A stretch of DNA of 64,000 nt, taken from contig NZ_QLLN01000006.1 of the NCBI RefSeq assembly GCF_003259375.1, positions 124,001 to 188,000 of the forward strand. The letters are read 5' to 3'. This stretch comes from Arenibacter echinorum. Its GTDB lineage: Bacteria > Bacteroidota > Bacteroidia > Flavobacteriales > Flavobacteriaceae. The translations under genes were made by a program, and so were the position numbers. Positions 1 to 64,000 of the stretch are shown one piece after another. Below the pieces are notes generated by a model, which did not search any database, was not told the DNA's origin, and was given only the letters and a program-made list of their open reading frames with translations. Within the stretch, counting starts at the first letter, position 1, and the number at the start of each line of letters is the position of its first letter.

Positions 1-363
1 GAAAGAACCATAACCACAGCCTGTTGGCCCAGATATGCTGACCCTAGCAGCGCTGGAAATGAACAATTTCCAGGGTGGCCCATCACCATAAAGCAAAAAG
101 ACAATTATGGTAAAAAGGCAGTAGCCTGGTTGCCTACCATAAAGGTTGTCGACGCAAGCAAACCCGTTATTTCAGTTTTCGACAATAATAATCAGCTGGT
201 TTATTCCATTCGTATGGCAACCAATACTTTTGCCCCCAAAGTATTCGATAAAGAAAAATATACCATTGTAATCCTGGATGTGGAAAACAATAGAAAAAAA
301 ACACTAAAAAATATTAGGGCCAAGACCGTTAACAAACAACTATTGCAAATTAGCCTTGTTTAA
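1..363 (+). CDS. PhoD-like alkaline phosphatase, C-terminal fragment
   Basis: An open frame enters from the left edge and runs without interruption to the stop at 361-363, leaving about 120 C-terminal residues. The first residues (CWPRYADP, then FPGWP and a QKDNYG-KKAVAWLP stretch) resemble the C-terminal part of PhoD-type metallophosphatases of Bacteroidota and Planctomycetes, in which a CWPR/PGWP segment precedes a final beta-sandwich-like tail. The catalytic metal-binding region lies outside the window, so activity cannot be judged. An in-frame ATG-like or TTG codon near 130 is internal and is not a start. Family assignment is by recall of the motif and is moderate; the reading frame itself is certain. 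Confidence 0.55.
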   Translation, partial: ERTITTACWPRYADPSSAGNEQFPGWPITIKQKDNYGKKAVAWLPTIKVVDASKPVISVFDNNNQLVYSIRMATNTFAPKVFDKEKYTIVILDVENNRKKTLKNIRAKTVNKQLLQISLV

Positions 364-407
364 ATTGGCTCGGTAGTTCTATTAACGCTATATGGACCAA
401 CAAAAAA

Positions 408-443
408 ATCCCAAACTTTCTTAGTTTATAGAAAGTTTGGGAT
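408..443 (-). terminator. Rho-independent terminator of the 466-1782 gene
   Basis: A perfect 13-bp inverted repeat (ATCCCAAACTTTC at 408-420, GAAAGTTTGGGAT at 431-443) has a 10-nt loop. Read on the minus strand it is followed directly by a T-run (the A-run at 402-408), just beyond the stop of the minus-strand oxidoreductase. It may also end the plus-strand phosphatase transcript. Confidence 0.85.
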
Positions 444-465
444 CAATTATTATTGTATTTAAAAC

Positions 466-1782
466 TTAAATCACAACCGTCTTCCCAGGAGTTGGTATGT
501 TATAAGTACCATCAGCATTTGGCTGCACCGGTGCTGGGGAATCCCAGGTTAAATTGTCCGGAGCCAGGTCAATATTGGAAGTCATAGCCTCTTCCCATTT
601 AATTACTTGACCGGAATAGGTAGCCATTCTGCCAATAATGGCACTCATAGTGCTAAAAGCTCCATTCTCCGCATCGGTAATAACACCTTTGTTTCTGATA
701 GATTCGAAAAGTTTAATATGCTCTACTTGATAAGGGTTAGGATCATCCTTTCCACGATGGGTAAATATTTCCCCACCGGCATAATCCTTAATAAAGGTAT
801 TGTCACCATAGGTCTCAATAGTACCCTTGGTACCTTGGAATGTTTCGGCTACCCTACTCATGGTTTCCGGCATATGGCGGCACTGACTGGCGATTACCGC
901 ACCACTTGGGTAGGTGTATTCTACAAAGTGATGATCAAAAATTTCCCCATGGTCCTTTCCAGTCCTTACTTGCCTTCCACCAAATCCCTGTGCCGATACT
1001 GGGTATTCCCCAATAAACCAGTTGGCAACATCAATATTATGGATGTGCTGTTCCAAGATATGGTCTCCGCACAACCAGTTGAAATAATACCAATTGCGCA
1101 TCTGGTATTCCAGCTCAGATTGTCCGGGCTGTCTTTCCCTTACCCAAACACCACCACTGTTCCAATACACTTGTCCGGAAACAATTTTTCCGATCTTATT
1201 ATCTTTAATATGTTTTATTCCTGCCAAATAGTTGTCCTGATAATGCCTTTGGAGACCAACAACCACGTTTAATTTCTTATCCTTGGCCACTTGCGCTGCT
1301 GCCAACACCTTCCGTACTCCTGGTATGTCCGTAGCAACAGGCTTTTCCATAAATACATGCTTTCCTGCATTAACGGCATACTCAAAATGCTGTGGTCTAA
1401 ACCCAGGAGGAGTTGCCAAAATAACTACATCCGCCATGTCTATAGCCTTTTCAGCACCATCAAAACCAACAAACTGATTGGCCTTGGGAACATTTACCTT
1501 CTTGGAATCCTTAAACTCCTTCTGTAAATTCATTAAACTTCCCTGCAACCTGTCCTCAAAAGCATCGGCCATAGCCACCAATTCAACATTGGGATCCGCG
1601 TTCAAGGCTTGTTGTGCCGCACCTGTACCACGACCACCACAACCAATCAAGGCTATCTTTAATTTCTTGTCATTAGCGACATTTACCATAGCATTCATCT
1701 GCATGGTAGGTAAAATCATTGCCCCTGTTACCAGTGCACTGCTTTTAACAAAATCTCTTCTACTATTTTTAATATTGGTCAT
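466..1782 (-). CDS. Tat-exported Gfo/Idh/MocA family oxidoreductase
   Basis: The 438-residue protein is an NAD(P)-dependent sugar-type oxidoreductase of the Gfo/Idh/MocA family. It starts with a twin-arginine signal (SRRDFVK at residues 7-13, followed by a hydrophobic stretch), so it is predicted to be exported folded with its cofactor. The Rossmann glycine motif (IALIGCGGRGTG) is at residues 43-54 and the family EKP motif, which holds the catalytic lysine region, is at 146-148. The C-terminal half has the usual alpha/beta substrate domain with conserved H and D residues. It is monocistronic, with a terminator just downstream. Substrate is unknown; such proteins often act on glycans or inositols. 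A second, distinct member lies at 10451-11827. Confidence 0.88.
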   Translation of the reverse strand: MTNIKNSRRDFVKSSALVTGAMILPTMQMNAMVNVANDKKLKIALIGCGGRGTGAAQQALNADPNVELVAMADAFEDRLQGSLMNLQKEFKDSKKVNVPKANQFVGFDGAEKAIDMADVVILATPPGFRPQHFEYAVNAGKHVFMEKPVATDIPGVRKVLAAAQVAKDKKLNVVVGLQRHYQDNYLAGIKHIKDNKIGKIVSGQVYWNSGGVWVRERQPGQSELEYQMRNWYYFNWLCGDHILEQHIHNIDVANWFIGEYPVSAQGFGGRQVRTGKDHGEIFDHHFVEYTYPSGAVIASQCRHMPETMSRVAETFQGTKGTIETYGDNTFIKDYAGGEIFTHRGKDDPNPYQVEHIKLFESIRNKGVITDAENGAFSTMSAIIGRMATYSGQVIKWEEAMTSNIDLAPDNLTWDSPAPVQPNADGTYNIPTPGKTVVI

Positions 1783-1970
1783 GGTATTTCTTGTTTGTTT
1801 AGTTTTTCATGTTTAAAGTTAAAATTCGTTTTGTTATTGCCCCATAATAAAAAATAGAAGACAAGAACGGGTTGTCAAGATAGAGATTTATTTGGAAACG
1901 TACAATCTACATTTTTACAGAATACTCCCAAAAATGTTAAATAACCAATATTATCCTAAAATAGTAAGTA

Positions 1971-2006
1971 AAAAATTGCCTTGCTCTATAAATCAAGGCA
2001 ATTTTT
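1971..2006. terminator. Bidirectional terminator hairpin
   Basis: AAAAATTGCCTTG (1971-1983) and CAAGGCAATTTTT (1994-2006) form a perfect 13-bp stem with a 10-nt loop. A/T tracts lie at both ends, so it can act on both strands. It sits 29 bp beyond the stop of the minus-strand lipoprotein gene at 2035. Confidence 0.85.
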
Positions 2007-2034
2007 CATGTTATTTGAGAAGTGGTACTGCTTA

Positions 2035-2544
2035 TTATATCTTGGATCTTTCTTCTTTATCTTCTGGAAGAAAATTACGATGCTTTTCCATCATCATATT
2101 TTGTAAAGAATCCATTTGTTGGAATAGTTTCCGAATGTCCGAAAAGTTATTGTTCCGCTGACTTTCAAAAAAATCATTAAAATATTGGCTTCCGTTCATA
2201 AGGGAATCCATATCCATAAACTGCCCCAAATTTTGATCCTCCATTAAAGAAGATATTTTACCATGGGGGAAAAACTTCATTGAACCTATAATGCTGTCCA
2301 GATTCATTTGCTTTGGCAAGTTGTTGATATTGCTGTAAGAATAGGAATAAATGCTGTCATATCCTACCACCTTTCCTTCCTCATCATATTTCTTATTTAC
2401 CTTCCAACTTATTTTCGGTTTATCTACAGTAATACTGTCCGTATTTTTATCCACCAATTCAACCTTGGATTTACTACGGTCGTCCTGTGCCTGGCATGCA
2501 GCTAACATCAGACCCAACAAAAGGGTAAACACAATTTTTTTCAT
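2035..2544 (-). CDS. Small hypothetical lipoprotein
   Basis: The 169-residue protein begins with a lipoprotein signal peptide: MKK, a hydrophobic core, and a lipobox ending LAAC with the lipidated Cys at residue 17, followed by Q-A-Q-D-D. The mature part is charged, rich in Asn, Met and Ser, and has no recognisable domain. A middle segment repeats YSYS-like residues and the C-terminal half looks helical (MDSLMNGS, MDSLQNMM). It is probably anchored in the outer or inner membrane facing the periplasm. It stands alone, with a strong terminator downstream. Function is unknown. Confidence 0.75.
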   Translation of the reverse strand: MKKIVFTLLLGLMLAACQAQDDRSKSKVELVDKNTDSITVDKPKISWKVNKKYDEEGKVVGYDSIYSYSYSNINNLPKQMNLDSIIGSMKFFPHGKISSLMEDQNLGQFMDMDSLMNGSQYFNDFFESQRNNNFSDIRKLFQQMDSLQNMMMEKHRNFLPEDKEERSKI

Positions 2545-2736
2545 CTTAAAAAATTTTAATTAAACCTCCGTTTTTTCATCATTAGCCTCAAAAAAAATGC
2601 CATCCAAGTTATTATTTAAACTGTTGACAGGTTAAAAATGTGTTAAACATATACTATCTTTAATTATAGAATTCAAAGGTGCCAATTGCGCACGACATTA
2701 GTCGGCCGCATTATCCTTTTATGAGATCTTGATTGA

Positions 2737-5373
2737 ATGACTAAAAAAAGAACAGCTCAGGAACAAAAGCGATTGGACGATTCCCGATCTAAAAGGAAGG
2801 ATTGGCTTAAATGGGGCCCCTATTTAAGTGAGCGGCAATGGGGGACAGTTAGGGAAGATTACAGTCCGGATGGAGATGCCTGGAACTACTTTTCGCACGA
2901 CGATTCCCGCAGTAGGGCTTATAGATGGGGAGAAGATGGTATTGCCGGTATATCGGACCGGTATTGTAATATATGCTTTGGAATTACTTTATGGAACGGT
3001 AAGGATGGTATTCTGAAGGAGCGTCTTTATGGACTAACAGGTCCACAAGGTAACCACGGAGAGGATGTTAAGGAGCTATATTACTATTTGGAGAACACCC
3101 CTACCCATTCCTATATGAAGCATCTGTACAAATATCCACAGAATGAATTTCCCTATGTACAGTTGGTGGAAGAAAACAGGAGGCGGGGAAAAAACGAATT
3201 TGAGTACGAACTTTTGGATACAGGTATCTTCGACAACAATGAATATTTTGATGTCCTTACGGAATATGCCAAGGCGGACAACGAAGATATTCTGATAAAA
3301 ATATCTGTTAGCAATAGAAATTCAAAATCTGCCCCTATATATGTTTTACCCACTCTTTGGACCAGAAATTTATGGAGTTTTGTTGGTATGCCCGAAAAAC
3401 CGATCATAAAAAAACAAACCACTAAAGGCCAGACCTTTGCCTCCATAAATCACATTTATGTAGGTAACTACAACCTATATTTTGAAAAACCGTCCCGATT
3501 GCTGTTTACAGAAAACGAGACCAATATGGAGAAGGTCTATGCGCAGCCCAACGATCATCCCTTCAAAAAAGATCTTTTTCACAATTCCGTGGTGAACAAC
3601 GATTATTCCATTATTTCTAAAAATAATCAAGGCACCAAATTCGCACCCATGTACGAGATGAATCTTAAGGGCGGGGAAACAAAAACGATTAAATTGAGGT
3701 TGACCGCCTCTTCCTTGGAAGCCCCGTTCGATAAGGATTTCGACACTGCCTTTTTAAAAAGAATCCAAGAATCCCAAGAATTTCTGGATGCTACTTTTAA
3801 AACGGCCTCAAAAGAAACCAAAGAAATACAGAAACAGGCTATTGCCGGACTGTTATGGTCCAAGCAATATTACAATTATGAGGTGGAAAGGTGGCTGAAC
3901 GGGGACCATAAAGAAATGCCCCCACCTCAAAAAAGATTTAACGGTAGAAACAAGGAATGGAAAACACTGAGGAACCACGATATACTAGCTATGCCGGACA
4001 CATGGGAATATCCCTGGTTCGCGGCCTGGGATACCGCCTTCCATTGTGTTAGCCTAGCCTTAGTGGATCCCAGTTTCGCCAAGGATCAATTGTTGTTATT
4101 TACCAAGGAATGGTATATGGCACCGAACGGACAAATACCGGCATACGAATGGAATTTCAGCGATGTTAATCCACCCGTACAAGCTTGGGCCTCCCTACAA
4201 GTTTATCAAATGGAAAAAAAGAGGACCGGTAAAGGGGACCTTATCTTTTTAAAACGGATGTTCAACAAATTGGCCCTAAATTTTACCTGGTGGGTAAACA
4301 GGGAAGATAGTCTTGAAAACAACGTTTTTGAAGGAGGATTTTTAGGCTTGGACAATATTGGGGTCTTTGATCGTAGTCGCGATATTCCAGGGGGAGGGGT
4401 TTTGGAACAGGTTGATGGAACCTCATGGATGGCCTTATACTGCCTAAATATGTTGGAGATGGCCCTTGAAATAGCATTGGAAGACATATCTTTTGAGGAT
4501 ATGACCATGAAGTACTTTGGCCATTTTGTCTTTATTGCAGAAGCATTGAATAACATAAGTCAGGATTATAACGGGTCATGGGATGAAAGCGAAGGTTTTT
4601 TCTATGATAAGTTGATATTTCCCAATGGGGAATCCATACCTATTAAAGTGCGTTCCATTTCGGGATTGCTATCGCTTACAGCGGTATTGAATATCAAAAA
4701 AGAACATTTGGACAAACTTCCCAGGTTTAGAAAAAGTATGGAATGGTTTCGTAGACACCGTATAGAGAACGCAAAATATCAGGTAATGGAGGAATACTCC
4801 GAAAATCAGGATGTACTATTATCATTAGTGCCAAAAGAGCGTTTACAAAAGCTGATAGGAAGTATTTTGGACGAAAAGGAATTTCTATCGGAATTCGGCA
4901 TTAGATCTCTATCCAAAATACATGAAAATCCATACACCATCAACATAGACGGAAAAACCTATGGGATAAATTATGAACCAGCAGAGTCCAGCACCGGAAT
5001 TTTTGGAGGAAACTCCAATTGGAGAGGGCCTATTTGGATGCCCATGAACTATTTATTCATTAATTCCCTAAGGGAGTATCATAGTTATTTTGGGAATAAG
5101 CTAAAATTCCCTTATCCCACCGGTAATGGCAATATGATGAATTTAAAGGATATTAGTGATGAAATTGGCAAAAGGCTGATACTACTTTTTGAAAAGGATG
5201 TAAACGGTAACAGGCCCATTCACCAATTACACGAAGAAAAATATCAGGACCCACATTTTAAGGACCTGATCTTATTTTATGAGTATTTTCACGGGGACAG
5301 TGGCAGAGGTGTAGGAGCTTCACATCAAACCGGATGGACCGCTTTGGTAGTAAACTTAATGGAAGAAATATAA
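2737..5373 (+). CDS. GH63-like glucosidase (MGH1-like glycoside hydrolase)
   Basis: The 878-residue protein belongs to the large cytosolic 'glucosidase' group related to GH63, whose (alpha/alpha)6-barrel cleaves alpha-glucosides. There is no signal peptide. The N-terminal 350 residues form a beta-rich domain that starts with the conserved WLKWGPYLSERQWGTVREDYS region. The barrel contains PDTWEYPWFAAWDTAFH and ends with HGDSGRGVGASHQTGWTALV, which are typical of this group. It is separated by only 7 bp from the glycogen-debranching enzyme gene, so the two form an operon that probably processes intracellular alpha-glucans such as glycogen or trehalose-like sugars. Exact substrate specificity is not visible from sequence. 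Confidence 0.82.
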   Translation: MTKKRTAQEQKRLDDSRSKRKDWLKWGPYLSERQWGTVREDYSPDGDAWNYFSHDDSRSRAYRWGEDGIAGISDRYCNICFGITLWNGKDGILKERLYGLTGPQGNHGEDVKELYYYLENTPTHSYMKHLYKYPQNEFPYVQLVEENRRRGKNEFEYELLDTGIFDNNEYFDVLTEYAKADNEDILIKISVSNRNSKSAPIYVLPTLWTRNLWSFVGMPEKPIIKKQTTKGQTFASINHIYVGNYNLYFEKPSRLLFTENETNMEKVYAQPNDHPFKKDLFHNSVVNNDYSIISKNNQGTKFAPMYEMNLKGGETKTIKLRLTASSLEAPFDKDFDTAFLKRIQESQEFLDATFKTASKETKEIQKQAIAGLLWSKQYYNYEVERWLNGDHKEMPPPQKRFNGRNKEWKTLRNHDILAMPDTWEYPWFAAWDTAFHCVSLALVDPSFAKDQLLLFTKEWYMAPNGQIPAYEWNFSDVNPPVQAWASLQVYQMEKKRTGKGDLIFLKRMFNKLALNFTWWVNREDSLENNVFEGGFLGLDNIGVFDRSRDIPGGGVLEQVDGTSWMALYCLNMLEMALEIALEDISFEDMTMKYFGHFVFIAEALNNISQDYNGSWDESEGFFYDKLIFPNGESIPIKVRSISGLLSLTAVLNIKKEHLDKLPRFRKSMEWFRRHRIENAKYQVMEEYSENQDVLLSLVPKERLQKLIGSILDEKEFLSEFGIRSLSKIHENPYTINIDGKTYGINYEPAESSTGIFGGNSNWRGPIWMPMNYLFINSLREYHSYFGNKLKFPYPTGNGNMMNLKDISDEIGKRLILLFEKDVNGNRPIHQLHEEKYQDPHFKDLILFYEYFHGDSGRGVGASHQTGWTALVVNLMEEI

Positions 5374-5380
5374 TTGTAAT

Positions 5381-7369
5381 TTGGAAAATTTGTTTAGAAA
5401 GGAATGGTTGGCTACCAACGGATTGGGCGGTTATGCCTCAGGCGCCGTCAACGGTGCTAATACAAGACAGTACCACGGTCTATTGGTCGCGGCCTTAGAG
5501 CCTCCTACCGACCGTACTGTGGTAGTGGCAAAAATTGAAGAACGCGTTCTGATAGATGGACAATATCATAATATTTCCACCAATCAATATCCAAAAGTGG
5601 TTTTCCCGGATGGAGGTAAATATTTAAAGAATTTTGATGTTGACCCCTCTCCTACTTGGCAGTTTGCCTACAATGATTGGGATTTACGCAAAAATGTACA
5701 AATGATATCGGGGTCCAACACCACTGTACTCACCTACACCAACAGTGGAAAAAGGCCATTGGTCCTGGAGTTACATCCCCTTTACGCTTACAATGACTTT
5801 CATACTACCTTTCACGAAACTTCATGCTATAATTTCTTTACCGAGTTCAATAATGACTATTTAAAAACATACCCCAAGTACGGGAGTAATCCGGTTTATA
5901 CCGGGTGGACAGCAGGACATTATTTTGAGGCCCGTTGTTGGTTTAAAAATATTATCCTCTCCAAGGGTAAAGCTCGTGGACTGGGATCGGTCTGCGACTA
6001 TTATAGAATCGGATATCTGGTACATGAACTACAGCCTGGAGAAGATCTAATGTTGTACTTCTCCATAGACGAGAACATAATAACGGAAGGGATAAAAGAA
6101 GTTCTATCCCAAGACCACAAAAAACGCCCATGGAACAAAGAAAAGCTTGCACCTGGTTTTTTTAAAGACCTGATGGTATCCGGTGAACAATTTATGGTAC
6201 ATAGAAAGTCTACCAATAGTATGTCTATAATTGCCGGCTATCACTGGTTTACGGATTGGGGAAGGGATACGATGATCGCCATGCGCGGATTAACTATAGC
6301 TACTGGCAAAAAAGAACTGTCCAAATCCATTTTGAATACTTTTTTTAAAAGTGTGGATCAGGGTATGATCCCGGACCGATTTCCGGATAACGCCAAAGAC
6401 CCTGTTCATTACAACACTATGGACGCCACACTTTGGCTTTTTGTGGCCAGCTACGATTACCAAAAAAAATTCGAGGATATTGCATTTATCAAAGACCATT
6501 TTGAAATATTAAAAAACATTTTGGACCAGCATATTGACGGTGCCCGTTACAACATTCACATTACTCCAGAAGGATTTCTTTACGGTGGTGAGACCGATGT
6601 GCAGCTGACATGGATGGATGCACTGGTTGGTGGAAAAGTAATTACCCCAAGGATTGGCTGCCCTGTGGAGATCAATGCCCTATGGTACAATGCCCTTAAG
6701 ATTTATGAAAATTTTTGCCAAATTCTTGAGGTAGAAATTGAAGCCAGTTACCTAGAATTGATTGCCAAGTTTGAATCCAATTTTACCAAATTTTTTACCA
6801 ATCCGCAAGGAACCCTATTCGATGTGATCATCCCTGGGATCTCACAGGACAATGCCCTGCGTCCCAATCAAATATACTGCCTTAGTCTACCTTTCGGCGT
6901 TTTGGACAACGATCAACAAAGATGCATTTTTGAGGCCGTGGAAATTAAGCTTTATACCTCCTTTGGACTGCGTACCTTGGATCCGGATAGTCCGGAATAT
7001 AAACCGAACTATGAAGGTAACCAATGGTCACGGGACCATGCTTACCACCAAGGAACGGTATGGCCTTTTCTTCTTCATGAATATTTTCAGGCCTATTTCA
7101 AAATCTACGGAACCTCCCTAAATAATAAGAAAAAAGTAATGTTGGAATTGGAGCCGTTGCGTCAACATTTTTATAAGGACAATGGCATTCATTGTATTTC
7201 CGAGATTTTTAACGGCAGTGAGCCCCAGGAGGGAAAAGGTTGTATTCATCAAGCTTGGTCGGTAGCGGCCATTATTAAATTGTACATAGATTTTGGGCTC
7301 GACAAAATTGAACAGGAAATATCGTCCAAAGAGGAACACCGGAATGTAAAAGCTAAAAATGAAATTTAG
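5381..7369 (+). CDS. Glycogen-debranching enzyme (amylo-alpha-1,6-glucosidase type)
   Basis: The 662-residue protein opens with EWLATNGLGGYASG and TRQYHGLLVAA, the signature start of archaeal/bacterial-type debranching enzymes (GDE N-terminal domain). The C-terminal GH133 barrel has the conserved WFTDWGRDTMIA motif at residues 289-300. Expected reaction: hydrolysis of alpha-1,6-linked glucose at glycogen branch points in the cytosol. A TTG at 5381 is the only start that keeps the conserved N-terminus, 7 bp after the upstream stop. Its likely partner for glycogen breakdown is the phosphorylase at 50344-52923 in the same window. No regulatory operator of the region-2 type is seen in front of this operon. 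Confidence 0.88.
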   Translation: MENLFRKEWLATNGLGGYASGAVNGANTRQYHGLLVAALEPPTDRTVVVAKIEERVLIDGQYHNISTNQYPKVVFPDGGKYLKNFDVDPSPTWQFAYNDWDLRKNVQMISGSNTTVLTYTNSGKRPLVLELHPLYAYNDFHTTFHETSCYNFFTEFNNDYLKTYPKYGSNPVYTGWTAGHYFEARCWFKNIILSKGKARGLGSVCDYYRIGYLVHELQPGEDLMLYFSIDENIITEGIKEVLSQDHKKRPWNKEKLAPGFFKDLMVSGEQFMVHRKSTNSMSIIAGYHWFTDWGRDTMIAMRGLTIATGKKELSKSILNTFFKSVDQGMIPDRFPDNAKDPVHYNTMDATLWLFVASYDYQKKFEDIAFIKDHFEILKNILDQHIDGARYNIHITPEGFLYGGETDVQLTWMDALVGGKVITPRIGCPVEINALWYNALKIYENFCQILEVEIEASYLELIAKFESNFTKFFTNPQGTLFDVIIPGISQDNALRPNQIYCLSLPFGVLDNDQQRCIFEAVEIKLYTSFGLRTLDPDSPEYKPNYEGNQWSRDHAYHQGTVWPFLLHEYFQAYFKIYGTSLNNKKKVMLELEPLRQHFYKDNGIHCISEIFNGSEPQEGKGCIHQAWSVAAIIKLYIDFGLDKIEQEISSKEEHRNVKAKNEI

Positions 7370-7377
7370 TTATTCAC

Positions 7378-7635
7378 TTATAAAGCAAACAGCCCCTTCG
7401 GTATGGCATGAAACCCTAGACCTTTAACCATCTTTTCAATCTCTTTTATTTCAACCATTTTAGTGGTATGTACCGTGAACTCAACAGGGAAGTCATCATT
7501 GAAAATTACATTTTTTACACCTTCAATTTTTAATAGGTTCTCCTCAATTCTCCTCAGGTCATTAGCCTCCTTTGCATTGGTTCCAAAAACTTTTCCGTGA
7601 TTGCCGGGAATTACATTTTCTGATATAATACTCAT
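7378..7635 (-). CDS. Small HMA-like (ferredoxin-fold) protein without CxxC
   Basis: The 85-residue protein fits the betaalphabetabetaalphabeta pattern of heavy-metal-associated domains (EENLLKIEGVKNVIFNDDFPVEFTV, then EIEKMVKGLGF). However, it has no cysteine at all, so the metal-binding CxxC of true HMA proteins is missing. It ends 8 bp from the convergent debranching-enzyme gene. It may be a regulatory or interaction domain rather than a metallochaperone. The family is inferred from fold pattern only. Confidence 0.6.
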   Translation of the reverse strand: MSIISENVIPGNHGKVFGTNAKEANDLRRIEENLLKIEGVKNVIFNDDFPVEFTVHTTKMVEIKEIEKMVKGLGFHAIPKGLFAL

Positions 7636-7782
7636 ATTACATTTTTGTTTTTCAATAAATTATTAGTGGACCAACACATCTTCTAAACCTGTATCTATTT
7701 AAATTTCGTAAGCCCCATATAAATTTACAAAAAGAAGAAAAGACAAAGGTCATAATTATCATAACTTTAAAAGCAACAATCA

Positions 7783-9531
7783 TTAGATAATGAGTCTTAC
7801 ATCACCCAATTCCTGGATTTTATAGGGAAATTTATCCCCAGGGGAGCCAATAAACATAAAATTAGTGGGAATTCCCCATCGTTTTGAAAGTTCCTTTATT
7901 TTATCTGGACCAAACACACCCACTTCTTCAATAAATTGGATATGAATGTCTGGATAGGCCCTATCCAAAACCTCTATATCTTTCTTTAAATTGGGCGTTA
8001 CAGTATGCTCCTGATCTATTACGGCAACAATTTTAAGAATTCTGGTAGGTTCATTATTTTTAATATAAAGCATAACTTTATTTAGGGTGGCCACATCATC
8101 ATGATTGGTAAAAAAAACAAACTGTTGTCTATTAATTGCAGCCAGTAATTCCTTGGTATGTCGATTCAAAGTTTTAAAAAGGTGTCCCCTATCCGGAAAT
8201 ACATAGCTCAAAACATCAAGAAAGCCTTTAAAAATATAAGTGCGGTACAGCATAAAAAATATGACAATAAGCGTTGGGATTAAATACTCCGTAAATATGG
8301 CCAAATAAGAGGGATTTAGAAAAATGTTCCCTGCCATAGCTACCATCACCGCCAGGATAGCCACCATTAGGCCCAACCAACTTGATTTTTCCGGGCGTGG
8401 TAATTTGGCCCTATTTATTTTAAGCATCATGTTTCCCAATCCGAACAATACCATAACCGATAAAAAGGCTATGGTATAAACTCCGGCCAATTTTGCCAGA
8501 TTACCTTTAGTGGCCAATAATATGGAAACACAAAGTATAAAGAAAAGCGTGTAGATCATATAGGAACTGCCCGACTTGTTTTTCTTCAATAAAAATTTGG
8601 GAAGAATCCTGTCCAATGCCATGCGTTCCATAAGTCCGCCCACTCCTACAAAAGAGGTAAGTACGGCCCCGCTTAACACTAATGCCGCATCAATGCCCAC
8701 TAGAATGGAAAGCCAATTACCCCCCGATACACTGGCCATGTGGGAAAGCAGTGCATCTTGATTGGATTCAATTACATGAAGCGGAATAATGGCCAAGGCC
8801 AGAAATGCGATCAAAGGATTAAAAACCGTAACCACCACCCACATATTGCGCAAGGTCTTGGGAAAAACTCCTGCCTTTTGCTCCTCGACATAATTGGCCG
8901 AACTTTCAAAACCACTAATCCCCAACATCGCTGCAGAAAATCCCAAAAACAAAGCGCTAAAAACACTACCCTCTACTGGAACCTTATAATTTAATATCAG
9001 GGTTTCAAAACCATTTTGTGCAAAAAAGATTATACAGAAAGTGCATAATAAGGTCAATGAAAGTAGATGAAATAAAAAAATAACTATTGCCACCTTGGAA
9101 GACTCACCAATTCCGATAATAACCAAGGACATAAAGCAAAAAATCAACGCTATTGTCACTGGCAAAACAGGAATAAAGTGCCATATACTGTAGGCATATT
9201 TTACGGCCTCACTAGCCGATATCACAGCCGTTGCCATATATGACAAAACCGTCAATGCTGCCGCGAGGGATGCCGTTGACTTTTTAGTAGTATTCAACAA
9301 AGCATTATACGCCCCTCCGTTCAATGGCAGTGCTCCCACTACCTCGCCATAAATTTTCCTAAAGAGAAATAGGACAAAGGCTACTACCAAAAGGGAAATC
9401 CAGGCATACTGACCGGAGTAAACAATGGCCAAAGCAGATACATATAAACAAGAGGAACTTATGTCGTTGCCGCATATGGCGGTTGCCTCCAGTTGATTCA
9501 ATTTTTTTTTCATCGAAAAATTATTAGGCAA
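7783..9531 (-). CDS. APC-superfamily amino acid/organic cation permease
   Basis: The 582-residue integral membrane protein has about 12 hydrophobic segments. It has the APC-family first helix region (LEATAICGNDISSSCLYVSALAI) and the glycine-rich GGAYNALLN motif. The last ~140 residues, from the final membrane helix around residue 435, form a soluble cytosolic domain with an alternating beta/alpha pattern (TRILKIVAVIDQE, DIHIQFIEEV, NFMFIGSPG). It probably imports an amino acid or related compound; the substrate is not predictable. The second Met (MKKKLNQ) at 9516 is an equally good start. The gene is monocistronic and diverges from the DUF1003 gene. Confidence 0.82.
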   Translation of the reverse strand: MPNNFSMKKKLNQLEATAICGNDISSSCLYVSALAIVYSGQYAWISLLVVAFVLFLFRKIYGEVVGALPLNGGAYNALLNTTKKSTASLAAALTVLSYMATAVISASEAVKYAYSIWHFIPVLPVTIALIFCFMSLVIIGIGESSKVAIVIFLFHLLSLTLLCTFCIIFFAQNGFETLILNYKVPVEGSVFSALFLGFSAAMLGISGFESSANYVEEQKAGVFPKTLRNMWVVVTVFNPLIAFLALAIIPLHVIESNQDALLSHMASVSGGNWLSILVGIDAALVLSGAVLTSFVGVGGLMERMALDRILPKFLLKKNKSGSSYMIYTLFFILCVSILLATKGNLAKLAGVYTIAFLSVMVLFGLGNMMLKINRAKLPRPEKSSWLGLMVAILAVMVAMAGNIFLNPSYLAIFTEYLIPTLIVIFFMLYRTYIFKGFLDVLSYVFPDRGHLFKTLNRHTKELLAAINRQQFVFFTNHDDVATLNKVMLYIKNNEPTRILKIVAVIDQEHTVTPNLKKDIEVLDRAYPDIHIQFIEEVGVFGPDKIKELSKRWGIPTNFMFIGSPGDKFPYKIQELGDVRLII

Positions 9532-9625
9532 TTGAATTCGTATTTAAAGATAGGGGTAATTACACAACTTTATCTTCTAACAGGATAGAAAATACCTTAC
9601 ATTTAATAGATAAAACACTATAGAC

Positions 9626-10336
9626 ATGAAGACCTTTGTAAGCGCTATTTCCTTAAAAGAATATCCGATTAGCGAACAAATTCCGGTTAAAACAATTCGA
9701 AAATCCATTATGGATCTTATTCATAAGGAACATCCAGAAATAAATTCGAAAAAGTCTATTTCTGTTTCCGAACTTAATCTATATCGGCAAAAATACCTAT
9801 CGGACTATCTCATACATGAGGTGGGAGAATTGACCACCTTGGAAGAGGACGTTCTTAAAACGATAGAGCAGGAAAAAATAATTACTACTCAGACGGAAGG
9901 GTTGAATGTAGCAACAGACTATTCCTATGGTCAACGCTTGGCGGACAAGGTGGCTAGCTTTGGTGGCAGCTGGAGGTTCATAATTCTGTTTGGCATTTTT
10001 ATTATCATATGGATGGTCATCAATATTGTTTTCCTATTGGATAAAGGATTTGACCCCTACCCTTTTATTCTGCTTAATTTAATTCTGTCCTGTTTGGCAG
10101 CTTTACAGGCTCCGGTAATCATGATGAGCCAAAATAGGCAGGAGGAAAAGGATAGGGAGCGTGCCAAACAAGATTATATGGTCAATTTAAAAGCAGAACT
10201 GGAAATTCGCGTCCTGCACGAAAAATTGGACCACCTTATTATGCATCAACAACAGGAACTATTGAACATACAGCAAATTCAGGTAGAAATGATGGAAGAC
10301 ATCATGAAGCAAATAAAAGGTCAACAGAAAACCTAG
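9626..10336 (+). CDS. DUF1003 inner-membrane protein
   Basis: The 236-residue protein has the DUF1003 core: GQRLADKVASFGGSWRFI, two membrane helices around residues 115-160, the loop PYPFILLN, and APVIMMSQNRQ followed by a charged coiled-coil tail (KDRERAKQDYMVNLKAELEI). Members are found widely in bacteria and are often linked to stress. Biochemical function is unknown. The protein is predicted to sit in the inner membrane with a long cytosolic C-terminal helix. It is a single gene with no visible operator. Confidence 0.85.
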   Translation: MKTFVSAISLKEYPISEQIPVKTIRKSIMDLIHKEHPEINSKKSISVSELNLYRQKYLSDYLIHEVGELTTLEEDVLKTIEQEKIITTQTEGLNVATDYSYGQRLADKVASFGGSWRFIILFGIFIIIWMVINIVFLLDKGFDPYPFILLNLILSCLAALQAPVIMMSQNRQEEKDRERAKQDYMVNLKAELEIRVLHEKLDHLIMHQQQELLNIQQIQVEMMEDIMKQIKGQQKT

Positions 10337-10450
10337 TTGTTATCGCTGCAATAATCACATCTCAAAATTTTATACAGAATTTTAGTCGAGGATTGAAGTT
10401 ATTTTGTATTTTTTGAAAACCTATAAACCCATCAAATAAATAAACTAACC

Positions 10451-11827
10451 ATGGATACCAAAATTTTCAACATCAACAGAAGACATTTTTTAAAAGGGGC
10501 TGCGGCATCCCTGGCACTCTCCTCTTTTGGATCCTATGGCATGGAACTTATTTATAGGGATAAACCGCTTCGTGTTGGACTTATTGGTACGGGTTGGTAT
10601 GGAAAAAGCGATCTTTTTAGGCTTATGCAAGTCACCAAAGTGGATGTGGTATCTATCTGTGATGTGGACGACAATTTACTAAAAGAAGCAGCAAACCTCA
10701 TCAGTCTTAGACAGACTTCTGGAAAAACCCCGAGAACTTATAGGGATTATAGAAAAATGCTCGCAGAAAAAGATTTGGATATTGTGCTTATTGGTACCCC
10801 CGATCATTGGCATGCACTGCAGGCCATTGAGGCCTTAAAATCCGGGGCCCATGTTTATGTGCAAAAGCCAATAAGTGTTGATGTAATGGAGGGTGAAGCT
10901 ATGGTAGCTGCCGCCAGAAAATATAACAGGGTAGTTCAGGTAGGAACCCAGCGTAAGAGTACCCCGCATCTTATAGATGCGAAAAAAAATATAGTGGACG
11001 CAGGCTTATTGGGAAAAATTTCCCATGTGGAAATGTGTTGCTATTACCATATGAGGGCCAATGGCAATCCTCCTATAGAAAAGGTTCCTGATTTTTTGGA
11101 TTATGAAATGTGGACCGGACCCGCTCCCCTGCGTCCTTATGATGGAATTCCCCACAGACGATGGTGGCGAACCTTTATGGAATACGGCAATGGCATTATG
11201 GGCGATATGTGCGTGCATATGTTGGATACCGTAAGGTGGATGCTAGAGTTGGATTGGCCAAAAAGAATAAGTTCTACAGGGGGAATCTATGTACAAAAAG
11301 ACGGGAAATCCAATATTGCCGATACCCAAACCGCCATCTTTGAATATGAGGAACTCAACTGCGTATGGCAACATAGAAGTTGGGGAACCCCTGCAGACCC
11401 GGATTACCCATGGTCGTTTAAACTTTATGGGGAGAAAGGCACATTGTCCGGAAGCACCATGAGATATGATTTTGTTCCGCATGGGGGTGGGGAAAAGATC
11501 CATATGGACGTTATTTATGAAAAAGAAAAATATCCAGAGGACCTCACCGAAAAGGATATAGAACTAAATGCTGCTCCTGCGACCAGATTACATATGTTGG
11601 ATTTCCTTGCGGCCATTGATAAAGGAACTTTGCCTATTGCCGATATCCGGGAAGGACATGTATCCACGGCAAGCTGCATTTTGGCCAATATGGCTATGGC
11701 CATCGGAAGACCGTTGATCTATGACCCTAAAAATATTGTGGTAGTAAATGATGCGGAGGCAACGGCGCTTTTACAAAGGGATTATCGTGCCCCTTGGAAA
11801 CATCCTCATCCCAATGATTTTAGATAG
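10451..11827 (+). CDS. Tat-exported Gfo/Idh/MocA family oxidoreductase
   Basis: The 458-residue protein has a twin-arginine signal (RRHFLKG at residues 10-16 plus a hydrophobic run), a Rossmann motif VGLIGTGWYGK at 42-52, and the DHWHA and QKP (138-140) motifs of the Gfo/Idh/MocA family. It shares layout but little close sequence with the member at 466-1782 and probably uses a different substrate. The DHWH motif and the long C-terminal domain resemble the GH109-like or inositol-dehydrogenase-like exported branch found in Bacteroidota. It stands alone. An A/T-rich stretch with TATTTTG-like elements near 10400-10410 is the likely promoter. Confidence 0.88.
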   Translation: MDTKIFNINRRHFLKGAAASLALSSFGSYGMELIYRDKPLRVGLIGTGWYGKSDLFRLMQVTKVDVVSICDVDDNLLKEAANLISLRQTSGKTPRTYRDYRKMLAEKDLDIVLIGTPDHWHALQAIEALKSGAHVYVQKPISVDVMEGEAMVAAARKYNRVVQVGTQRKSTPHLIDAKKNIVDAGLLGKISHVEMCCYYHMRANGNPPIEKVPDFLDYEMWTGPAPLRPYDGIPHRRWWRTFMEYGNGIMGDMCVHMLDTVRWMLELDWPKRISSTGGIYVQKDGKSNIADTQTAIFEYEELNCVWQHRSWGTPADPDYPWSFKLYGEKGTLSGSTMRYDFVPHGGGEKIHMDVIYEKEKYPEDLTEKDIELNAAPATRLHMLDFLAAIDKGTLPIADIREGHVSTASCILANMAMAIGRPLIYDPKNIVVVNDAEATALLQRDYRAPWKHPHPNDFR

Positions 11828-11866
11828 AATTATACTGGTTCACAACGAGTTGTAACTAATAAATAT

Positions 11867-12541
11867 TTAATCCAAAATTCGCCCATCCTCCATCTGGATG
11901 ATGCGATCGGTTCGTTTGGCAAAGTCCTCGTCATGCGTCACGATCAAAAGGGAGAGTCCTTCCTCCTCCTTTAGCCGTTTAAATATACTGAAGACATTTT
12001 CGGAATTATGGCTATCCAAATTCCCAGTAGGTTCGTCGCCCATCAGAATAGAAGGATTGTTTATTAACGCCCTTGCTATGGCCACACGTTGTTTTTCTCC
12101 ACCGGATATCCTTGATGCCCTTTGGTGGGCCAACTTTTCAATGTCCAACATTCTTAGTTTCTCCATTGCATCATGTTCTATTTCCGCTAGGGACTTCTCA
12201 GCCAATTTTTTGGCCGGTAGCATCACATTTTCCAGAACACTAAACTCCGACAACAAATAATGAAATTGGAACACGAATCCAATATTCTTATTTCGGATTT
12301 GGGACAGTTTGCTATGTTTTTGACCCGTAATCAACTCGTTGTTCAAAAATAGTTCTCCGGTATAATCCGTATCCATGGTAGACAGAATATAAAGCAGGGT
12401 AGACTTCCCTGATCCAGATTTACCCATGATAGAGGCAAATTCGCCCTTTTTTATGCTGAAAGAAATATCCTTTAGCACATGAAATTTCACAGGCTTTTCA
12501 AAGTATTTATTGATATTTTTAGTCTCTAAAACGAAGTCCAT
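11867..12541 (-). CDS. ABC transporter ATP-binding protein (MacB/LolD type)
   Basis: The 224-residue ATPase carries Walker A (GKSGSGKST), Q-loop, signature SGGEKQRVAIARAL, Walker B (ILMGDEPTG) and the H-loop THD. Size and sequence fit the LolD/MacB subgroup that drives mechanotransmission-type ABC machines. It is the third gene of an efflux operon, 9 bp after the permease gene. With the adaptor lipoprotein it should form a tripartite pump or a lipoprotein/peptide exporter. The substrate is not evident. Confidence 0.9.
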   Translation of the reverse strand: MDFVLETKNINKYFEKPVKFHVLKDISFSIKKGEFASIMGKSGSGKSTLLYILSTMDTDYTGELFLNNELITGQKHSKLSQIRNKNIGFVFQFHYLLSEFSVLENVMLPAKKLAEKSLAEIEHDAMEKLRMLDIEKLAHQRASRISGGEKQRVAIARALINNPSILMGDEPTGNLDSHNSENVFSIFKRLKEEEGLSLLIVTHDEDFAKRTDRIIQMEDGRILD

Positions 12542-12550
12542 TTTTCTAGG

Positions 12551-13813
12551 TTAAGTTCCCCTAATAATTCGCACAGGGTCTATGCGCTTTGCTTTGTTGG
12601 AAGGCAACCAACCGGCAACGAAAGTCGAAATCAGTGCAAAGGAAATGCCGATGATATAATACCAAATATTATAGTTTATGGGATAGGTGGTAATGGTTGG
12701 CAACGCCTCGGTTTCGAAAGCCACGTTATCTATTAGTTTGGAAAGAACAAATCCAACAAATAGCCCGAGAATTCCTCCTACTGCCCCAATGATCATGGCC
12801 TGACTCATAAATATAAGTTGTACATCGGTACCCGAAAACCCTGTAGCCTTTAATATGGCGATATCCTTCATTTTTTCATAAATAAGCATATTTAGGATAT
12901 TATAGATTCCAAAACCCGCAACAATCAATAATGTAATGGAAACGGCATAAGTAATAAGGTTACGGATATTGGATCCGGTTTCAAATTGTGCATTGGCCTC
13001 ATTGATACTGGTCGCCTTTACTTGAAACTTTTTACCCAAACTACTTGCCATGGCCGTGGCTTCGTTAATATCATACAATTTTACATTGATATCGGTGACG
13101 TAGTTCTGAGCCTCCCCCAAAATACGTTGAACCGTCTTTAGATTGGCATAACTTTGAATATTATCTATATCCGCAATACCACTTTGGTATATCCCCACAA
13201 TTTTTAGTGGAAAAACATCTCCCTTTATGGTGCTGACCTGTACACGATCCCCTTCTTTTAGCGACATTTTTTTGGCAAGTCCTGCTCCTAAAAGTATTCC
13301 ATTTTCACTGTTTTTTAAATCCTGTGCTGTTCCCTCTACTATATAATCGTCAATATTAGAGAGTCTTGCCTCTTCCATAATATCCACTCCTACCAAGTTC
13401 CCCCCTAATTCTATAGATCCCGAAAGATAAAAGATCTGTGCCCTAAGTTGGGGTGTTGCTCCATAAACCTTTTTGTCCTTTTTTAGATAATTCAAGATGG
13501 GTAGACCATTATGGATCTTCTTCTGACTTTGTTTTGGCTTAATGGAATTAACCACATTAAAGGCATCCTCAAATTCCTGGTATAGGGCAATGGGCTGCTT
13601 TTCTGAAGGCTCTATCTCATTGTAGATATGGATATGGGGCGTTTGGTTTAAAATAAGGCTATCCAGCATTTCATTGAGCCCCGTCATAAAACTAACCAAA
13701 GTAATATAGGCCCCAATACCAAAGGTAACCCCTAGGGAAGCGGTGACCGTAGATTTCATCTTTGTGAGCAGATGGGTTTTGGCGATGTTCAATATGACCC
13801 TCCAGTTGATCAT
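12551..13813 (-). CDS. FtsX-like ABC transporter permease (MacB/LolC type)
   Basis: The 420-residue permease has one N-terminal membrane helix, a ~220-residue extracytoplasmic MacB_PCD domain, and three C-terminal helices with the FtsX-domain feature EKMKDIAILKATGFSG. This is the MacB/LolCE topology. The start overlaps the stop of the adaptor gene by 4 bp (13810-13813), which indicates translational coupling. It pairs with the ATPase at 11867-12541. Confidence 0.88.
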   Translation of the reverse strand: MINWRVILNIAKTHLLTKMKSTVTASLGVTFGIGAYITLVSFMTGLNEMLDSLILNQTPHIHIYNEIEPSEKQPIALYQEFEDAFNVVNSIKPKQSQKKIHNGLPILNYLKKDKKVYGATPQLRAQIFYLSGSIELGGNLVGVDIMEEARLSNIDDYIVEGTAQDLKNSENGILLGAGLAKKMSLKEGDRVQVSTIKGDVFPLKIVGIYQSGIADIDNIQSYANLKTVQRILGEAQNYVTDINVKLYDINEATAMASSLGKKFQVKATSINEANAQFETGSNIRNLITYAVSITLLIVAGFGIYNILNMLIYEKMKDIAILKATGFSGTDVQLIFMSQAMIIGAVGGILGLFVGFVLSKLIDNVAFETEALPTITTYPINYNIWYYIIGISFALISTFVAGWLPSNKAKRIDPVRIIRGT

Positions 13814-14898
13814 TCTTCAGGTTTTAAAATTTCCGTGGTCTCATTGATACCATTTATAATTTCTACGCGGTCCAAATTCTGCAGTCCGGGAATAACGTCA
13901 ACAAGTCCGTCCGGGGTCTTTACCTTGTTCCCCTCCAACAAATATTCCTTAGGAATGGTCAAGACACTTTCCTTTTCAGAAATAATTATATTTCCTTCCC
14001 CTGCCAAACCCGGGTAAAGTGCTTTTGGTGGATTGATAAAAATGGCCTCTGCCTTAAACGTCTGTGAGCGTTCATCCTTTTTGGGATAAATTTTGCTTAC
14101 TTTGGCATCAAAGACCTTATCCCCATAAGCATCCAAAGTAATAAGGGCTTTTTGGCCCACCTGAAGTTTTACGATATCCACTTCGTCTATCAACAATTCA
14201 ATTATAAAATCCGTAGCACTGCCCACGGATGCCAAAGGCTCCATAGTATTTACTATTTCCCCAGGGTTCTTGTACAAGGCGTACACCTTTCCGCTGATCT
14301 TGCTACTAACGGTAAAATCTTTGGTAGTAAGCTGCGAGGTATTATAATTGTTGAGCGCTTGCTGCACTTGGGTAGAAAGTTCGTTCTTGGTCTGGACATA
14401 CTTATTTTTAAGTTGCTTTAAATTATTCCCTGAAATTTCATAGGCAAGTTTTCGGTTCTCATACTCCACTTTTGAACCAATATTTTGATCCCAAAGCCTC
14501 TTTTGCCTCAAATAATTTATGGAATCGTTTTTAAAGGACAAGGTTGCCGATTGGATCTCATCTTCCAACGAACTTAAAACCGCCGAACTTCCATTATAAT
14601 TTGCCTGTGCTAATTCTAGGGTCAATCGGGCATTCTCCGTATTAAGCTTTGGGGTACTGTTCACGATTTGAATTATTGGTGTACCCTGACTTACCAAATC
14701 CCCTTCTTCCAACAAATTACGATCCAAAATGCCCGCTACAGGGGCATAAGCCTGATACAGACTATCTGGCTGCACGGTTACGGAAGCATAGACCGATTCG
14801 GTTAAATGGATTTTAGTGGGAAATATCTTTTCTTCTTTGTCTCCGCAGGATAACAAAAGAAATAGACAATGGATCAAAATAATATTCCTCATAGACAA
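13810..14898 (-). CDS. HlyD/MacA-like periplasmic adaptor lipoprotein
   Basis: The 362-residue membrane-fusion protein has a lipoprotein signal with the lipidated Cys at about residue 18 (LLLSC-GDK). A biotinyl-lipoyl-like segment (GILDRNLLEEGDLVSQGTPI), a long helical hairpin and a beta-barrel part (GEIVNTMEPLASVG, VGQKALITLDAYGD) follow. It is the first gene of a three-gene efflux operon with an FtsX-type permease and ATPase. No outer-membrane TolC partner is encoded next to it. The third codon (MRN) may be the actual start. Confidence 0.87.
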   Translation of the reverse strand: MSMRNIILIHCLFLLLSCGDKEEKIFPTKIHLTESVYASVTVQPDSLYQAYAPVAGILDRNLLEEGDLVSQGTPIIQIVNSTPKLNTENARLTLELAQANYNGSSAVLSSLEDEIQSATLSFKNDSINYLRQKRLWDQNIGSKVEYENRKLAYEISGNNLKQLKNKYVQTKNELSTQVQQALNNYNTSQLTTKDFTVSSKISGKVYALYKNPGEIVNTMEPLASVGSATDFIIELLIDEVDIVKLQVGQKALITLDAYGDKVFDAKVSKIYPKKDERSQTFKAEAIFINPPKALYPGLAGEGNIIISEKESVLTIPKEYLLEGNKVKTPDGLVDVIPGLQNLDRVEIINGINETTEILKPEE

Positions 14899-15256
14899 TA
14901 GTAACTAAGATAGCCCAAAATAAAGGGAAATATACATTAAAGAATATGAGGAAAATCATATACGTACTTCGTCTTTATTAATCTTGCCTGCTTAAAATAA
15001 GAATGTCGTGTTTGAAAAATAAACACTGGTATTGGCCTACTTGGCTTGGTTACAACGCTCCAAAAAAAAAACTAATTACCAGCATTTCCATACTGATATA
15101 CCCAATTATTTCCTTCTTAAAGGATTGTAACCAACCCATAGAAAAAGGACATTCATATAGCGCCTATATAATCCCAACGCTATAAAAATGTCCTTGAACC
15201 AAATTTAGGATTTATTCCTACCTATTATTTATAAAAGGTAGGGTCTTTTGTTAATC
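14899..15256. other. Gene-free stretch between efflux operon and secreted protein gene
   Basis: These 358 bp hold no convincing gene. A 60-codon open frame at 15003-15185 has poor composition and no recognisable features. A 7-bp inverted repeat is present (CCTACCT at 15217-15223, AGGTAGG at 15236-15242) close to the 3' end of the gene at 15257. It may be a weak terminator for that gene, though no clean T-run follows. Confidence 0.5.
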
Positions 15257-15772
15257 CTAAAGAAATTTCCCTGTTTCATCCATCTTTACCCTCAACATTT
15301 TATCCCCGTTTTCCAATTTAACCTTATAGGTTTTCTTAGCTCCTGTGGCATCGGTAAAGGAGACCAAATAAATATCTTTGGTAATAACCCATTCAGGAAA
15401 ACGATCTGCAATGGCCTTCTTTACAGCGGTAGGCAGATTAATGTCCTTAAACTTTTCAGCTGTACGCAATAACTTCCCTTCGCCATCATAAGCGGCAAGA
15501 ATTTTACCTTCGGGAATAAAAAACGTAATGTTGTAAAGGTCATAATCGTCCTGATAAAATTCGGAGCTTTTAACATCATAGGTCGCCACCTTTTGCTGCA
15601 ATAGCTTCACTGGTATGGAGGCTAGCTCCCCAGTGTTTATATCGTTAAGATACTTATAATTGGTAGCATAGACCGTTACCTCCGATAGTTCTACCGTAGG
15701 AATAATTTGAGAAAAGGCTTGGGTGGTTAGTCCAAAAGCTAATAAACCAAATAGAATTTTTTTCATGATCAT
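15257..15772 (-). CDS. Secreted PepSY-like protein
   Basis: The 171-residue protein has a Sec signal peptide (MKK start at 15766, hydrophobic core, cleavage near AFSQ). The mature part has the PepSY/BLIP-like pattern in which a helix (LPTAVKKAIADRFPEW) is followed by beta strands ending in YKVKLENG-DKMLRVKMDETG. Such proteins are periplasmic and of unclear function. An operator of the region-2 regulon (15855-15866) lies 82 bp upstream, and this is the leftmost gene of that island. The family call is by pattern and is moderate. Confidence 0.65.
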   Translation of the reverse strand: MIMKKILFGLLAFGLTTQAFSQIIPTVELSEVTVYATNYKYLNDINTGELASIPVKLLQQKVATYDVKSSEFYQDDYDLYNITFFIPEGKILAAYDGEGKLLRTAEKFKDINLPTAVKKAIADRFPEWVITKDIYLVSFTDATGAKKTYKVKLENGDKMLRVKMDETGKFL

Positions 15773-15854
15773 TAAGTTTAAAAATTAATTAGTGTTAACA
15801 TGGATTTTCGTTGTCCATTGGTAGCAAATTATTCCAACTTCAAGGCTTCTACAA

Positions 15855-15866
15855 TGACCTAAGTCA
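15855..15866 (-). promoter_or_regulatory. CRP/FNR-like operator, copy 1
   Basis: TGACCTAAGTCA is a fully symmetric TGAC-N4-GTCA, followed by T on the minus side. A minus-strand TTTG (CAAA at 15825-15828) lies one base off the spacing seen for the other copies, so the -7 match is weak here. It is placed to serve the secreted protein gene at 15257-15772. Confidence 0.65.
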
Positions 15867-15913
15867 TTCTGCTACATTTAATTAAGAAAACCCCCACACC
15901 CACAAGTCAGAAC

Positions 15914-15925
15914 TGACCAATATCA
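15914..15925 (+). promoter_or_regulatory. CRP/FNR-like operator plus promoter, copy 2
   Basis: TGACCAATATCA is followed by a perfect -7 box TAGATTTG (15949-15956), whose last base lies 36.5 bp from the operator centre. The predicted start of transcription is near 15960, which rules out the upstream ATG at 15954 and supports the start at 16041. It drives the NimA-like/P-type ATPase/DedA operon. Confidence 0.85.
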
Positions 15926-16040
15926 TATTTTACCAGCTTAGAAGGAACTAGATTTGATCTTATCAAGGATTTATGCGAAATGCCTTATAGGGGATTCCAT
16001 AGAACTGTCACAGAATAGTTTAAAGATTATAAAGCGGAAT

Positions 16041-16493
16041 ATGACAAATTTGACCACTAGCGAAAGTATTCGTTTACTAAAAGGCAACTACACCGGACAC
16101 TTGGGATATATATATCAGGATAAGCCTTATGTCCTCCCTATAACCTATTATTATGACAAGGATGATCATTCCCTAATAAGTTATTCAGCAGACGGACATA
16201 AGATAGATGCCATGCGTGAGAATACTGCGGTAACATTACTGGTAGAGGAAGTAAAATCATCCAATAATTGGCAATCGGTTATGGCCCATGGCACCTATGA
16301 AGAACTTCAAGGAACCGATGCCAAATTTAAGTTGCATCAATTTACAGAAGGGGTAAAAGGTCTTATCCTAGAGAAAGAGCATCGGGAAACCGAATTTATT
16401 AGTGAATTTTCAAGCAAATTGTACTCTCGAGGGATTCCGACGGTATATCGTATCAAAATAGTAGAGATTACTGGAAAAAGAAAAGAGACCTAG
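16041..16493 (+). CDS. NimA-like FMN-binding split-barrel protein (PNPOx family)
   Basis: The 150-residue protein fits the pyridoxamine-phosphate-oxidase-like split barrel of the NimA group. GHLGYIYQDKPYVLPITYYY, then GHKIDAMRENTAVTLLVEEV and WQSVMAHGTYEEL, match the order of conserved segments. Such proteins bind FMN or F420-like cofactors and reduce small molecules. A longer frame begins at 15954, but that start lies on the predicted -7 element, so ATG 16041 (MTNLTTSE) is chosen. It is the first gene of an operator-controlled operon with a P-type ATPase and DedA. Related flavin proteins occur in the mycobacterial DosR regulon. Confidence 0.82.
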   Translation: MTNLTTSESIRLLKGNYTGHLGYIYQDKPYVLPITYYYDKDDHSLISYSADGHKIDAMRENTAVTLLVEEVKSSNNWQSVMAHGTYEELQGTDAKFKLHQFTEGVKGLILEKEHRETEFISEFSSKLYSRGIPTVYRIKIVEITGKRKET

Positions 16494-16585
16494 ATAAGTA
16501 ATCGACAAGGTTAGTTTCCCCAATTTTCCAGCCATTTCCCAAAATGTGAAACTTCCATTTTTTTGAACCACTCAATTCACAGCCC

Positions 16586-19105
16586 ATGGCCAAGTCAATA
16601 GCACCTTTTTGGACCAAATATAGTGATGAAGTGGTCGAGGAGCTGAATTCAAATCCTGAAAAGGGACTTACCCAAGAGGAAATAAAAATACGTACGGAGA
16701 AGGCGGGCGCTATTACCCTCGCCCCTAATTCACATGTATCAGATTTTTGGCTTCTATTCAATCAGTTTAGAAGTCCTTTTATGGCACTGCTATTATTTGC
16801 AGATATCCTTTCCTTTTTTTTAGGAGAACATGTGGATGCCATCATTATATTCTGCATCATTATTTTAAGTGGGGTACTAAGCTTTTGGCAAGAAAGAGGG
16901 GCACAAAACATAGTCAGAGAATTATTGGCAATGGTAAAAGTGACCGCCAAAGTATTACGGGATGGCACCCAACAATCCATCGATTTGGAAAAAGCAGTTC
17001 CCGGAGATATAGTTATTCTATCCGCTGGTGATGTTGTGCCTGCCGACTGCCTAATCATTGAAGCCAATGACCTCTTCGTGAATGAAGCAATGTTGACAGG
17101 GGAGCCCTATCCGGAGGAAAAAAAGTTAGGAAAATTGCCTGTGGACACCAGCTTAAAAGATCGCTACAATTGCTTATTCAAAGGAACCCATATAACCAGT
17201 GGTTTTGCTAAAGCTATTGTCGTATTGACGGGAAAAGACACGGAATTTGGCAAAATTGCAGAAAAGATAAAACCCAATAAAGTAGAAACAGAATTCGAAA
17301 GAGGATTGCGAAAGTTTGGCTATATGCTTATGGAGATTGCTCTTATGCTTGCCCTTATTATTTTTGCAGTCAATGTCTATTTCGAGAAGCCGTTTATAGA
17401 TTCCCTCCTTTTCTCCCTAACCCTGGCCATAGGGGTTACTCCTTTTTTATTACCCGCCATTGTAAGTATAAATTTAGCCTATGGTGCCAGACATATGGCC
17501 TCACAAAAAGTAATCGTCAAGCGATTGGTGTCCATTGAAAATTTTGGCAGCATGAATATCTTCTGTTCCGATAAAACCGGGACCCTTACTTCTGGTGAAA
17601 TTCACATACATGACTATTTGGATACCAATGGTATAAAAAATGAAAAGATTATGGATATGGCATATTTAAATGCCATCTACCAAACAGGCTATGCCAACCC
17701 AATAGATAAAGCTATAAAATAACAACACAAGTTGGATTTGACCAACTACAAAAAATTGGATGAAGTCCCCTTCGACTTTACGCGTAAACGGCTTAGTATT
17801 CTTGTGGAACAAAATGGTTCCCAATTCATAATTACAAAGGGAACTTTTAAAAAAGTAATGGAAGTCTGCACCTATGTGGATAACAATGGCAGCATAGAAG
17901 CTATTGAATCCTACCGAAAAAAAATTAATACCCTTTTCGAAGAATCCACTAAAAAGGGACTTCGAATTATTGCTTTGGCCTATAAACCTTTGGAGGAAAA
18001 AATTATAGATCGTTCCATAGAGAAAGAAATGACCTTTTTAGGCATGATTTTCTTGGATGACCCGGTAAAGGCCGGAGTGGTTGACTCAGTAAAACAAATG
18101 AGAACCCTGGGCATTACTCTCAAGATCCTTACCGGCGATAATAAAAATGTAAGTCTCTTCGTAGGAAAACAGTTGGGCATCAGCGAAAAAAAGGTATTGA
18201 CCGGGGCCGATCTAAATAAATTGGATGATATCGCTTTAATAAAAAAGGTAAATGAAATAGACATTTTTGCTGAACTGGAACCAAGTCATAAGGAAAGAAT
18301 TGTAAATCTACTTTCAAAATCCGGTAATGTGGTAGGTTATATTGGCGATGGGGTCAATGATGTGTCTGCCATTCAGGCTGCTGATGTAGGAATTTCCGTT
18401 GAGAACGCGGTTGATGTAGCCAAAAACACCGCAGACTTTATATTGCTGGAAAAAGAACTTAAAGTCTTGATAAATGGTATTATAACCGGTAGGAAAACTT
18501 TTGTCAACACCATCAAATATATTTTTATGACCACCAGTGCCAATTTTGGCAATATTACTAGCATGGCCATAATCTCCATGTTTTTGCCATTCCTGCCCTT
18601 GCTTCCGAAACAAATTTTGGCAACAAATTTTATATCGGATTTTCCAGCAATGACCATACCATCAGATAATGTGGATGACGACTGGATAGCTATGCCAAAA
18701 AAATGGAACCTTAAGTTCATTAAAAAATTTATGATTCGTTTTGGTTTGCTAAGCTCATGTTTCGACTTTCTGACATTTGCTATTTTAATATATATCACCA
18801 AAAGTGATCAGGAACATTTTAGATCTGGCTGGTTTATGGTAACCATTCTAACAGAATTTGTGGTTTTATGGGTGCTACGTTCCAAAAAAGTATTCTATAA
18901 AAGTAAACCTGGAAAATTCTTATTGTTTACCACCTTAGGCATGTTTATCCTGGGAATAGGATTGCCCTACACTCCTTTGGGGAAAATATTGGAACTTTCG
19001 GTATTATCACTTCAAACCGTGCTCATGCTTATGGGTGTGGTGGTATTATATGGTATAGCAAATGAAATCCTAAAAAAATATTTTTATAGGACGATTCACT
19101 TTTGA
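16586..19105 (+). pseudogene. MgtA-like P-type ATPase split by an in-frame TAA
   Basis: Two open frames, 16586-17722 (378 residues) and from about 17732 to 19105 (457 residues), lie in the same reading frame. They are separated only by TAA at 17720-17722 and three sense codons. Together they give one complete ~839-residue P3B (Mg2+-type) ATPase. The first half has TGEPYPEEK, the membrane segment TPFLLPAIV and the phosphorylation motif SDKTGTLT. The second half has KGTF (in place of KGA), LTGDN, GDGVNDVSAIQAADVGI and the last membrane helices. The break falls between phosphorylation and nucleotide-binding domains, in the stretch PIDKAIK-stop-QHKLDLTNYKKLDEVP. It could be a recent nonsense mutation, a sequence error, readthrough, or two half-proteins. 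All other motifs are intact, which suggests the change is recent or tolerated. Confidence 0.8.
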
Positions 19106-19113
19106 AGGCGATT

Positions 19114-19704
19114 ATGGAGACACACGATATAACCTACTACGTTGCACATTACTCCTATCTAGGAATCTTTATTTGGTTCTTTATAATCGACCAACTAACC
19201 CCAATTCCAGAAGAATTGGTTTTGGTAACCGTTGGTTATCTCACGCATACAGACATAGCTAACCCAATCTTTGCGGGAATAGCGGCCCTCCTGGGACTAA
19301 TGGTAGTAGACAACATTTATTTTTATTTGGCCTTCACAGGAAATAAATGGACACAAAAATTACAACAAAAGAAGAGGGCGCAAATCTTAAAAAAATTTCA
19401 GGATAAATTGAAAAAGCATCAGGTCCGCACTTTGCTAATTATTGCCTTTATTCCCAAAGTACGATTTTTTGGCCCCATCCTTGCCGGACTTGGTAAAATG
19501 CATTACCGTAATTTTTTTCTCGTAAACATGATGGGTTCCTTAGCATATGTTTCAGTTTATATTTGCTTGGGTTTTTTCTTCCACAGTGCCATGGAAAAAC
19601 TAATAAATCAGGTCGATATTGTTCGCCATTCCGTTTTTGGCGGCATTATACTCCTCATGGCTGTTATAATTAGTGTTTTAGTAAGTAAGTGGTTGTCAAA
19701 GTGA
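19114..19704 (+). CDS. DedA/SNARE-associated family membrane protein
   Basis: The ~196-residue inner-membrane protein has the DedA signature: an acidic PIPEELVLV near the N-terminus and the FIPKVRFFGPILAGLGKMHYRNFFLVNMMG segment (conserved arginine and glycines) in the second half. DedA proteins act as lipid flippases or transporters that support envelope and proton-motive-force homeostasis. A TTG start at 19102 would overlap the ATPase stop; ATG 19114 is preferred. It is the last gene of the operon that starts at 16041. Confidence 0.85.
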   Translation: METHDITYYVAHYSYLGIFIWFFIIDQLTPIPEELVLVTVGYLTHTDIANPIFAGIAALLGLMVVDNIYFYLAFTGNKWTQKLQQKKRAQILKKFQDKLKKHQVRTLLIIAFIPKVRFFGPILAGLGKMHYRNFFLVNMMGSLAYVSVYICLGFFFHSAMEKLINQVDIVRHSVFGGIILLMAVIISVLVSKWLSK

Positions 19705-19890
19705 GATGTTCTTAATACTACTCTGCAAACCTAAATGGGAAGGTTTACCAAAACAAACTTAACTTCAATTTAAAGTGGTCAGCTATTTACAGTTAAAGTG
19801 CCCTACAACTACGTAATTCATATATTTATCGACAGCTTTTCCTTTTAAATTCTTTAACAAAAATATCTCCAATCGCATACTGTTAGGAAC

Positions 19891-19902
19891 TGATCAATAT
19901 CA
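19891..19902 (+). promoter_or_regulatory. CRP/FNR-like operator, copy 3
   Basis: TGATCAATATCA, followed by TTTTATACC, lies 72 bp before the PEP synthase start. A -7-like TGATATTG (19925-19932) ends one base short of the usual spacing, so the promoter match is weaker than at other copies. Confidence 0.75.
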
Positions 19903-19974
19903 TTTTATACCACGCAGGATTGGGTGATATTGGTTATCGAATTGATATGTTCAAAAAACGCAATAATCTAGCAG

Positions 19975-22383
19975 ATGAAAAACTACATAAAACACTTTAA
20001 CGAAATAGATATAAACGATGTGCCCGAAGTAGGAGGCAAAAATGCCTCATTGGGTGAAATGTACCAGAAACTGACCTTAACGGGTGTACAGGTACCTGAC
20101 GGATTTGCCACCACCTCTGACGCCTACTGGCTTTTCCTGAAAGAAGGGCAATTAAAGGAATCCATATTCGCCGAAATTGCAAAATTGGATAAGAAAGATT
20201 TTTCAAATTTACGGGAAGTAGGGAGTGCTATAAGAACAAGCATAGCCAAAGCGGATTTTCCACAAGCCATCAAATCTTCCCTTGAAAAAGGATATAATGT
20301 ACTAGTTAAAAAATACGGTAACCAGATTTCCTTGGCGGTCCGCAGTAGTGCTACGGCAGAAGACCTTCCCAACGCCAGTTTTGCAGGACAACAGGAAACT
20401 TATCTCAATGTAAAGGGGTTTGATGAATTGATAGCCGCCTGTCATAAATGTTATGCTTCCCTGTTTACAGATAGGGCCATAAAATATCGCGAAGACAATC
20501 ATTTTGACCAGACAAAGGTAGCGCTATCCATAGGCGTTCAGTTAATGGTGCGCTCGGATCTGGCCTGTTCCGGAGTAAATTTCACCTTAGATCCGGACAC
20601 CGGTTTTGATAAGGTAGTTCTTGTCTCCAGTATTTGGGGCCTAGGTGAAAATATAGTTCAGGGAAGTGTAAATCCCGACGAATACTTTGTGTATAAACCT
20701 AGTTTGAAAAATAGCATTCGCCAACCCATAATTTCCAGAAAATTAGGCAGCAAGGAAAAAACCATGATTTACGATAGCTCGGGCAGTGGTACCCTTAACC
20801 TAGATACCAAAATAGAAAAACAGGAAATATTTGTACTTACCGATGCCGAAGTGATAAAACTTGCACAATGGTCCATGATCATTGAAGAGCATTATGGACG
20901 TCCAATGGATATAGAATGGGCAAAGGACGGACTGACCAATGAATTGTTTATAGTCCAGGCCAGACCGGAGACAGTGCAAAGTGCAAAAAAGGACAAACTT
21001 AAAATCAGTACCTATACCTTACTGGAAAAAGGTAAGGAAATTACTAGAGGAATGGGTCTGGGCAACAAAATATCGGCTGGGAAAGCACGGATTATACATA
21101 GTCCATTAGAATCCGATAAGCTTCAACCAGGAGAAATTCTTGTCACCGAAAAGACAGATCCCGATTGGGATCCCATCCTTAAAAAAGCGGCCGGCATCAT
21201 TACGGACCAAGGGGGACGCACAAGTCACGCAGCCATAGTTGCCCGTGAGGTAGGTGCTGCCGCCATTGTTGGCACTCTTAATGCTACAAAAACAATAAAG
21301 GATGGCCAGGATATTACCATTTCCTGTGCGGATGGGGATACTGGTGTAGTGTACGATGGATTACTGAAATGGGATGAAAAAACAGTGGATATTAAATCAC
21401 TTAAAAAACCCGCAACCCAACCCATGCTCATTTTGGCAGATCCAGAGCAGGCGTTCAAACTATCATTTTATCCCACTTCCGGCGTTGGTCTTATGCGATT
21501 GGAATTTGTCATCAATAATTCCATACAAATTCATCCGATGGCCTTAAAACATTTTGACCACCTGAAAGATGCTTCGGCCAAAGCGCTTATTGAAAAACTT
21601 ACCCACCACTACCCTGACAAGGCCGATTATTTTGTGCATAAACTGGCAGAGGGCATTGCCACCATTGCAGCCGCCTTTTATCCCAAAGATGTTATTGTGC
21701 GTACCAGTGATTTTAAATCCAATGAATATGCCAATTTAATAGGTGGTAAGGAATTTGAACCATTGGAGTCCAACCCCATGATTGGTTTTAGGGGAGCATC
21801 ACGCTACTATCATCCCAAATATCAAGAAGCCTTTGAATTGGAGTGCAAGGCCATGAAAATGGTCAGGGAGGATATGGGTTTTAATAATGTTAAGATTATG
21901 ATTCCCTTCTGCCGCACCCTTAAGGAAGCAGAAAAAGTAATTGACCTTATGGCAGATTACGGATTGAAAAGGGCTGAAAACGGCTTACAGCTCTACATGA
22001 TGACCGAAATTCCTAACAACGTAATTCTGGCTGAAGAATTCGCACATTTTTTTGATGGCTTCTCCATCGGTTCCAACGACCTTACCCAATTAACCTTGGG
22101 CGTGGATAGAGATTCAGAACTCTTAAGCGATATTTTTGATGCCAATGATCCGGGAGTGAAAAAAATGATCGCTATGGTCATTGCTTCCGCGCATAAAACG
22201 AATACAAAAATTGGACTCTGCGGACAGGCTCCCAGTGATTATCCCGAGTTTGCCCAATTTCTTGTAGAAAAAGGAATTAATTCCATATCCTTTAATCCGG
22301 ATGCACTCATTGAAGGAATCAAGAATATCAATTTGGCAGAGCAAAGTAAAATCAGCTTTGGAATGGCGGAAAGTAGTAATTAA
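19975..22383 (+). CDS. ppsA: Phosphoenolpyruvate synthase
   Basis: The 802-residue enzyme converts pyruvate, ATP and water to PEP, AMP and phosphate. It has the N-terminal ATP-grasp domain (GGKNASLGEM; SLAVRSSATAEDLPNASFAGQQ), the swivelling phosphohistidine domain (GGRTSHAAIVARE, catalytic His418) and the PEP/pyruvate barrel ending with LCGQAPSDYPEFAQFLVEKGI, whose Cys is the usual proton donor. Length is normal. It is monocistronic, driven by operator copy 3, with a probable terminator at 22416-22441. In a low-oxygen regulon it may allow gluconeogenesis or recover pyruvate carbon while the cell ferments. Confidence 0.95.
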   Translation: MKNYIKHFNEIDINDVPEVGGKNASLGEMYQKLTLTGVQVPDGFATTSDAYWLFLKEGQLKESIFAEIAKLDKKDFSNLREVGSAIRTSIAKADFPQAIKSSLEKGYNVLVKKYGNQISLAVRSSATAEDLPNASFAGQQETYLNVKGFDELIAACHKCYASLFTDRAIKYREDNHFDQTKVALSIGVQLMVRSDLACSGVNFTLDPDTGFDKVVLVSSIWGLGENIVQGSVNPDEYFVYKPSLKNSIRQPIISRKLGSKEKTMIYDSSGSGTLNLDTKIEKQEIFVLTDAEVIKLAQWSMIIEEHYGRPMDIEWAKDGLTNELFIVQARPETVQSAKKDKLKISTYTLLEKGKEITRGMGLGNKISAGKARIIHSPLESDKLQPGEILVTEKTDPDWDPILKKAAGIITDQGGRTSHAAIVAREVGAAAIVGTLNATKTIKDGQDITISCADGDTGVVYDGLLKWDEKTVDIKSLKKPATQPMLILADPEQAFKLSFYPTSGVGLMRLEFVINNSIQIHPMALKHFDHLKDASAKALIEKLTHHYPDKADYFVHKLAEGIATIAAAFYPKDVIVRTSDFKSNEYANLIGGKEFEPLESNPMIGFRGASRYYHPKYQEAFELECKAMKMVREDMGFNNVKIMIPFCRTLKEAEKVIDLMADYGLKRAENGLQLYMMTEIPNNVILAEEFAHFFDGFSIGSNDLTQLTLGVDRDSELLSDIFDANDPGVKKMIAMVIASAHKTNTKIGLCGQAPSDYPEFAQFLVEKGINSISFNPDALIEGIKNINLAEQSKISFGMAESSN

Positions 22384-22415
22384 TGTGATAAAAACCATTA
22401 AGACCTAGATCGCCA

Positions 22416-22441
22416 GTTTAGGTTCTAAACCAGTTTTTTTT
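22416..22441 (+). terminator. Probable terminator after ppsA
   Basis: A GTTTAG (22416-22421) / CTAAAC (22425-22430) hairpin with a 3-nt loop is followed by CAG and a run of eight T (22434-22441). The stem is short, so confidence is moderate. Confidence 0.55.
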
Positions 22442-22599
22442 GAAATAAATCACAATATTTAATGACTTATCGCGCTAAGCAAAAAATTATTTTTATGATT
22501 GCATAATTTCCTCATATTCAATCTACATTTTCCGTAACTTAGGTATACGAACAACAAGGTATGTTCTTACTTCCCCTTTTAACCTTAATTCTTTAGAAA

Positions 22600-23166
22600 A
22601 TGCAAAGAAATAGCTTTATCGTAGCGCTATCTGCGCTGACTACATTGCCTTTGTTATCTTTTTCGTCCATAGAAGATGTTATTGGAAGAAAAGTCAAAGG
22701 CTTTAAGGTTAAGGCTGGCGAAGGCAGAATACACGGGCACATAACCTTGAAAGGAGTAAACTCCAATATTTTGGATGTCAAAATATCCGGTAGTGATACC
22801 GATAAGGACCTGGCCATTTTTGAACAAACCTCGCTTACACCAGGAAAAGGGACCCCTTTGCATGTACACCACTTCCAAGATGAAATGTTTTATGTCCTAG
22901 AGGGTAGCTACTACTTTAAGGTTGGGGAAGAAACTTTTGATCTAAATGTTGGGGACAGCATATTTTTGCCCAAAAAAGTGCCACATGCTTGGACCCAAGT
23001 CTCGGAAAGAGGTAAAATGCTTGTCATCTTTCAACCCGCTGGCAAAATGGAGAATTTTTTTGTAGCCGTATCCCAATTAGACCACGAACCCAGTCCCAAA
23101 GAAATGGAACATTTATTTGCGGATAATGAAATGAAGATAGTTGGACCACCCCTTAAAATTAAATGA
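22600..23166 (+). CDS. Exported cupin-domain protein
   Basis: The 188-residue protein has a hydrophobic N-terminal segment (about residues 5-22) that looks like a signal peptide or anchor. A single cupin barrel follows: motif 1 GTPLHVHHFQDEMFYVLEG with the His, His and Glu metal ligands, and motif 2 GDSIFLPKKVPHAW. Cupins of this size are metal-binding sugar isomerases, dioxygenases or binding proteins; the reaction is not predictable. It sits between two operator-controlled operons, but I find no operator in its own 216-bp upstream region. Confidence 0.8.
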   Translation: MQRNSFIVALSALTTLPLLSFSSIEDVIGRKVKGFKVKAGEGRIHGHITLKGVNSNILDVKISGSDTDKDLAIFEQTSLTPGKGTPLHVHHFQDEMFYVLEGSYYFKVGEETFDLNVGDSIFLPKKVPHAWTQVSERGKMLVIFQPAGKMENFFVAVSQLDHEPSPKEMEHLFADNEMKIVGPPLKIK

Positions 23167-23292
23167 CCAACCTATCTGGGCATTTGGAAAAAATTAAAAT
23201 GCCTGGTTCTTGGCCCGTATGCTCGTAAACCTACACATACTCAAAATTATAATTTTAGCGCTAAAATAATATGGTATTTGCCATAAGTATAA

Positions 23293-23304
23293 TGATTAAT
23301 ATCA
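23293..23304 (+). promoter_or_regulatory. CRP/FNR-like operator plus promoter, copy 4
   Basis: TGATTAATATCA has symmetric TGAT/ATCA half-sites. The -7 box TTCCTTTG (23328-23335, one mismatch to TAnnTTTG) ends exactly 36.5 bp from the centre. It lies 74 bp before the D-lactate dehydrogenase start and drives ldhA-gpmA-pfkB-glk. Confidence 0.8.
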
Positions 23305-23378
23305 TATTAGATCACCTTCATAATTACTTCCTTTGGGATTGCAATTAGAACACCTATGCGTGGTCTGTAATCCAAAAA

Positions 23379-24368
23379 ATGAAAGTAGCGGTTTTTAATA
23401 CACATAAATTTGAGAAGGAATATTTAATCAAGGCCAATGCAAATAGACATAATTTAAAATTATTGGATTCCTATCTTACCCTAGATACTACAGTTTTGGC
23501 CGAAGATTGTGAAGGTATTTGCATCTTCACACAGGACAACGGCTCTGCTCCTGTTTTGGACAAGCTCCATGAAATGGGGGTTAAATATATTGCATTACGA
23601 TCAGCTGGATATAACAACGTAGATATAGCCCATGCTAAATCCTTAGGTCTGAGGGTTGTCCGGGTACCGGACTATTCCCCCAATGCCATCGCCGAATTTA
23701 CTGTAGCCATAATCTTGGCCTTGAACCGTAAATTGATACGAAGCCATTACCGCATTATGGAAATGAATTTTTCGCTAGACGGCTTGGTAGGCTTTGATAT
23801 GCACGGAAAAACCGTGGGAATTATCGGTACCGGAAAAATTGGAAGAATCGTAGCTAAAATTCTACATGGTTTTGGATGTCATATTCTGGCTTACGATGCC
23901 ATGAAAGACCAAAGCCTGGTAGAAGAATGCAAGGCCACCTATACCGATTTGGATACCTTGTGCAGCCAATCCGATATTATTTCCTTACATGTCCCTTTGA
24001 TGGAACAAACACATTATCTAATAAACGAAGCCCAGATTGCCAAAATGAAAAAGGGGGTAATGCTAATCAATACCGGTAGAGGGGGATTGGTAAATACCCA
24101 AGATGTTATTAACGGCCTTAAATCCCAACAAATTGGCTATTATGGAATGGATGTTTATGAAGAGGAAGAAGGCTTATTTTTTGAAGACCATTCCGAAGAT
24201 ATACTTCAGGACGATATGATAGCGCGTTTAATGACCCTCAGAAATGTAATGATTACCAGCCACCAGGCTTTTTTAACAGATACCGCCCTAGGCAATATTG
24301 CACAAACCACCTTTGAAAATCTGGATTGCCTGGAGCAAGGCCTTCCTTGTAAAAATGAAGTCCTTTAA
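23379..24368 (+). CDS. ldhA: D-lactate dehydrogenase (fermentative)
   Basis: The 329-residue NAD-dependent 2-hydroxyacid dehydrogenase matches the fermentative D-LDH group in length and layout. It has a Rossmann motif GTGKIGRI near residue 150, and the catalytic triad can be placed: Arg in NTGRGGLV, Glu in DVYEEEEGLF and His in TSHQAFLT. The EEEEGLFFED-S motif is typical of LdhA. It reduces pyruvate to D-lactate and reoxidises NADH when respiration stops. It is the first gene of an operator-driven glycolysis operon. Confidence 0.93.
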   Translation: MKVAVFNTHKFEKEYLIKANANRHNLKLLDSYLTLDTTVLAEDCEGICIFTQDNGSAPVLDKLHEMGVKYIALRSAGYNNVDIAHAKSLGLRVVRVPDYSPNAIAEFTVAIILALNRKLIRSHYRIMEMNFSLDGLVGFDMHGKTVGIIGTGKIGRIVAKILHGFGCHILAYDAMKDQSLVEECKATYTDLDTLCSQSDIISLHVPLMEQTHYLINEAQIAKMKKGVMLINTGRGGLVNTQDVINGLKSQQIGYYGMDVYEEEEGLFFEDHSEDILQDDMIARLMTLRNVMITSHQAFLTDTALGNIAQTTFENLDCLEQGLPCKNEVL

Positions 24369-24379
24369 ATTAATGATAA

Positions 24380-25069
24380 ATGGGAAAATTGATTCTTATA
24401 AGACATGGACAAAGTCTTTGGAACTTGGAAAACATCTTCACAGGTTGGACCAATATTGACCTTTCACCACAAGGAAAGGAGGAAGCTAAAAATGCTGGCG
24501 AAATCATTAAACGCAATAAAATAAACATCGATATATGTTTTGCTTCCTATCTTAAAAGGGCCATACGCACGGCCTGGATCGTTTTGGACAATTGTGAACA
24601 AATGCATGTAGATACCTACTATCATTGGAAACTAAACGAAAGGCACTACGGTGATTGGCAGGGTAAAAATAAGGACGAGACCTTAAAAGAGGTGGGCGAA
24701 AAAAAATATTGGGCCATAAGGCGCGGATATTATGAGTCTCCTCCGAAGTTGGGTCCCAACAACAAACTACATCCTAAATTCGACCCGAACTACAAAAATG
24801 TAGACCCGGCAGTCTTGCCATCGGGGGAATCGCTAGAGGACAGCTCAAAAAGAGTCGTCAATTATTATTTCGAAGCAATAGTTCCCAATTTGGTACAAGG
24901 TAAGACGGTCATGATTTCGGCACATGGTAATTCCCTACGTGCCCTTATTGGCTACATTTGTAATATTCCTTCTATAGATATAGCCGGTTTAGAAGTACCC
25001 ACTGGCGTACCACATATATATGAATTTGACGGCAACCAAAATTTAATGGAACATCACAAATTAGAATAA
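24380..25069 (+). CDS. gpmA: 2,3-bisphosphoglycerate-dependent phosphoglycerate mutase
   Basis: The 229-residue histidine-phosphatase-fold enzyme carries LIRHGQSLWN (phospho-acceptor His), ERHYGDWQGKNK (catalytic Glu) and SAHGNSLRALI (second His). It interconverts 3- and 2-phosphoglycerate in glycolysis and gluconeogenesis. It lies 11 bp after ldhA, so it is co-transcribed. Length and motifs are normal for GpmA. Confidence 0.93.
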   Translation: MGKLILIRHGQSLWNLENIFTGWTNIDLSPQGKEEAKNAGEIIKRNKINIDICFASYLKRAIRTAWIVLDNCEQMHVDTYYHWKLNERHYGDWQGKNKDETLKEVGEKKYWAIRRGYYESPPKLGPNNKLHPKFDPNYKNVDPAVLPSGESLEDSSKRVVNYYFEAIVPNLVQGKTVMISAHGNSLRALIGYICNIPSIDIAGLEVPTGVPHIYEFDGNQNLMEHHKLE

Positions 25070-25114
25070 CACCATTTAAGTCGAATAAATGGGAAAACAT
25101 AAAATTCAATCAAC

Positions 25115-26059
25115 ATGCTCAAAAAAATAGTAACACTTACCTTAAATCCTGTAATAGATAAAAGTGTCTCGGTAGCAGGTATCAGCCCCAATACCAAACT
25201 ACGCTGTACCTCACCCACTTACGATGCGGGAGGTGGTGGCATCAATGTATCCCGTGCCCTTAAAAAATTGGGAGAGAAATCACTCTGCATGTATCTGGCA
25301 GGCGGACCTACAGGAGAACATTTAAGGCAAATTTTGGACAAGGCAGGTATTGATCAAATGGTAGTGTCCATTAAGGGATGGACAAGGGATAATCTTGCTG
25401 TTACCGATACCACTACCAACTTACAATACCGCTTTGGAGTGCCGGGACCACAGGTTGAAAAGGAAGAGTGGGAAGCCCTACTAATAAAATTGGAAAAGAA
25501 TCTGGAAGAAGGAGATTACTTGGTGGCCAGCGGTAAATTACCTCCGGGAATGCCGGATGATTTCTACGTTCTGGTGGCCGAAATAGCCAAAAGTAAAAAA
25601 GTGCACTTTATTTTGGACACTTCCGGGGAGGCATTGGCTAAGGCTACCAAATCCAGAGTATTTATGCTAAAGCCCAACCTAGGGGAACTAAGCACTTTGT
25701 GTGGTGTTACATCAATTTCAGCTATGGAATTGGAACCCCTTGCCAAAAAGTTTTTGAAGGAACATGATTGTGAGATACTTGTCGTATCCTTGGGTCCGAA
25801 AGGAGCCCTATTGGCCACCAAGGATCTCATAGAACATATACCAGCGCCCACAGTGCTGCAAAAAAGCACCATAGGGGCAGGTGATAGTATGGTGGCAGGT
25901 ATGGTAGTTAGTTTGCTTAAAGGCAAATCCTATAGCGAAATGGCAAAATACGGGGTAGCTTGTGGTACTGCGGCTACCATGCATGAAGGTACCCAATTGT
26001 GCAACAAGGATGACGCCGATAATTTGTACAAATGGATCCTAGGACAAAAAAACACTTGA
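25115..26059 (+). CDS. pfkB: PfkB-family phosphofructokinase (Pfk-2 / 1-phosphofructokinase type)
   Basis: The 314-residue ribokinase-fold kinase has the N-terminal TLNPVIDKSV, the GGGGINVSRALKKLG substrate motif and the GAGDSMVAGMV motif with the catalytic Asp. It phosphorylates fructose-6-phosphate or a related sugar phosphate. It lies 45 bp after gpmA and is likely in the same transcript. A PfkB is also a member of the mycobacterial DosR regulon. The exact substrate (fructose-6-P, fructose-1-P or tagatose-6-P) cannot be read from sequence. Confidence 0.9.
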   Translation: MLKKIVTLTLNPVIDKSVSVAGISPNTKLRCTSPTYDAGGGGINVSRALKKLGEKSLCMYLAGGPTGEHLRQILDKAGIDQMVVSIKGWTRDNLAVTDTTTNLQYRFGVPGPQVEKEEWEALLIKLEKNLEEGDYLVASGKLPPGMPDDFYVLVAEIAKSKKVHFILDTSGEALAKATKSRVFMLKPNLGELSTLCGVTSISAMELEPLAKKFLKEHDCEILVVSLGPKGALLATKDLIEHIPAPTVLQKSTIGAGDSMVAGMVVSLLKGKSYSEMAKYGVACGTAATMHEGTQLCNKDDADNLYKWILGQKNT

Positions 26060-26139
26060 AAGTAAACCTTGGATTACTTAATTTGATTCAGAATAAATAA
26101 CAGGAATAGAACATAACCATTTTATAAAAGATAGACTTT

Positions 26140-27216
26140 ATGGACAATATTCAAAGATTTTCATTACCCGCCATCCATGAAGGGGAGATTCCCTTAGCTT
26201 TTATGAATACCAACATATCCCGGGATAAGGGAGTAATTTTGGCCGCCGATGTTGGAGGCACTAAAACAAATTTGGCCCTTTTTCAAATCCAGGACGGAGA
26301 CATGGTTCCTTTGAAGGAAAAATCATATCCCACTAAAAAATATAAATCTTTTTTGGAGATGGTATCTAACTTCCATACGGACGACATGCCTAGGATAAAT
26401 GGAATATGTCTAGGTGTTGCCGGACCCGTAATTCGGGGCAAGGTATATGGCACTAATTTTCCTTGGGCAATTGACAGCGAAGAAATTAGTAGGGAACTTC
26501 ATATACGTTCTGTTTCATTGATCAACGATATGGAGGCCAATGCCTACGGACTGGCAGCGCTCCAAGAAAAAGACTTCGAAACACTTAAGTCCGGAACAAA
26601 TATACCTGGCAATGCCGCACTTATATCTCCTGGTACGGGACTTGGGGAAGCAGGAATGTTCTGGGACGGATCGCACTACCACCCCTTTGCCTGTGAGGGT
26701 GGCCATTGCGATTTTAGTCCTCGTAATGAATTGGACATAGAAATTCTGCAACACTTCCAAAAAAAATATGAACATGTCAGCTGGGAAAGGTTGTTGTCAG
26801 GTCCCGGAATCATGGAACTATATGTATTCTTGAGGCAAATAAGTGGCATAAAGGAGCCACAATGGCTGAGTAATCAAATGTCCAAAGGCAATCCTTCTGC
26901 TATAATTACCGGGACGGCAATGGAAGGAAAAGATTCCGTTTGTGTTGAAACCTTGGATGTTTTTATTAGGTTCTTGGCTATAGAAGCGTCACAGCTTGCC
27001 CTAAAATTCAAGGCTACGGGTGGTATTTATATAGGTGGGGGCATCTTACCAAAAATAATAACAGGTATTAAAAGGGACGTATTCTACAACAACTTTGTAC
27101 AATCGGGGCGGTTAAACGCACTCTTGGAAATGATACCGGTAAAGGTAATCCTTAATGAAAAAACGGCGCTTCTTGGGGCCGCTTATTACGGCGCTATGGC
27201 TCTGCAAGGGGATTAA
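26140..27216 (+). CDS. glk: Glucokinase
   Basis: The 358-residue enzyme has the ATP-binding DVGGTKTNLALF motif near residue 39, SPGTGLGEA and EGGHCDFSP, which place it in the bacterial Glk family. About 30 extra residues precede the phosphate-1 motif. It phosphorylates glucose to glucose-6-phosphate, using free glucose that could come from the debranching and glucosidase enzymes at 2.7-7.4 kb. It is the fourth gene after operator copy 4, 80 bp after pfkB. Confidence 0.9.
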   Translation: MDNIQRFSLPAIHEGEIPLAFMNTNISRDKGVILAADVGGTKTNLALFQIQDGDMVPLKEKSYPTKKYKSFLEMVSNFHTDDMPRINGICLGVAGPVIRGKVYGTNFPWAIDSEEISRELHIRSVSLINDMEANAYGLAALQEKDFETLKSGTNIPGNAALISPGTGLGEAGMFWDGSHYHPFACEGGHCDFSPRNELDIEILQHFQKKYEHVSWERLLSGPGIMELYVFLRQISGIKEPQWLSNQMSKGNPSAIITGTAMEGKDSVCVETLDVFIRFLAIEASQLALKFKATGGIYIGGGILPKIITGIKRDVFYNNFVQSGRLNALLEMIPVKVILNEKTALLGAAYYGAMALQGD

Positions 27217-27317
27217 AATGTGATGCTTTGCAGTTATCAAAATACAAGTAATGCATACTTCTATAGCATCAATCTAAAATTCCTTGCCTAAACCCCATTA
27301 ACAAACAAGGGATATCC

Positions 27318-28178
27318 CTAGAAAAATAGGGTTTTATGGTTGTGTTCATTAAAGCTCATCAATATTATCTCGCCCTTATCCTCCATTTTTTTTACTAGAT
27401 CCCTATGGAACCATTTTTTTAAAAATCCTTTCTTTTCCCTTTCCAGCATCACTACCATATCCGCATTTACGACCCCAAGATAGATTCTGAGGGTATCAAA
27501 TACATCTTCCGAAAACAATAGTTCGAACTCAATTTCTGAATAATCTACCTTGGATTTGAGCATCTCCTTGAACCACTCCATTAATAAGTCTCCCGCATAT
27601 TCCTCGTTCGTTGAAATATGCACTACCTTAATCTTTGCTTTTAAGGGTTTGGCAATTTCGGAAAGTTTTTGAATGGCATGTATATCTTCCTCTTCAAAAT
27701 CTGTGGCATAAACCATGGTATCCATATTTCTAGGCAATATATCATTGGGAATTGCAATTACGGGACAAGGTGCTTTCTCTATGAGTTTCTTGGTGGTACT
27801 GCCCATGATCATTTCCTCAAGACCACTTGCTCCTTTAGTACCCACCACAATCAGTTGGGCGTGATACTCTTCTGCCTTTGATATAATTCCTTTGATTACC
27901 GAACTGTTCTGTACAGGCTCCAATTGTATTTTGGGATTGTCCCACTTGCTTCCAAGGTGTTCTGTGCAGAATTTTTCCAGCTGGGCACGGTGAATTTTAA
28001 ACGGATTTCCTTCAAGGACAGGCCGGTCATCCTGTCCCTCAACACCCAAAACAGTAGGTAAATTAAATGTGTGGGTGACCACCAGTCGAGTTCCCAGATC
28101 CTGACTTAAATTATAGGCCAACTGCAAAGCAGAGACCGAGTTTTTAGAATAATCCGTGGCATAAAGCAATGTTTTCAT
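27318..28178 (-). CDS. Universal stress protein, tandem UspA domains
   Basis: The 286-residue protein has two UspA-like domains. The first carries the canonical ATP-binding signature G-x2-G-x9-G-S/T (VGTKGASGLEEMIMGSTT). The second domain (from about residue 150) is degenerate and lacks it. It opens with LLYATDYSKNSVSALQLAY. Such proteins are cytosolic and often bind ATP under growth arrest. It is divergent from pta; operator copy 5 sits in the shared region with a one-mismatch -7 box on this strand (28297-28304). Confidence 0.9.
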   Translation of the reverse strand: MKTLLYATDYSKNSVSALQLAYNLSQDLGTRLVVTHTFNLPTVLGVEGQDDRPVLEGNPFKIHRAQLEKFCTEHLGSKWDNPKIQLEPVQNSSVIKGIISKAEEYHAQLIVVGTKGASGLEEMIMGSTTKKLIEKAPCPVIAIPNDILPRNMDTMVYATDFEEEDIHAIQKLSEIAKPLKAKIKVVHISTNEEYAGDLLMEWFKEMLKSKVDYSEIEFELLFSEDVFDTLRIYLGVVNADMVVMLEREKKGFLKKWFHRDLVKKMEDKGEIILMSFNEHNHKTLFF

Positions 28179-28327
28179 TTTATGATGAATTGTAATTTAT
28201 CAGCAAAACTTGCAAGCAACAGATCCGATTGGATTACATCCTAAGATACTTGCTATTTTAAGAAGTTAAATTGTTAATGGAATAAATTTGATTGGTTAAA
28301 ATTAGAACCTAATGTCGTATCCATAAA

Positions 28328-28339
28328 TGACTTCTATCA
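28328..28339. promoter_or_regulatory. CRP/FNR-like operator, copy 5 (divergent)
   Basis: TGACTTCTATCA lies between pta-ackA (+) and a USP gene (-). On the minus side TAATTTTA (28304 to 28297, one mismatch) ends 36.5 bp from the centre. On the plus side the same offset holds GAACTTCG (28363-28370, two mismatches). It may serve both directions. Confidence 0.7.
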
Positions 28340-28419
28340 TATATGGTAATCTTTCTATGCCCGAACTTCGCAACTGGAAAAAGAATCGTTTATATAAATT
28401 CAAAGAATATTAATAGTTC

Positions 28420-30513
28420 ATGAGCAAAGCCATATACCTTGCCACTACAGAGCCCAATAGCGGAAAATCTATCGTATCCTTGGGCATGATGCAGTTATTA
28501 TTGGGGAAAACCGCGAAAGTGGGTTATTTCCGGCCCATTATCGATGACTTTGAAAAGGGCAGGATCGATGACCATATAGATACTGTACTAAAGCATTTTG
28601 AAGTAGACCAGAAATTTAAGGATTCCTATGCCTATACCCGTAGCCAAGTGGTACAACTTAAAAATATGGACAAGGATGACGAAATTATAAGTAATATCAT
28701 CAATAAGTACAAGGCCATTGAGGATAGGTTCGATATTGTAGTGGTGGAAGGAACAGATTTTTCAGGTGAGGGCGCCATCATAGAATGGGACATTAATGTG
28801 CTTATCGCCAAAAATTTAGGAATTCCGGCAATTATAATTGCCAACGGCATGGGCAAATCCCTTCAAGAATTGGTCGGAAATATATACATGGCTTATGATT
28901 CCTTTAGGGAAAAGGGAGTTGAAGTACTACTGACCGTTGCCAATAAGGTACAGCCAGAAAATTTGGAACAGGCAGTATCTGGTCTCAAGACAAAACTGCC
29001 AAAAAAAGTATTGATAGCTGCTATCCCTTTGAACCCTGTTTTGGGAAATCCGACCGTAAAGGAAATTGCACAGGCTCTTTCGGCCAAGGTTTTGTTCGGA
29101 GAAGATTTTATAAACAATCAGGCCGGTGAATTTAGCGTGGGCGCCATGCAGCTCCGCAATTACATCACCCATTTAAAAAAGGATAGCTTGGTCATCACCC
29201 CTGGAGATAGGGCAGATATTATTCTAGGGGCTTTACAGGCCAACATCTCCAGAAATTACCCCAATCTATCCGGTATAGTTCTAACAGGCGGACTATTACC
29301 GGAGGACTCCATCATTAAACTTATTGAGGGCCTTTCCGATATTATTCCTATCATTTCAGTTGCCGATGGTACTTTTTCGGTAACCAACCGCATAGGAACC
29401 ATTAAACCTAGGATATATCCAGAAAACAAGGAAAAAATAGCGACCTCCATACAGGAATTTGAAAAATATGTCCCCACAAATGAATTGGCCGAGCGACTTA
29501 TTACTTTTAAGGCTGAGGGAATTACCCCTAGAATGTTCCAGTACAATCTTCTTAAACGGGCAAAATCGGCCAAGAAACATATTGTCCTCCCGGAAGGAAA
29601 TGACGAACGCATTCTGAAGGCTACCAAAAAACTTCTGGACACCAATGCCGTCACCATTACATTGTTGGGAGATAAGGAGCAAATAATGGCAAAAATTTCA
29701 GAATTGGATATAAGTTTGGATTCCAATAGCTTCGATATTATAGACCCCAAATCTTCGCCCAATTTTATGGATTATGCCACCACCCTATACGAACTGCGAA
29801 AAGAAAAAAATGTTAACCTTGCCATGGCGAAAGATCTAATGGAGGATGTTTCCTATTTTGGCACCATGATGGTCTACAAAGGTCATGCCGATGGAATGGT
29901 TTCCGGTGCAGCACATACTACACAACATACCATAAGACCGGCTTTACAATTTATCAAGACCAAACCTGAGGTCTCCATTGTGTCCTCCGTGTTCTTTATG
30001 TGTCTCCCCAACCGTGTCACCATATTTGGGGACTGCGCCATTAATCCCAATCCCACCGCTGAACAATTGGCGGAAATAGCCATTTCTTCTGCGGCAACCA
30101 GCACGGCGTTTGGCATAGAACCCAAAATTGCCATGCTATCCTATTCATCCGGGGCTTCAGGAGTGGGCGAAGACGTGGATAGAGTGCGCAAAGCCACAGA
30201 TATTATCAAAAGAAAACGACCTGGTTTAAAAGTAGAAGGCCCCATACAGTACGATGCAGCCGTGGATATAAATGTAGGCAAGAGTAAATTGCCGGATTCG
30301 GAAGTGGCGGGACAGGCCAGTGTATTCATTTTTCCAGATCTCAATACTGGAAACAATACCTATAAGGCCGTTCAAAGGGAAACAGGTGCCTTGGCCATTG
30401 GCCCCATGTTACAAGGTCTAAACAAACCTGTTAACGACCTAAGCCGTGGCTGTACAGTGGAGGATATCTATAACACTGTAGTCATCACCGCCATACAGGC
30501 ACAAGGCCTATAA
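28420..30513 (+). CDS. pta: Phosphate acetyltransferase
   Basis: The 697-residue enzyme is the long form: an N-terminal BioD-like P-loop domain (TTEPNSGKSIVSLGMMQLL), a central DRTGG domain, and the C-terminal catalytic PTA_PTB domain (AKKHIVLPEGNDERILKA to the end). It converts acetyl-CoA and phosphate to acetyl phosphate. It is followed 24 bp later by ackA. The pair gives ATP by substrate-level phosphorylation and is driven from operator copy 5. Confidence 0.95.
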   Translation: MSKAIYLATTEPNSGKSIVSLGMMQLLLGKTAKVGYFRPIIDDFEKGRIDDHIDTVLKHFEVDQKFKDSYAYTRSQVVQLKNMDKDDEIISNIINKYKAIEDRFDIVVVEGTDFSGEGAIIEWDINVLIAKNLGIPAIIIANGMGKSLQELVGNIYMAYDSFREKGVEVLLTVANKVQPENLEQAVSGLKTKLPKKVLIAAIPLNPVLGNPTVKEIAQALSAKVLFGEDFINNQAGEFSVGAMQLRNYITHLKKDSLVITPGDRADIILGALQANISRNYPNLSGIVLTGGLLPEDSIIKLIEGLSDIIPIISVADGTFSVTNRIGTIKPRIYPENKEKIATSIQEFEKYVPTNELAERLITFKAEGITPRMFQYNLLKRAKSAKKHIVLPEGNDERILKATKKLLDTNAVTITLLGDKEQIMAKISELDISLDSNSFDIIDPKSSPNFMDYATTLYELRKEKNVNLAMAKDLMEDVSYFGTMMVYKGHADGMVSGAAHTTQHTIRPALQFIKTKPEVSIVSSVFFMCLPNRVTIFGDCAINPNPTAEQLAEIAISSAATSTAFGIEPKIAMLSYSSGASGVGEDVDRVRKATDIIKRKRPGLKVEGPIQYDAAVDINVGKSKLPDSEVAGQASVFIFPDLNTGNNTYKAVQRETGALAIGPMLQGLNKPVNDLSRGCTVEDIYNTVVITAIQAQGL

Positions 30514-30537
30514 TTTTAATCCAATAAAACAAAAACT

Positions 30538-31719
30538 ATGAACATACTGATCATAAACGCAGGTAGTTCTTCCATTAAATATCAATTGATTCAAATGCCT
30601 TCGGAGCTTGTAATAGGCAAGGGTTTAATAGAACGAATCGGCTCCAAAAATGCCACTGTAAAGTATAAAACCAATACCGTGGATATTGAGGAGGTGATGG
30701 TGATTCCCAACCACAGTGACGGATTCAAGAAAATGGCCACACTCCTGATGGATCCTGACCAAGGTGTTATTGCAGACGTTAATGATATCGCGATTGTCGC
30801 CCATAGGGTAGTGCATGGCGGTAACACCTTTTCTGAAACCACCGTGATTACACAGGAGGTAAAAGATAAAATAAGGGAACTTTCAGTATTGGCCCCTTTA
30901 CACAACCCACATAATTTGGAAGGCATTATATTGGCAGAGGAAGCTTTTCCTACTGCCAAACAAATTGCCGTTTTTGATACCGCTTTTCACCAGACCATGC
31001 CAGTGAAGGCCAAGAAATACGCTTTGCCCAATGAATTATATACAGATCATCGTATCCAAGCCTTTGGTTTTCATGGTACCAGTCACAAATATGTATCCGA
31101 GAAGGCAATTTCCTTATTAAAATTAAAATCTTCCAAGATAATTACCATACATCTGGGCCATGGGTGCAGTATCACTGCCGTAAGGGAAGGAAAAAGTGTT
31201 GATCATTCCATGGGGTTTACCCCTGCCAACGGACTTATCATGGGCTCTAGAAGTGGGGACATAGATCACTCCCTTATCTTTTATTTGGTAAATAATTTGG
31301 GCTATGGTCTGGAAGAAGTCAATGCTTTACTCTCCAAAAAAAGTGGGATGCTAGGGCTTACAGGCCATAGGGATTTAAGGGACATTGAAGCCAAAGCCAA
31401 AACAGGAAATAAAGAATGTATCTTGGCCTTGGAAATGAATGCCTACCGCATAAAAAAATATATAGGGGCCTATACAGCAGCCATGGACGGCTTGGATGCC
31501 GTGGTCTTTACCGCCGGCATCGGAGAAAATTCCAGTACCCTTAGGAGCCTTGTATGCACGGATATGGATTGTCTGGGCATAACACTGGACCCTGCCAAAA
31601 ATGAATCAAAATCTTCCAACATTAGGGAAATTGGCAGTGACAAGGCTCAAGTCAAAATCTTGGTAGTACCTACCAATGAAGAACTGGAAATTGCAAAACA
31701 GGCCTTCGGTCTATCCTAG
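30538..31719 (+). CDS. ackA: Acetate kinase
   Basis: The 393-residue enzyme has the acetate-kinase signatures NAGSSSIKYQLI at the N-terminus, HRVVHGG, FDTAFHQTMP and FHGTSHKY, plus GSRSGDIDHS. It makes ATP and acetate from acetyl phosphate. Length is normal. It is the second gene of the pta-ackA operon; together with ldhA it provides fermentative ATP and redox balance. Confidence 0.95.
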   Translation: MNILIINAGSSSIKYQLIQMPSELVIGKGLIERIGSKNATVKYKTNTVDIEEVMVIPNHSDGFKKMATLLMDPDQGVIADVNDIAIVAHRVVHGGNTFSETTVITQEVKDKIRELSVLAPLHNPHNLEGIILAEEAFPTAKQIAVFDTAFHQTMPVKAKKYALPNELYTDHRIQAFGFHGTSHKYVSEKAISLLKLKSSKIITIHLGHGCSITAVREGKSVDHSMGFTPANGLIMGSRSGDIDHSLIFYLVNNLGYGLEEVNALLSKKSGMLGLTGHRDLRDIEAKAKTGNKECILALEMNAYRIKKYIGAYTAAMDGLDAVVFTAGIGENSSTLRSLVCTDMDCLGITLDPAKNESKSSNIREIGSDKAQVKILVVPTNEELEIAKQAFGLS

Positions 31720-31830
31720 AACCAATAATTATGGTATAGATTTTTAGTCAACGTTGGGAGAAATCAAATTTTCCATGATGACCGATGACTAGTATAGTCA
31801 AACAAAATTACCGTTTGTCACAAGCCAGGT

Positions 31831-32040
31831 TTACTCCTTTTTTGCCTTACATGTTTTTATTCCAAAAGGAAGGTACAACGGACAAAAGCCCATAAAGCTG
31901 GTAAGGAAAAAGATAATGGCCAAAACCACCAATACAATTCCCAACACCCCGGAAATAGTACCGTTATAATAAAGAGCGATCAATGCCGCCGCTATCACAA
32001 AACGCAAGGTTCTGTCCAAATTACCCATATTTTTCTTCAT
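31831..32040 (-). CDS. YgaP-like DUF2892 membrane protein
   Basis: The 69-residue protein has the DUF2892 pattern: MGNLDRTLRFVIAAALIALY, a second hydrophobic helix, then FMGFCPLYLPFGIKT with the conserved CPLY motif. It is a two-helix inner-membrane protein; in other proteins this module is fused to rhodanese. It is divergent from the 32325 operon, and operator copy 6 has a one-mismatch -7 box toward it (32213-32220), giving a long leader of about 165 nt. Confidence 0.82.
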   Translation of the reverse strand: MKKNMGNLDRTLRFVIAAALIALYYNGTISGVLGIVLVVLAIIFFLTSFMGFCPLYLPFGIKTCKAKKE

Positions 32041-32243
32041 GATTATAAATTTAAGTTATAGAACTTTTAAAAACCCCACAAGGCACTTTCAATGCCATTG
32101 TTAAGGAATATTTTTATATGTAAACATCAATCTGTGAAAAGCATCCTTTTGCACTTCATTCCTAACGATTCATGCAACTTTCCGCTTTTTCCAATTTTTT
32201 AACTTGATAAATCAAAGTAAATGGATATGTATTCCTATTCAAA

Positions 32244-32255
32244 TGATATATGTCA
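32244..32255. promoter_or_regulatory. CRP/FNR-like operator plus promoters, copy 6 (divergent)
   Basis: TGATATATGTCA. On the plus side a perfect -7 box TAATTTTG (32279-32286) ends 36.5 bp from the centre, 39 bp before the ATG at 32325. On the minus side TTACTTTG (32220 to 32213, one mismatch) has the same offset toward the DUF2892 gene. Confidence 0.85.
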
Positions 32256-32324
32256 TTTCAGGGACCAATACCTTTAAATAATTTTGTAGTACGCCAAGTA
32301 TTATAGTACTTAAAGCAAATTATC

Positions 32325-32711
32325 ATGGAAAAACAAATCATATATAACTCAAATCTGCATTTTGAACACGAAATTTGGAGGCGGGAACTCTTCTTTTGGC
32401 AGGATGAACTCATCATTTTCAATAACAGGCTTAGTGAGCTGGTTACTAGGTGGACCAAAAAAGAGGTATTAAATCAATTGGACTACTTTCAGAACGAATT
32501 TATCCTACATGGTGGAGTAATCGAGGATTTATTGGAAGAAATGGAAATCCATGAATCCCGCATGGCCGATCAAGATTTGTTGTCACATGATGCCATGGAT
32601 ACCATGATGGTAAAAAAACACATGGAGTTCCGAAAAAAAATGGAAATACAGGAAGAGATCTATACAGCTCTTAAAAGGGAATTCTTTCGTTTTTTGACCA
32701 AGCACCTATAA
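32325..32711 (+). CDS. Small helical protein of unknown function
   Basis: The 128-residue protein is almost wholly helical and acidic, with aromatic-rich start IWRRELFFWQDELIIF, a central LDYFQNEFILHG segment and EMEIHESRM. The spacing and residues match the unknown protein at 35713-36108 (EWLNIIAFWKDEARFF; DIVAHESLL), so the two look like distant paralogues, possibly four-helix bundles. It has no signal peptide or membrane helix. It is the first gene after operator copy 6 and lies 5 bp before the UbiB-like kinase gene. The function is unknown. Confidence 0.8.
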   Translation: MEKQIIYNSNLHFEHEIWRRELFFWQDELIIFNNRLSELVTRWTKKEVLNQLDYFQNEFILHGGVIEDLLEEMEIHESRMADQDLLSHDAMDTMMVKKHMEFRKKMEIQEEIYTALKREFFRFLTKHL

Positions 32712-32716
32712 ATCAT

Positions 32717-34399
32717 ATGTTTGGTATAAAATTTCCACAAAAACAAAATCTTAAAAGATACAACGCCCTATTTGTAGTACTTACCAAATATGGGTTTGAG
32801 GATGTAATGGCCAGTAGCAAGGCAAGAAAATTTATCCCTAAAAATTACCTTTTAAAACACCCTGATAAAGCAAAGAAATTATCAGAATCCACTTTTGAAC
32901 GCATCCGCATGGTGCTAGAAGAATTGGGCCCTTCCTATGTAAAGATGGGGCAAATTATGAGCAACCGTGACGACATGTTGCCCCCAGACCTGGTGAAAGA
33001 ACTAGAAAAACTACAGGACCATGCTCCTTCCCTACAGAATTTTGACGTAGAAAAAGTTTTGTCGCAAGAACTGGATATTGACTGTTCCCAACATTTCCTT
33101 TCCATAGACCCCAAACCTATGGCGGCAGCCTCTTTGGCCCAAGTTCATAAAGCTCAGCTCTCCAATGGGGATTGGGTAGTATTAAAAATACAGCGCCCCA
33201 ATATAGCCGAAGTCATTGCGTCTGACATTTCCATTATGAAAGAAGTTGCGGAAGCAATGGAAAAATATAGTTCACAGGTAAAAGCCTTTCAACCTGTAAA
33301 ATTGGTGGAATCCTTTGAAAAAAGCATTAACGAAGAACTTAGTTTTCATAGGGAAATGGACAATATGGAACATTTCGCCAAGAATTTCAAGGACAACGAG
33401 GCTATCTATGTCCCCCATCTATATCGCGAGCTTAGCAACGACCATATCATATGTATGGAGTGGATAGACGGAATCAAGGTTTCCGAGCTGAATAAATTAA
33501 AGGAAAGCAATATTGATTCCAGCGCCGTAGCCAAAGTTGGGGTAGATCTATATTTGGAACAGGTTTTGGAACACGGCTTTTTTCATGCGGACCCACACCC
33601 CGGAAATCTATTTGTGTTACCCGAGATCCAAAAAATCTGTTTCATAGATTTTGGCATGATGGGTACCATTATGCCCAATGACAAGGAGGCACTCATAGAA
33701 CTGCTGCTTTCTTTTTTAAAAAAGGACGTAAGGAAAATCATCTCCGTCCTAAAAAAAATAGCCTTAAAAACCGAGATTCCCGACGAAAAAAAGTTGGAGT
33801 ACGATTTGTACGAATTGATTGAAGGCATAAGCAATACCTCTATCCGTAACATTAAGTTGGGGACCACCTTGAAACAATTTAAAAATGTGCTTTATGAAAA
33901 TAAGATTACCATACCGCATTACTTGTATATTCTAATACGCGCTTTGGTAATAATTGAGGGTGTAGGACTAAAATTGGATCCAGAATTCAACATAACGGAT
34001 AATCTAGAACCATACATGGCCAAGATAACCCGTAAAAGGTTTGGCCTAAAACGACTTTTTCAAAAGAACCTAAATAGATTTCAAGATTACAATGCGCTGC
34101 TGGATAAATTGCCGACAGACATTAATGAAATAGTAGATAAGATCAAAGATGGGAAATTGGTCATTGTGCATGAGCACAAAGGCTTGAACGAGTTTAGAAA
34201 GTCTCTAAAAACTGCCTTTAACCGTTTGGTCTATGCGGTTATTATTGCAGCCCTCTCCATTGGCTCTGCCCTTTTAGTAATGGCCGATATGCCTCCAAAG
34301 ATTAGCGGAATACCCGTATTGGGCGCAATAGGTTTTAGTCTTTCCGCCATTATTGGACTGGTTATTCTAATCTCAATTTATAGGAATAAGGAAGAGTAA
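32717..34399 (+). CDS. ABC1/UbiB-family atypical kinase
   Basis: The 560-residue protein has the UbiB hallmarks. These are the KxGQ-type motif (YVKMGQIMSNRDDMLPPDL), the alanine-rich nucleotide loop AAASLAQVHKA, the lysine strand VVLKIQRP, the catalytic HADPHPGNLF and the metal-binding IDFGMMG. Two C-terminal membrane helices (from about residue 500) anchor it. Members support quinone synthesis or lipid homeostasis through ATPase-like activity. It is co-transcribed with the small helical protein gene under operator copy 6. A role in adjusting the quinone pool at low oxygen is plausible but inferred. Confidence 0.88.
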   Translation: MFGIKFPQKQNLKRYNALFVVLTKYGFEDVMASSKARKFIPKNYLLKHPDKAKKLSESTFERIRMVLEELGPSYVKMGQIMSNRDDMLPPDLVKELEKLQDHAPSLQNFDVEKVLSQELDIDCSQHFLSIDPKPMAAASLAQVHKAQLSNGDWVVLKIQRPNIAEVIASDISIMKEVAEAMEKYSSQVKAFQPVKLVESFEKSINEELSFHREMDNMEHFAKNFKDNEAIYVPHLYRELSNDHIICMEWIDGIKVSELNKLKESNIDSSAVAKVGVDLYLEQVLEHGFFHADPHPGNLFVLPEIQKICFIDFGMMGTIMPNDKEALIELLLSFLKKDVRKIISVLKKIALKTEIPDEKKLEYDLYELIEGISNTSIRNIKLGTTLKQFKNVLYENKITIPHYLYILIRALVIIEGVGLKLDPEFNITDNLEPYMAKITRKRFGLKRLFQKNLNRFQDYNALLDKLPTDINEIVDKIKDGKLVIVHEHKGLNEFRKSLKTAFNRLVYAVIIAALSIGSALLVMADMPPKISGIPVLGAIGFSLSAIIGLVILISIYRNKEE

Positions 34400-34471
34400 A
34401 TCTTAGTCTATTGCTATGAATAGTTGATAACAGATTGGGCAAAACTTTAGGTGTTCATTTTATAAAAATAG

Positions 34472-34497
34472 TTCGGAATCATTATCTTTATTCCGAA
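34472..34497. repeat. Inverted repeat between the ubiB-like gene and xth
   Basis: TTCGGAAT (34472-34479) and ATTCCGAA (34490-34497) form a perfect 8-bp stem around a 10-nt loop, followed by TTGTATTTTT. It could be a weak terminator of the upstream operon or an operator of the exonuclease gene. Confidence 0.55.
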
Positions 34498-34537
34498 TTG
34501 TATTTTTCATAGCATTGTCCAAAATAATATCCTAACA

Positions 34538-35302
34538 ATGAGAATAATTTCATGGAATGTCAACGGAATTAGGGCCGTTGCAAAAAAAGATTTTTTCGAA
34601 TCCATAAATAAAATGGCACCTGATATTCTATGTCTTCAAGAGACCAAGGCCCAGGACCATGAGGTTGAGGAGACCCTTTCGGCAATGGAACATTATACCA
34701 TGCATTACAATTCGGCAGATAAGAAAGGATATTCCGGTACTGCACTTATCAGCAAAATAGAACCTATTGCCGTAACCAAAGATATGCAGGTATCGGAACA
34801 CGATAGCGAAGGTAGAATACAGTGTGCGGAGTATAATGATTTTTACTTGGTAAATGTCTACGTGCCCAATTCCGGACAGCAATTGGATCGTCTGGACTAC
34901 CGTAAACAATGGGATACCGATTTTTTAAAGTACCTGAAAAACCTTGAAAAGACAAAACCTGTAATTGCTTGTGGGGATTTTAACGTAGCACATAGGGCAA
35001 TAGACCTTAAGAACGATAAAAGCAACTATAACAAAACTGCAGGATACACCCAAATTGAAATTGATGGCATGGACAATTTTATTGAAGCCGGTTTTGTGGA
35101 TTCGTTCAGGCATTTTCATCCAGATACCATAGCATATACCTATTGGAGCTATCGTTTCAAGTCCAGGGAAAGAAACACGGGCTGGAGAATAGATTATTTC
35201 TTGGTAAGCAAGTCTCTGGTAGATCGCATAAAGTCTGTAGATATCCTATCGGATTATTTTGGTTCCGACCACTGCCCTATCTCCTTGGAAATAGAATTCT
35301 AG
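34538..35302 (+). CDS. xth: Exodeoxyribonuclease III
   Basis: The 254-residue AP endonuclease/exonuclease III has the family motifs in order: ISWNVNGIRA, LQETKAQ (metal-binding Glu), GDFNVAHRAIDL, GWRIDYFLVS and the final SDHCPI with the catalytic His. It acts in base excision repair by incising abasic sites. No region-2 operator precedes it; only the inverted repeat at 34472-34497 is seen. Its stop overlaps by 4 bp the stop of the convergent gene at 35299. Confidence 0.94.
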   Translation: MRIISWNVNGIRAVAKKDFFESINKMAPDILCLQETKAQDHEVEETLSAMEHYTMHYNSADKKGYSGTALISKIEPIAVTKDMQVSEHDSEGRIQCAEYNDFYLVNVYVPNSGQQLDRLDYRKQWDTDFLKYLKNLEKTKPVIACGDFNVAHRAIDLKNDKSNYNKTAGYTQIEIDGMDNFIEAGFVDSFRHFHPDTIAYTYWSYRFKSRERNTGWRIDYFLVSKSLVDRIKSVDILSDYFGSDHCPISLEIEF

Positions 35303-35664
35303 AAAGACCCGTAGTGCCCTATATATTCCTGTAGGACACTAATTTGAAAATCCCCAACCACCCTAAGTTCGGCATCCGCGTTCATAAGTACCAATCCATA
35401 TGCCAAATGCGATAGCTTACAGTCGCTTACAACCTGTTTTTGGATTCCAGTAAAAACCGGCCTAAAATGTTGGTCTATATCCAGACCGGCAGATTTGCCA
35501 ACCGTCATGGCCTTGATGACAGCCTCGGTAATTTGTTTTGGTGATAATCCTTGATCCAACAAATCGCTGGCTAGATGCTTTAATCGAAGACTGTAGTAGA
35601 AATCCATAAAATGGGCTATACTATCTACAGTCTTATTATCCGTGTTATAAATAGAGATTTCCAT
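35299..35664 (-). CDS. Hypothetical protein
   Basis: The 121-residue soluble protein has a helical first half (VDSIAHFMDFYYSLRLKHLASDLLDQGLSPKQITEAV) and a second half with alternating hydrophobics (HLAYGLVLMNADAELRVVGDFQISVLQEYIGHYG). No family is recognised. It is the third gene of an operon with the ECF-like sigma factor and a small helical protein, 48 bp after the latter, controlled from operator copy 7. Its stop overlaps xth by 4 bp. Confidence 0.65.
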   Translation of the reverse strand: MEISIYNTDNKTVDSIAHFMDFYYSLRLKHLASDLLDQGLSPKQITEAVIKAMTVGKSAGLDIDQHFRPVFTGIQKQVVSDCKLSHLAYGLVLMNADAELRVVGDFQISVLQEYIGHYGSF

Positions 35665-35712
35665 AAATTTTGTTCCTAACAGATTAGACAGTGATATTGG
35701 GCAAGCTATTGG

Positions 35713-36108
35713 TCATAATTTCTTGGCATACCCAAAAACCATTTTTTTAAATTCCATAAAGTCTTTGGTAAACAAATCCATTTGGTCCCTGATATTTGCA
35801 TGTTTTTCCCTGAAATCCTGATCGGATAGTCCCTTCTCTCCCTTTATTAAACGGGACAATAGACTTTCATGGGCTACAATATCTTCGGCCAAATAATCAA
35901 ATAAGGTTTCGTGAATCTTATCCAGATATTGTAACATCTGTCCATATTCAGAAGCTTTTACCTGTTCCTTATCCAGCAAATCCGTAAAGAACCTGGCTTC
36001 GTCCTTCCAAAAGGCAATGATGTTCAACCATTCCCTACTTTCCTTATGTAACGCATCAAGCCCTTCACCCAACAATATTTCTTTTTTTGACTTTGGTCCA
36101 GTGCTCAT
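35713..36108 (-). CDS. Small helical protein of unknown function
   Basis: The 131-residue, highly charged, all-helical protein has ESREWLNIIAFWKDEARFFTD near residue 19 and DIVAHESLLSRLIKGE in the middle. These positions correspond to FFWQDELIIF and EMEIHESRM in the protein at 32325-32711, so the two are likely paralogues. No membrane segment or known domain is seen. It is the second gene of the operon starting with the sigma-like factor (27-bp gap). Confidence 0.72.
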   Translation of the reverse strand: MSTGPKSKKEILLGEGLDALHKESREWLNIIAFWKDEARFFTDLLDKEQVKASEYGQMLQYLDKIHETLFDYLAEDIVAHESLLSRLIKGEKGLSDQDFREKHANIRDQMDLFTKDFMEFKKMVFGYAKKL

Positions 36109-36135
36109 AGTTCTATAAATTAAAATTCCTTGTTA

Positions 36136-36903
36136 TTAGTCCAAATATCTTTTGATGAAGCTGGCCCTTAGACTTTTTCTTGCAGTCTTCAAAAGCGATT
36201 CTATTTCCTGAACGGTACTATTGTGTATTTTGGAAATTTCCGATATATCAAATTGATGTTCCGTAAATAGTTCAAATACCCTTCGCATTTGCTCGGGCAT
36301 ATGATATAAGACCATTTCTGAGTGTTTTCTAATGTTCTCCGCTCCCAATTCCTTATCCAATTGGAGTATCACTTTTTGATCGTCATCGCCAACAAAAATA
36401 TGGTTTAGCACATAGTCGTCCTTGGCATAGGAAATATCGTCCAATTCTTCGTTCATAATTAAATCCCCATCTCCATCCGTAGTAAATTTTTCCTGCATGC
36501 TATCCCATTCAGGTTTGGAGTAGGTATCTATATTTTCAAGGAACAAGGCATCATACTCTTCATCCACAAAGATAGTCTCCAGCAATTCATCCACTTTCTT
36601 GAACATCCATGGATGCAGCTCATTTTTATTATTAATCTCATCCAAATGGTCATATACCTCTATAAAAAGCTGATCAATAATATCATCCGCCTTATACCTG
36701 TTCCTATCGACCTTACCCTTTACCACGGCACGATTGAGATTTTTTTGGACATATCGCCTTACTTCGGGCATGGCCTTTAGCAATAACTGATTGAATGCCT
36801 TAAGGTCTCCTTCCTTTTTTAACCGTCGTAAATTAGAAAAGGAATTGGCTACAAACACATGAAATTCCCTTTGACTTTGAAATATATTGACTGACTCTTT
36901 CAT
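36136..36903 (-). CDS. ECF-like sigma factor with long linker
   Basis: The 255-residue protein has a sigma-70 region-2-like part (residues ~25-110: FNQLLLKAMPEVRRYV, YKADDIIDQLFIEVYDHLDEI, LHPWMFKKVDELLE). A C-terminal region-4-like helix-turn-helix follows (MPEQMRRVFELFTEHQFDISEISKIHNSTVQEIESLLKTA, split here as residues ~205-250). Between them lies an unusually long acidic linker of about 90 residues (DEEYDALFLENID, TTDGDGDLIMNEELDDIS). Usual ECF sigma factors are about 180-200 residues. It is the first gene of a three-gene operon under operator copy 7, so it could relay the primary signal to a secondary set of promoters. No anti-sigma gene is adjacent. Sigma activity is inferred. Confidence 0.7.
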   Translation of the reverse strand: MKESVNIFQSQREFHVFVANSFSNLRRLKKEGDLKAFNQLLLKAMPEVRRYVQKNLNRAVVKGKVDRNRYKADDIIDQLFIEVYDHLDEINNKNELHPWMFKKVDELLETIFVDEEYDALFLENIDTYSKPEWDSMQEKFTTDGDGDLIMNEELDDISYAKDDYVLNHIFVGDDDQKVILQLDKELGAENIRKHSEMVLYHMPEQMRRVFELFTEHQFDISEISKIHNSTVQEIESLLKTARKSLRASFIKRYLD

Positions 36904-36968
36904 ACTTTATATAATTATATTTTAAATAGTTGTACTTCAAAAATGCCAACTTCCTTCTTCTAAAAAAA

Positions 36969-36980
36969 TGATTTTAATCA
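36969..36980 (-). promoter_or_regulatory. CRP/FNR-like operator plus promoter, copy 7
   Basis: TGATTTTAATCA has symmetric TGAT/ATCA half-sites. On the minus strand CATTTTTG (36945 to 36938, one mismatch to TAnnTTTG) ends 36.5 bp from the centre, about 35 bp before the sigma-like gene's ATG. Confidence 0.8.
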
Positions 36981-37041
36981 TCTATCCCGAATCGATCCAG
37001 AGAAATAAATTTTGATAGTAATCCTAGACGTTCACTAGTGC

Positions 37042-37533
37042 TTAAATTAATTTGTCCAACTTTTCTTCTATCAGCTGAATTTGCGGCAAAGTGTGGCGCA
37101 CCAAAAGAATTAAGTGTCCTTTTTTTAGTGCCTTGAGATAAAAATTAACCTTATCCTCCGTTATGCCCAATCCCCTTAAAATTCCATACGGTCCGGCCGA
37201 CATAGATCCCAGTGGTCTCCCCGATATATCAAATAAAAATTGGGAGGCCAAGGCACCAGCAATAAAGAGAGTCCCAAACTCTGTATGGGGAAATACGCCA
37301 AAATTTACCTTTTCTTTTAAAACCCTGTTCCAATAAGCATTCCAGTCCGATTCTTGAAGTAAATCCTTTTTGCCATTGGCAACAAGGTTGTTTCCAAGTT
37401 TTCCCAGGACAGATATTTGCGGCCTTTCCATATCTTCCTCAAGAATAATTTCAATGGCCTTACGCAACATCTTTAGATGCTCATAATCCCTCAAAATAAA
37501 ATTATACACCGCTTTATTTACCCTAGTATTCAT
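37042..37533 (-). CDS. Glycine-zipper-containing protein, possible general stress protein
   Basis: The 163-residue protein has a helical N-terminus and then a stretch rich in Gly, Phe and Ala (GVFPHTEFGTLFIAGALASQ). A glycine-zipper-like segment (RPLGSMSAGPYGILRGLGI) and a final helix-strand unit (YLKALKKGHLILLVRHT) follow. This order is reminiscent of YflT/GSP17M-like general stress proteins, in which a Gly-rich insertion precedes a 'G-h-h-L-V' strand, but I cannot confirm the family. It is divergent from the YtxH operon; operator copy 8 has a one-mismatch -7 box toward it. Confidence 0.65.
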   Translation of the reverse strand: MNTRVNKAVYNFILRDYEHLKMLRKAIEIILEEDMERPQISVLGKLGNNLVANGKKDLLQESDWNAYWNRVLKEKVNFGVFPHTEFGTLFIAGALASQFLFDISGRPLGSMSAGPYGILRGLGITEDKVNFYLKALKKGHLILLVRHTLPQIQLIEEKLDKLI

Positions 37534-37610
37534 TTGATAAAGAATGATGAAATGGCTAGGTTGGTATATTCGTCCAACCCTAATTTAAGAACTAATGCCT
37601 GTAAATGATA

Positions 37611-37622
37611 TGATTTATATCA
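37611..37622. promoter_or_regulatory. CRP/FNR-like operator plus promoters, copy 8 (divergent)
   Basis: TGATTTATATCA. On the plus side a perfect -7 box TATTTTTG (37646-37653) ends 36.5 bp from the centre. On the minus side TAAATTAG (37587 to 37580, one mismatch) has the same offset. It is placed almost midway between the two start codons (77 and 74 bp). Confidence 0.87.
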
Positions 37623-37696
37623 TTTCCAAAGCATTTTAATAGACTTATTTTTGAGTATCATTTTAAAATATGTAATAATCAAAAAAATCAGTAATC

Positions 37697-38026
37697 ATGA
37701 CAAACAACGACGGAAATATTCTTTTAGCTTTATTGACAGGTGCTGCCATAGGTGCAGGAATTGGAATCTTGTATGCGCCGGATAAGGGCACAGAGACTAG
37801 GCACAAAATAAAGCAAAAGGTGGGGGAGACCACGCACGACTTATCAGAAAGAATCTCCCATGCCAAGGAAGAACTTACCAAAACTGCCAATGAGAAAAAA
37901 GATGCCTTTGACCGTAAGTTGGATGAAGCTATCTCCACTATGAGCTACAAGGCAGATGACATTATTGCTACCTTGGAGCGCAAATTGGAAGACTTAAAAA
38001 AGAAAAACGCCCAATTTCAAAAATAA
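37697..38026 (+). CDS. YtxH-domain protein
   Basis: The 109-residue protein has a glycine-rich N-terminal membrane helix (LLALLTGAAIGAGIGILYAPDKG) and a long charged amphipathic tail (KIKQKVGETTHDLSERISHAKEEL). This is the YtxH/general-stress pattern. It is probably anchored in the inner membrane with a coiled-coil cytoplasmic or periplasmic arm. It is the first gene of a three-gene envelope-stress operon (next gene 6 bp on) under operator copy 8. Confidence 0.88.
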   Translation: MTNNDGNILLALLTGAAIGAGIGILYAPDKGTETRHKIKQKVGETTHDLSERISHAKEELTKTANEKKDAFDRKLDEAISTMSYKADDIIATLERKLEDLKKKNAQFQK

Positions 38027-38032
38027 GGTAAT

Positions 38033-38377
38033 ATGGCCTTGGAAGAACTTAAGAGAGACCTTACAGAGGCAGAAGCCGATGTAAGGTCTTATCTAGAAAA
38101 TAGCGAGGAATATGCCAAGCTGAAAATATTTAAGGTACTTATGGAGCTTGTAACCGTATTTGCCCAAACCCTTTTAATTGGGGCCTTGGCCCTACTTGCC
38201 TTGGTTTTGATATCTTGGGCCGCATCCAATGCCCTGAATGAAGCATTGGAAAGTGCCTACCTTGGTTATTTGCTCATAGGTACGGGCTATGTACTAATAG
38301 CCATCATTTGTTATTTTCTAAGGAATAGGCTCAATAGGCCATTACTGCGTACATTTTCCAAACATTATTTTGATTAA
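38033..38377 (+). CDS. Holin-X-like (phage holin family) membrane protein
   Basis: The 114-residue protein has an N-terminal amphipathic helix (LTEAEADVRSYLENSEEYAKLKIF), then two membrane helices with the loop AASNALNEALESAYLGYL, and a basic C-terminus. This is the 'putative Actinobacterial Holin-X / phage holin family' layout found beside YtxH proteins in Bacteroidota; there is no phage context here. It is the second gene of the YtxH operon. Confidence 0.82.
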   Translation: MALEELKRDLTEAEADVRSYLENSEEYAKLKIFKVLMELVTVFAQTLLIGALALLALVLISWAASNALNEALESAYLGYLLIGTGYVLIAIICYFLRNRLNRPLLRTFSKHYFD

Positions 38378-38381
38378 GACC

Positions 38382-38600
38382 ATGGGGAAACAATACAACT
38401 CTTTTAAAGAAATTGATGAAAGACTAATGGTCTTAAAGCTACAGCGCAAAATTGAAATTGAAAGTCTTAAACTCAATATCAATCAGGCAAAGGCAAATCT
38501 AAGACCTCTGCAATTGGCGGGGAGCCTTAAGGGTAGCCTTCAGCAAATGCTGTTGATCTATGCCATAAGAAAATTAAAGTCCATTTTTAATAGAAGGTAG
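38382..38600 (+). CDS. Small basic protein, third gene of the YtxH operon
   Basis: The 72-residue protein from ATG 38382 (a TTG at 38370 is in frame but lies inside the upstream stop region) is basic and helical. It has YNSFKEIDERLMVLKLQRKIEIESLKL at the start, in line with small proteins that regularly follow YtxH and holin-X genes in Bacteroidota. There is no clear membrane helix apart from LQQMLLIYAI. The function is unknown. Confidence 0.72.
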   Translation: MGKQYNSFKEIDERLMVLKLQRKIEIESLKLNINQAKANLRPLQLAGSLKGSLQQMLLIYAIRKLKSIFNRR

Positions 38601-38636
38601 CCACAAAGCGCGTCAAGCTTTTGCCCAATGTCCACC

Positions 38637-39704
38637 TTAAAAATCCGCTACCTCCCTGAGTCCCTTTTCATTTAAAATAATGATCCTTCTTCCGTGGTCG
38701 GTGGCAATAAGGCCTTCGTCCTTAAAATCGGATAGGGTTCGAATAGCTGTTTCAGTAGCGGTACCGATCATACCGGCAAAATCCTCCCTTGGAATTCCTA
38801 TTCCGCCCATGGGTTTGTCCTGTATAACATGTTTATCATAAAGTTCCAAAAGGGCCTTTGCCGCCCTTTGCCTTACCGAGGCAAAAGCCATATCCACCAA
38901 TTGCTCCTGTAGGTGCATTAAATTATTGGATATCATTCCTATGAATTTCTGTGAAACGGCAGAGTTACCATAGATTAATTTGGTAAAATCCTTCCTAGGT
39001 ATGGCGCACATTTCGGCATCCTCCAAAACAGTGGCATTTTCAACATAAACTTTATCGGAATTCAATAAAGATATTTGTCCAACAAAATCTCCCGGACCAT
39101 ATATTCCGGTTACAAATTCCTTTCCGGATTCCGTACTCTTGTAGGTCTTTACACTACCCTTTTCTATAAAATACAAGGATTTTGCGTTATCGCCTTCCCA
39201 AAAAACAATATCCTTTTTATGATACGTTTTAAGGGGATAATCCTTGGGTAGACTTTTCAAATCGTGGTATTGGGAAGCCTCGTCCAGAAATTTATTGAGG
39301 CCTTCCAAGTTTTTGGCAATCTCTTTTTTTAGAAAGTCGCTCTTTCGTAAACGGGAGGATATGGCTTCGAGTAATTCCTTTTCCTCAAAAGGTTTCGTCA
39401 GATAATCGTCGGCCCCCAAATTCATTCCCAACCTCACCTCTGCCCTATCGGTTTTTGCCGTTAGAAATATAAAGGGTATGCTGGAGGTGGCACTATTTTT
39501 ACCCAACAGTTCCAAGACTCCATAGCCGTCCAGTTCTGGCATCATAATATCACATATGATTACGTCTGGCTTAAATTTTTCTGCAAGTTCTACCCCTATT
39601 TTTCCATTCTCGGCAGTAGCTACATCGTAATTGGCCAATTCCAATATGTCCGCTGTATTTTCCCTTACATCCTTGTTATCCTCAATTAATAGAATTTTTT
39701 TCAT
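38637..39704 (-). CDS. Response regulator with receiver, cNMP-binding and CRP/FNR HTH domains
   Basis: The 355-residue regulator has a receiver domain (residues 1-120; phospho-acceptor Asp52, Lys104). A cyclic-nucleotide-binding-like beta-roll follows (about 155-265, FWEGDNAKSLYFIEKGSVK and GPGDFVGQISLL), then a CRP-type helix-turn-helix (275-350). The recognition helix reads T-E-T-A-I-R with Glu318 and Arg322 at the positions that contact the TGA half-site in CRP and FNR. No Fe-S cysteine cluster of the FNR type is present. Its gene overlaps the 3' end of the LOV-PAS kinase gene by 23 bp, so they are a cognate pair. It is proposed to bind TGAYNNNNRTCA. A near-identical architecture is encoded at 59576-60628. 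Confidence 0.93.
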   Translation of the reverse strand: MKKILLIEDNKDVRENTADILELANYDVATAENGKIGVELAEKFKPDVIICDIMMPELDGYGVLELLGKNSATSSIPFIFLTAKTDRAEVRLGMNLGADDYLTKPFEEKELLEAISSRLRKSDFLKKEIAKNLEGLNKFLDEASQYHDLKSLPKDYPLKTYHKKDIVFWEGDNAKSLYFIEKGSVKTYKSTESGKEFVTGIYGPGDFVGQISLLNSDKVYVENATVLEDAEMCAIPRKDFTKLIYGNSAVSQKFIGMISNNLMHLQEQLVDMAFASVRQRAAKALLELYDKHVIQDKPMGGIGIPREDFAGMIGTATETAIRTLSDFKDEGLIATDHGRRIIILNEKGLREVADF

Positions 39705-42435
39705 TTTCGTATATATTTACCGGAAGCATTAAACTGAAGGTACTACCCACTCCTAATTCACTGTTAAAGCTAACACCACCGCTTAAAAGCTCCGTATACT
39801 GTTTCACAATATGAAGTCCAAGACCTGTGCCCTGAATATTGGTGGCGTTCTCTGCACGAAAAAAGCGGTTAAAAAGATTTTTTTGCTCCTCTTTGGGTAT
39901 CCCAATGCCTTTGTCCTTAATATTTATGGATAAGTCTTTACCATTAACCTTAATTTCAATGATGATCTCCTTTTGCTCCTCCGAATATTTTATGGCATTG
40001 GAGAGAAGATTTATAAGGATATGATTCAATAGTTTCGGATCCAGATAAACCGATATTGAAGGTTGGGAATGCTTTAATACAATGTCCTGGCCTTCTTTTT
40101 TGTTCGGCTCCAATTCATCGATTAACATTTTAACAAACTGTATTAACTCAAAAGACTTTGGTTTTACCTGCACTTTGCCCTCTTCCAATTTGCTCAAGGA
40201 CAGAAAATCATTAAGAATAACAACTAGATCCTTTACATTATTTCTAATTCTGGAAACGTGCTTCATCCTCCTATCTTCCTTACCGGGTTCATTTTGTTTT
40301 CCTATTAGGATTGCAGAAGATAGAATGGCACTTAGTGGGGTTCGGAATTCATGGGAGGCCATCGAAATAAAACGGGATTTCAGCTCATTTAGTTCCTTTT
40401 CCACCTTGAGTGTCTTTTCCAATTTATGCTGAACCTCTTTCTGCTCGGTAACATTGTTGTAAACGAACAAGGCCCACTTTATTTCCTTTTCATCGGAATA
40501 GAGCGGTGTGGAATTTACCGCATAACACTGATTTTGAAAATCCACTTCAAATGAAATATTGCTCCCCCTTAATGTTTTTCGAATATCGGATTTAATTTTA
40601 TTGATCTGCCATTTTGAAAAAACCGGGATATGATCAATGGGTATTCCTTCAAAATCTGACTTATTAATATTGATCCGGTCCATTTCCTCCCCTTCCACAT
40701 AAACCAGTTCATAATCGGAATTAAAGACCATAATTACCCCATTGGGAAAATTGTGCGCTATCGCGGTAAACAATGCCCTACTCAGCTTGGCCTTCCTTTC
40801 CGCTCTTTGTGTCTCTACCAACTGATCTTCCAGGCTTAAACTGGTAGACACCAATTTTTGCACTGTGGATTGAACCTCCCTAGTACGTTCTTCAACGGTA
40901 TTCTCTAAATGAAGGGCATATTCCTCCAATTTTTTCTTGGCATCCTGAATTTCTGTTACATCGTTCAGAACCCCTATAAAATGGGTTAATTTTTCGTTTT
41001 TATCATATAGAGGGGTAATGAACAGATCGTTCCAAAAGAGGGCGCCATCCTTTCTATAATTTCTTACCAACACCCTACAAGGCGTTCCCTCCTTCACGGC
41101 TCGGGCCAATTGGGCAATTCCAAGCTGATCACGATCGTCGTTCTGTAAAAATCTACAGTTTTTGCCCGTCACTTCTTCAGTCCCATATCCGGTAATATCT
41201 GTAAAAGACTTGTTGCAATAAATTATAGGCTGATCAGGAAGTTTGGCATCCACAATAATGATACCGTTCCCGACAGCTTCCAAGGCCCGATTTCTAATAT
41301 TCAAGGTATTCTGTAAGAATGTAGTTTCGGTAATATCCAAGCCCGAGCTTACCACCCCAATAATTTCATTATTTCCATTCCTCAAGGTAGCATTGCTCCA
41401 TTGAATTAGTCGCTCTTCCCCACCTTTGGCAACTATATGGTTTTCGTAAATATTGGGCACTTCCAACTTCTCCTGGAAAATGACTTCAAAGAGTTCTGTT
41501 ATTCGCTTTTTATCCCTGGCCGGTATAAAATTTCCAAACCAATTTTTATTCAAAATAGCATCTTGTTCCAATCCCAAAATTTCACAGGTCCTTTTATTGA
41601 CCAGTTCAACAGTATGGTCCTTATTGATCACTAGAAACATTGTAGGAGAAGAATCCATATATTGACGTAGCAATTTTTTCTCCTTGTCCAGGGCCATTTC
41701 TATTTCCTTCCCCTTTGTTATATCCTGCATAAAACCTTCCAAACCGCAGACATTTCCCTGCTCGTCCATTACGCAGGAAACCTGTTCCCATATCCATTTT
41801 ATTTGCTTGTTTGCAGTAGCGATCCTATAAGTGAGTTGATACTGTTTCTTATCCGCCATTCCCTTCTCCACCTCAAGCAAAATCCTGGACAAATCTTCAG
41901 GATGAATTAAGATATCCCAACTTATATCCGGGCTATCATAAAATTGCGCCGGAGAATATCCAGTTATGTTTAAGCAGGCTTCACTGATAAATTCAATGTT
42001 CCAAGGTCTATCAGTTTTAGAGCGATATACAATTCCGGACACATTGGAAATCAACGTTCTAAACTTTCTATCACTTTCAAATACTGAAATATCGGCCGGT
42101 TTACAATAAATGACTTTTAGGTTCTGAGATTTTACTACAGTTGGGACGATCCTGATATCGATTGGAAATTTTACGCCATTCCTGTCCCGGCCATAGAACT
42201 GATTGGGGCCCACGACAACCTTATTCATCTCTGCACCAACAGCATTTAGCTTCCAATCAGGAATAATAAATTGGATATCCCGCTGTACCAACTCCCCTTC
42301 AACATATCCGAACATCTTTTGGGCAGACATGTTGGCAATGAGAATAGATCCATGTTGATCCACCACAAATAATCCAGCTAAGGAAGATTCAAAAATGGAT
42401 TGAAAGAGATCGCTATTTGTTAACTGTTCATTCAT
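39682..42435 (-). CDS. Multi-PAS histidine kinase with a LOV domain
   Basis: The 917-residue sensor is soluble, with no membrane helix. It has five PAS units (about 7-115, 122-243, 255-370, 381-495, 550-665), then HisKA with His695 in SHEFRTP and an HATPase domain (N-box NLLSNAIKYS, G1 DKGIGIP, G2 GTGLGL). The fourth PAS is a LOV domain: GKNCRFLQ at 424-431 with the photoactive Cys427, NYRKDG (Asn459) and FWN (Asn469). The conserved Gln of the last strand is replaced by Leu490 (FIGVLNDVT). A coiled coil links LOV to the fifth PAS. The kinase probably senses blue light through FMN, plus other signals, and phosphorylates the overlapping response regulator. Operator copy 9 with a perfect -7 box predicts autoregulation. 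Confidence 0.93.
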   Translation of the reverse strand: MNEQLTNSDLFQSIFESSLAGLFVVDQHGSILIANMSAQKMFGYVEGELVQRDIQFIIPDWKLNAVGAEMNKVVVGPNQFYGRDRNGVKFPIDIRIVPTVVKSQNLKVIYCKPADISVFESDRKFRTLISNVSGIVYRSKTDRPWNIEFISEACLNITGYSPAQFYDSPDISWDILIHPEDLSRILLEVEKGMADKKQYQLTYRIATANKQIKWIWEQVSCVMDEQGNVCGLEGFMQDITKGKEIEMALDKEKKLLRQYMDSSPTMFLVINKDHTVELVNKRTCEILGLEQDAILNKNWFGNFIPARDKKRITELFEVIFQEKLEVPNIYENHIVAKGGEERLIQWSNATLRNGNNEIIGVVSSGLDITETTFLQNTLNIRNRALEAVGNGIIIVDAKLPDQPIIYCNKSFTDITGYGTEEVTGKNCRFLQNDDRDQLGIAQLARAVKEGTPCRVLVRNYRKDGALFWNDLFITPLYDKNEKLTHFIGVLNDVTEIQDAKKKLEEYALHLENTVEERTREVQSTVQKLVSTSLSLEDQLVETQRAERKAKLSRALFTAIAHNFPNGVIMVFNSDYELVYVEGEEMDRININKSDFEGIPIDHIPVFSKWQINKIKSDIRKTLRGSNISFEVDFQNQCYAVNSTPLYSDEKEIKWALFVYNNVTEQKEVQHKLEKTLKVEKELNELKSRFISMASHEFRTPLSAILSSAILIGKQNEPGKEDRRMKHVSRIRNNVKDLVVILNDFLSLSKLEEGKVQVKPKSFELIQFVKMLIDELEPNKKEGQDIVLKHSQPSISVYLDPKLLNHILINLLSNAIKYSEEQKEIIIEIKVNGKDLSINIKDKGIGIPKEEQKNLFNRFFRAENATNIQGTGLGLHIVKQYTELLSGGVSFNSELGVGSTFSLMLPVNIYENEKNSIN

Positions 42436-42590
42436 TGTACTTTTGCTGTTCTTTACTAATTGGTCCTGACGAAACCAAAAGGAAGTGCTGCTAAGTTGTT
42501 TCGTTACATATCTACTGCCAATTGAAGCCTATGTTCCGGTAATATGGCACTCAGTTACACAAATGTATTGTGCACTACATCCGAAAGAAA

Positions 42591-42602
42591 TGATATCGGT
42601 CA
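42591..42602 (-). promoter_or_regulatory. CRP/FNR-like operator plus promoter, copy 9
   Basis: TGATATCGGTCA. On the minus strand a perfect -7 box TACATTTG (42567 to 42560) ends 36.5 bp from the centre and leads to the LOV kinase gene with a leader of about 120 nt. No -7 box is found at this offset on the plus side, so the patatin gene is probably not a target. Confidence 0.82.
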
Positions 42603-42695
42603 TAACCCCTACCTAGATTGTAAAAACCTGACAATGGTCATATGCGTATTTCTTTAGATGGAATAATTTTGATTCAAATTCTAAATAAAAGGTTT

Positions 42696-43505
42696 ATGAC
42701 AACAGGGTTGGTCCTTTCTGGTGGCGGTATACGGGGTGTTGCCCATATTGGGGCCATAAAGGCGTTGGAGGAATACGGTATTTACCCTTCACATATTGCA
42801 GGCACTAGTGCAGGAGCCATAGTTGGTGCCTTGTACGCTTCTGGCTGTACTTGGGAGCAAATGTTGGATTTTTTTAAGACTACAGAGATTTTTAGTTTTA
42901 ATAAGTATGCCATGGGAAAACCTGGCTTCCTAGATACAGAAAAATTTCATGATCAATTAAAGGCCTACATACCCCATGACACCTTCGAATCTTTGGAAAA
43001 GCAACTTTATGTAACAGCTACCAATTTGCTTGATGGTACGCTAAATGTCTTTAATCAGGGCGAACTTATAAAACCCGTTTTGGCATCAGCAGCTGTTCCC
43101 GGACTATTTGCGCCAGTACAAATCGACAAAGGTTATTACGTAGATGGTGGCACCTTGAATAATTTTCCGGTAGACCTAATAAAAAAATACTGTGATCGGA
43201 TTGTGGGAGTTTATGTAAATCCGTTCAATCATGTAAGCATCAAAGAACTGAATCATGTAAACAAGGTTTTGGAAAGGGCATATCATGTAATGGTAGCCAA
43301 TGAAACGACCAAAAAATTTATAGACTGTGATCTATTGATCCGTCCTTCCAACATGGATCGTTATAGTATGTTCACTTTGAAAAATTTAGACATTATCTTG
43401 GATTTGGGCTATAATGCCACCATAAAAGCACTGGACAATAGTCCCCTGGCCTCCGAATTATTATCTGCGGCAGAATTGGAAGCTATGAACGGTTTTTCAA
43501 TGTAA
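42696..43505 (+). CDS. Patatin-like phospholipase (RssA-like)
   Basis: The ~270-residue lipid acyl hydrolase has the glycine-rich oxyanion loop SGGGIRGVAHIGAI, the nucleophile motif GTSAGAIVGALYA (G-x-S-x-G) and the catalytic Asp in VDGGTLNNFPVD. A longer frame begins at 42642, but the family core starts at MTTGLVLSGGG, so ATG 42696 is preferred. It is cytosolic and probably acts on phospholipids or other acyl esters. It stands between the LOV-kinase operon and a convergent ATPase gene. Confidence 0.87.
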   Translation: MTTGLVLSGGGIRGVAHIGAIKALEEYGIYPSHIAGTSAGAIVGALYASGCTWEQMLDFFKTTEIFSFNKYAMGKPGFLDTEKFHDQLKAYIPHDTFESLEKQLYVTATNLLDGTLNVFNQGELIKPVLASAAVPGLFAPVQIDKGYYVDGGTLNNFPVDLIKKYCDRIVGVYVNPFNHVSIKELNHVNKVLERAYHVMVANETTKKFIDCDLLIRPSNMDRYSMFTLKNLDIILDLGYNATIKALDNSPLASELLSAAELEAMNGFSM

Positions 43506-43614
43506 GCTTTAAATCCATCGTATTGGAACTCAAGGATTCCCCTTTATTTTTATGTACATTTATGCAAGACAGAAAAAAATTCGAAGTATTATTATTTTGT
43601 CAAACATGAAAATA

Positions 43615-46254
43615 TTATATCCTTGCCCGCTTAAATAATTGCGCCAAAACCATTGCCCCTAGGGCAAATAGCACGGAATATCCCAATTGTTCCATTGACA
43701 GCATGCGCAACGAAAATGCCGCTGCCAAATGAGTGCTAAGATTGGCTCCCAGAGTCAGGAGCAAGGATAGTAGAATTGCTCCCCAAACCCACACATTTGT
43801 TGTTATCTCATTTACAAAAAATGCTCCTCTGTGCCTTGCTATATTAAACACATTAAGCAACTGGGCAAATACCAGGGTATAGAAGGCCATATTATTAATG
43901 GTTTCTGCGGAAAATTTTAGAATCCTATCGGCATAAGCAACAATGCCAAGCACCGCAATACTTATACTTAGTCCGTACATTACAACAGAAATCCAATCGT
44001 TTTGATCCAATATGGGGCCCTTAGGGTTTTGGGGAGGCTGTTCCATAATATCCTTCTCTCCCTTTCCAAATCCCAAGGCCAGGGCAGGAAAAATATCAGT
44101 TACTAAATTGAGGAATAATATTTGTAACGGTAATAACGGAGCTGGCAAATTTAGCAAGGCCGCAAAACCTACCGTAAGTATTTCAGCTAAATTGCAGGAC
44201 AGTAAGTAAACTACAAATTGGCGAATATTCTGAAATATTACCCTTCCCTGTCTGATTCCCAATTCCATGGCCGTAAACTTATCGTTTTTTAAAATCACAT
44301 CGGCCACTTCTCGGGCAGCCTCGGCACCTCTAACTCCCATGGCCACACCTATGTCGGCTTTTTTTAAAGCCGGGACATCATTAATGCCATCCCCGATCAT
44401 TCCAACGATATGGCCATGTCTCTGATAATAGCTTATTAAATTCAACTTCTGTTCCGGACCGACCCTGGCAAAGACCGAGGCTTTTAAAAGGGACAAATCA
44501 TTTCCATCCGCTCCCTCCATAATTCTTTTGAGGTCCTTGCCATGCCGTATTTTATCAGCAATCGCATCAACCTCCAAAATCCCAACATCCTGAGCTATTT
44601 TCTTTGAGGTACCGGGATGATCACCGGTAACCATAATTACCTTAATGCCCGCCTTCTTGTATATATCCATCACTGCTTTCACATCCTGCCTGGCAGGATC
44701 CAAGAATCCAATTACCCCCAAAAAAGTAAGTCCGTTCAGTATATTGGCCCTTGTGGGTAATTCAACTTCTTCCTTATAAGCAAAAGCAAGGGTGCGCAAA
44801 CCTTGGGAAGCAAGAGTATCTACCTTTTTATTCCACAATAGTTTATGTTCACTGATTGACATTCCTAGCCCATAAACATCAAAATCACAATGGTCCACCA
44901 AACTCTCATATGCCCCTTTAGCATAGACCGTATAGCCTCCTTGTTTTTTATGTGCCGTTGCCATCAACTTTAGTGCAGAATCAAATGGCAGCTCCAATAT
45001 TTCCAGATTATTTTGTTTTACAATTTTGGGGTCATACCCCAAATGTATAGCAAATTGTATCAAAGCCACTTCAATGGAATCGTCCTGTTCATTAATGGCT
45101 GTCGGATCTACATTGTTACAAAGTATCCCAGCCATCATCATTTTATCAAAAACAGGCTTGTCCTTTAAGGAGGTGTAATAGGATTTCTCCTTTTGATAGA
45201 GATTGTCCAAATATGTTTCGTCAAATATCACTGCTGATACCACCATCCGATCTTCGGTCAAGGTTCCCGTTTTGTCCGTAAAAATGATATCCGTAGCACC
45301 CAATGTCTGTACGGCTTCCATTTTTTTTATGATGACCTGTTTTTTGGATAACCTTATCATGCCCCTTGCCAGGGCAATGGTAGCTACAATTGGAAGACCC
45401 TCGGGAATAGCGGCAACCGCCAAAGCCACTCCCGTCTCGATCATAAAAAAAAGATCATTGCCCCTAAAATAGCCTAAGACAATAATTAATCCAGCAATAC
45501 CCAGTGTTAACCCTATAAGCCAATTGCTTAATCGGTTTAATTTCTTCTCCAAAGGAGTTCGCTCCTTATCGGCATCCACACCCATTTGCTGAATGTTCCC
45601 CAATTGTGAATGTTTTCCCGATGCAGTAACAATAGCCTTCCCAAATCCCGAGCTAACCACCGTACCCCTAAAAACCATATTGATCTGATCGGTAATCGGG
45701 GTATTCATTGGTAATGGTTCGGTTACCTTTGCTACCGAAAAACTCTCTCCCGTTAATACGGATTCTTTCACCAACAGATTATCTACATGGATAAGGCGTG
45801 CATCGGCAGGCACAACATCCCCAGGGCTCAAAACAATAATGTCACCGAGTACAATTTCTGCCGCCTTGATATGTGTTCTTTGTCCAGATCTAATTACATG
45901 GGTACTTGTCTGCCCCATTTTTACCAGGGCCTCCAAGGATCTCACGGCCTTAAGTTCCATAAAATATCCTATGGTAACGGAAATAAGTATTACAAAAAAA
46001 ATAGCAGCACTTTCCAATTTATCGCTGAAAATAAAGGCAAGAATTGCTGCCGCAAAAAGAATATAAATAATAGGATCCAAGAGCTGTTCCAAAAAAATGG
46101 CCCATCTTTTCTTGGAACCTTCTTCTGGAATTTGATTGGGTCCATATTTCTTCAAACGCTCTGGAATACCCTCTTTAGCCAAACCCTGTTCCAAATCACT
46201 ATCCAATTGGGCAATAATTTCATCCACAGGAGTAAAAAAGGCATTTTGCAGCAT
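43615..46254 (-). CDS. P2-type cation-transporting ATPase (CtpF/Ca2+-ATPase-like)
   Basis: The ~879-residue pump has all key motifs: TGES (actuator), AAIPEGLPIVATIALARGM (M4, PEGLP as in P2A Ca2+ pumps), TDKTGTLT (phosphorylated Asp), KGAYE (nucleotide binding), VTGDHPGT and GDGINDVPALKKADIGVAMG. Ten membrane helices are expected. The frame extends upstream to 46302, but M at 46254 (MLQNAFFTPVDEI) begins the family N-terminus. It follows hsp20 on the same strand, separated by an attenuator-like hairpin. Substrate is probably Ca2+ or another divalent cation. A P2 ATPase (ctpF) is also a DosR-regulon member in mycobacteria. Confidence 0.9.
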   Translation of the reverse strand: MLQNAFFTPVDEIIAQLDSDLEQGLAKEGIPERLKKYGPNQIPEEGSKKRWAIFLEQLLDPIIYILFAAAILAFIFSDKLESAAIFFVILISVTIGYFMELKAVRSLEALVKMGQTSTHVIRSGQRTHIKAAEIVLGDIIVLSPGDVVPADARLIHVDNLLVKESVLTGESFSVAKVTEPLPMNTPITDQINMVFRGTVVSSGFGKAIVTASGKHSQLGNIQQMGVDADKERTPLEKKLNRLSNWLIGLTLGIAGLIIVLGYFRGNDLFFMIETGVALAVAAIPEGLPIVATIALARGMIRLSKKQVIIKKMEAVQTLGATDIIFTDKTGTLTEDRMVVSAVIFDETYLDNLYQKEKSYYTSLKDKPVFDKMMMAGILCNNVDPTAINEQDDSIEVALIQFAIHLGYDPKIVKQNNLEILELPFDSALKLMATAHKKQGGYTVYAKGAYESLVDHCDFDVYGLGMSISEHKLLWNKKVDTLASQGLRTLAFAYKEEVELPTRANILNGLTFLGVIGFLDPARQDVKAVMDIYKKAGIKVIMVTGDHPGTSKKIAQDVGILEVDAIADKIRHGKDLKRIMEGADGNDLSLLKASVFARVGPEQKLNLISYYQRHGHIVGMIGDGINDVPALKKADIGVAMGVRGAEAAREVADVILKNDKFTAMELGIRQGRVIFQNIRQFVVYLLSCNLAEILTVGFAALLNLPAPLLPLQILFLNLVTDIFPALALGFGKGEKDIMEQPPQNPKGPILDQNDWISVVMYGLSISIAVLGIVAYADRILKFSAETINNMAFYTLVFAQLLNVFNIARHRGAFFVNEITTNVWVWGAILLSLLLTLGANLSTHLAAAFSLRMLSMEQLGYSVLFALGAMVLAQLFKRARI

Positions 46255-46274
46255 AGGAAAAATAATTAGATTAC

Positions 46275-46339
46275 AAAAAATATGCCCTCCCGTCTGGACC
46301 ACCCATATGGACTTATATTGGGTTTTGACGGGAAGGCAT
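46275..46339 (-). terminator. Attenuator-like terminator between hsp20 and the ATPase gene
   Basis: Arms ATGCCCTCCCGTC (46282-46294) and GACGGGAAGGCAT (46327-46339) form a 13-bp stem with one mismatch and a 32-nt loop. On the minus strand the stem is followed by a T-run (A-run at 46275-46280). It lies after the hsp20 stop and before the ATPase start. Confidence 0.65.
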
Positions 46340-46366
46340 TGCTACTAACAAATAACCAACCAATAA

Positions 46367-46831
46367 TTATCCGATTTGTACTTTTTTAGGAGGTGCCTTT
46401 TTAGCTTCCTCTTTCTTGGCAAGATTAAAGCTAAGTATACCATCCTTGTAGGCGGCCTTAATTTCCTCCTGTTTTACATTCTCAGGTAGCTGCAAGGACC
46501 GTTCAAAGGAATTATAGCTAAATTCTCTACGCGTAAATTTGTCCTCCTTTTCCTCCTTGGTTTGCGACTTCTCGGCAGCAATATTTAAGCATCCATCCTC
46601 AATGGTTACCTCAAAGTCCTTTTTTTGAAAACCTGGAGCGGCCAGCTCTATCTCAAAATGGTCGCCGGTTTCCTTAATGTTCAAGGCTGGCTCCGACCTT
46701 TTCCCATTCCAGAAACTATCGGGTAGCATGTCCCTTACCCAAGCACGATTATCAAAAAAATCGTCCATATCAAAAAAATCTTGGGTCATAAGATTTCTAA
46801 ATGGTCTTCTTTTAAATTTTACAAGTGTCAT
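46367..46831 (-). CDS. Hsp20/alpha-crystallin small heat shock protein
   Basis: The 154-residue chaperone has the alpha-crystallin core: NIKETGDHFEIELAAPGF, VTIEDGCLNIAAE, then FERSLQLPENVKQEEIKAAYKDGILSF. The C-terminal tail is Lys-rich. It binds unfolding proteins in the cytosol as an oligomer. Operator copy 10 lies 69 bp upstream with TTTTG directly adjoining, and a one-mismatch -7 box follows at the standard offset. In the DosR regulon the Hsp20 protein HspX is the hallmark member. Confidence 0.95.
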   Translation of the reverse strand: MTLVKFKRRPFRNLMTQDFFDMDDFFDNRAWVRDMLPDSFWNGKRSEPALNIKETGDHFEIELAAPGFQKKDFEVTIEDGCLNIAAEKSQTKEEKEDKFTRREFSYNSFERSLQLPENVKQEEIKAAYKDGILSFNLAKKEEAKKAPPKKVQIG

Positions 46832-46900
46832 AGTATTTTGTTTTTAAGGGTTATATATTTATTGTGCCTCTAAAGTACATCCAACAAGCCTTGTACAAAA

Positions 46901-46912
46901 TGATTTAGGTCA
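46901..46912. promoter_or_regulatory. CRP/FNR-like operator plus promoters, copy 10 (divergent)
   Basis: TGATTTAGGTCA between hsp20 (-) and a P-type ATPase gene (+). On the minus side TACTTTAG (46877 to 46870) and on the plus side TATTTTTA (46936-46943) each have one mismatch to TAnnTTTG, and both end 36.5 bp from the centre. TTTTGTAC abuts the operator on the minus side, giving a -33 TTTG. Confidence 0.82.
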
Positions 46913-47052
46913 GTCACACCAAAATTCTTTACATTTATTTTTACCATATCAAATCATTATATCAAAACTGTGCTAACCTTATACCAATTAGAAAGAATAC
47001 GAAAGTTGGATTGCCATATATGGTTAACTACAATTTTGTTAATTTAGACAAC

Positions 47053-49563
47053 ATGATCAATCCACTCGATTTTGGCATTAAAGGCCTAACTGATGAAGCA
47101 GTAAAAAGCTCAAGAAAAAAACATGGCGAAAATAGCCTTAGCTATAAAAAGGAAAATGGGTTTTTGGACGCTTTAAAAAGTGTTGCCCAGGAGCCAATGG
47201 TCATCCTATTAATGGTGGCTTCCTCTATCTATTTTATAACAGGAAATAATGGTGATGGAATATTTATGGTCGCTGCCATTATCCTGGTAGCCTCCATATC
47301 CCTTTATCAGGATTCCAAAAGTAGGATGGCCCTGGAAAAATTAAAAAGTCTTACCCAACCCAATAGCCAGGTCATTAGGAATGGAGAAGTGGTAGATATT
47401 CCTAGTGAGGAGTTGGTAGTTGGCGACAGCCTAATGGTTGAGGAAGGCAACACCATTCCTGCCGATGGCACCATTGTTCATTCCAACGATTTCTCCGTAA
47501 ACGAATCCATTCTTACGGGAGAATCCCTTTCCGTTTTTAAGGATGCATCAAAATTGGACAATAAGATATTTGGTGGTACTACCGTAGCCAGTGGACTGGC
47601 GATCGCCACCATTACAGAAATTGGCAACAGCACCCAGTTGGGTAAAATTGGAAAAAGTCTCGAAGGAATCCAGGAAGAAAAGACGCCTTTGGAAAAACAG
47701 ATATCCAATTTCGTAAAACAGATGTCCATTTGGGGCGGTATCATTTTTCTATTGGTCTGGGGTATCAATTACCTTCAATCACGGGAGGTATTGGATAGTT
47801 TGTTAAAAGCCTTAACCTTGGCCATGAGTGTCCTGCCAGAAGAAATACCGGTAGCCTTTACCACTTTTATGGCCTTAGGCGCCTATAGATTGATGAAAAT
47901 GGGCATTGTGGTAAAACAAATGAAAACCGTAGAATCCTTGGGAAGCGCTACCGTAATCTGTACAGACAAAACAGGCACCATAACCCAGAATAAAATGGAA
48001 CTTGCCAAACTCTTCACCTTGGATACGGGAGAGGTAGTTTCTGCAGATGCCCTCCTGAATAATTCTCAAAAAGAATTGGTCACCATAGCAATGTGGGCCA
48101 GCGAACCAATACCTTTCGACCCTATGGAAAAGGCCTTGCATGAGGCCTACGGTAGAATTGCCTCTGTAGACCAGCGACCCCATTATAAAATGATACATGA
48201 GTATCCGCTAAGTGGAAAACCTCCTATGATGACCCATCTGTTCGCAAATAGTGAAGGTAACCGTATCATTGCAGCCAAAGGGGCGCCTGAAGCCCTTTTG
48301 GCAACTTCCAAACTTACCGATTCCCAAAAAGAACAGATTACGGATATCTTGACCAATTTAGGGCAGGAAGGATACCGAATGTTAGGAGTGGGACAGGCCA
48401 ATTTTAAAGGATCTGACTTTCCTGAAAAACAACAGGATTTTCAATTTGCCTTCAAGGGATTGGTGGCCTTTTATGACCCCCCTAAAGATAACATCCGCCA
48501 GGTATTGAAAGATTTCGACAAGGCTGGAATACAGGTAAAATTGGTTACAGGGGATAATCCCGCCACTTCCATGGCCATTGCCAAACAAATTAATTTTCCC
48601 GGCTATGAAAAAAACATGACCGGGGAAGAATTAATGCAATTGAAGGATGAGGAATTACAGCAAAAGGTAAAAAGCACACAGGTCTTTACCCGTATGTTCC
48701 CCGAAGCCAAACTAAGGATTGTAAATGCCATAAAGGCCAATAACGAAGTAGTGGCCATGACAGGTGATGGGGTCAACGACGGTCCAGCACTCAAGGCATC
48801 GCATATTGGTATTGCCATGGGTAAAAAAGGAACTGAAATTGCCAAGCAGGCAGCCTCCTTGATCTTAGTGGACGATGACCTTTCAAAAATGGTAGATGCC
48901 ATTGCCATGGGCAGAAAAATTTACGGCAATTTAAAAAAGGCCATCCAGTATATCATATCCATTCATATCCCAATCATATTAACGGTATTTATCCCCTTGG
49001 CATTAGGGTGGGTCTATCCCGCTATATTTTCACCCTCCCATGTTATATTATTGGAATTGATCATGGGCCCCACCTGCTCCATTATTTATGAAAACGAGCC
49101 GATGGAGAAAAATACTATGATTCAAAAACCAAGGCCATTTACCACAACTTTTTTTAAGTTCAAGGAACTGATAACCAGTATCATTCAAGGACTAGTGATT
49201 ACCTTGGGATCTTTATCCGTATACCAATACGCCGTTTTAGAAAGTCACAATGAATCCGTAACAAGAACTATGGTGTTTATGGTCTTGATATCTTCCAATA
49301 TTTTTCTGACCTTGGTAAACCGCTCTTTCTATTATTCCATTTGGACCACTTTAAAATATAAGAACAACTTGGTGCCTTTGATCATTGGAATTACTTTGAT
49401 CTTATCGGCATTGTTGCTCTTTGTGCCCCCATTGACAAGCTTTTTTCAATTTGAAACCTTAACCTTCAAACAGCTGGGAATTGCCGTCATGGCAGGCATG
49501 ATGTCCGTACTATGGTACGAAATTGTGAAAGGGATTAAACGAGCCAGGTTAAAATTAAAATAG
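47053..49563 (+). CDS. P2-type cation-transporting ATPase with PEEIP motif
   Basis: The ~836-residue pump has TGESLSV (actuator), MSVLPEEIPVAFTTFMALGAYRL (M4, PEEIP instead of the PEGLP of Ca2+ pumps), TDKTGTITQNKMEL, KGAPEALL, VTGDNPAT and GDGVNDGPALKASHIGIAMG. The PEEIP variant defines a poorly characterised bacterial P2 subgroup, so the transported ion is uncertain. TTG 47011 and ATG 47020 are in-frame alternatives; ATG 47053 (MINPLDFGIKGLT) matches the usual family start. It is divergent from hsp20 and shares operator copy 10. Confidence 0.88.
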   Translation: MINPLDFGIKGLTDEAVKSSRKKHGENSLSYKKENGFLDALKSVAQEPMVILLMVASSIYFITGNNGDGIFMVAAIILVASISLYQDSKSRMALEKLKSLTQPNSQVIRNGEVVDIPSEELVVGDSLMVEEGNTIPADGTIVHSNDFSVNESILTGESLSVFKDASKLDNKIFGGTTVASGLAIATITEIGNSTQLGKIGKSLEGIQEEKTPLEKQISNFVKQMSIWGGIIFLLVWGINYLQSREVLDSLLKALTLAMSVLPEEIPVAFTTFMALGAYRLMKMGIVVKQMKTVESLGSATVICTDKTGTITQNKMELAKLFTLDTGEVVSADALLNNSQKELVTIAMWASEPIPFDPMEKALHEAYGRIASVDQRPHYKMIHEYPLSGKPPMMTHLFANSEGNRIIAAKGAPEALLATSKLTDSQKEQITDILTNLGQEGYRMLGVGQANFKGSDFPEKQQDFQFAFKGLVAFYDPPKDNIRQVLKDFDKAGIQVKLVTGDNPATSMAIAKQINFPGYEKNMTGEELMQLKDEELQQKVKSTQVFTRMFPEAKLRIVNAIKANNEVVAMTGDGVNDGPALKASHIGIAMGKKGTEIAKQAASLILVDDDLSKMVDAIAMGRKIYGNLKKAIQYIISIHIPIILTVFIPLALGWVYPAIFSPSHVILLELIMGPTCSIIYENEPMEKNTMIQKPRPFTTTFFKFKELITSIIQGLVITLGSLSVYQYAVLESHNESVTRTMVFMVLISSNIFLTLVNRSFYYSIWTTLKYKNNLVPLIIGITLILSALLLFVPPLTSFFQFETLTFKQLGIAVMAGMMSVLWYEIVKGIKRARLKLK

Positions 49564-49591
49564 TGCAATAAATGTCCGGATGGTGAGCAGG

Positions 49592-50245
49592 CTAAAGTTT
49601 CACTCCAAATGCCAAATCCCCAGCATCCCCTATACCGGGAACAATATAGCCTTTGCTATTTAATTGGGTATCAATGGCCGCTATCCACAATTGGGTATTC
49701 TTTGGAAAAACTGTCTTAATATGGTCTATCCCGGATTGGGAACCAATTACCGATATAATATGGATCTGCTTGGGTTTGCCATGGTTTTTAAGTGCATTCA
49801 AAACATTCTCCAACGTTTTTCCAGTGGCCAGCATTGGATCTGTAAGAATTAAGGTTTTATTTTCCAGAGATGGGGCGGCAAAGTATTTTACTATAACTTC
49901 AAAAGCATCTTCATCTCCACGGTGATGCCTATAGGCAGAAATAAAGGCATTCTCCGCATTGTCAAAATAATTTAACAGGCCCTGATGTAAGGGGAGTCCG
50001 GCACGTAAAACGGAACACAGCACCAAATCATCAACGGGCATGGACATTTCTTTGGTTCCCAAAGGTGTTTCAACCATTTGGTTCCTATAGTTTAGGGTCT
50101 TGCTAAGTTCGTAGCCCAAAATTTCCCCAATACGTTCAATATTACGCCTAAAGCGCATGCTATCGCGTTGAATATTGGCATCCCTGATTTCGGCGACAAA
50201 TTTATTTAGCAGTGAATTTTCTTCCCCTAGACTATGTATGATCAT
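49592..50245 (-). CDS. upp: Uracil phosphoribosyltransferase
   Basis: The 217-residue salvage enzyme makes UMP from uracil and PRPP. It has the PRPP-binding loop DPMLATGKTLENVL, the N-terminal RAGLPLHQGLL loop, and the C-terminal GYIVPGIGDAGDLAFG uracil-binding segment. Length is normal. It lies downstream of glgP on the same strand (98-bp gap with an inverted repeat) and convergent with the P-type ATPase gene. It looks like a housekeeping gene inside the island; no operator was seen. Confidence 0.94.
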   Translation of the reverse strand: MIIHSLGEENSLLNKFVAEIRDANIQRDSMRFRRNIERIGEILGYELSKTLNYRNQMVETPLGTKEMSMPVDDLVLCSVLRAGLPLHQGLLNYFDNAENAFISAYRHHRGDEDAFEVIVKYFAAPSLENKTLILTDPMLATGKTLENVLNALKNHGKPKQIHIISVIGSQSGIDHIKTVFPKNTQLWIAAIDTQLNSKGYIVPGIGDAGDLAFGVKL

Positions 50246-50266
50246 TGCTTATGCATTTAGTTTCAA

Positions 50267-50309
50267 GATACTGAATTCCCCTTACAAACACTATAAAATA
50301 TTCAGTATC
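50267..50309. repeat. Inverted repeat between glgP and upp
   Basis: GATACTGAAT (50267-50276) and ATTCAGTATC (50300-50309) are perfect 10-bp arms with a 23-nt loop. No T-run follows on either strand, so it may be a processing hairpin or an operator rather than a terminator. Confidence 0.6.
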
Positions 50310-50343
50310 CGCAACAGGGTATTGCCCTTTTTCTTCAAAATAA

Positions 50344-52923
50344 TTATCGCTGCCATAGAATCAACTTGTTTTCCAGCGGCACGGAAATATTTTCATAGCA
50401 GGGAACTATCCGGGCTGTATAATGACTGTCCGGCCTCTTGGTCCTTATACAGGCATGGCACTCATGATCCAATCCATTCTTTGCGAGCCCCACGATCTCC
50501 ATTTTTATAATTTCATTTGGATTGCCATTAAGGCCTTCGGCAAAAAGCTCAACAGAAATATTGTCAGGACTAAGGTGGTTTAACCAGACCACCGTTTTAA
50601 ATTGATACCCTTCCACAATATTTTCAATTTGGGTTTGGACAAAGCGCATTTGCCACCACTTATTTTGTAATTCAAGATAGGTGTCAACTATTATTTTTCC
50701 TGCCACTCCCTTTTTGGACGATCTTTTTTTGTAATTGATTGCTGCCGGAAGGTAATATTTCTCCGTGTATTCACGAACGGCACGGTTTGCCGAAAACTTT
50801 GGGGTTAAGGTGGACATACTATTTCGCATTTTTGCTACCCAATGTTCGGGTATCCCATCTTCATTGCGATTATAAAATTCCGGTACCACTTTTTGTTCCA
50901 ACAGTTCGTACAATTCGTTGGCCTCGACAGCATCCCAAGAGGAATCCTCCCCATGTTCATGACCATCGCCCAATGCCCAACCTACTTCCGGGGTGTAGGC
51001 CTCTGCCCACCAACCGTCCAGCTCCGATAAATTGATCCCACCATTTACCAGAACCTTCATACCACTGGTACCGCAGGCCTCCCAAGGACGCCTAGGTGTA
51101 TTTATCCACACATCTACCCCTTGAACAAGATGTTCTGTTAACAACATATCATAATCGCTTAAAAAAACTACGTGCTTATATAGGTTATGCCTTTCAATAA
51201 ATTGCACCCATTGTCTTATCAATGCCTTTCCGGACTCATCATAGGGCGGAGACTTTCCCGCAATTACCAATTGCACCGGCTGCTGTGGATTTGTTAGAAT
51301 GCGAATAAATCGTTCCCCATCATGCAAAAGTAGGTTTGGTCTTTTGTAGGGAACAAATCTCCGTGCAAAACCCAGTGTTAAAGTTTCCTTGTCAAAAATA
51401 TGTTTGGCCATTTCCACGATTTCCGGAGACTGACCGGCATCCTCGGTCTGTCCTTGGAACCTTTCCCGGATAAAGTTTATCATGTAATGTCTAGAATCGT
51501 TCCGGAGTTGCCATAAATCAACATCGGAAACGCAGTAAATATCTTGCTCAACAGATTCCAAATGACCTCTCCAGCGTTCTTTACCGCAGGAATGCGTCCA
51601 GATTTTATCGGCGTATATAGAATCCCAGCTGGGCATGTGAACTCCATTGGTTACATATCCAACCGGCACTTCGCTGTTAGGCCACCTTTGAAATAAATTT
51701 CCAAAAAGATTACGACTTACCTCCCCATGAAGCCTACTCACCCCATTTACAGCACTACTGCCATGAATAGCCAGATAGGCCATATTGAAATACTGGGATA
51801 AATTAAGCGGGTCCTCCCTACCCAATGCCAACAGATCGTTAAAATCTATATGTAATTCCTCTTTGGCATAATTGGCAAAAAACTGCCACATTAAAGTTGG
51901 ACTAAAATTATCAAATCCGGCCGCCACCGCCGTATGGGTGGTAAACAAATTTCCTGCACGGGTTACTGCCAAGGCCTCCTGGAACGACACGCCATTCTCC
52001 CGCATAAAATCGGCCGCCCTTTCCAGTACAAGAAAGGCGGAGTGACCTTCGTTCATATGGCATACTTCAGGTGCAATATTCATTGCTCGGAGCAATCTCC
52101 ATCCCCCTATACCCAAAATAATTTCCTGCTGAATGCGAAGATCGGTCCCGCCACCATACGCTGCACTGGTAATGCCCCTGTGGAGCGGCATATTAACCGG
52201 ATCATTACTATCCAACAAGTAAAGTTTCACCCGGCCCACCTGTACCTGCCATGTGCGCAACCAAACCGTATGACCGGATAAGGATATATTGATCCGCAAC
52301 CATTCCCCATTGGGCAACCGCAGTGGCGAAATGGGCAATTGCCCAGGGTCATTGTACGGAAAAAGTGCCTGTTGGGTACCAAATTGATCTATCAACTGCC
52401 TAAAATATCCCTGTTGGTAAAGTAGTCCCACAGCGATAACGGGAATACCTAGATCACTGGCCGATTTTAATTGATCCCCAGCAACATTACCAAGGCCACC
52501 AACATAAATGGGCAGTGCTTCGCTAAGCATGAATTCCATGCTAAAGTAAGCAAGGCATTTTAGGGGGGATGAGGGATATTTCCTTTGGAACCACGCGGGG
52601 TCGTTTTGGAACTTCTCCTTAAGTTTTATCATTTCATTTAACTTGTTCCGGAAAGCCTCATTGCCCATTTGAAATATGAGCTGGTCCCGGGACACGTTCT
52701 GTAAAACTACCCACGGATTATGGGTCTCCATCCATAGTTCGGAATCTAATTTGTACCATATTTCATCCACGGCATGGTTCCAAGACCAGCGTAAATCCAG
52801 GGCCAACTCAGCGAGCTCGTCAACACCATCAATATCCGTTGGAATAAAACCATAAACCTGGTTGTTTTTCAAAGTCCCTCCCAAATTACTATTTTTCATT
52901 TCTTGACTATTAGTTGTTTTCAA
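50344..52923 (-). CDS. glgP: Alpha-glucan (glycogen) phosphorylase
   Basis: The 859-residue GT35 enzyme releases glucose-1-phosphate from glycogen. The N-terminus has the DUF3417-like region (VDELAELALDLRWSWNHAVDEIW), the middle has MNEGHSAFLVLER, and the C-terminal domain has RRPWEACGTSGMKVLVNGGINLSELDGWW with the PLP-binding Lys in GTSGMK. This is the shorter archaeal/bacterial glycogen-phosphorylase type. I found no exact region-2 operator in its 182-bp upstream region. It complements the debranching enzyme at 5381-7369 and could feed the ldhA-gpmA-pfkB-glk route. Confidence 0.93.
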   Translation of the reverse strand: MKTTNSQEMKNSNLGGTLKNNQVYGFIPTDIDGVDELAELALDLRWSWNHAVDEIWYKLDSELWMETHNPWVVLQNVSRDQLIFQMGNEAFRNKLNEMIKLKEKFQNDPAWFQRKYPSSPLKCLAYFSMEFMLSEALPIYVGGLGNVAGDQLKSASDLGIPVIAVGLLYQQGYFRQLIDQFGTQQALFPYNDPGQLPISPLRLPNGEWLRINISLSGHTVWLRTWQVQVGRVKLYLLDSNDPVNMPLHRGITSAAYGGGTDLRIQQEIILGIGGWRLLRAMNIAPEVCHMNEGHSAFLVLERAADFMRENGVSFQEALAVTRAGNLFTTHTAVAAGFDNFSPTLMWQFFANYAKEELHIDFNDLLALGREDPLNLSQYFNMAYLAIHGSSAVNGVSRLHGEVSRNLFGNLFQRWPNSEVPVGYVTNGVHMPSWDSIYADKIWTHSCGKERWRGHLESVEQDIYCVSDVDLWQLRNDSRHYMINFIRERFQGQTEDAGQSPEIVEMAKHIFDKETLTLGFARRFVPYKRPNLLLHDGERFIRILTNPQQPVQLVIAGKSPPYDESGKALIRQWVQFIERHNLYKHVVFLSDYDMLLTEHLVQGVDVWINTPRRPWEACGTSGMKVLVNGGINLSELDGWWAEAYTPEVGWALGDGHEHGEDSSWDAVEANELYELLEQKVVPEFYNRNEDGIPEHWVAKMRNSMSTLTPKFSANRAVREYTEKYYLPAAINYKKRSSKKGVAGKIIVDTYLELQNKWWQMRFVQTQIENIVEGYQFKTVVWLNHLSPDNISVELFAEGLNGNPNEIIKMEIVGLAKNGLDHECHACIRTKRPDSHYTARIVPCYENISVPLENKLILWQR

Positions 52924-53105
52924 ATTCGGAGTTCCTTAGGGTTGTTAATGATTTAATTAGAAGTTATTGCCTACCTCAACAGACTCACTTTTTTTGTTCC
53001 AATACCGAATTGGAAATATAAAAAGGGTCTAAACCGCTATTCTGGATTAGAGGTTTGGATCATTGTTCAACCTTAAATAAGAAGATATTGCTCCAAGAAC
53101 TTGTT

Positions 53106-54188
53106 TCAGGATACTGTTTTAAACAAAATAAACTCCCCTATATTGACCATATCTATAGCTCCAATTAATTTTGAATTCCTTGTAACGGGAAAAAAGCTTT
53201 TCTTTTCCTTTCCTACCAATTCCAATACTTTAAGGATTTCTGTAGATTCATCAATTGCGGTGAAGTTCTTATCCATAATTTCCTTTACAAGTGTTGAAGG
53301 GGTCTTGGCATACTTAATAACATCCTTCTGGGTTACAATTCCAATAATTTCCATGTCCTTGGCTACCACAAAATCTTTTTCCGTACTTGCCATAAGGATA
53401 TCTATAACTTCTTGAACATTATTATCCGGACGTAATATCGTTATATTGGTCAAAGTGGCCTCCTTTACCAGATGTCCCTGCAGCAGGGAATTTTGCTTAA
53501 CCATTTGATTCTCGCCATAAGCCCCGAAGAAAATAAAAAAGGCAATAAGTATTAAAAAGGGATTTACGAAAAATCCTAGTATAAAAAATACCACAGCCAA
53601 GGCCTGGCCAATACTGGCTGCGATATTCGTTGCATCTACACGACTCAATCTAAATGCTAACAAGGCCCTAAGTACCCGTCCGCCATCCATAGGAAATGCA
53701 GGTATAAGATTAAATACCACCAACATTACATTGGCTACAAAAAGATAAAATAGAAAATTCTGTAGGTTGGGTGCATATAGCATCTCTTCTACCATTATAT
53801 TATCGAAATTGAAATAGCTTTTGATAGGTATTATAAGAGACAAAATAATGGCTATCACAACATTAACAGCCGGACCGGCCAAGGCTACCAAAAGTTCCTG
53901 CCCCGGTTTTTCCGGCATTTTGTCCAAGGTGGCCACACCGCCAATGGGTAGAAGAATAATTCTTTGAGTCTTGATTCCAAACTTTCTAGCGGTCAGGGCA
54001 TGACCCAGTTCATGTAGTACTACACAGGCCATCAATACCAAAATAAATCCTTGGTTAACGGCCACCCTTTCAAAGTTTCCACTATTCTGAAACTCAACAA
54101 AACCGGCCCAAATCAATAATAGTGCAAAAGTCCAATGGACCTCCAATTGAATACCGGCAATCTTTCCCAACCTTAAAAAACCTTTCAT
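53106..54188 (-). CDS. M50 site-2-type metalloprotease with two CBS domains
   Basis: The ~360-residue membrane protease has HELGH (zinc ligands and catalytic Glu) in an N-terminal helix, the second motif AFPMDGGRVLRALLAF with the Asp ligand, about six membrane helices, and two C-terminal CBS domains. This is the Rip3/Rv2625c-type architecture, and that protein is a DosR-regulon member. The open frame continues to 54239, but operator copy 11 overlaps it; the start MKGFLRLGKIAG at 54188 leaves the operator 45 bp upstream. Substrates are unknown; CBS domains suggest nucleotide control of intramembrane proteolysis. Confidence 0.9.
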   Translation of the reverse strand: MKGFLRLGKIAGIQLEVHWTFALLLIWAGFVEFQNSGNFERVAVNQGFILVLMACVVLHELGHALTARKFGIKTQRIILLPIGGVATLDKMPEKPGQELLVALAGPAVNVVIAIILSLIIPIKSYFNFDNIMVEEMLYAPNLQNFLFYLFVANVMLVVFNLIPAFPMDGGRVLRALLAFRLSRVDATNIAASIGQALAVVFFILGFFVNPFLILIAFFIFFGAYGENQMVKQNSLLQGHLVKEATLTNITILRPDNNVQEVIDILMASTEKDFVVAKDMEIIGIVTQKDVIKYAKTPSTLVKEIMDKNFTAIDESTEILKVLELVGKEKKSFFPVTRNSKLIGAIDMVNIGEFILFKTVS

Positions 54189-54233
54189 AAATAATATTTT
54201 GCTGAAGATATTTCCACAGCACGACATTGACAA

Positions 54234-54245
54234 TGACAAATGTCA
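54234..54245 (-). promoter_or_regulatory. CRP/FNR-like operator, copy 11
   Basis: TGACAAATGTCA is a fully symmetric TGAC-N4-GTCA. At the standard offset on the minus strand lies TATCTTCA (54210 to 54203, two mismatches). It is in front of the M50 protease gene and also supports the shorter start at 54188. Confidence 0.75.
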
Positions 54246-54387
54246 TATGTGCTAAAATTGCCCCGTGCAAATACCTAGGGGAGCAAACCCATAATCTTCA
54301 AACCAGAAAAACTATAGTACGGTAATAATAAATTTGGAAAGGCCTAGCGGTAAAAACCGGTAGTATTAGAAGAAAAAAGGGGTAATA

Positions 54388-54903
54388 TCAGCTTATTTTT
54401 AATTTTCGTATCCTGGCATTTATCGAAGCTATTTCCTCCTTTTGCAATTTTCGGATAAGAGTCCTAAAATCCTTTTCCAATCCTGGATCTTGGTCTTTAA
54501 TATCACAAAGGGCCTGTAAGGCATTCACCCTTACAATTCTACTTTCTGCAGGGTCACTTGCCCATTCCTTAAGTTTCGCCAAGACAATTTCCAATTCATG
54601 GTCATTCAGCGGCAACCTGGACACCAACAAGGACAAGTGCCACTTCAATTCCTTGTCTTCGGCGCTTTGGAGCAACCCCAATAAGTCACTTTTGTGACTT
54701 GCAAGATATTCGGGATGCCTAAGGGTGCTTTTTTCCACGGTATCTGCAGCCCTCATAACTATTGGCCTATCCTTGGAGTACATATAACGGAATAAAATGT
54801 CGAAGTCCTTCTGGTCCCGTATTAAAGGTACAAGAAACTTTACCCCACCTATTGTCCTTAGATCTCCACCCTCCAAATATTTTCTCATTTCTCTTTTATC
54901 CAT
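54388..54903 (-). CDS. HEAT-repeat-like protein
   Basis: The 171-residue soluble protein is built of helical pairs that look like HEAT repeats: DILFRYMYSKDRPIVMRAADTVEKST, LLGLLQSAEDKELKWHLSLLVSRLPL, ESRIVRVNALQALCDIK. Such folds are protein-binding scaffolds. There is no catalytic motif. It starts 3 bp after the stop of the SDR gene and is the third gene of an operon (WG-repeat protein, SDR, this) under operator copy 12. Confidence 0.78.
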   Translation of the reverse strand: MDKREMRKYLEGGDLRTIGGVKFLVPLIRDQKDFDILFRYMYSKDRPIVMRAADTVEKSTLRHPEYLASHKSDLLGLLQSAEDKELKWHLSLLVSRLPLNDHELEIVLAKLKEWASDPAESRIVRVNALQALCDIKDQDPGLEKDFRTLIRKLQKEEIASINARIRKLKIS

Positions 54904-54906
54904 ATC

Positions 54907-55668
54907 TCATGAACTTAACATGCCTCCATCTACCACATGGGTAGTTCCGGTAATATATTTACTCTCGTCCGAGGCCAGGAAAAGTGCCATGGCTGCAATC
55001 TCGCTAGATTCTGCATAACGACCTAAAGGTACAGCGGCCTCAAAGCCTTTCATAACCTGATCAGGACTACTGGGCGACATATCCTCTTCAATACGCCGCA
55101 TCATATTATTGTTGACGGGACCTGGATGAATGGTATTCACGCGAATTTTACGTTTGGCATTTTCTTGGGCCGCAACCCTCATTATACCAACTACTGCATG
55201 TTTGCTGGCCACATAAGCTCCCAACCCAGAAAAGCCCTTTAAACCTGCCACAGAAGAAGTGATTATCACACTGCCACCTTGTTGCATTTTCGGAATTACA
55301 TGCTTGCACCCAAGCCATACCCCTTTTAGGTTTACCCCAATTACCTTATCGAAAATGTCGTCCGGATATTCCGAAATTGGTTTGGAAGTACCTTCAATTC
55401 CGGCATTGGCGAAAAATATATCGATCTTTCCATGAACCTCGAGAGCCGTCTCGACAAACTTTTCGGTATCCATAGCCTTTGAAACATCGGCAACACAAAT
55501 GGACAGATTCTCGTGATCTATGGCCAAAATCGCCTTTTCCAAAACTTCCCTATCAATATCCACGATAACCACCTTGGCACCTTCCTGTAAAAACAATTTT
55601 GCCGTGGCCAATCCTATGCCCCCAGCACCGCCCGTTATAACGGCTACTTTACCCTTTAGTCGTAACAT
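54907..55668 (-). CDS. Short-chain dehydrogenase/reductase
   Basis: The 253-residue SDR has the cofactor motif TGGAGGIGLA, the NAG motif (FANAGIEG), the catalytic Ser in IITSSVAG and YVASK (Tyr and Lys). The Asp after the second strand (VDIDRE) suggests NAD preference. It ends with the usual ITGTTHVVDGGML. The substrate is unknown. The gene lies 1 bp after the WG-repeat protein gene and 3 bp before the HEAT-like gene. Confidence 0.9.
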   Translation of the reverse strand: MLRLKGKVAVITGGAGGIGLATAKLFLQEGAKVVIVDIDREVLEKAILAIDHENLSICVADVSKAMDTEKFVETALEVHGKIDIFFANAGIEGTSKPISEYPDDIFDKVIGVNLKGVWLGCKHVIPKMQQGGSVIITSSVAGLKGFSGLGAYVASKHAVVGIMRVAAQENAKRKIRVNTIHPGPVNNNMMRRIEEDMSPSSPDQVMKGFEAAVPLGRYAESSEIAAMALFLASDESKYITGTTHVVDGGMLSS

Positions 55669-55669
55669 C

Positions 55670-56308
55670 TTAATTATTTAAAGTTATCTTTCTTACTTCC
55701 CAACCTTGATCTTGGGTATGTACCCCAACCAAGCCTTTTGATAGTTGTTTCACCCCTACTGAAGGTCTCTGGTACCTTTTTTTGGTCATTTGGATATTAT
55801 ACCTTCTATTAAAAAACTCAACAATTTCCCCAGAGGTATCCAGCATAACATCGTGAAATTTAAATTCGTAAATATCTAGATTGAATTCGTTTTTCCCCTT
55901 CATGGATTTCTCAAAAAGGACAGCCGTAGTAAAACCATTCTTAAAGGGATAAACATTTAGTAGCTGGGGTTCAAGTACTACCTTACCCTTGGTATCTATA
56001 AACCCATAAACGGGAACACCATCCTCCACAATTTTGGTAATCAGGCACCTACCTTCATTAAACATAGGGTATTGAACACCGGAAATATCCTTTTTAGAGG
56101 TATCCGCATCCTTTTTCCAATAAATATCGTTGCGAAAATTAATGACCATTTGTCCCTCTTCATTAATAAATCCCCATTGATTCCCTTGTCTAACGGCCGC
56201 CAACCCTTCGCTAAACGGAGCTATCTCATCAATGTTTTTAATAGTTTGGGAATGGAATACGTTCGGAAGCATTAGCATTACGAATGCCGTAATAATATAT
56301 TTTTTCAT
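55670..56308 (-). CDS. Secreted WG-repeat protein
   Basis: The 212-residue protein has a Sec signal peptide (MKKYIITAFVMLMLPNVFHSQ, split as residues 1-20 plus the following residue) and WG beta-repeat units: GNQWGFINEEGQMVI and VYGFIDTKGKVVLEPQ, preceded by FSEGLAAVRQ. WG repeats form beta-propeller-like surfaces for binding. It is periplasmic or surface-located. It is the first gene of a three-gene operon; operator copy 12 is 52 bp upstream. Confidence 0.82.
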   Translation of the reverse strand: MKKYIITAFVMLMLPNVFHSQTIKNIDEIAPFSEGLAAVRQGNQWGFINEEGQMVINFRNDIYWKKDADTSKKDISGVQYPMFNEGRCLITKIVEDGVPVYGFIDTKGKVVLEPQLLNVYPFKNGFTTAVLFEKSMKGKNEFNLDIYEFKFHDVMLDTSGEIVEFFNRRYNIQMTKKRYQRPSVGVKQLSKGLVGVHTQDQGWEVRKITLNN

Positions 56309-56360
56309 GATTTTGAATTTTAATTTCCTCTAAAATAGTGTATCGTAATCCAGTACAAAA

Positions 56361-56372
56361 TGACCAATGTCA
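56361..56372 (-). promoter_or_regulatory. CRP/FNR-like operator plus promoter, copy 12
   Basis: TGACCAATGTCA. On the minus strand TTTTGTAC abuts the operator as in the hsp20 promoter. TATTTTAG (56337 to 56330, one mismatch) ends 36.5 bp from the centre, about 20 bp before the WG-repeat protein start. Confidence 0.82.
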
Positions 56373-56512
56373 GTAGTGCACAAATATAAATTGCCAAGCC
56401 CGGTCTTTCATCCCTGTTCGTAGTTTACAGGAGTATAGGAGATATTAAATTGGAATGAAGCCTTCCCAAAGTTCAGGGATCCTTGAAATGTCTCTATTTA
56501 AAGCTTATATAG

Positions 56513-56524
56513 TGACCAATATCA
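56513..56524 (+). promoter_or_regulatory. CRP/FNR-like operator plus promoter, copy 13
   Basis: TGACCAATATCA is followed by a perfect -7 box TATTTTTG (56548-56555) whose last base is 36.5 bp from the centre. It is predicted to drive the USP gene at 56703 with a leader of roughly 140 nt. Confidence 0.87.
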
Positions 56525-56702
56525 TTTTAAATAGTCCCGCCACTGTATATTTTTGTTTCAGAACATTTTGACATTCTACCGAGACCTTGGCCTAGTCTAC
56601 CAAGAATTGGCAATTTTGCATGGGGGCCATCACCTCACATAAGGGAATTGAAACGGCTGTCATAAGTAGAACTAAGATGATCATAACCATAAAAAACATA
56701 CA

Positions 56703-57527
56703 ATGAAACACATATTGGTACCTGTTGATTTTTCCGAACACTCGGCCTATGCGCTGGAGGCCGCTGCTGGCATAGCAAAACAGCAGAACGCGGATATTAC
56801 CATATTACACATGCTGGGAATTTCCGAGGCAGTAGTTGCCGAAGACGAACTTTTAGAATACGAAGAAGCCAAATACTTTATGGGGCTTGCAAAGAAAAAA
56901 TTTAAGACCTTCCTGGACAAACCCTATTTAAAGGATATCACTATTCATAAAATAGTGCAGAACTATAAGGTATTCAGTGAGCTTAACAATGTTGCCAAGG
57001 AACAAAATATAGATTTGATCGTTATGGGTTCGCACGGTAGTACAGGCTTCAATGAAATTTTTATCGGCTCCAATACCGAGAAGGTTGTCCGCACTTCCGA
57101 TATCCCTGTTTTGGTTATAAAAGATCAAAATTCAAACTTCTCTATAAACAATATCCTATTTGCCTGCAGTTATTCGGAGGATATGATAGAGGCCTTTAAA
57201 AATGTTAAGTTGATGGCACAGAAATTTTCGGCCAAATTAAAATTGGTTTACATCAATACCCCATATCAGGATTTTTTGAGTACTCCTGAAGCCGCTGATC
57301 GCATAGCCAAATTCATGTCCAAGGCCGGGGATACCCGATCTAAAGTTGAAATATACAATGACCGCAGTGTGGAAAATGGCATACTGAATTTCAGTAAGAC
57401 CGAAAAATTTGACCTACTTGCACTTCCAACACATGGAAGAAAAGGCGTTGCTCATTTCTTGTTGGGAAGTATAGGTGAAGATATCGCCAACCACGCGAGA
57501 TTACCGGTTATGACATTCAAGATCTGA
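56703..57527 (+). CDS. Universal stress protein, tandem UspA domains
   Basis: The 274-residue protein has two UspA domains, and here both keep the ATP-binding signature: MGSHGSTGFNEIFIGSNT in the first and PTHGRKGVAHFLLGSIGED in the second. It starts with ILVPVDFSEHSAYALEAA. That sets it apart from the other five USPs of the window, whose second domain is degenerate. It is cytosolic and monocistronic under operator copy 13. Confidence 0.93.
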   Translation: MKHILVPVDFSEHSAYALEAAAGIAKQQNADITILHMLGISEAVVAEDELLEYEEAKYFMGLAKKKFKTFLDKPYLKDITIHKIVQNYKVFSELNNVAKEQNIDLIVMGSHGSTGFNEIFIGSNTEKVVRTSDIPVLVIKDQNSNFSINNILFACSYSEDMIEAFKNVKLMAQKFSAKLKLVYINTPYQDFLSTPEAADRIAKFMSKAGDTRSKVEIYNDRSVENGILNFSKTEKFDLLALPTHGRKGVAHFLLGSIGEDIANHARLPVMTFKI

Positions 57528-57559
57528 CAAATAAACGGAGTCTAACCACTTCTACTTTA

Positions 57560-57964
57560 TTATTCCTTGAGCAAAAGTTCCAATTTGCCCAACATTACCA
57601 ATTCTGCCTTATTTTTTCCTGAAAAACTATTGGAAATGGCATTCGCTGTATCCAATATAAGCACCTTTATGAACGCGCTGAACATACCTCTATTGTCTTT
57701 ATAGAAATCCTTAAATTCATCGTAGCATGCTTCACTTTCCAAATCATTGTCCATTGACCAATCGAACACCGATTCGATTTGAAAGGCCGCGTCGGTACCA
57801 AATTCATCCTCCAGCTCATCTACTTCCAACCAATATTTTCTAATAAAAGACCTAAGCTTGCTTACTTCCTTACCATGTACGCGGGAATCTGCCATGGCAA
57901 TGGCATAAAATAATTTTCCCAGGTTTTCGTACAATTCCTTACCTACTTTCTTTGTATTTTTCAT
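57560..57964 (-). CDS. TerB-like protein
   Basis: The ~134-residue helical, acidic protein resembles TerB-like domains: LFYAIAMADSRVHGKEVSKLRSFI (helix, acidic loop, helix), followed by acidic helices (SMDNDLESEACYDEFKDFY). TerB folds bind metal ions and occur in stress systems. A TTG at 57979 is in frame, but ATG 57964 (MKNTKKVG) is the likely start. It is divergent from the FixL-like kinase gene; operator copy 14 has a one-mismatch -7 box at the standard offset toward it. Confidence 0.72.
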   Translation of the reverse strand: MKNTKKVGKELYENLGKLFYAIAMADSRVHGKEVSKLRSFIRKYWLEVDELEDEFGTDAAFQIESVFDWSMDNDLESEACYDEFKDFYKDNRGMFSAFIKVLILDTANAISNSFSGKNKAELVMLGKLELLLKE

Positions 57965-58020
57965 TTTTATATTGTTCAAGAGTATGCGTTAAAAATAGCG
58001 AATAGACCAAGTTTTTTATA

Positions 58021-58032
58021 TGACAATAATCA
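58021..58032. promoter_or_regulatory. CRP/FNR-like operator, copy 14 (divergent, asymmetric)
   Basis: TGACAATAATCA. Toward the TerB-like gene (-) TATTTTTA (57997 to 57990, one mismatch) is at the standard 36.5-bp offset. Toward the kinase gene (+) a perfect -7 box TATCTTTG (58045-58052) ends only 25.5 bp from the centre, 11 bp closer, so the operator would overlap the -33 region and could repress. Confidence 0.75.
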
Positions 58033-58056
58033 GTTTAAAAATTTTATCTTTGGCTT

Positions 58057-59568
58057 ATGCAGGCCTTTCAAAAAAACAGTGAAATATTCAACCTTCTTTC
58101 CGAAGGGGTATCCGAAGGAATTATAGTTGTCAATACCCAACAGCTTATTGTAGCCACCAATTCCTCGGCCGGGAGAATGTTTGGCTACCATAAGGGCGAG
58201 CTTCTTGGAAAACCCTTGGACACCCTAATACCCAGAAGGTACCACGGGCATCACGGCCACCATGTGGAGGACTTTATTGATAAAAGTGAACGTAGGCAAA
58301 TGGGCCGGGGTAGGGATTTGCACGGGGTACGTAAAAACGGCGAGGAATTTCCGGTCGAGGCGGGTCTAAATCCGTTTAAGCTTTATGACGAAACCTATGT
58401 AATGGCCCTAGTTATCGATATTACAGAACGTAAGATCAAGGAAAAGGAACTTAGCCATTGGGCCAGGATCTTTGATGAATCCCTTAACGAAATTTACGTT
58501 TTCAACGCCAAAACACTACATTTTGTAAATGTCAACAAAGAAGCTCAGCGAAATATGGGCTATGACCTGGAAGATTTTAAGGCCATGACCCCATTGGATA
58601 TTAAGCCCCATATGGACGTGCCACAATTTAAACTACTTATAGACCCGTTGTTGAAGGGAGAAAGGGATAAGGTAAAGTTTGAAACAGACCACCAAAGAAA
58701 GGACGGATCTATTTATCCTGTAGAAGTGCATATTCAATTATCAATTCTTGGTGAAGAGCAGGTTTTTGTTGCCATAATACTCGATATCACAGAACGAAGA
58801 AGTTACACGGAAAAACTAGAAAAAAAGGTCCAAGAGCGTACCAAACAACTTACCGAAGCCCTGGCCAAGGAGAAAGAACTGAACGAACTAAAAACACGCT
58901 TCCTTTCCTTGGTTTCCCATGAATTCAAAACCCCTTTGAGCAGTATACTTACCTCTATAACGCTATTGGCCAAGTATACCGAAAGTCACCAACAGGAAAA
59001 GCGCGACAAACACGTAGAAACAATAAAGAACAAAGTACGATATTTGGATACCATTTTAACCGATTTCCTTTCGGTGGAGCGTTTGGATTCAGGAAAGGTA
59101 AATTACAAGATCGAAACTTTCCCTCTAAGCAAAATTATAAACGAGGTTGTTTATGGTGCAAACATGCTACTTAAGGCGGGCCAAACCATCCAATATCCAG
59201 AGAATATCGATGACATTTTCATCAGATTTGACGAAAAAACCTTAGAACTTGCCTTGTCCAACCTAATTCACAATGCCATTAAATACTCCCCTGAAGATAC
59301 AACCATAAGTCTAGCGGTGGATAAGGGAAAAGATACTATATTAATAGAAGTTATTGATCGTGGTATTGGCATACCTGCCGAGGAACAAAAACATATTTTC
59401 AATCGTTATTTTAGGGCAGAAAATGCATTATTGAACCAAGGTACGGGCATTGGACTTAATATTGCCAAACAGCATTTGGAAAATCTTGGCGCCACTATTG
59501 AATTTACTAGTGAAGAAAACAAGGGATCTATTTTTACTGTAATTATCCCATTAGAAAACATAAATTAA
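58057..59568 (+). CDS. PAS histidine kinase with a FixL-like first PAS domain
   Basis: The 503-residue soluble sensor has PAS1 (about 9-128), PAS2 (about 137-250), a coiled coil, HisKA with His288 in SHEFKTP, and HATPase motifs NLIHNAIKYS, DRGIGIP and GTGIGL. PAS1 aligns without gaps to the FixL heme domain over the segment from LIPRRY to GRGR. His66 falls at the FixL proximal heme ligand position and Arg86 at the FixL regulatory arginine. This histidine is also common in non-heme PAS domains, so oxygen sensing is only suggested. The response-regulator gene follows after 7 bp. The predicted -7 box ends 5 bp before the ATG, so the mRNA may be leaderless. Confidence 0.9.
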   Translation: MQAFQKNSEIFNLLSEGVSEGIIVVNTQQLIVATNSSAGRMFGYHKGELLGKPLDTLIPRRYHGHHGHHVEDFIDKSERRQMGRGRDLHGVRKNGEEFPVEAGLNPFKLYDETYVMALVIDITERKIKEKELSHWARIFDESLNEIYVFNAKTLHFVNVNKEAQRNMGYDLEDFKAMTPLDIKPHMDVPQFKLLIDPLLKGERDKVKFETDHQRKDGSIYPVEVHIQLSILGEEQVFVAIILDITERRSYTEKLEKKVQERTKQLTEALAKEKELNELKTRFLSLVSHEFKTPLSSILTSITLLAKYTESHQQEKRDKHVETIKNKVRYLDTILTDFLSVERLDSGKVNYKIETFPLSKIINEVVYGANMLLKAGQTIQYPENIDDIFIRFDEKTLELALSNLIHNAIKYSPEDTTISLAVDKGKDTILIEVIDRGIGIPAEEQKHIFNRYFRAENALLNQGTGIGLNIAKQHLENLGATIEFTSEENKGSIFTVIIPLENIN

Positions 59569-59575
59569 AAGAACA

Positions 59576-60628
59576 ATGAAGACTATTCTATTGATCGAGG
59601 ACGATAGGGCCTTACGTGAAAACACCGAAGAGCTTTTGGAGCTTTCAGGTTATTCCATGATTACCGCCCCGAACGGAAAAATTGGTATCCAAATGGCGAA
59701 AGAAAAATTGCCGGATATTATCGTCTGCGACATTATGATGCCGGAAGTAGATGGTTATGGTGTTCTAAAGGAGTTGTCTTCCAATGAAAAAACCAAACAC
59801 ATTCCTTTTATATTCCTATCTGCCAAAACCGAACACAAGGAAATACGACGGGGAATGGATCTGGGAGCAGACGATTACCTTACCAAGCCTTTTGAAGAGG
59901 AAGATCTTGTAAGTGCCATTGAAAGTCGTTTGGCAAAAGTGGAACTTTTGGGGCGCATGGCACAGGAAGGGTCACAAGGTACTGCAGGTTCGGAAGATCA
60001 AATACGCACCTTGAACGAGTTGAAGAATTTTTTTGACGACAATGGTGAGCCCACTAGTTTTCTTCAAGGAAGTACCATCTACCAAGAAGGTACATATTCG
60101 CATAAAATATATCTTATCCTAAAAGGAGTGGTAAAATGCCATACTATGGACGAGGACGGAAAAGAACTGATCACTTCCCTCTATAGGGCAGACGACTTTT
60201 TAGGATTTACCTCTTTTATAGACAATATTCCTTATCAAGAATCGGCAACCGCCATTGAGGATGTGGAACTGGCCGGGATATCCAAGGAAAATCTAAAACA
60301 GGTATTGGAAAATAACCACAATATCTCCTTGGAACTAATGGAACTGCTTACTGGAAATATTAAGGACATAAAACAGCAATTGTTGCAAATGGCCTACAGT
60401 TCCGTTCGTAAGAAAACCGCCCAAACCTTGCTGCAGTTCGCAGAAATAATGAACAAAAAAACCGAGGATCCCATTAAAATTTCCCGAAACGATCTGGCCA
60501 GTGTAGCCGGTATTGCCACCGAAAGCCTTATACGAACACTCTCCGGTTTCAAAAAAGAAGGGCTTATAGACATTGAAGGTAGAAATATCCGTATCAAGGA
60601 ATTAAAGGCCTTGCAGTACATCAATTAA
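59576..60628 (+). CDS. Response regulator with receiver, cNMP-binding and CRP/FNR HTH domains
   Basis: The 350-residue regulator has a receiver (Asp52, Lys104), a linker, a cNMP-binding-like beta-roll (GSTIYQEGTYSHKIYLILKG, RADDFLGFTSFI) and a CRP-type helix-turn-helix. The recognition helix T-E-S-L-I-R places Glu316 and Arg320 at the TGA-contacting positions, the same as Glu318/Arg322 of the regulator at 38637-39704. Both have Ile where FNR has the Ser that selects TTGAT, which fits the shorter TGAY half-site seen here. It is encoded 7 bp after its kinase. It probably shares operators with its paralogue. Confidence 0.93.
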   Translation: MKTILLIEDDRALRENTEELLELSGYSMITAPNGKIGIQMAKEKLPDIIVCDIMMPEVDGYGVLKELSSNEKTKHIPFIFLSAKTEHKEIRRGMDLGADDYLTKPFEEEDLVSAIESRLAKVELLGRMAQEGSQGTAGSEDQIRTLNELKNFFDDNGEPTSFLQGSTIYQEGTYSHKIYLILKGVVKCHTMDEDGKELITSLYRADDFLGFTSFIDNIPYQESATAIEDVELAGISKENLKQVLENNHNISLELMELLTGNIKDIKQQLLQMAYSSVRKKTAQTLLQFAEIMNKKTEDPIKISRNDLASVAGIATESLIRTLSGFKKEGLIDIEGRNIRIKELKALQYIN

Positions 60629-60661
60629 GTATATTCTTAAAACATAATTTTTATTCAAAAC

Positions 60662-60673
60662 TGACCAATGTCA
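60662..60673 (+). promoter_or_regulatory. CRP/FNR-like operator plus promoter, copy 15
   Basis: TGACCAATGTCA is followed by a perfect -7 box TAGTTTTG (60697-60704) ending 36.5 bp from the centre, 23 bp before the USP start at 60728. Confidence 0.9.
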
Positions 60674-60727
60674 TATTTCAGTTATGATCATAAGTCTAGT
60701 TTTGTATTGATGTAGCTATTTAATTGA

Positions 60728-61564
60728 ATGAAGAATATACTGTTCCCCACCGATTTTTCCAAAAATTCTTGGAACGCTATTGAATATGCCATAAAGCTGT
60801 TCAAGGATGCCCCCTGTAATTTTTACGTACTCCATGTTGATTCCTTGAGTCGATCCGGTATAGAGAGCAATTCCTTCGTTTTGCCATCCAAAGGCATCAA
60901 TACGGCACTCAGGGACAATCTTACGGATACCTTTGCCCGCATAAAAACCATCACCACCAACAAGGACCATCACTTCATTGCCCTGCATGAATATGGAAAT
61001 CTCATAGATATTATTCGAAAGACCGTATTGGATAAAAAGATAAATCTAATTGTCATGGGGACCAAAGGGGCTTCTGGTATAAAAGAAACCATTTTAGGCA
61101 GCAATACCGGGAATGTAATGACCAAAGTACCCTGCAATCTATTGGTGATTCCAGAAAAAGCCGTGCAGTGTGTCCCCAAGGAAGTTGCCTTTCCTACCGA
61201 TTACAATATTTTCTATTCCCATTCTATTTTGGAGGCTATTTCAAAAATGCTACGGCTCACCAAAGCCAAGCTAAGAGTTGTTAATGTCACCAAGTCCAAT
61301 GTACCACTAAATGATGCCCAAAATCAGAATATGGCCTATCTACAGGACTATTTGCTGGAACTCTTCGAAAAATCGCATAGCATGCACAACCTAAAACATG
61401 AAAAGGCAAAAAGTGCCATAGAGCAATTTGTGGTCCGTGAGAAAATAGATATGGTAATCATGGTGGCCAAGAACCTTAATTTTTTACAGCAACTGCTTTT
61501 CGATACCACCATTAAAAAAATTAGTTTTCAAACCAGTGTACCTTTACTAGTCCTGCACGAATAA
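60728..61564 (+). CDS. Universal stress protein, tandem UspA domains
   Basis: The 278-residue protein begins ILFPTDFSKNSWNAIEYA. It has the ATP-binding signature MGTKGASGIKETILGSNT in domain 1 and a second, degenerate domain starting with VAFPTDYN. It is the first of four consecutive USP genes and has its own operator (copy 15). The next gene has a separate one (copy 16). Confidence 0.92.
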   Translation: MKNILFPTDFSKNSWNAIEYAIKLFKDAPCNFYVLHVDSLSRSGIESNSFVLPSKGINTALRDNLTDTFARIKTITTNKDHHFIALHEYGNLIDIIRKTVLDKKINLIVMGTKGASGIKETILGSNTGNVMTKVPCNLLVIPEKAVQCVPKEVAFPTDYNIFYSHSILEAISKMLRLTKAKLRVVNVTKSNVPLNDAQNQNMAYLQDYLLELFEKSHSMHNLKHEKAKSAIEQFVVREKIDMVIMVAKNLNFLQQLLFDTTIKKISFQTSVPLLVLHE

Positions 61565-61594
61565 ACACCCACCCATAGATTGATATTGGGCTAC

Positions 61595-61606
61595 TGATAA
61601 ATGTCA
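61595..61606 (+). promoter_or_regulatory. CRP/FNR-like operator plus promoter, copy 16
   Basis: TGATAAATGTCA is followed by a perfect -7 box TAACTTTG (61630-61637) ending 36.5 bp from the centre, 22 bp before the USP start at 61660. It drives a three-gene USP operon. Confidence 0.9.
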
Positions 61607-61659
61607 TAGGTTTTATAGGTCGCTACCGATAACTTTGGTAGGTATACAAAAGAAAACCT

Positions 61660-62505
61660 ATGAAAGCAGTTTTGATTCCTACCGATTTCTCCAATAGTGC
61701 CATGCATGCCATAGATTATGCACTGAATCTATACAAATGTGAACGCACCAATTTCTATTTTTTACATGCCTATGCCGACGAGGTCTATGGCCCGTTCAAA
61801 ACTAATGGGGAAACCTCTATTGAAGAGCACAAGGAAACTGTCAAGAATAATACGGATAAATCTTTAAAAGATCTCATCCAAAAACTAACTGTTAGGGAGC
61901 ACAATCCAAAACACACCTATGAAACGCTTTCGGCGTTCGACACTTTGGTCGATGCTGTTAACGACTTTGCCAACCAAATAAATGTTGACCTGGTCATAAT
62001 GGGCACAAAAGGACAAACTGCCGACAAAAAAATTACTTTCGGCAGCCATACGGTACAGGTTTTCAAATACGTACAGTGCCCAGTATTAGCAATTCCTTTG
62101 GATTATAAATACCAGCAGCCTAAAAAAATATTGTTTCCCACAGATTATATGCTGCCATATAAGCGCAGGGAATTGAAATTGTTGAACACCTTGGCATCCG
62201 AATTTAAATCGGAAATCCATTGCCTTTATATTTCAGACTTTGAAGATTTAAGCAACAGACAGATAGACAACCAACGCTTCCTTAGGGAATCTTTGGCAGA
62301 GGCATTCCTGTTTTTTGAAAGACTCCCCACAAAGAATAAGGCGGAAGCCATAATGGATTACATTAAAAAGAACAACATAAATTTATTGGTCATGGTAAAC
62401 TCGCGCCACTCATTCTTGGAAGATATGCTTTACAGATCAACAGTAGACGAAATTGGGCTACGTTTAAAGATTCCCTTTTTAGTGATGCAGAATCTACCCC
62501 GATAA
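61660..62505 (+). CDS. Universal stress protein, tandem UspA domains
   Basis: The 281-residue protein starts VLIPTDFSNSAMHAIDYA and has the signature MGTKGQTADKKITFGSHT. The usual A-S-G turn after the second glycine is replaced by Q-T-A, so ATP binding may be weaker. Domain 2 begins ILFPTDYMLPYK and lacks the motif. It is the first gene of an operon with two further USP genes (18-bp gap to the next). Confidence 0.92.
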   Translation: MKAVLIPTDFSNSAMHAIDYALNLYKCERTNFYFLHAYADEVYGPFKTNGETSIEEHKETVKNNTDKSLKDLIQKLTVREHNPKHTYETLSAFDTLVDAVNDFANQINVDLVIMGTKGQTADKKITFGSHTVQVFKYVQCPVLAIPLDYKYQQPKKILFPTDYMLPYKRRELKLLNTLASEFKSEIHCLYISDFEDLSNRQIDNQRFLRESLAEAFLFFERLPTKNKAEAIMDYIKKNNINLLVMVNSRHSFLEDMLYRSTVDEIGLRLKIPFLVMQNLPR

Positions 62506-62523
62506 ATCAAAAAAGATACAAGG

Positions 62524-63387
62524 ATGAAAAAAGTTTTATTGCCCACCGATTTTTCCACCAACGCTTGGAACGCCATCGCGTATGCCGTGAATTATCTCCA
62601 AAATGAAAAGTGTCTTTTCTATATACTTCACACCTATACGCCCACTTTTTATAGGGTAGATTATATGATGGGCGGTCCGGTGAACAGTGCTATTCCGGAC
62701 AAGGGTGTCGAGACCGCCCAGAAAGGTTTGGAAAAAACGCTTAGGGACATTAGAAAGCATTACCCAAATAAAAACCATCAATTCAAGACCATTTCTTCTT
62801 TTAACATTCTGACCGATGAAATTGAAGAGGTTACAGCACGGGAAGGATTGGACATTATTGCCATGGGAACCCAGGGGGCTACAGGGGCCAAGGAAATCTT
62901 TTTGGGAACCAACACGGTCCATGTTATCAAAAAAGCCAAGATTCCGGTATTGGCCATTCCCAATGGTTATGCCTTTAAGGAAATTGATACCATCGTCTTC
63001 CCTACAGATTACACCAGGCCTTATGACTCGGAAGCTTTAGGTTTTCTAGCTGAAATTTGCAAATGGCATAAGGCTAAATTGATTGTATTGAATGTTAAGG
63101 AGGATTTTGTGCTTAATAAGCAACAAAATGCCCATAAAAAAGCCCTTGGCGCTTTCCTTCAACCCATGGACCATAGTTTTGAGCAGGTGAAGGGCGAATT
63201 AATGCCCAATGCCATACATGAATATGTGGAAAAACACAGAATTGGGTTACTGGCCATTATGAACCGCAAACATACCTTCTTACATCGCCTGATCAATAAA
63301 TCTACCATAGACTCCATTGGATATCATTCCAGGATACCTTTTGTCGCCATACCGGAAAGTTGGGAAGAACCCCTTAAAAAAACCTAA
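62524..63387 (+). CDS. Universal stress protein, tandem UspA domains
   Basis: The 287-residue protein begins VLLPTDFSTNAWNAIAYA and has the ATP signature MGTQGATGAKEIFLGTNT. The second domain (VFPTDYTRPYDSEAL) is degenerate. It lies 18 bp after the previous USP gene and its stop overlaps or adjoins the next start, indicating translational coupling. It is most similar to the following USP (shared MGTQGATGAKEIF), so a recent duplication is likely. Confidence 0.92.
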   Translation: MKKVLLPTDFSTNAWNAIAYAVNYLQNEKCLFYILHTYTPTFYRVDYMMGGPVNSAIPDKGVETAQKGLEKTLRDIRKHYPNKNHQFKTISSFNILTDEIEEVTAREGLDIIAMGTQGATGAKEIFLGTNTVHVIKKAKIPVLAIPNGYAFKEIDTIVFPTDYTRPYDSEALGFLAEICKWHKAKLIVLNVKEDFVLNKQQNAHKKALGAFLQPMDHSFEQVKGELMPNAIHEYVEKHRIGLLAIMNRKHTFLHRLINKSTIDSIGYHSRIPFVAIPESWEEPLKKT

Positions 63388-64000
63388 TGATGAAAAATAT
63401 ATTGTTGCCGACCGATTTTTCCGATAATGCCTGGAATGCCATATTTACAGCATTAAAACTCTATGCCGATGTAAAATGCAAGTTTCACATTTTACATGCC
63501 TATGAGCCAAAGGCCATGAACATGTTAGGGCAAAAAAGTCAACAGCGATTAGGAATCATTTATGACTCATTGGCACTGAATTCTGCTCAGGAATTGGAAA
63601 AGATATTGTCTTACCTTGACCAAAATCACAACAACCCGAACCACAGTTTTGAAACCATTTCCAAGTCCGACACTTTGGAAGTATCCATCAAGAAATTAGT
63701 CAGCACCAAGGATATAGACCTCGTTGTTATGGGTACTCAAGGTGCTACTGGAGCAAAAGAAATCTTTATGGGCAGCAATACGGTAAAGGTCCTAAAACAA
63801 CTTAATAACATTTCAATTTTAGTGGTCCCCACGGACTATAACTTCCAAAAGCTAAAGACGCTGGTCTTTCCTACGGATTATACCAGAAAATATGAAAAGT
63901 TTGAGCTATTGCCCATGATAGAACTTACAAAACTTTGGAACGCTACTATACATGTGATACATGTGGCAGTTGAGTTTATACTCAACGATGTCCAAAAAGC
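63387..64000 (+). CDS. Universal stress protein, 5' part (runs off the right edge)
   Basis: The frame opens with ATGATG at 63387-63392 (first A shared with the upstream stop) and stays open to the window end, giving about 204 residues. It has ILLPTDFSDNAWNAIFTA and the ATP signature MGTQGATGAKEIFMGSNT, and domain 2 starts LVFPTDYTRKYEKFELL. It is the fourth USP gene in the row and the third of the operon under operator copy 16. The cluster may continue beyond the window. Confidence 0.92.
   Translation, partial: MMKNILLPTDFSDNAWNAIFTALKLYADVKCKFHILHAYEPKAMNMLGQKSQQRLGIIYDSLALNSAQELEKILSYLDQNHNNPNHSFETISKSDTLEVSIKKLVSTKDIDLVVMGTQGATGAKEIFMGSNTVKVLKQLNNISILVVPTDYNFQKLKTLVFPTDYTRKYEKFELLPMIELTKLWNATIHVIHVAVEFILNDVQK

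Follow-up and report, generated by a model that had tools for sequence, protein, structure and literature searches.

Promoters of the FNR/Anr/FixK type carry TTGAT-N4-ATCAA centred at −41.5, as in class II activation by CRP and FNR; CRP contacts cAMP through E72, R82 and S83, and FNR proper holds a 4Fe-4S cluster with N-terminal cysteines. In the FixL–FixJ–FixK cascade, a PAS kinase (the FixL-type haem PAS domain has a proximal His and a distal Arg) signals through a receiver to a CRP-family activator of micro-oxic genes, and mycobacterial DosR has a LuxR/NarL-type helix-turn-helix output and a different operator. Transcriptional activation in Bacteroidota is little understood, and the titles and abstracts that we searched in open PMC describe neither the operator–box composite treated here nor a receiver–CRP regulator in Bacteroidota.

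In the 64-kb stretch of DNA analysed here (hereafter, the window), from the marine flavobacterium Arenibacter, the operator TGAYNNNNRTCA occurs 18 times, compared with 4.1 expected copies; 100 shuffles of the window gave a mean of 4.08 and a maximum of 9 operators, none reaching 18. The preliminary description of this DNA had reported 16 copies against about four expected by chance, and both the expectation and every coordinate were verified; the two further copies lie at 42629 (intergenic, previously overlooked, with a perfect −7 box) and at 63617 (within a USP reading frame, C6:187387 onward, without a box). The −7 box TAnnTTTG follows at a gap of 23 nt in 17 of the 36 oriented operators (8 perfect and 9 one-mismatch boxes, spread over 14 of the 18 operators), whereas the 54 other gaps tested together hold 20 boxes of this quality (perfect or one mismatch), on average 0.37 per gap (binomial P ~1e-24). 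This agrees with the fixed spacing described earlier for 16 promoter directions; the seven perfect boxes then cited are all real, with 42629 supplying the eighth, and the T said to follow every operator on the promoter side is found in 16 of 17 directions but not for 46901 (+). Of the 70 window ORFs that reach 100 aa, 50 were scanned with Pfam; the sites are as follows.

15855..15866, no strand: operator TGACCTAAGTCA; no clear −7 box (best box with 2 mismatches, toward ORF 15257-15772)
15914..15956, plus strand: operator TGACCAATATCA, N23 and perfect −7 box TAGATTTG; PNPOx-like / P-type ATPase / VTT operon
19891..19902, plus strand: operator upstream of PEP synthase; best box with 2 mismatches
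23293..23335, plus strand: composite, 1-mismatch box; D-2-hydroxyacid dehydrogenase / His_Phos / PfkB / glucokinase genes
28297..28339, minus strand: composite, 1 mismatch; USP gene 27318-28178 (operator 28328 also faces Pta-AckA, 2-mismatch box)
32244..32286, plus strand: composite, perfect; hypothetical gene 32325 / ABC1-kinase operon
32213..32255, minus strand: operator 32244, box with one mismatch on its minus side; no called gene within 4 kb
36938..36980, minus strand: composite, 1 mismatch; sigma region-4-like gene 36136-36903
37580..37653, both directions: one operator (37611-37622) with two divergent composites, perfect toward YtxH gene 37697 and 1 mismatch toward 37042-37533
42560..42602, minus strand: composite, perfect; upstream of HK1-RR1
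42629..42671, plus strand: composite, perfect; patatin gene
46870..46943, both strands: one operator (46901-46912) with divergent promoters, Hsp20 (minus) and P-type ATPase (plus), 1 mismatch each
54234..54245, minus strand: operator overlapping the start called for the M50-CBS peptidase gene; best box with 2 mismatches
56330..56372, minus strand: composite, 1 mismatch; WG-repeat / SDR genes
56513..56555, plus strand: composite, perfect; USP gene 56703
57990..58032, minus strand: composite, 1 mismatch; hypothetical gene 57560-57979
60662..60704, plus strand: composite, perfect; USP gene 60728
61595..61637, plus strand: composite, perfect; USP genes 61660 and 62524

At 15914..15956 the box extends over the called TTG start 15954, and the patatin start called at 42642 precedes its box, so that both true starts probably lie farther downstream. 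Operator 54234 shares six bases with the mechanically called TTG start of ORF 53106-54239.

Beyond the window, with up to one box mismatch allowed, the same gap recurs for 65 of 118 oriented operators in seven other Arenibacter loci and for 143 of 372 in 24 loci from other Flavobacteriaceae, in which the runner-up gap (range 15–45) reaches 15. A genome-wide scan, akin to the weight-matrix scan suggested in the preliminary description, yielded 79 composites (at most one mismatch) in the whole Arenibacter genome versus 4 with the reversed pattern, and 149 genomes of the family hold 1168 perfect composites versus 21 reversed, with a composite in 134 of the 149 genera sampled from this one family. 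A short operator of which four copies are expected per window might arise by chance or from the base composition of AT-rich intergenic DNA, yet the reversed-pattern controls, the single-gap peak and the cross-genus conservation refute this explanation, to which we assign a negligible probability. By our own arithmetic, the composite (operator and −7 box at fixed spacing) carries ~26 bits. With 17 of the 79 composites in the window and 62 elsewhere in the genome, the proposal of one regulon over the island is upheld in that a real regulon covers most island operons, but its restriction to the island is ruled out. Genes downstream of the composites elsewhere include ccoNO, hemN, nirK, nosZ, ftsH and USP genes (annotation covered 50 selected proteins from 19 of 20 fetched regions, a subset of the genes below the 79 sites; six regulon proteins and four from the window were also compared with NCBIfam).

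In Flavobacterium psychrophilum, the −7 box is reported to span −12 to −5 (PMC9723704), and if that position applies here, N23 would place the operator centre at −41.5, in keeping with the earlier claim of a class II position near −41. We suggest that TGAYNNNNRTCA-N23-TAnnTTTG is a CRP/FNR-type class II activator promoter adapted to the Bacteroidota sigma-A −7 box, at which a CRP-family dimer at −41.5 would contact RNA polymerase and substitute for the −33 element. Such a protein could instead block the promoter, given that a regulator bound over the −35 region may act as a repressor in other bacteria; however, a constant centre at −41.5 would match class II activation geometry, operators 37611 and 46901 serve divergent genes with equal spacing on both sides, and the targets include cbb3, nir and nos genes, which are typically under positive control, so that we consider repression very unlikely.

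Candidate regulators for these promoters are encoded in the window itself, as two pairs.

38637..39704, minus strand: RR1, receiver + cNMP-like + HTH_Crp_2 response regulator, 355 aa
39682..42435, minus strand: HK1, multi-PAS histidine kinase with a predicted LOV domain
58057..59568, plus strand: HK2, PAS-PAS histidine kinase
59576..60628, plus strand: RR2, second receiver-CRP response regulator, 350 aa

RR1 and RR2 both match PF00027 and PF13545 above cut-off (that is, they belong to the CRP/FNR superfamily) as well as PF00072, the receiver domain of two-component response regulators. RR1, which alone was aligned, is not CRP proper, as the positions of the cAMP-contact residues hold Q, Y and V, and neither protein is FNR proper, as a receiver occupies the N-terminus and neither sequence contains an FNR-type N-terminal cysteine motif. 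A kinase frame lies immediately upstream of the response regulator in 77 of 80 homologous loci and is absent from the other three. HK1 contains GKNCRFLQ, with the NCRFLQ of LOV photoreceptors in a PAS fold, and solved chains that contain LOV domains match it over residues 384-510 (E 8e-39); judged by sequence, this segment is a LOV domain. The LOV motif is found in the RR1-adjacent kinase of 18 of the 80 loci, all titled Flavobacteriaceae or its genera, and LOV is thus not a fixed component of RR1 systems. The first PAS domain of HK2 has the haem PAS domains of FixL and DosP as its nearest PDB matches, and its His and Arg align with theirs, the His also occurring in a PAS kinase from the same search that is not named as haem-binding. 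An Fnr-like protein, encoded on contig C4 beside a CcoI-type ATPase, has a CxxC and, of the remaining FNR cysteines, a counterpart of the last one but not of the third at the N-terminus. Three CRP-family proteins in the Arenibacter genome have a nearly identical recognition helix (pattern ATE-S/T-x-IR).

Across the family, median composites per genome are 15 with both regulators (n=41), 8 with receiver-CRP only (n=25), 6 with Fnr only (n=56) and 0 with neither (n=27), where absence of Fnr denotes no match at 1e-30 to one query, four of 70 receiver-CRP genomes (G002, G058, G062 and G140) were dropped as one-domain matches, and the count tests treat related genomes, which are not independent. 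Genome size is ruled out as the cause, as genomes of at least 3.0 Mb have medians of 15, 9, 6 and 1 in the same order (n=37, 20, 42 and 9); three of the 27 genomes with neither regulator still hold 5-9 composites. The single activator envisaged in the preliminary description does not survive these counts, which follow two regulator types, nor the recognition helix common to three proteins. That the Fnr-like protein alone binds every site, with the receiver-CRP regulators acting elsewhere, would accord with this common helix, with the median of Fnr-only genomes and with the A/T core of 8 of 17 window sites, but we judge it improbable: receiver-CRP-only genomes exceed those with neither regulator, RR1 homologs in other genera have operator-dense surroundings, and sites with a CTAG core follow the presence of RR1 and cluster near it.

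This core concerns the central N4, which is CTAG in sites near RR1 in other genera and A/T in Fnr-type sites. The pattern TGAYCTAGRTCATT has 19 matches in 8 of the 11 genomes with an RR1 ortholog (counted on both strands, two palindromic places counting twice) and 12 matches in 8 of the 138 others (Fisher P 4e-7), its reversed form having 10 across all 149 genomes; for 14 of the 19, RR1 is no more than 35 kb away. In other genera, 46 of the 56 distinct perfect sites located close to RR1 have G/C in N4 (each distinct sequence counted once, with two Maribacter loci, L115 and L116, nearly duplicating each other), compared with 10 of 53 sites, among the matches listed, in six Fnr-positive genomes without receiver-CRP. 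Six RR2-only genomes have a Fnr-like A/T core, with G/C in 18% of 56 sites among the matches listed (these N4 groups comprise genomes among the matches listed, also G119 with 17 sites and G033 with 12 of 15 rows, without merging of identical sequences). RR1 thus appears to favour sites with G/C flanks in the central N4 (TGAYCTAGRTCAT-T). CTAG-TT sites are absent from 3 of the 11 RR1 genomes, and the exact CTAG-TT word occurs 0 times in this Arenibacter genome; as the window sites are also mixed in N4 (G/C in 9 of 17), sites of RR1, RR2 and Fnr are not assignable singly here.

Conservation beside orthologs (at least 35% identity, half coverage, 300 nt upstream) differs among promoters. Outside the genus, the composite is present in 14 of 15 orthologs on the Hsp20 side, 9 of 9 on the YtxH side and 6 of 7 on the 37042-37533 side of operator 37611, 4 of 5 for hypothetical gene 32325 / ABC1-kinase, 4 of 10 for the sigma-like gene, 1 of 6 for P-type ATPase 47011 and 1 of 9 for patatin. 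Hypothetical gene 35713, without a composite in the window, has one in 5 of 11 orthologs outside the genus. All 7 of the other Arenibacter loci carry the HK1-RR1 composite, but 0 of 2 HK1 orthologs outside the genus do, and HK1-RR1 probably regulates itself through 42560..42602; the claim that the activator controls its own sensor genes is thus supported for this pair but, at the level of the −7 box, not for HK2-RR2, toward which operator 58021 has a 3-mismatch box. PEP synthase and Pta-AckA (fermentation) have operators, though their boxes carry 2 mismatches. Among Arenibacter Pta loci, composites number 0 of 3 and operators 3 of 3, with 1 of 3 outside the genus. The supposed sigma factor has a 1-mismatch composite, but its identity is doubtful (Pfam region 4 at 24.7 bits, just below the 25.7 cut-off; no match to NCBIfam models at 1e-10).

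We propose that at least two kinds of regulator read the composite, that is, the Fnr-like protein, which would target ccoNO, hemN, nirK and nosZ, and the receiver-CRP regulators RR1 and RR2, in which the switch is most likely no longer ligand binding but the receiver, which the neighbouring PAS kinase would phosphorylate. RR1 and RR2 would switch on the USPs, Hsp20, cation ATPases and sugar kinases of the island, and probably Pta-AckA and PEP synthase, making the island a low-oxygen/energy-stress survival regulon. The repeated operator most likely lets light- or oxygen-sensing kinases co-activate dozens of survival genes, with receiver-CRP fusions at the top; the composite would enable sequence-based prediction of regulated promoters and start sites, and the choice between CTAG and A/T core is a clear specificity question, testable with purified proteins.

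A TGAN6TCA neighbour 22 bp away (up to one mismatch) accompanies 0 of the 18 window operators and 0 of 59 in the other Arenibacter loci, so that tandem operators are ruled out there; the counts are 5 of 186 for the remaining Flavobacteriaceae loci and 77 of 176 for 49 loci from elsewhere in the Bacteroidota. More tentatively, a LOV blue-light kinase and a FixL-like haem kinase might feed two one-protein FixJ–FixK fusions, whose operators would be told apart from the Fnr operator chiefly by their central N4, such that light and oxygen are integrated per promoter in one class II network, with the single operators of Flavobacteriaceae giving way, in other orders of the class, to tandem pairs that are frequent there and spaced 22 bp.

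On the sequence evidence, it is likely that phosphorylation-gated CRP activators sit atop an Fnr network, as a Bacteroidota counterpart of FixLJ–FixK or DosR. The palindrome is near-identical to that of FNR/Anr/FixK promoters, with the same inferred geometry and similar targets (ccoNO, hemN, copper nitrite reductase, N2O reductase and USP genes), whereas the box is TAnnTTTG at N23 rather than a TATAAT-type −10 and the sites are apparently also read by receiver-CRP fusions, with a CTAG core in the RR1 version. The order of PAS kinase, receiver and CRP recalls FixL–FixJ–FixK, as does the first PAS domain of HK2, closest to FixL in the PDB; however, receiver and CRP are fused in one Arenibacter protein, without a LuxR-type FixJ output, and the two-step cascade would collapse. 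Membership of the DosR regulon is ruled out by the HTH_Crp_2 rather than LuxR/NarL-type output of RR1 and RR2, yet the island resembles that dormancy regulon in gene content (USPs, Hsp20, P-type ATPases, PfkB and an M50-CBS peptidase) and in having sensor-kinase/regulator pairs in apparent control.

The 64-kb window holds 18 copies of the operator TGAYNNNNRTCA, whereas 100 dinucleotide shuffles of the same sequence contain 4.08 on average and at most 9. All 16 operator positions of the preliminary description proved correct; an intergenic copy at 42629 was missing from its list and a further one, at 63617, lies inside a gene. The observation was right and is stronger than claimed. When the -7 box TAnnTTTG was scored for every operator in both orientations (36 oriented operators) at gaps (that is, nucleotides between operator and box) of 5–59 nt, a gap of 23 was the sole outstanding spacing, with 8 perfect boxes and 17 with at most one mismatch, compared with 20 of the latter in sum over the remaining 54 gaps (binomial P for the excess, ~1e-24). 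As the distance from the operator centre to the end of the box is 36.5 bp and the sigma-A box of F. psychrophilum lies at -12 to -5 (PMC9723704), the operator centre is predicted at -41.5, which on that placement would be where CRP and FNR act at class II promoters. In 16 of the 17 directions with this composite (operator-N23-box), a called gene follows within 200 nt, the exception being the minus side of operator 32244; two called gene starts, before or on the box, are probably too early.

Features of the window referred to here
16586-19105: P-type cation ATPase split over two adjacent frames (N-terminal half, 16586-17722; C-terminal half, 17732-19105)
32213-32255, minus strand: one-mismatch composite of operator 32244, aimed into the gap behind ackA, where no gene is called
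36136-36903: sigma-like gene, 255-aa protein
38637-39704, minus strand: RR1, response regulator with receiver, cNMP-like and Crp-type HTH domains (receiver-CRP), adjoining the PAS kinase HK1
59576-60628, plus strand: RR2, response regulator with the same three domains, adjoining the PAS kinase HK2

The box of the minus-side composite (TTACTTTG) is the same in seven of seven other Arenibacter loci, and this composite may represent either a small RNA or chance. The split ATPase may be a frameshift, a pseudogene or an assembly error. The sigma-like protein matches sigma region 4 weakly (24.7 bits versus a cut-off of 25.7) and has no NCBIfam match at 1e-10.

Genes of the window behind a composite with at most one mismatch
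PNPOx-like/P-type ATPase/VTT
D-2-hydroxyacid dehydrogenase with PfkB and glucokinase
five USP genes in four units
hyp 32325-ABC1 kinase
sigma-like gene
hyp 37042
YtxH
HK1-RR1
patatin
Hsp20
second ATPase (47011)
WG-SDR
hyp 57560

PEP synthase, Pta-AckA, the M50-CBS peptidase and ORF 15257 have an operator with a two-mismatch box only. Across the 5.19-Mb assembly, in which the window spans C6:124001-188000, a search for the composite with one mismatch permitted at any position returned 79 matches, of which 24 are perfect (8 of them in the window), whereas the reversed pattern gave 4. The window, 1.2% of the genome, carries 17 of the 79 (P ~1e-16), and five more lie outside it, within 10 kb of its right end. 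This makes the island a dense part of a genome-wide regulon, and reading it as one self-contained island was too narrow. Outside the window, composites precede genes with NCBIfam-checked names (CcoNO, HemN, copper nitrite reductase, the NosZ operon and a CcoI-like heavy-metal P-type ATPase adjoining the gene of an Fnr-like protein), as well as FtsH, a DnaJ protein, more USPs, a CheB-CheR-PAS protein and a thioredoxin-ApbE pair. From gene content, the predicted regulon reads as low-oxygen respiration and energy-stress survival.

Among orthologs in other genera, the composite recurs upstream of Hsp20 (14/15), YtxH (9/9), hyp 37042 (6/7) and hyp 32325 (4/5), and is absent from the operon-internal genes AckA (0/4), EEP (0/8, three with a bare operator), 38033 (0/9) and ATPase 43615 (0/8). 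It was found for the sigma-like gene in 4/10 (operator alone in 5 more), patatin in 1/9 (operator alone in 7 more), ATPase 47011 in 1/6 and HK1 in 0/2.

Outside the family, gap 23 again forms a peak in 49 loci from other Bacteroidota (47/352 oriented operators), and a second appears at gap 45 (56/352) because a second operator sits 22 bp further on. Such a neighbour accompanies 77/176 operators in these loci, 5/186 in other Flavobacteriaceae and none in the Arenibacter loci or the window. The receiver-CRP loci of other Bacteroidota (L121-L169) frequently show tandems in which the second operator and the -7 box are 23 nt apart. Among 198 genomes from across the phylum, the exact tandem occurred in 23/28 of those from other orders of the class (177 strand matches versus 0 reversed) and in 4/19 of the family (9 matches); the single composite gave 184 matches in 19/19 family genomes (versus 4 reversed), 91 in 25/28 of the other orders (versus 7 reversed) and 16, with no tandem, in the two remaining genomes of the order, and the 149 genomes of other classes had few matches of either kind. 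The same operator is thus single in Flavobacteriaceae and often tandem in related orders.

Six proteins of the genome exceed the PF13545 cut-off, and three of them (RR1, RR2 and the 248-aa Fnr-like frame on contig C4) have in common the helix ATE-S/T-x-IR. RR1 shares 97% identity with its A. troitsensis counterpart. RR1 relatives of 49–53% identity also occur at L130, L134, L139 and L169, in assemblies labelled Bacteriovorax, Bdellovibrionales, Deltaproteobacteria or Alphaproteobacteria, through either mis-binning or transfer. At its N terminus, the Fnr-like protein (L075:4620-5366) carries just two cysteines (CENC), and two others follow later in the sequence; any iron-sulphur cluster would therefore be ligated in another way than in E. 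coli FNR. In HK1, residues 384-510 resemble solved LOV-containing chains (E 8e-39) and include GKNCRFLQ, a motif present in the RR1-adjacent kinase at 18/80 loci, all Flavobacteriaceae. The first PAS domain of HK2 is nearest to the haem domains of FixL and DosP, and its His and Arg align with residues that have haem roles there. In an alignment, RR1 has Q, Y and V instead of the cAMP-contact residues of CRP, which fits phosphorylation as its switch, as we infer.

Specificity appears to differ among these regulators. At 24 RR1 loci of other Flavobacteriaceae, 46/56 distinct perfect composites have G/C in N4 (the central four operator bases, most commonly C, T, A, G) and 37/56 have TT directly after the operator; among the matches listed for six Fnr-positive genomes without receiver-CRP, the counts were 10/53 and 4/53. 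The CTAG-TT word TGAYCTAGRTCATT gave 19 matches in 8/11 RR1 genomes (14 within 35 kb of RR1) versus 12 in 8/138 others, and its reversed form 10 in total across the 149 genomes, none in RR1 genomes. Six RR2-only genomes show the Fnr-like pattern (18% with N4 G/C among the matches listed) and four of them have no Fnr match, so that the specificities of RR2 and Fnr probably overlap. As the window's own sites are intermediate (N4 G/C in 9/17) and this Arenibacter genome lacks the exact CTAG-TT word, regulators are not assignable site by site here.

The preliminary description ascribed the sites to one activator, a reading that is too narrow, given that counts follow both receiver-CRP and Fnr. In 149 family genomes (one per genus), with 1168 perfect composites versus 21 reversed, the median per genome, with relatedness left in, was 15 where both regulator types occur (n=41), 8 where only receiver-CRP does (n=25), 6 where only Fnr does (n=56) and 0 where both are absent (n=27; 15 with zero composites, three with 5–9); at 3.0 Mb or more the order is kept (15, 9, 6 and 1). 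Judged from these sequence comparisons, the sites most likely constitute a class II CRP/FNR network common to Fnr and phosphorylation-gated receiver-CRP regulators.
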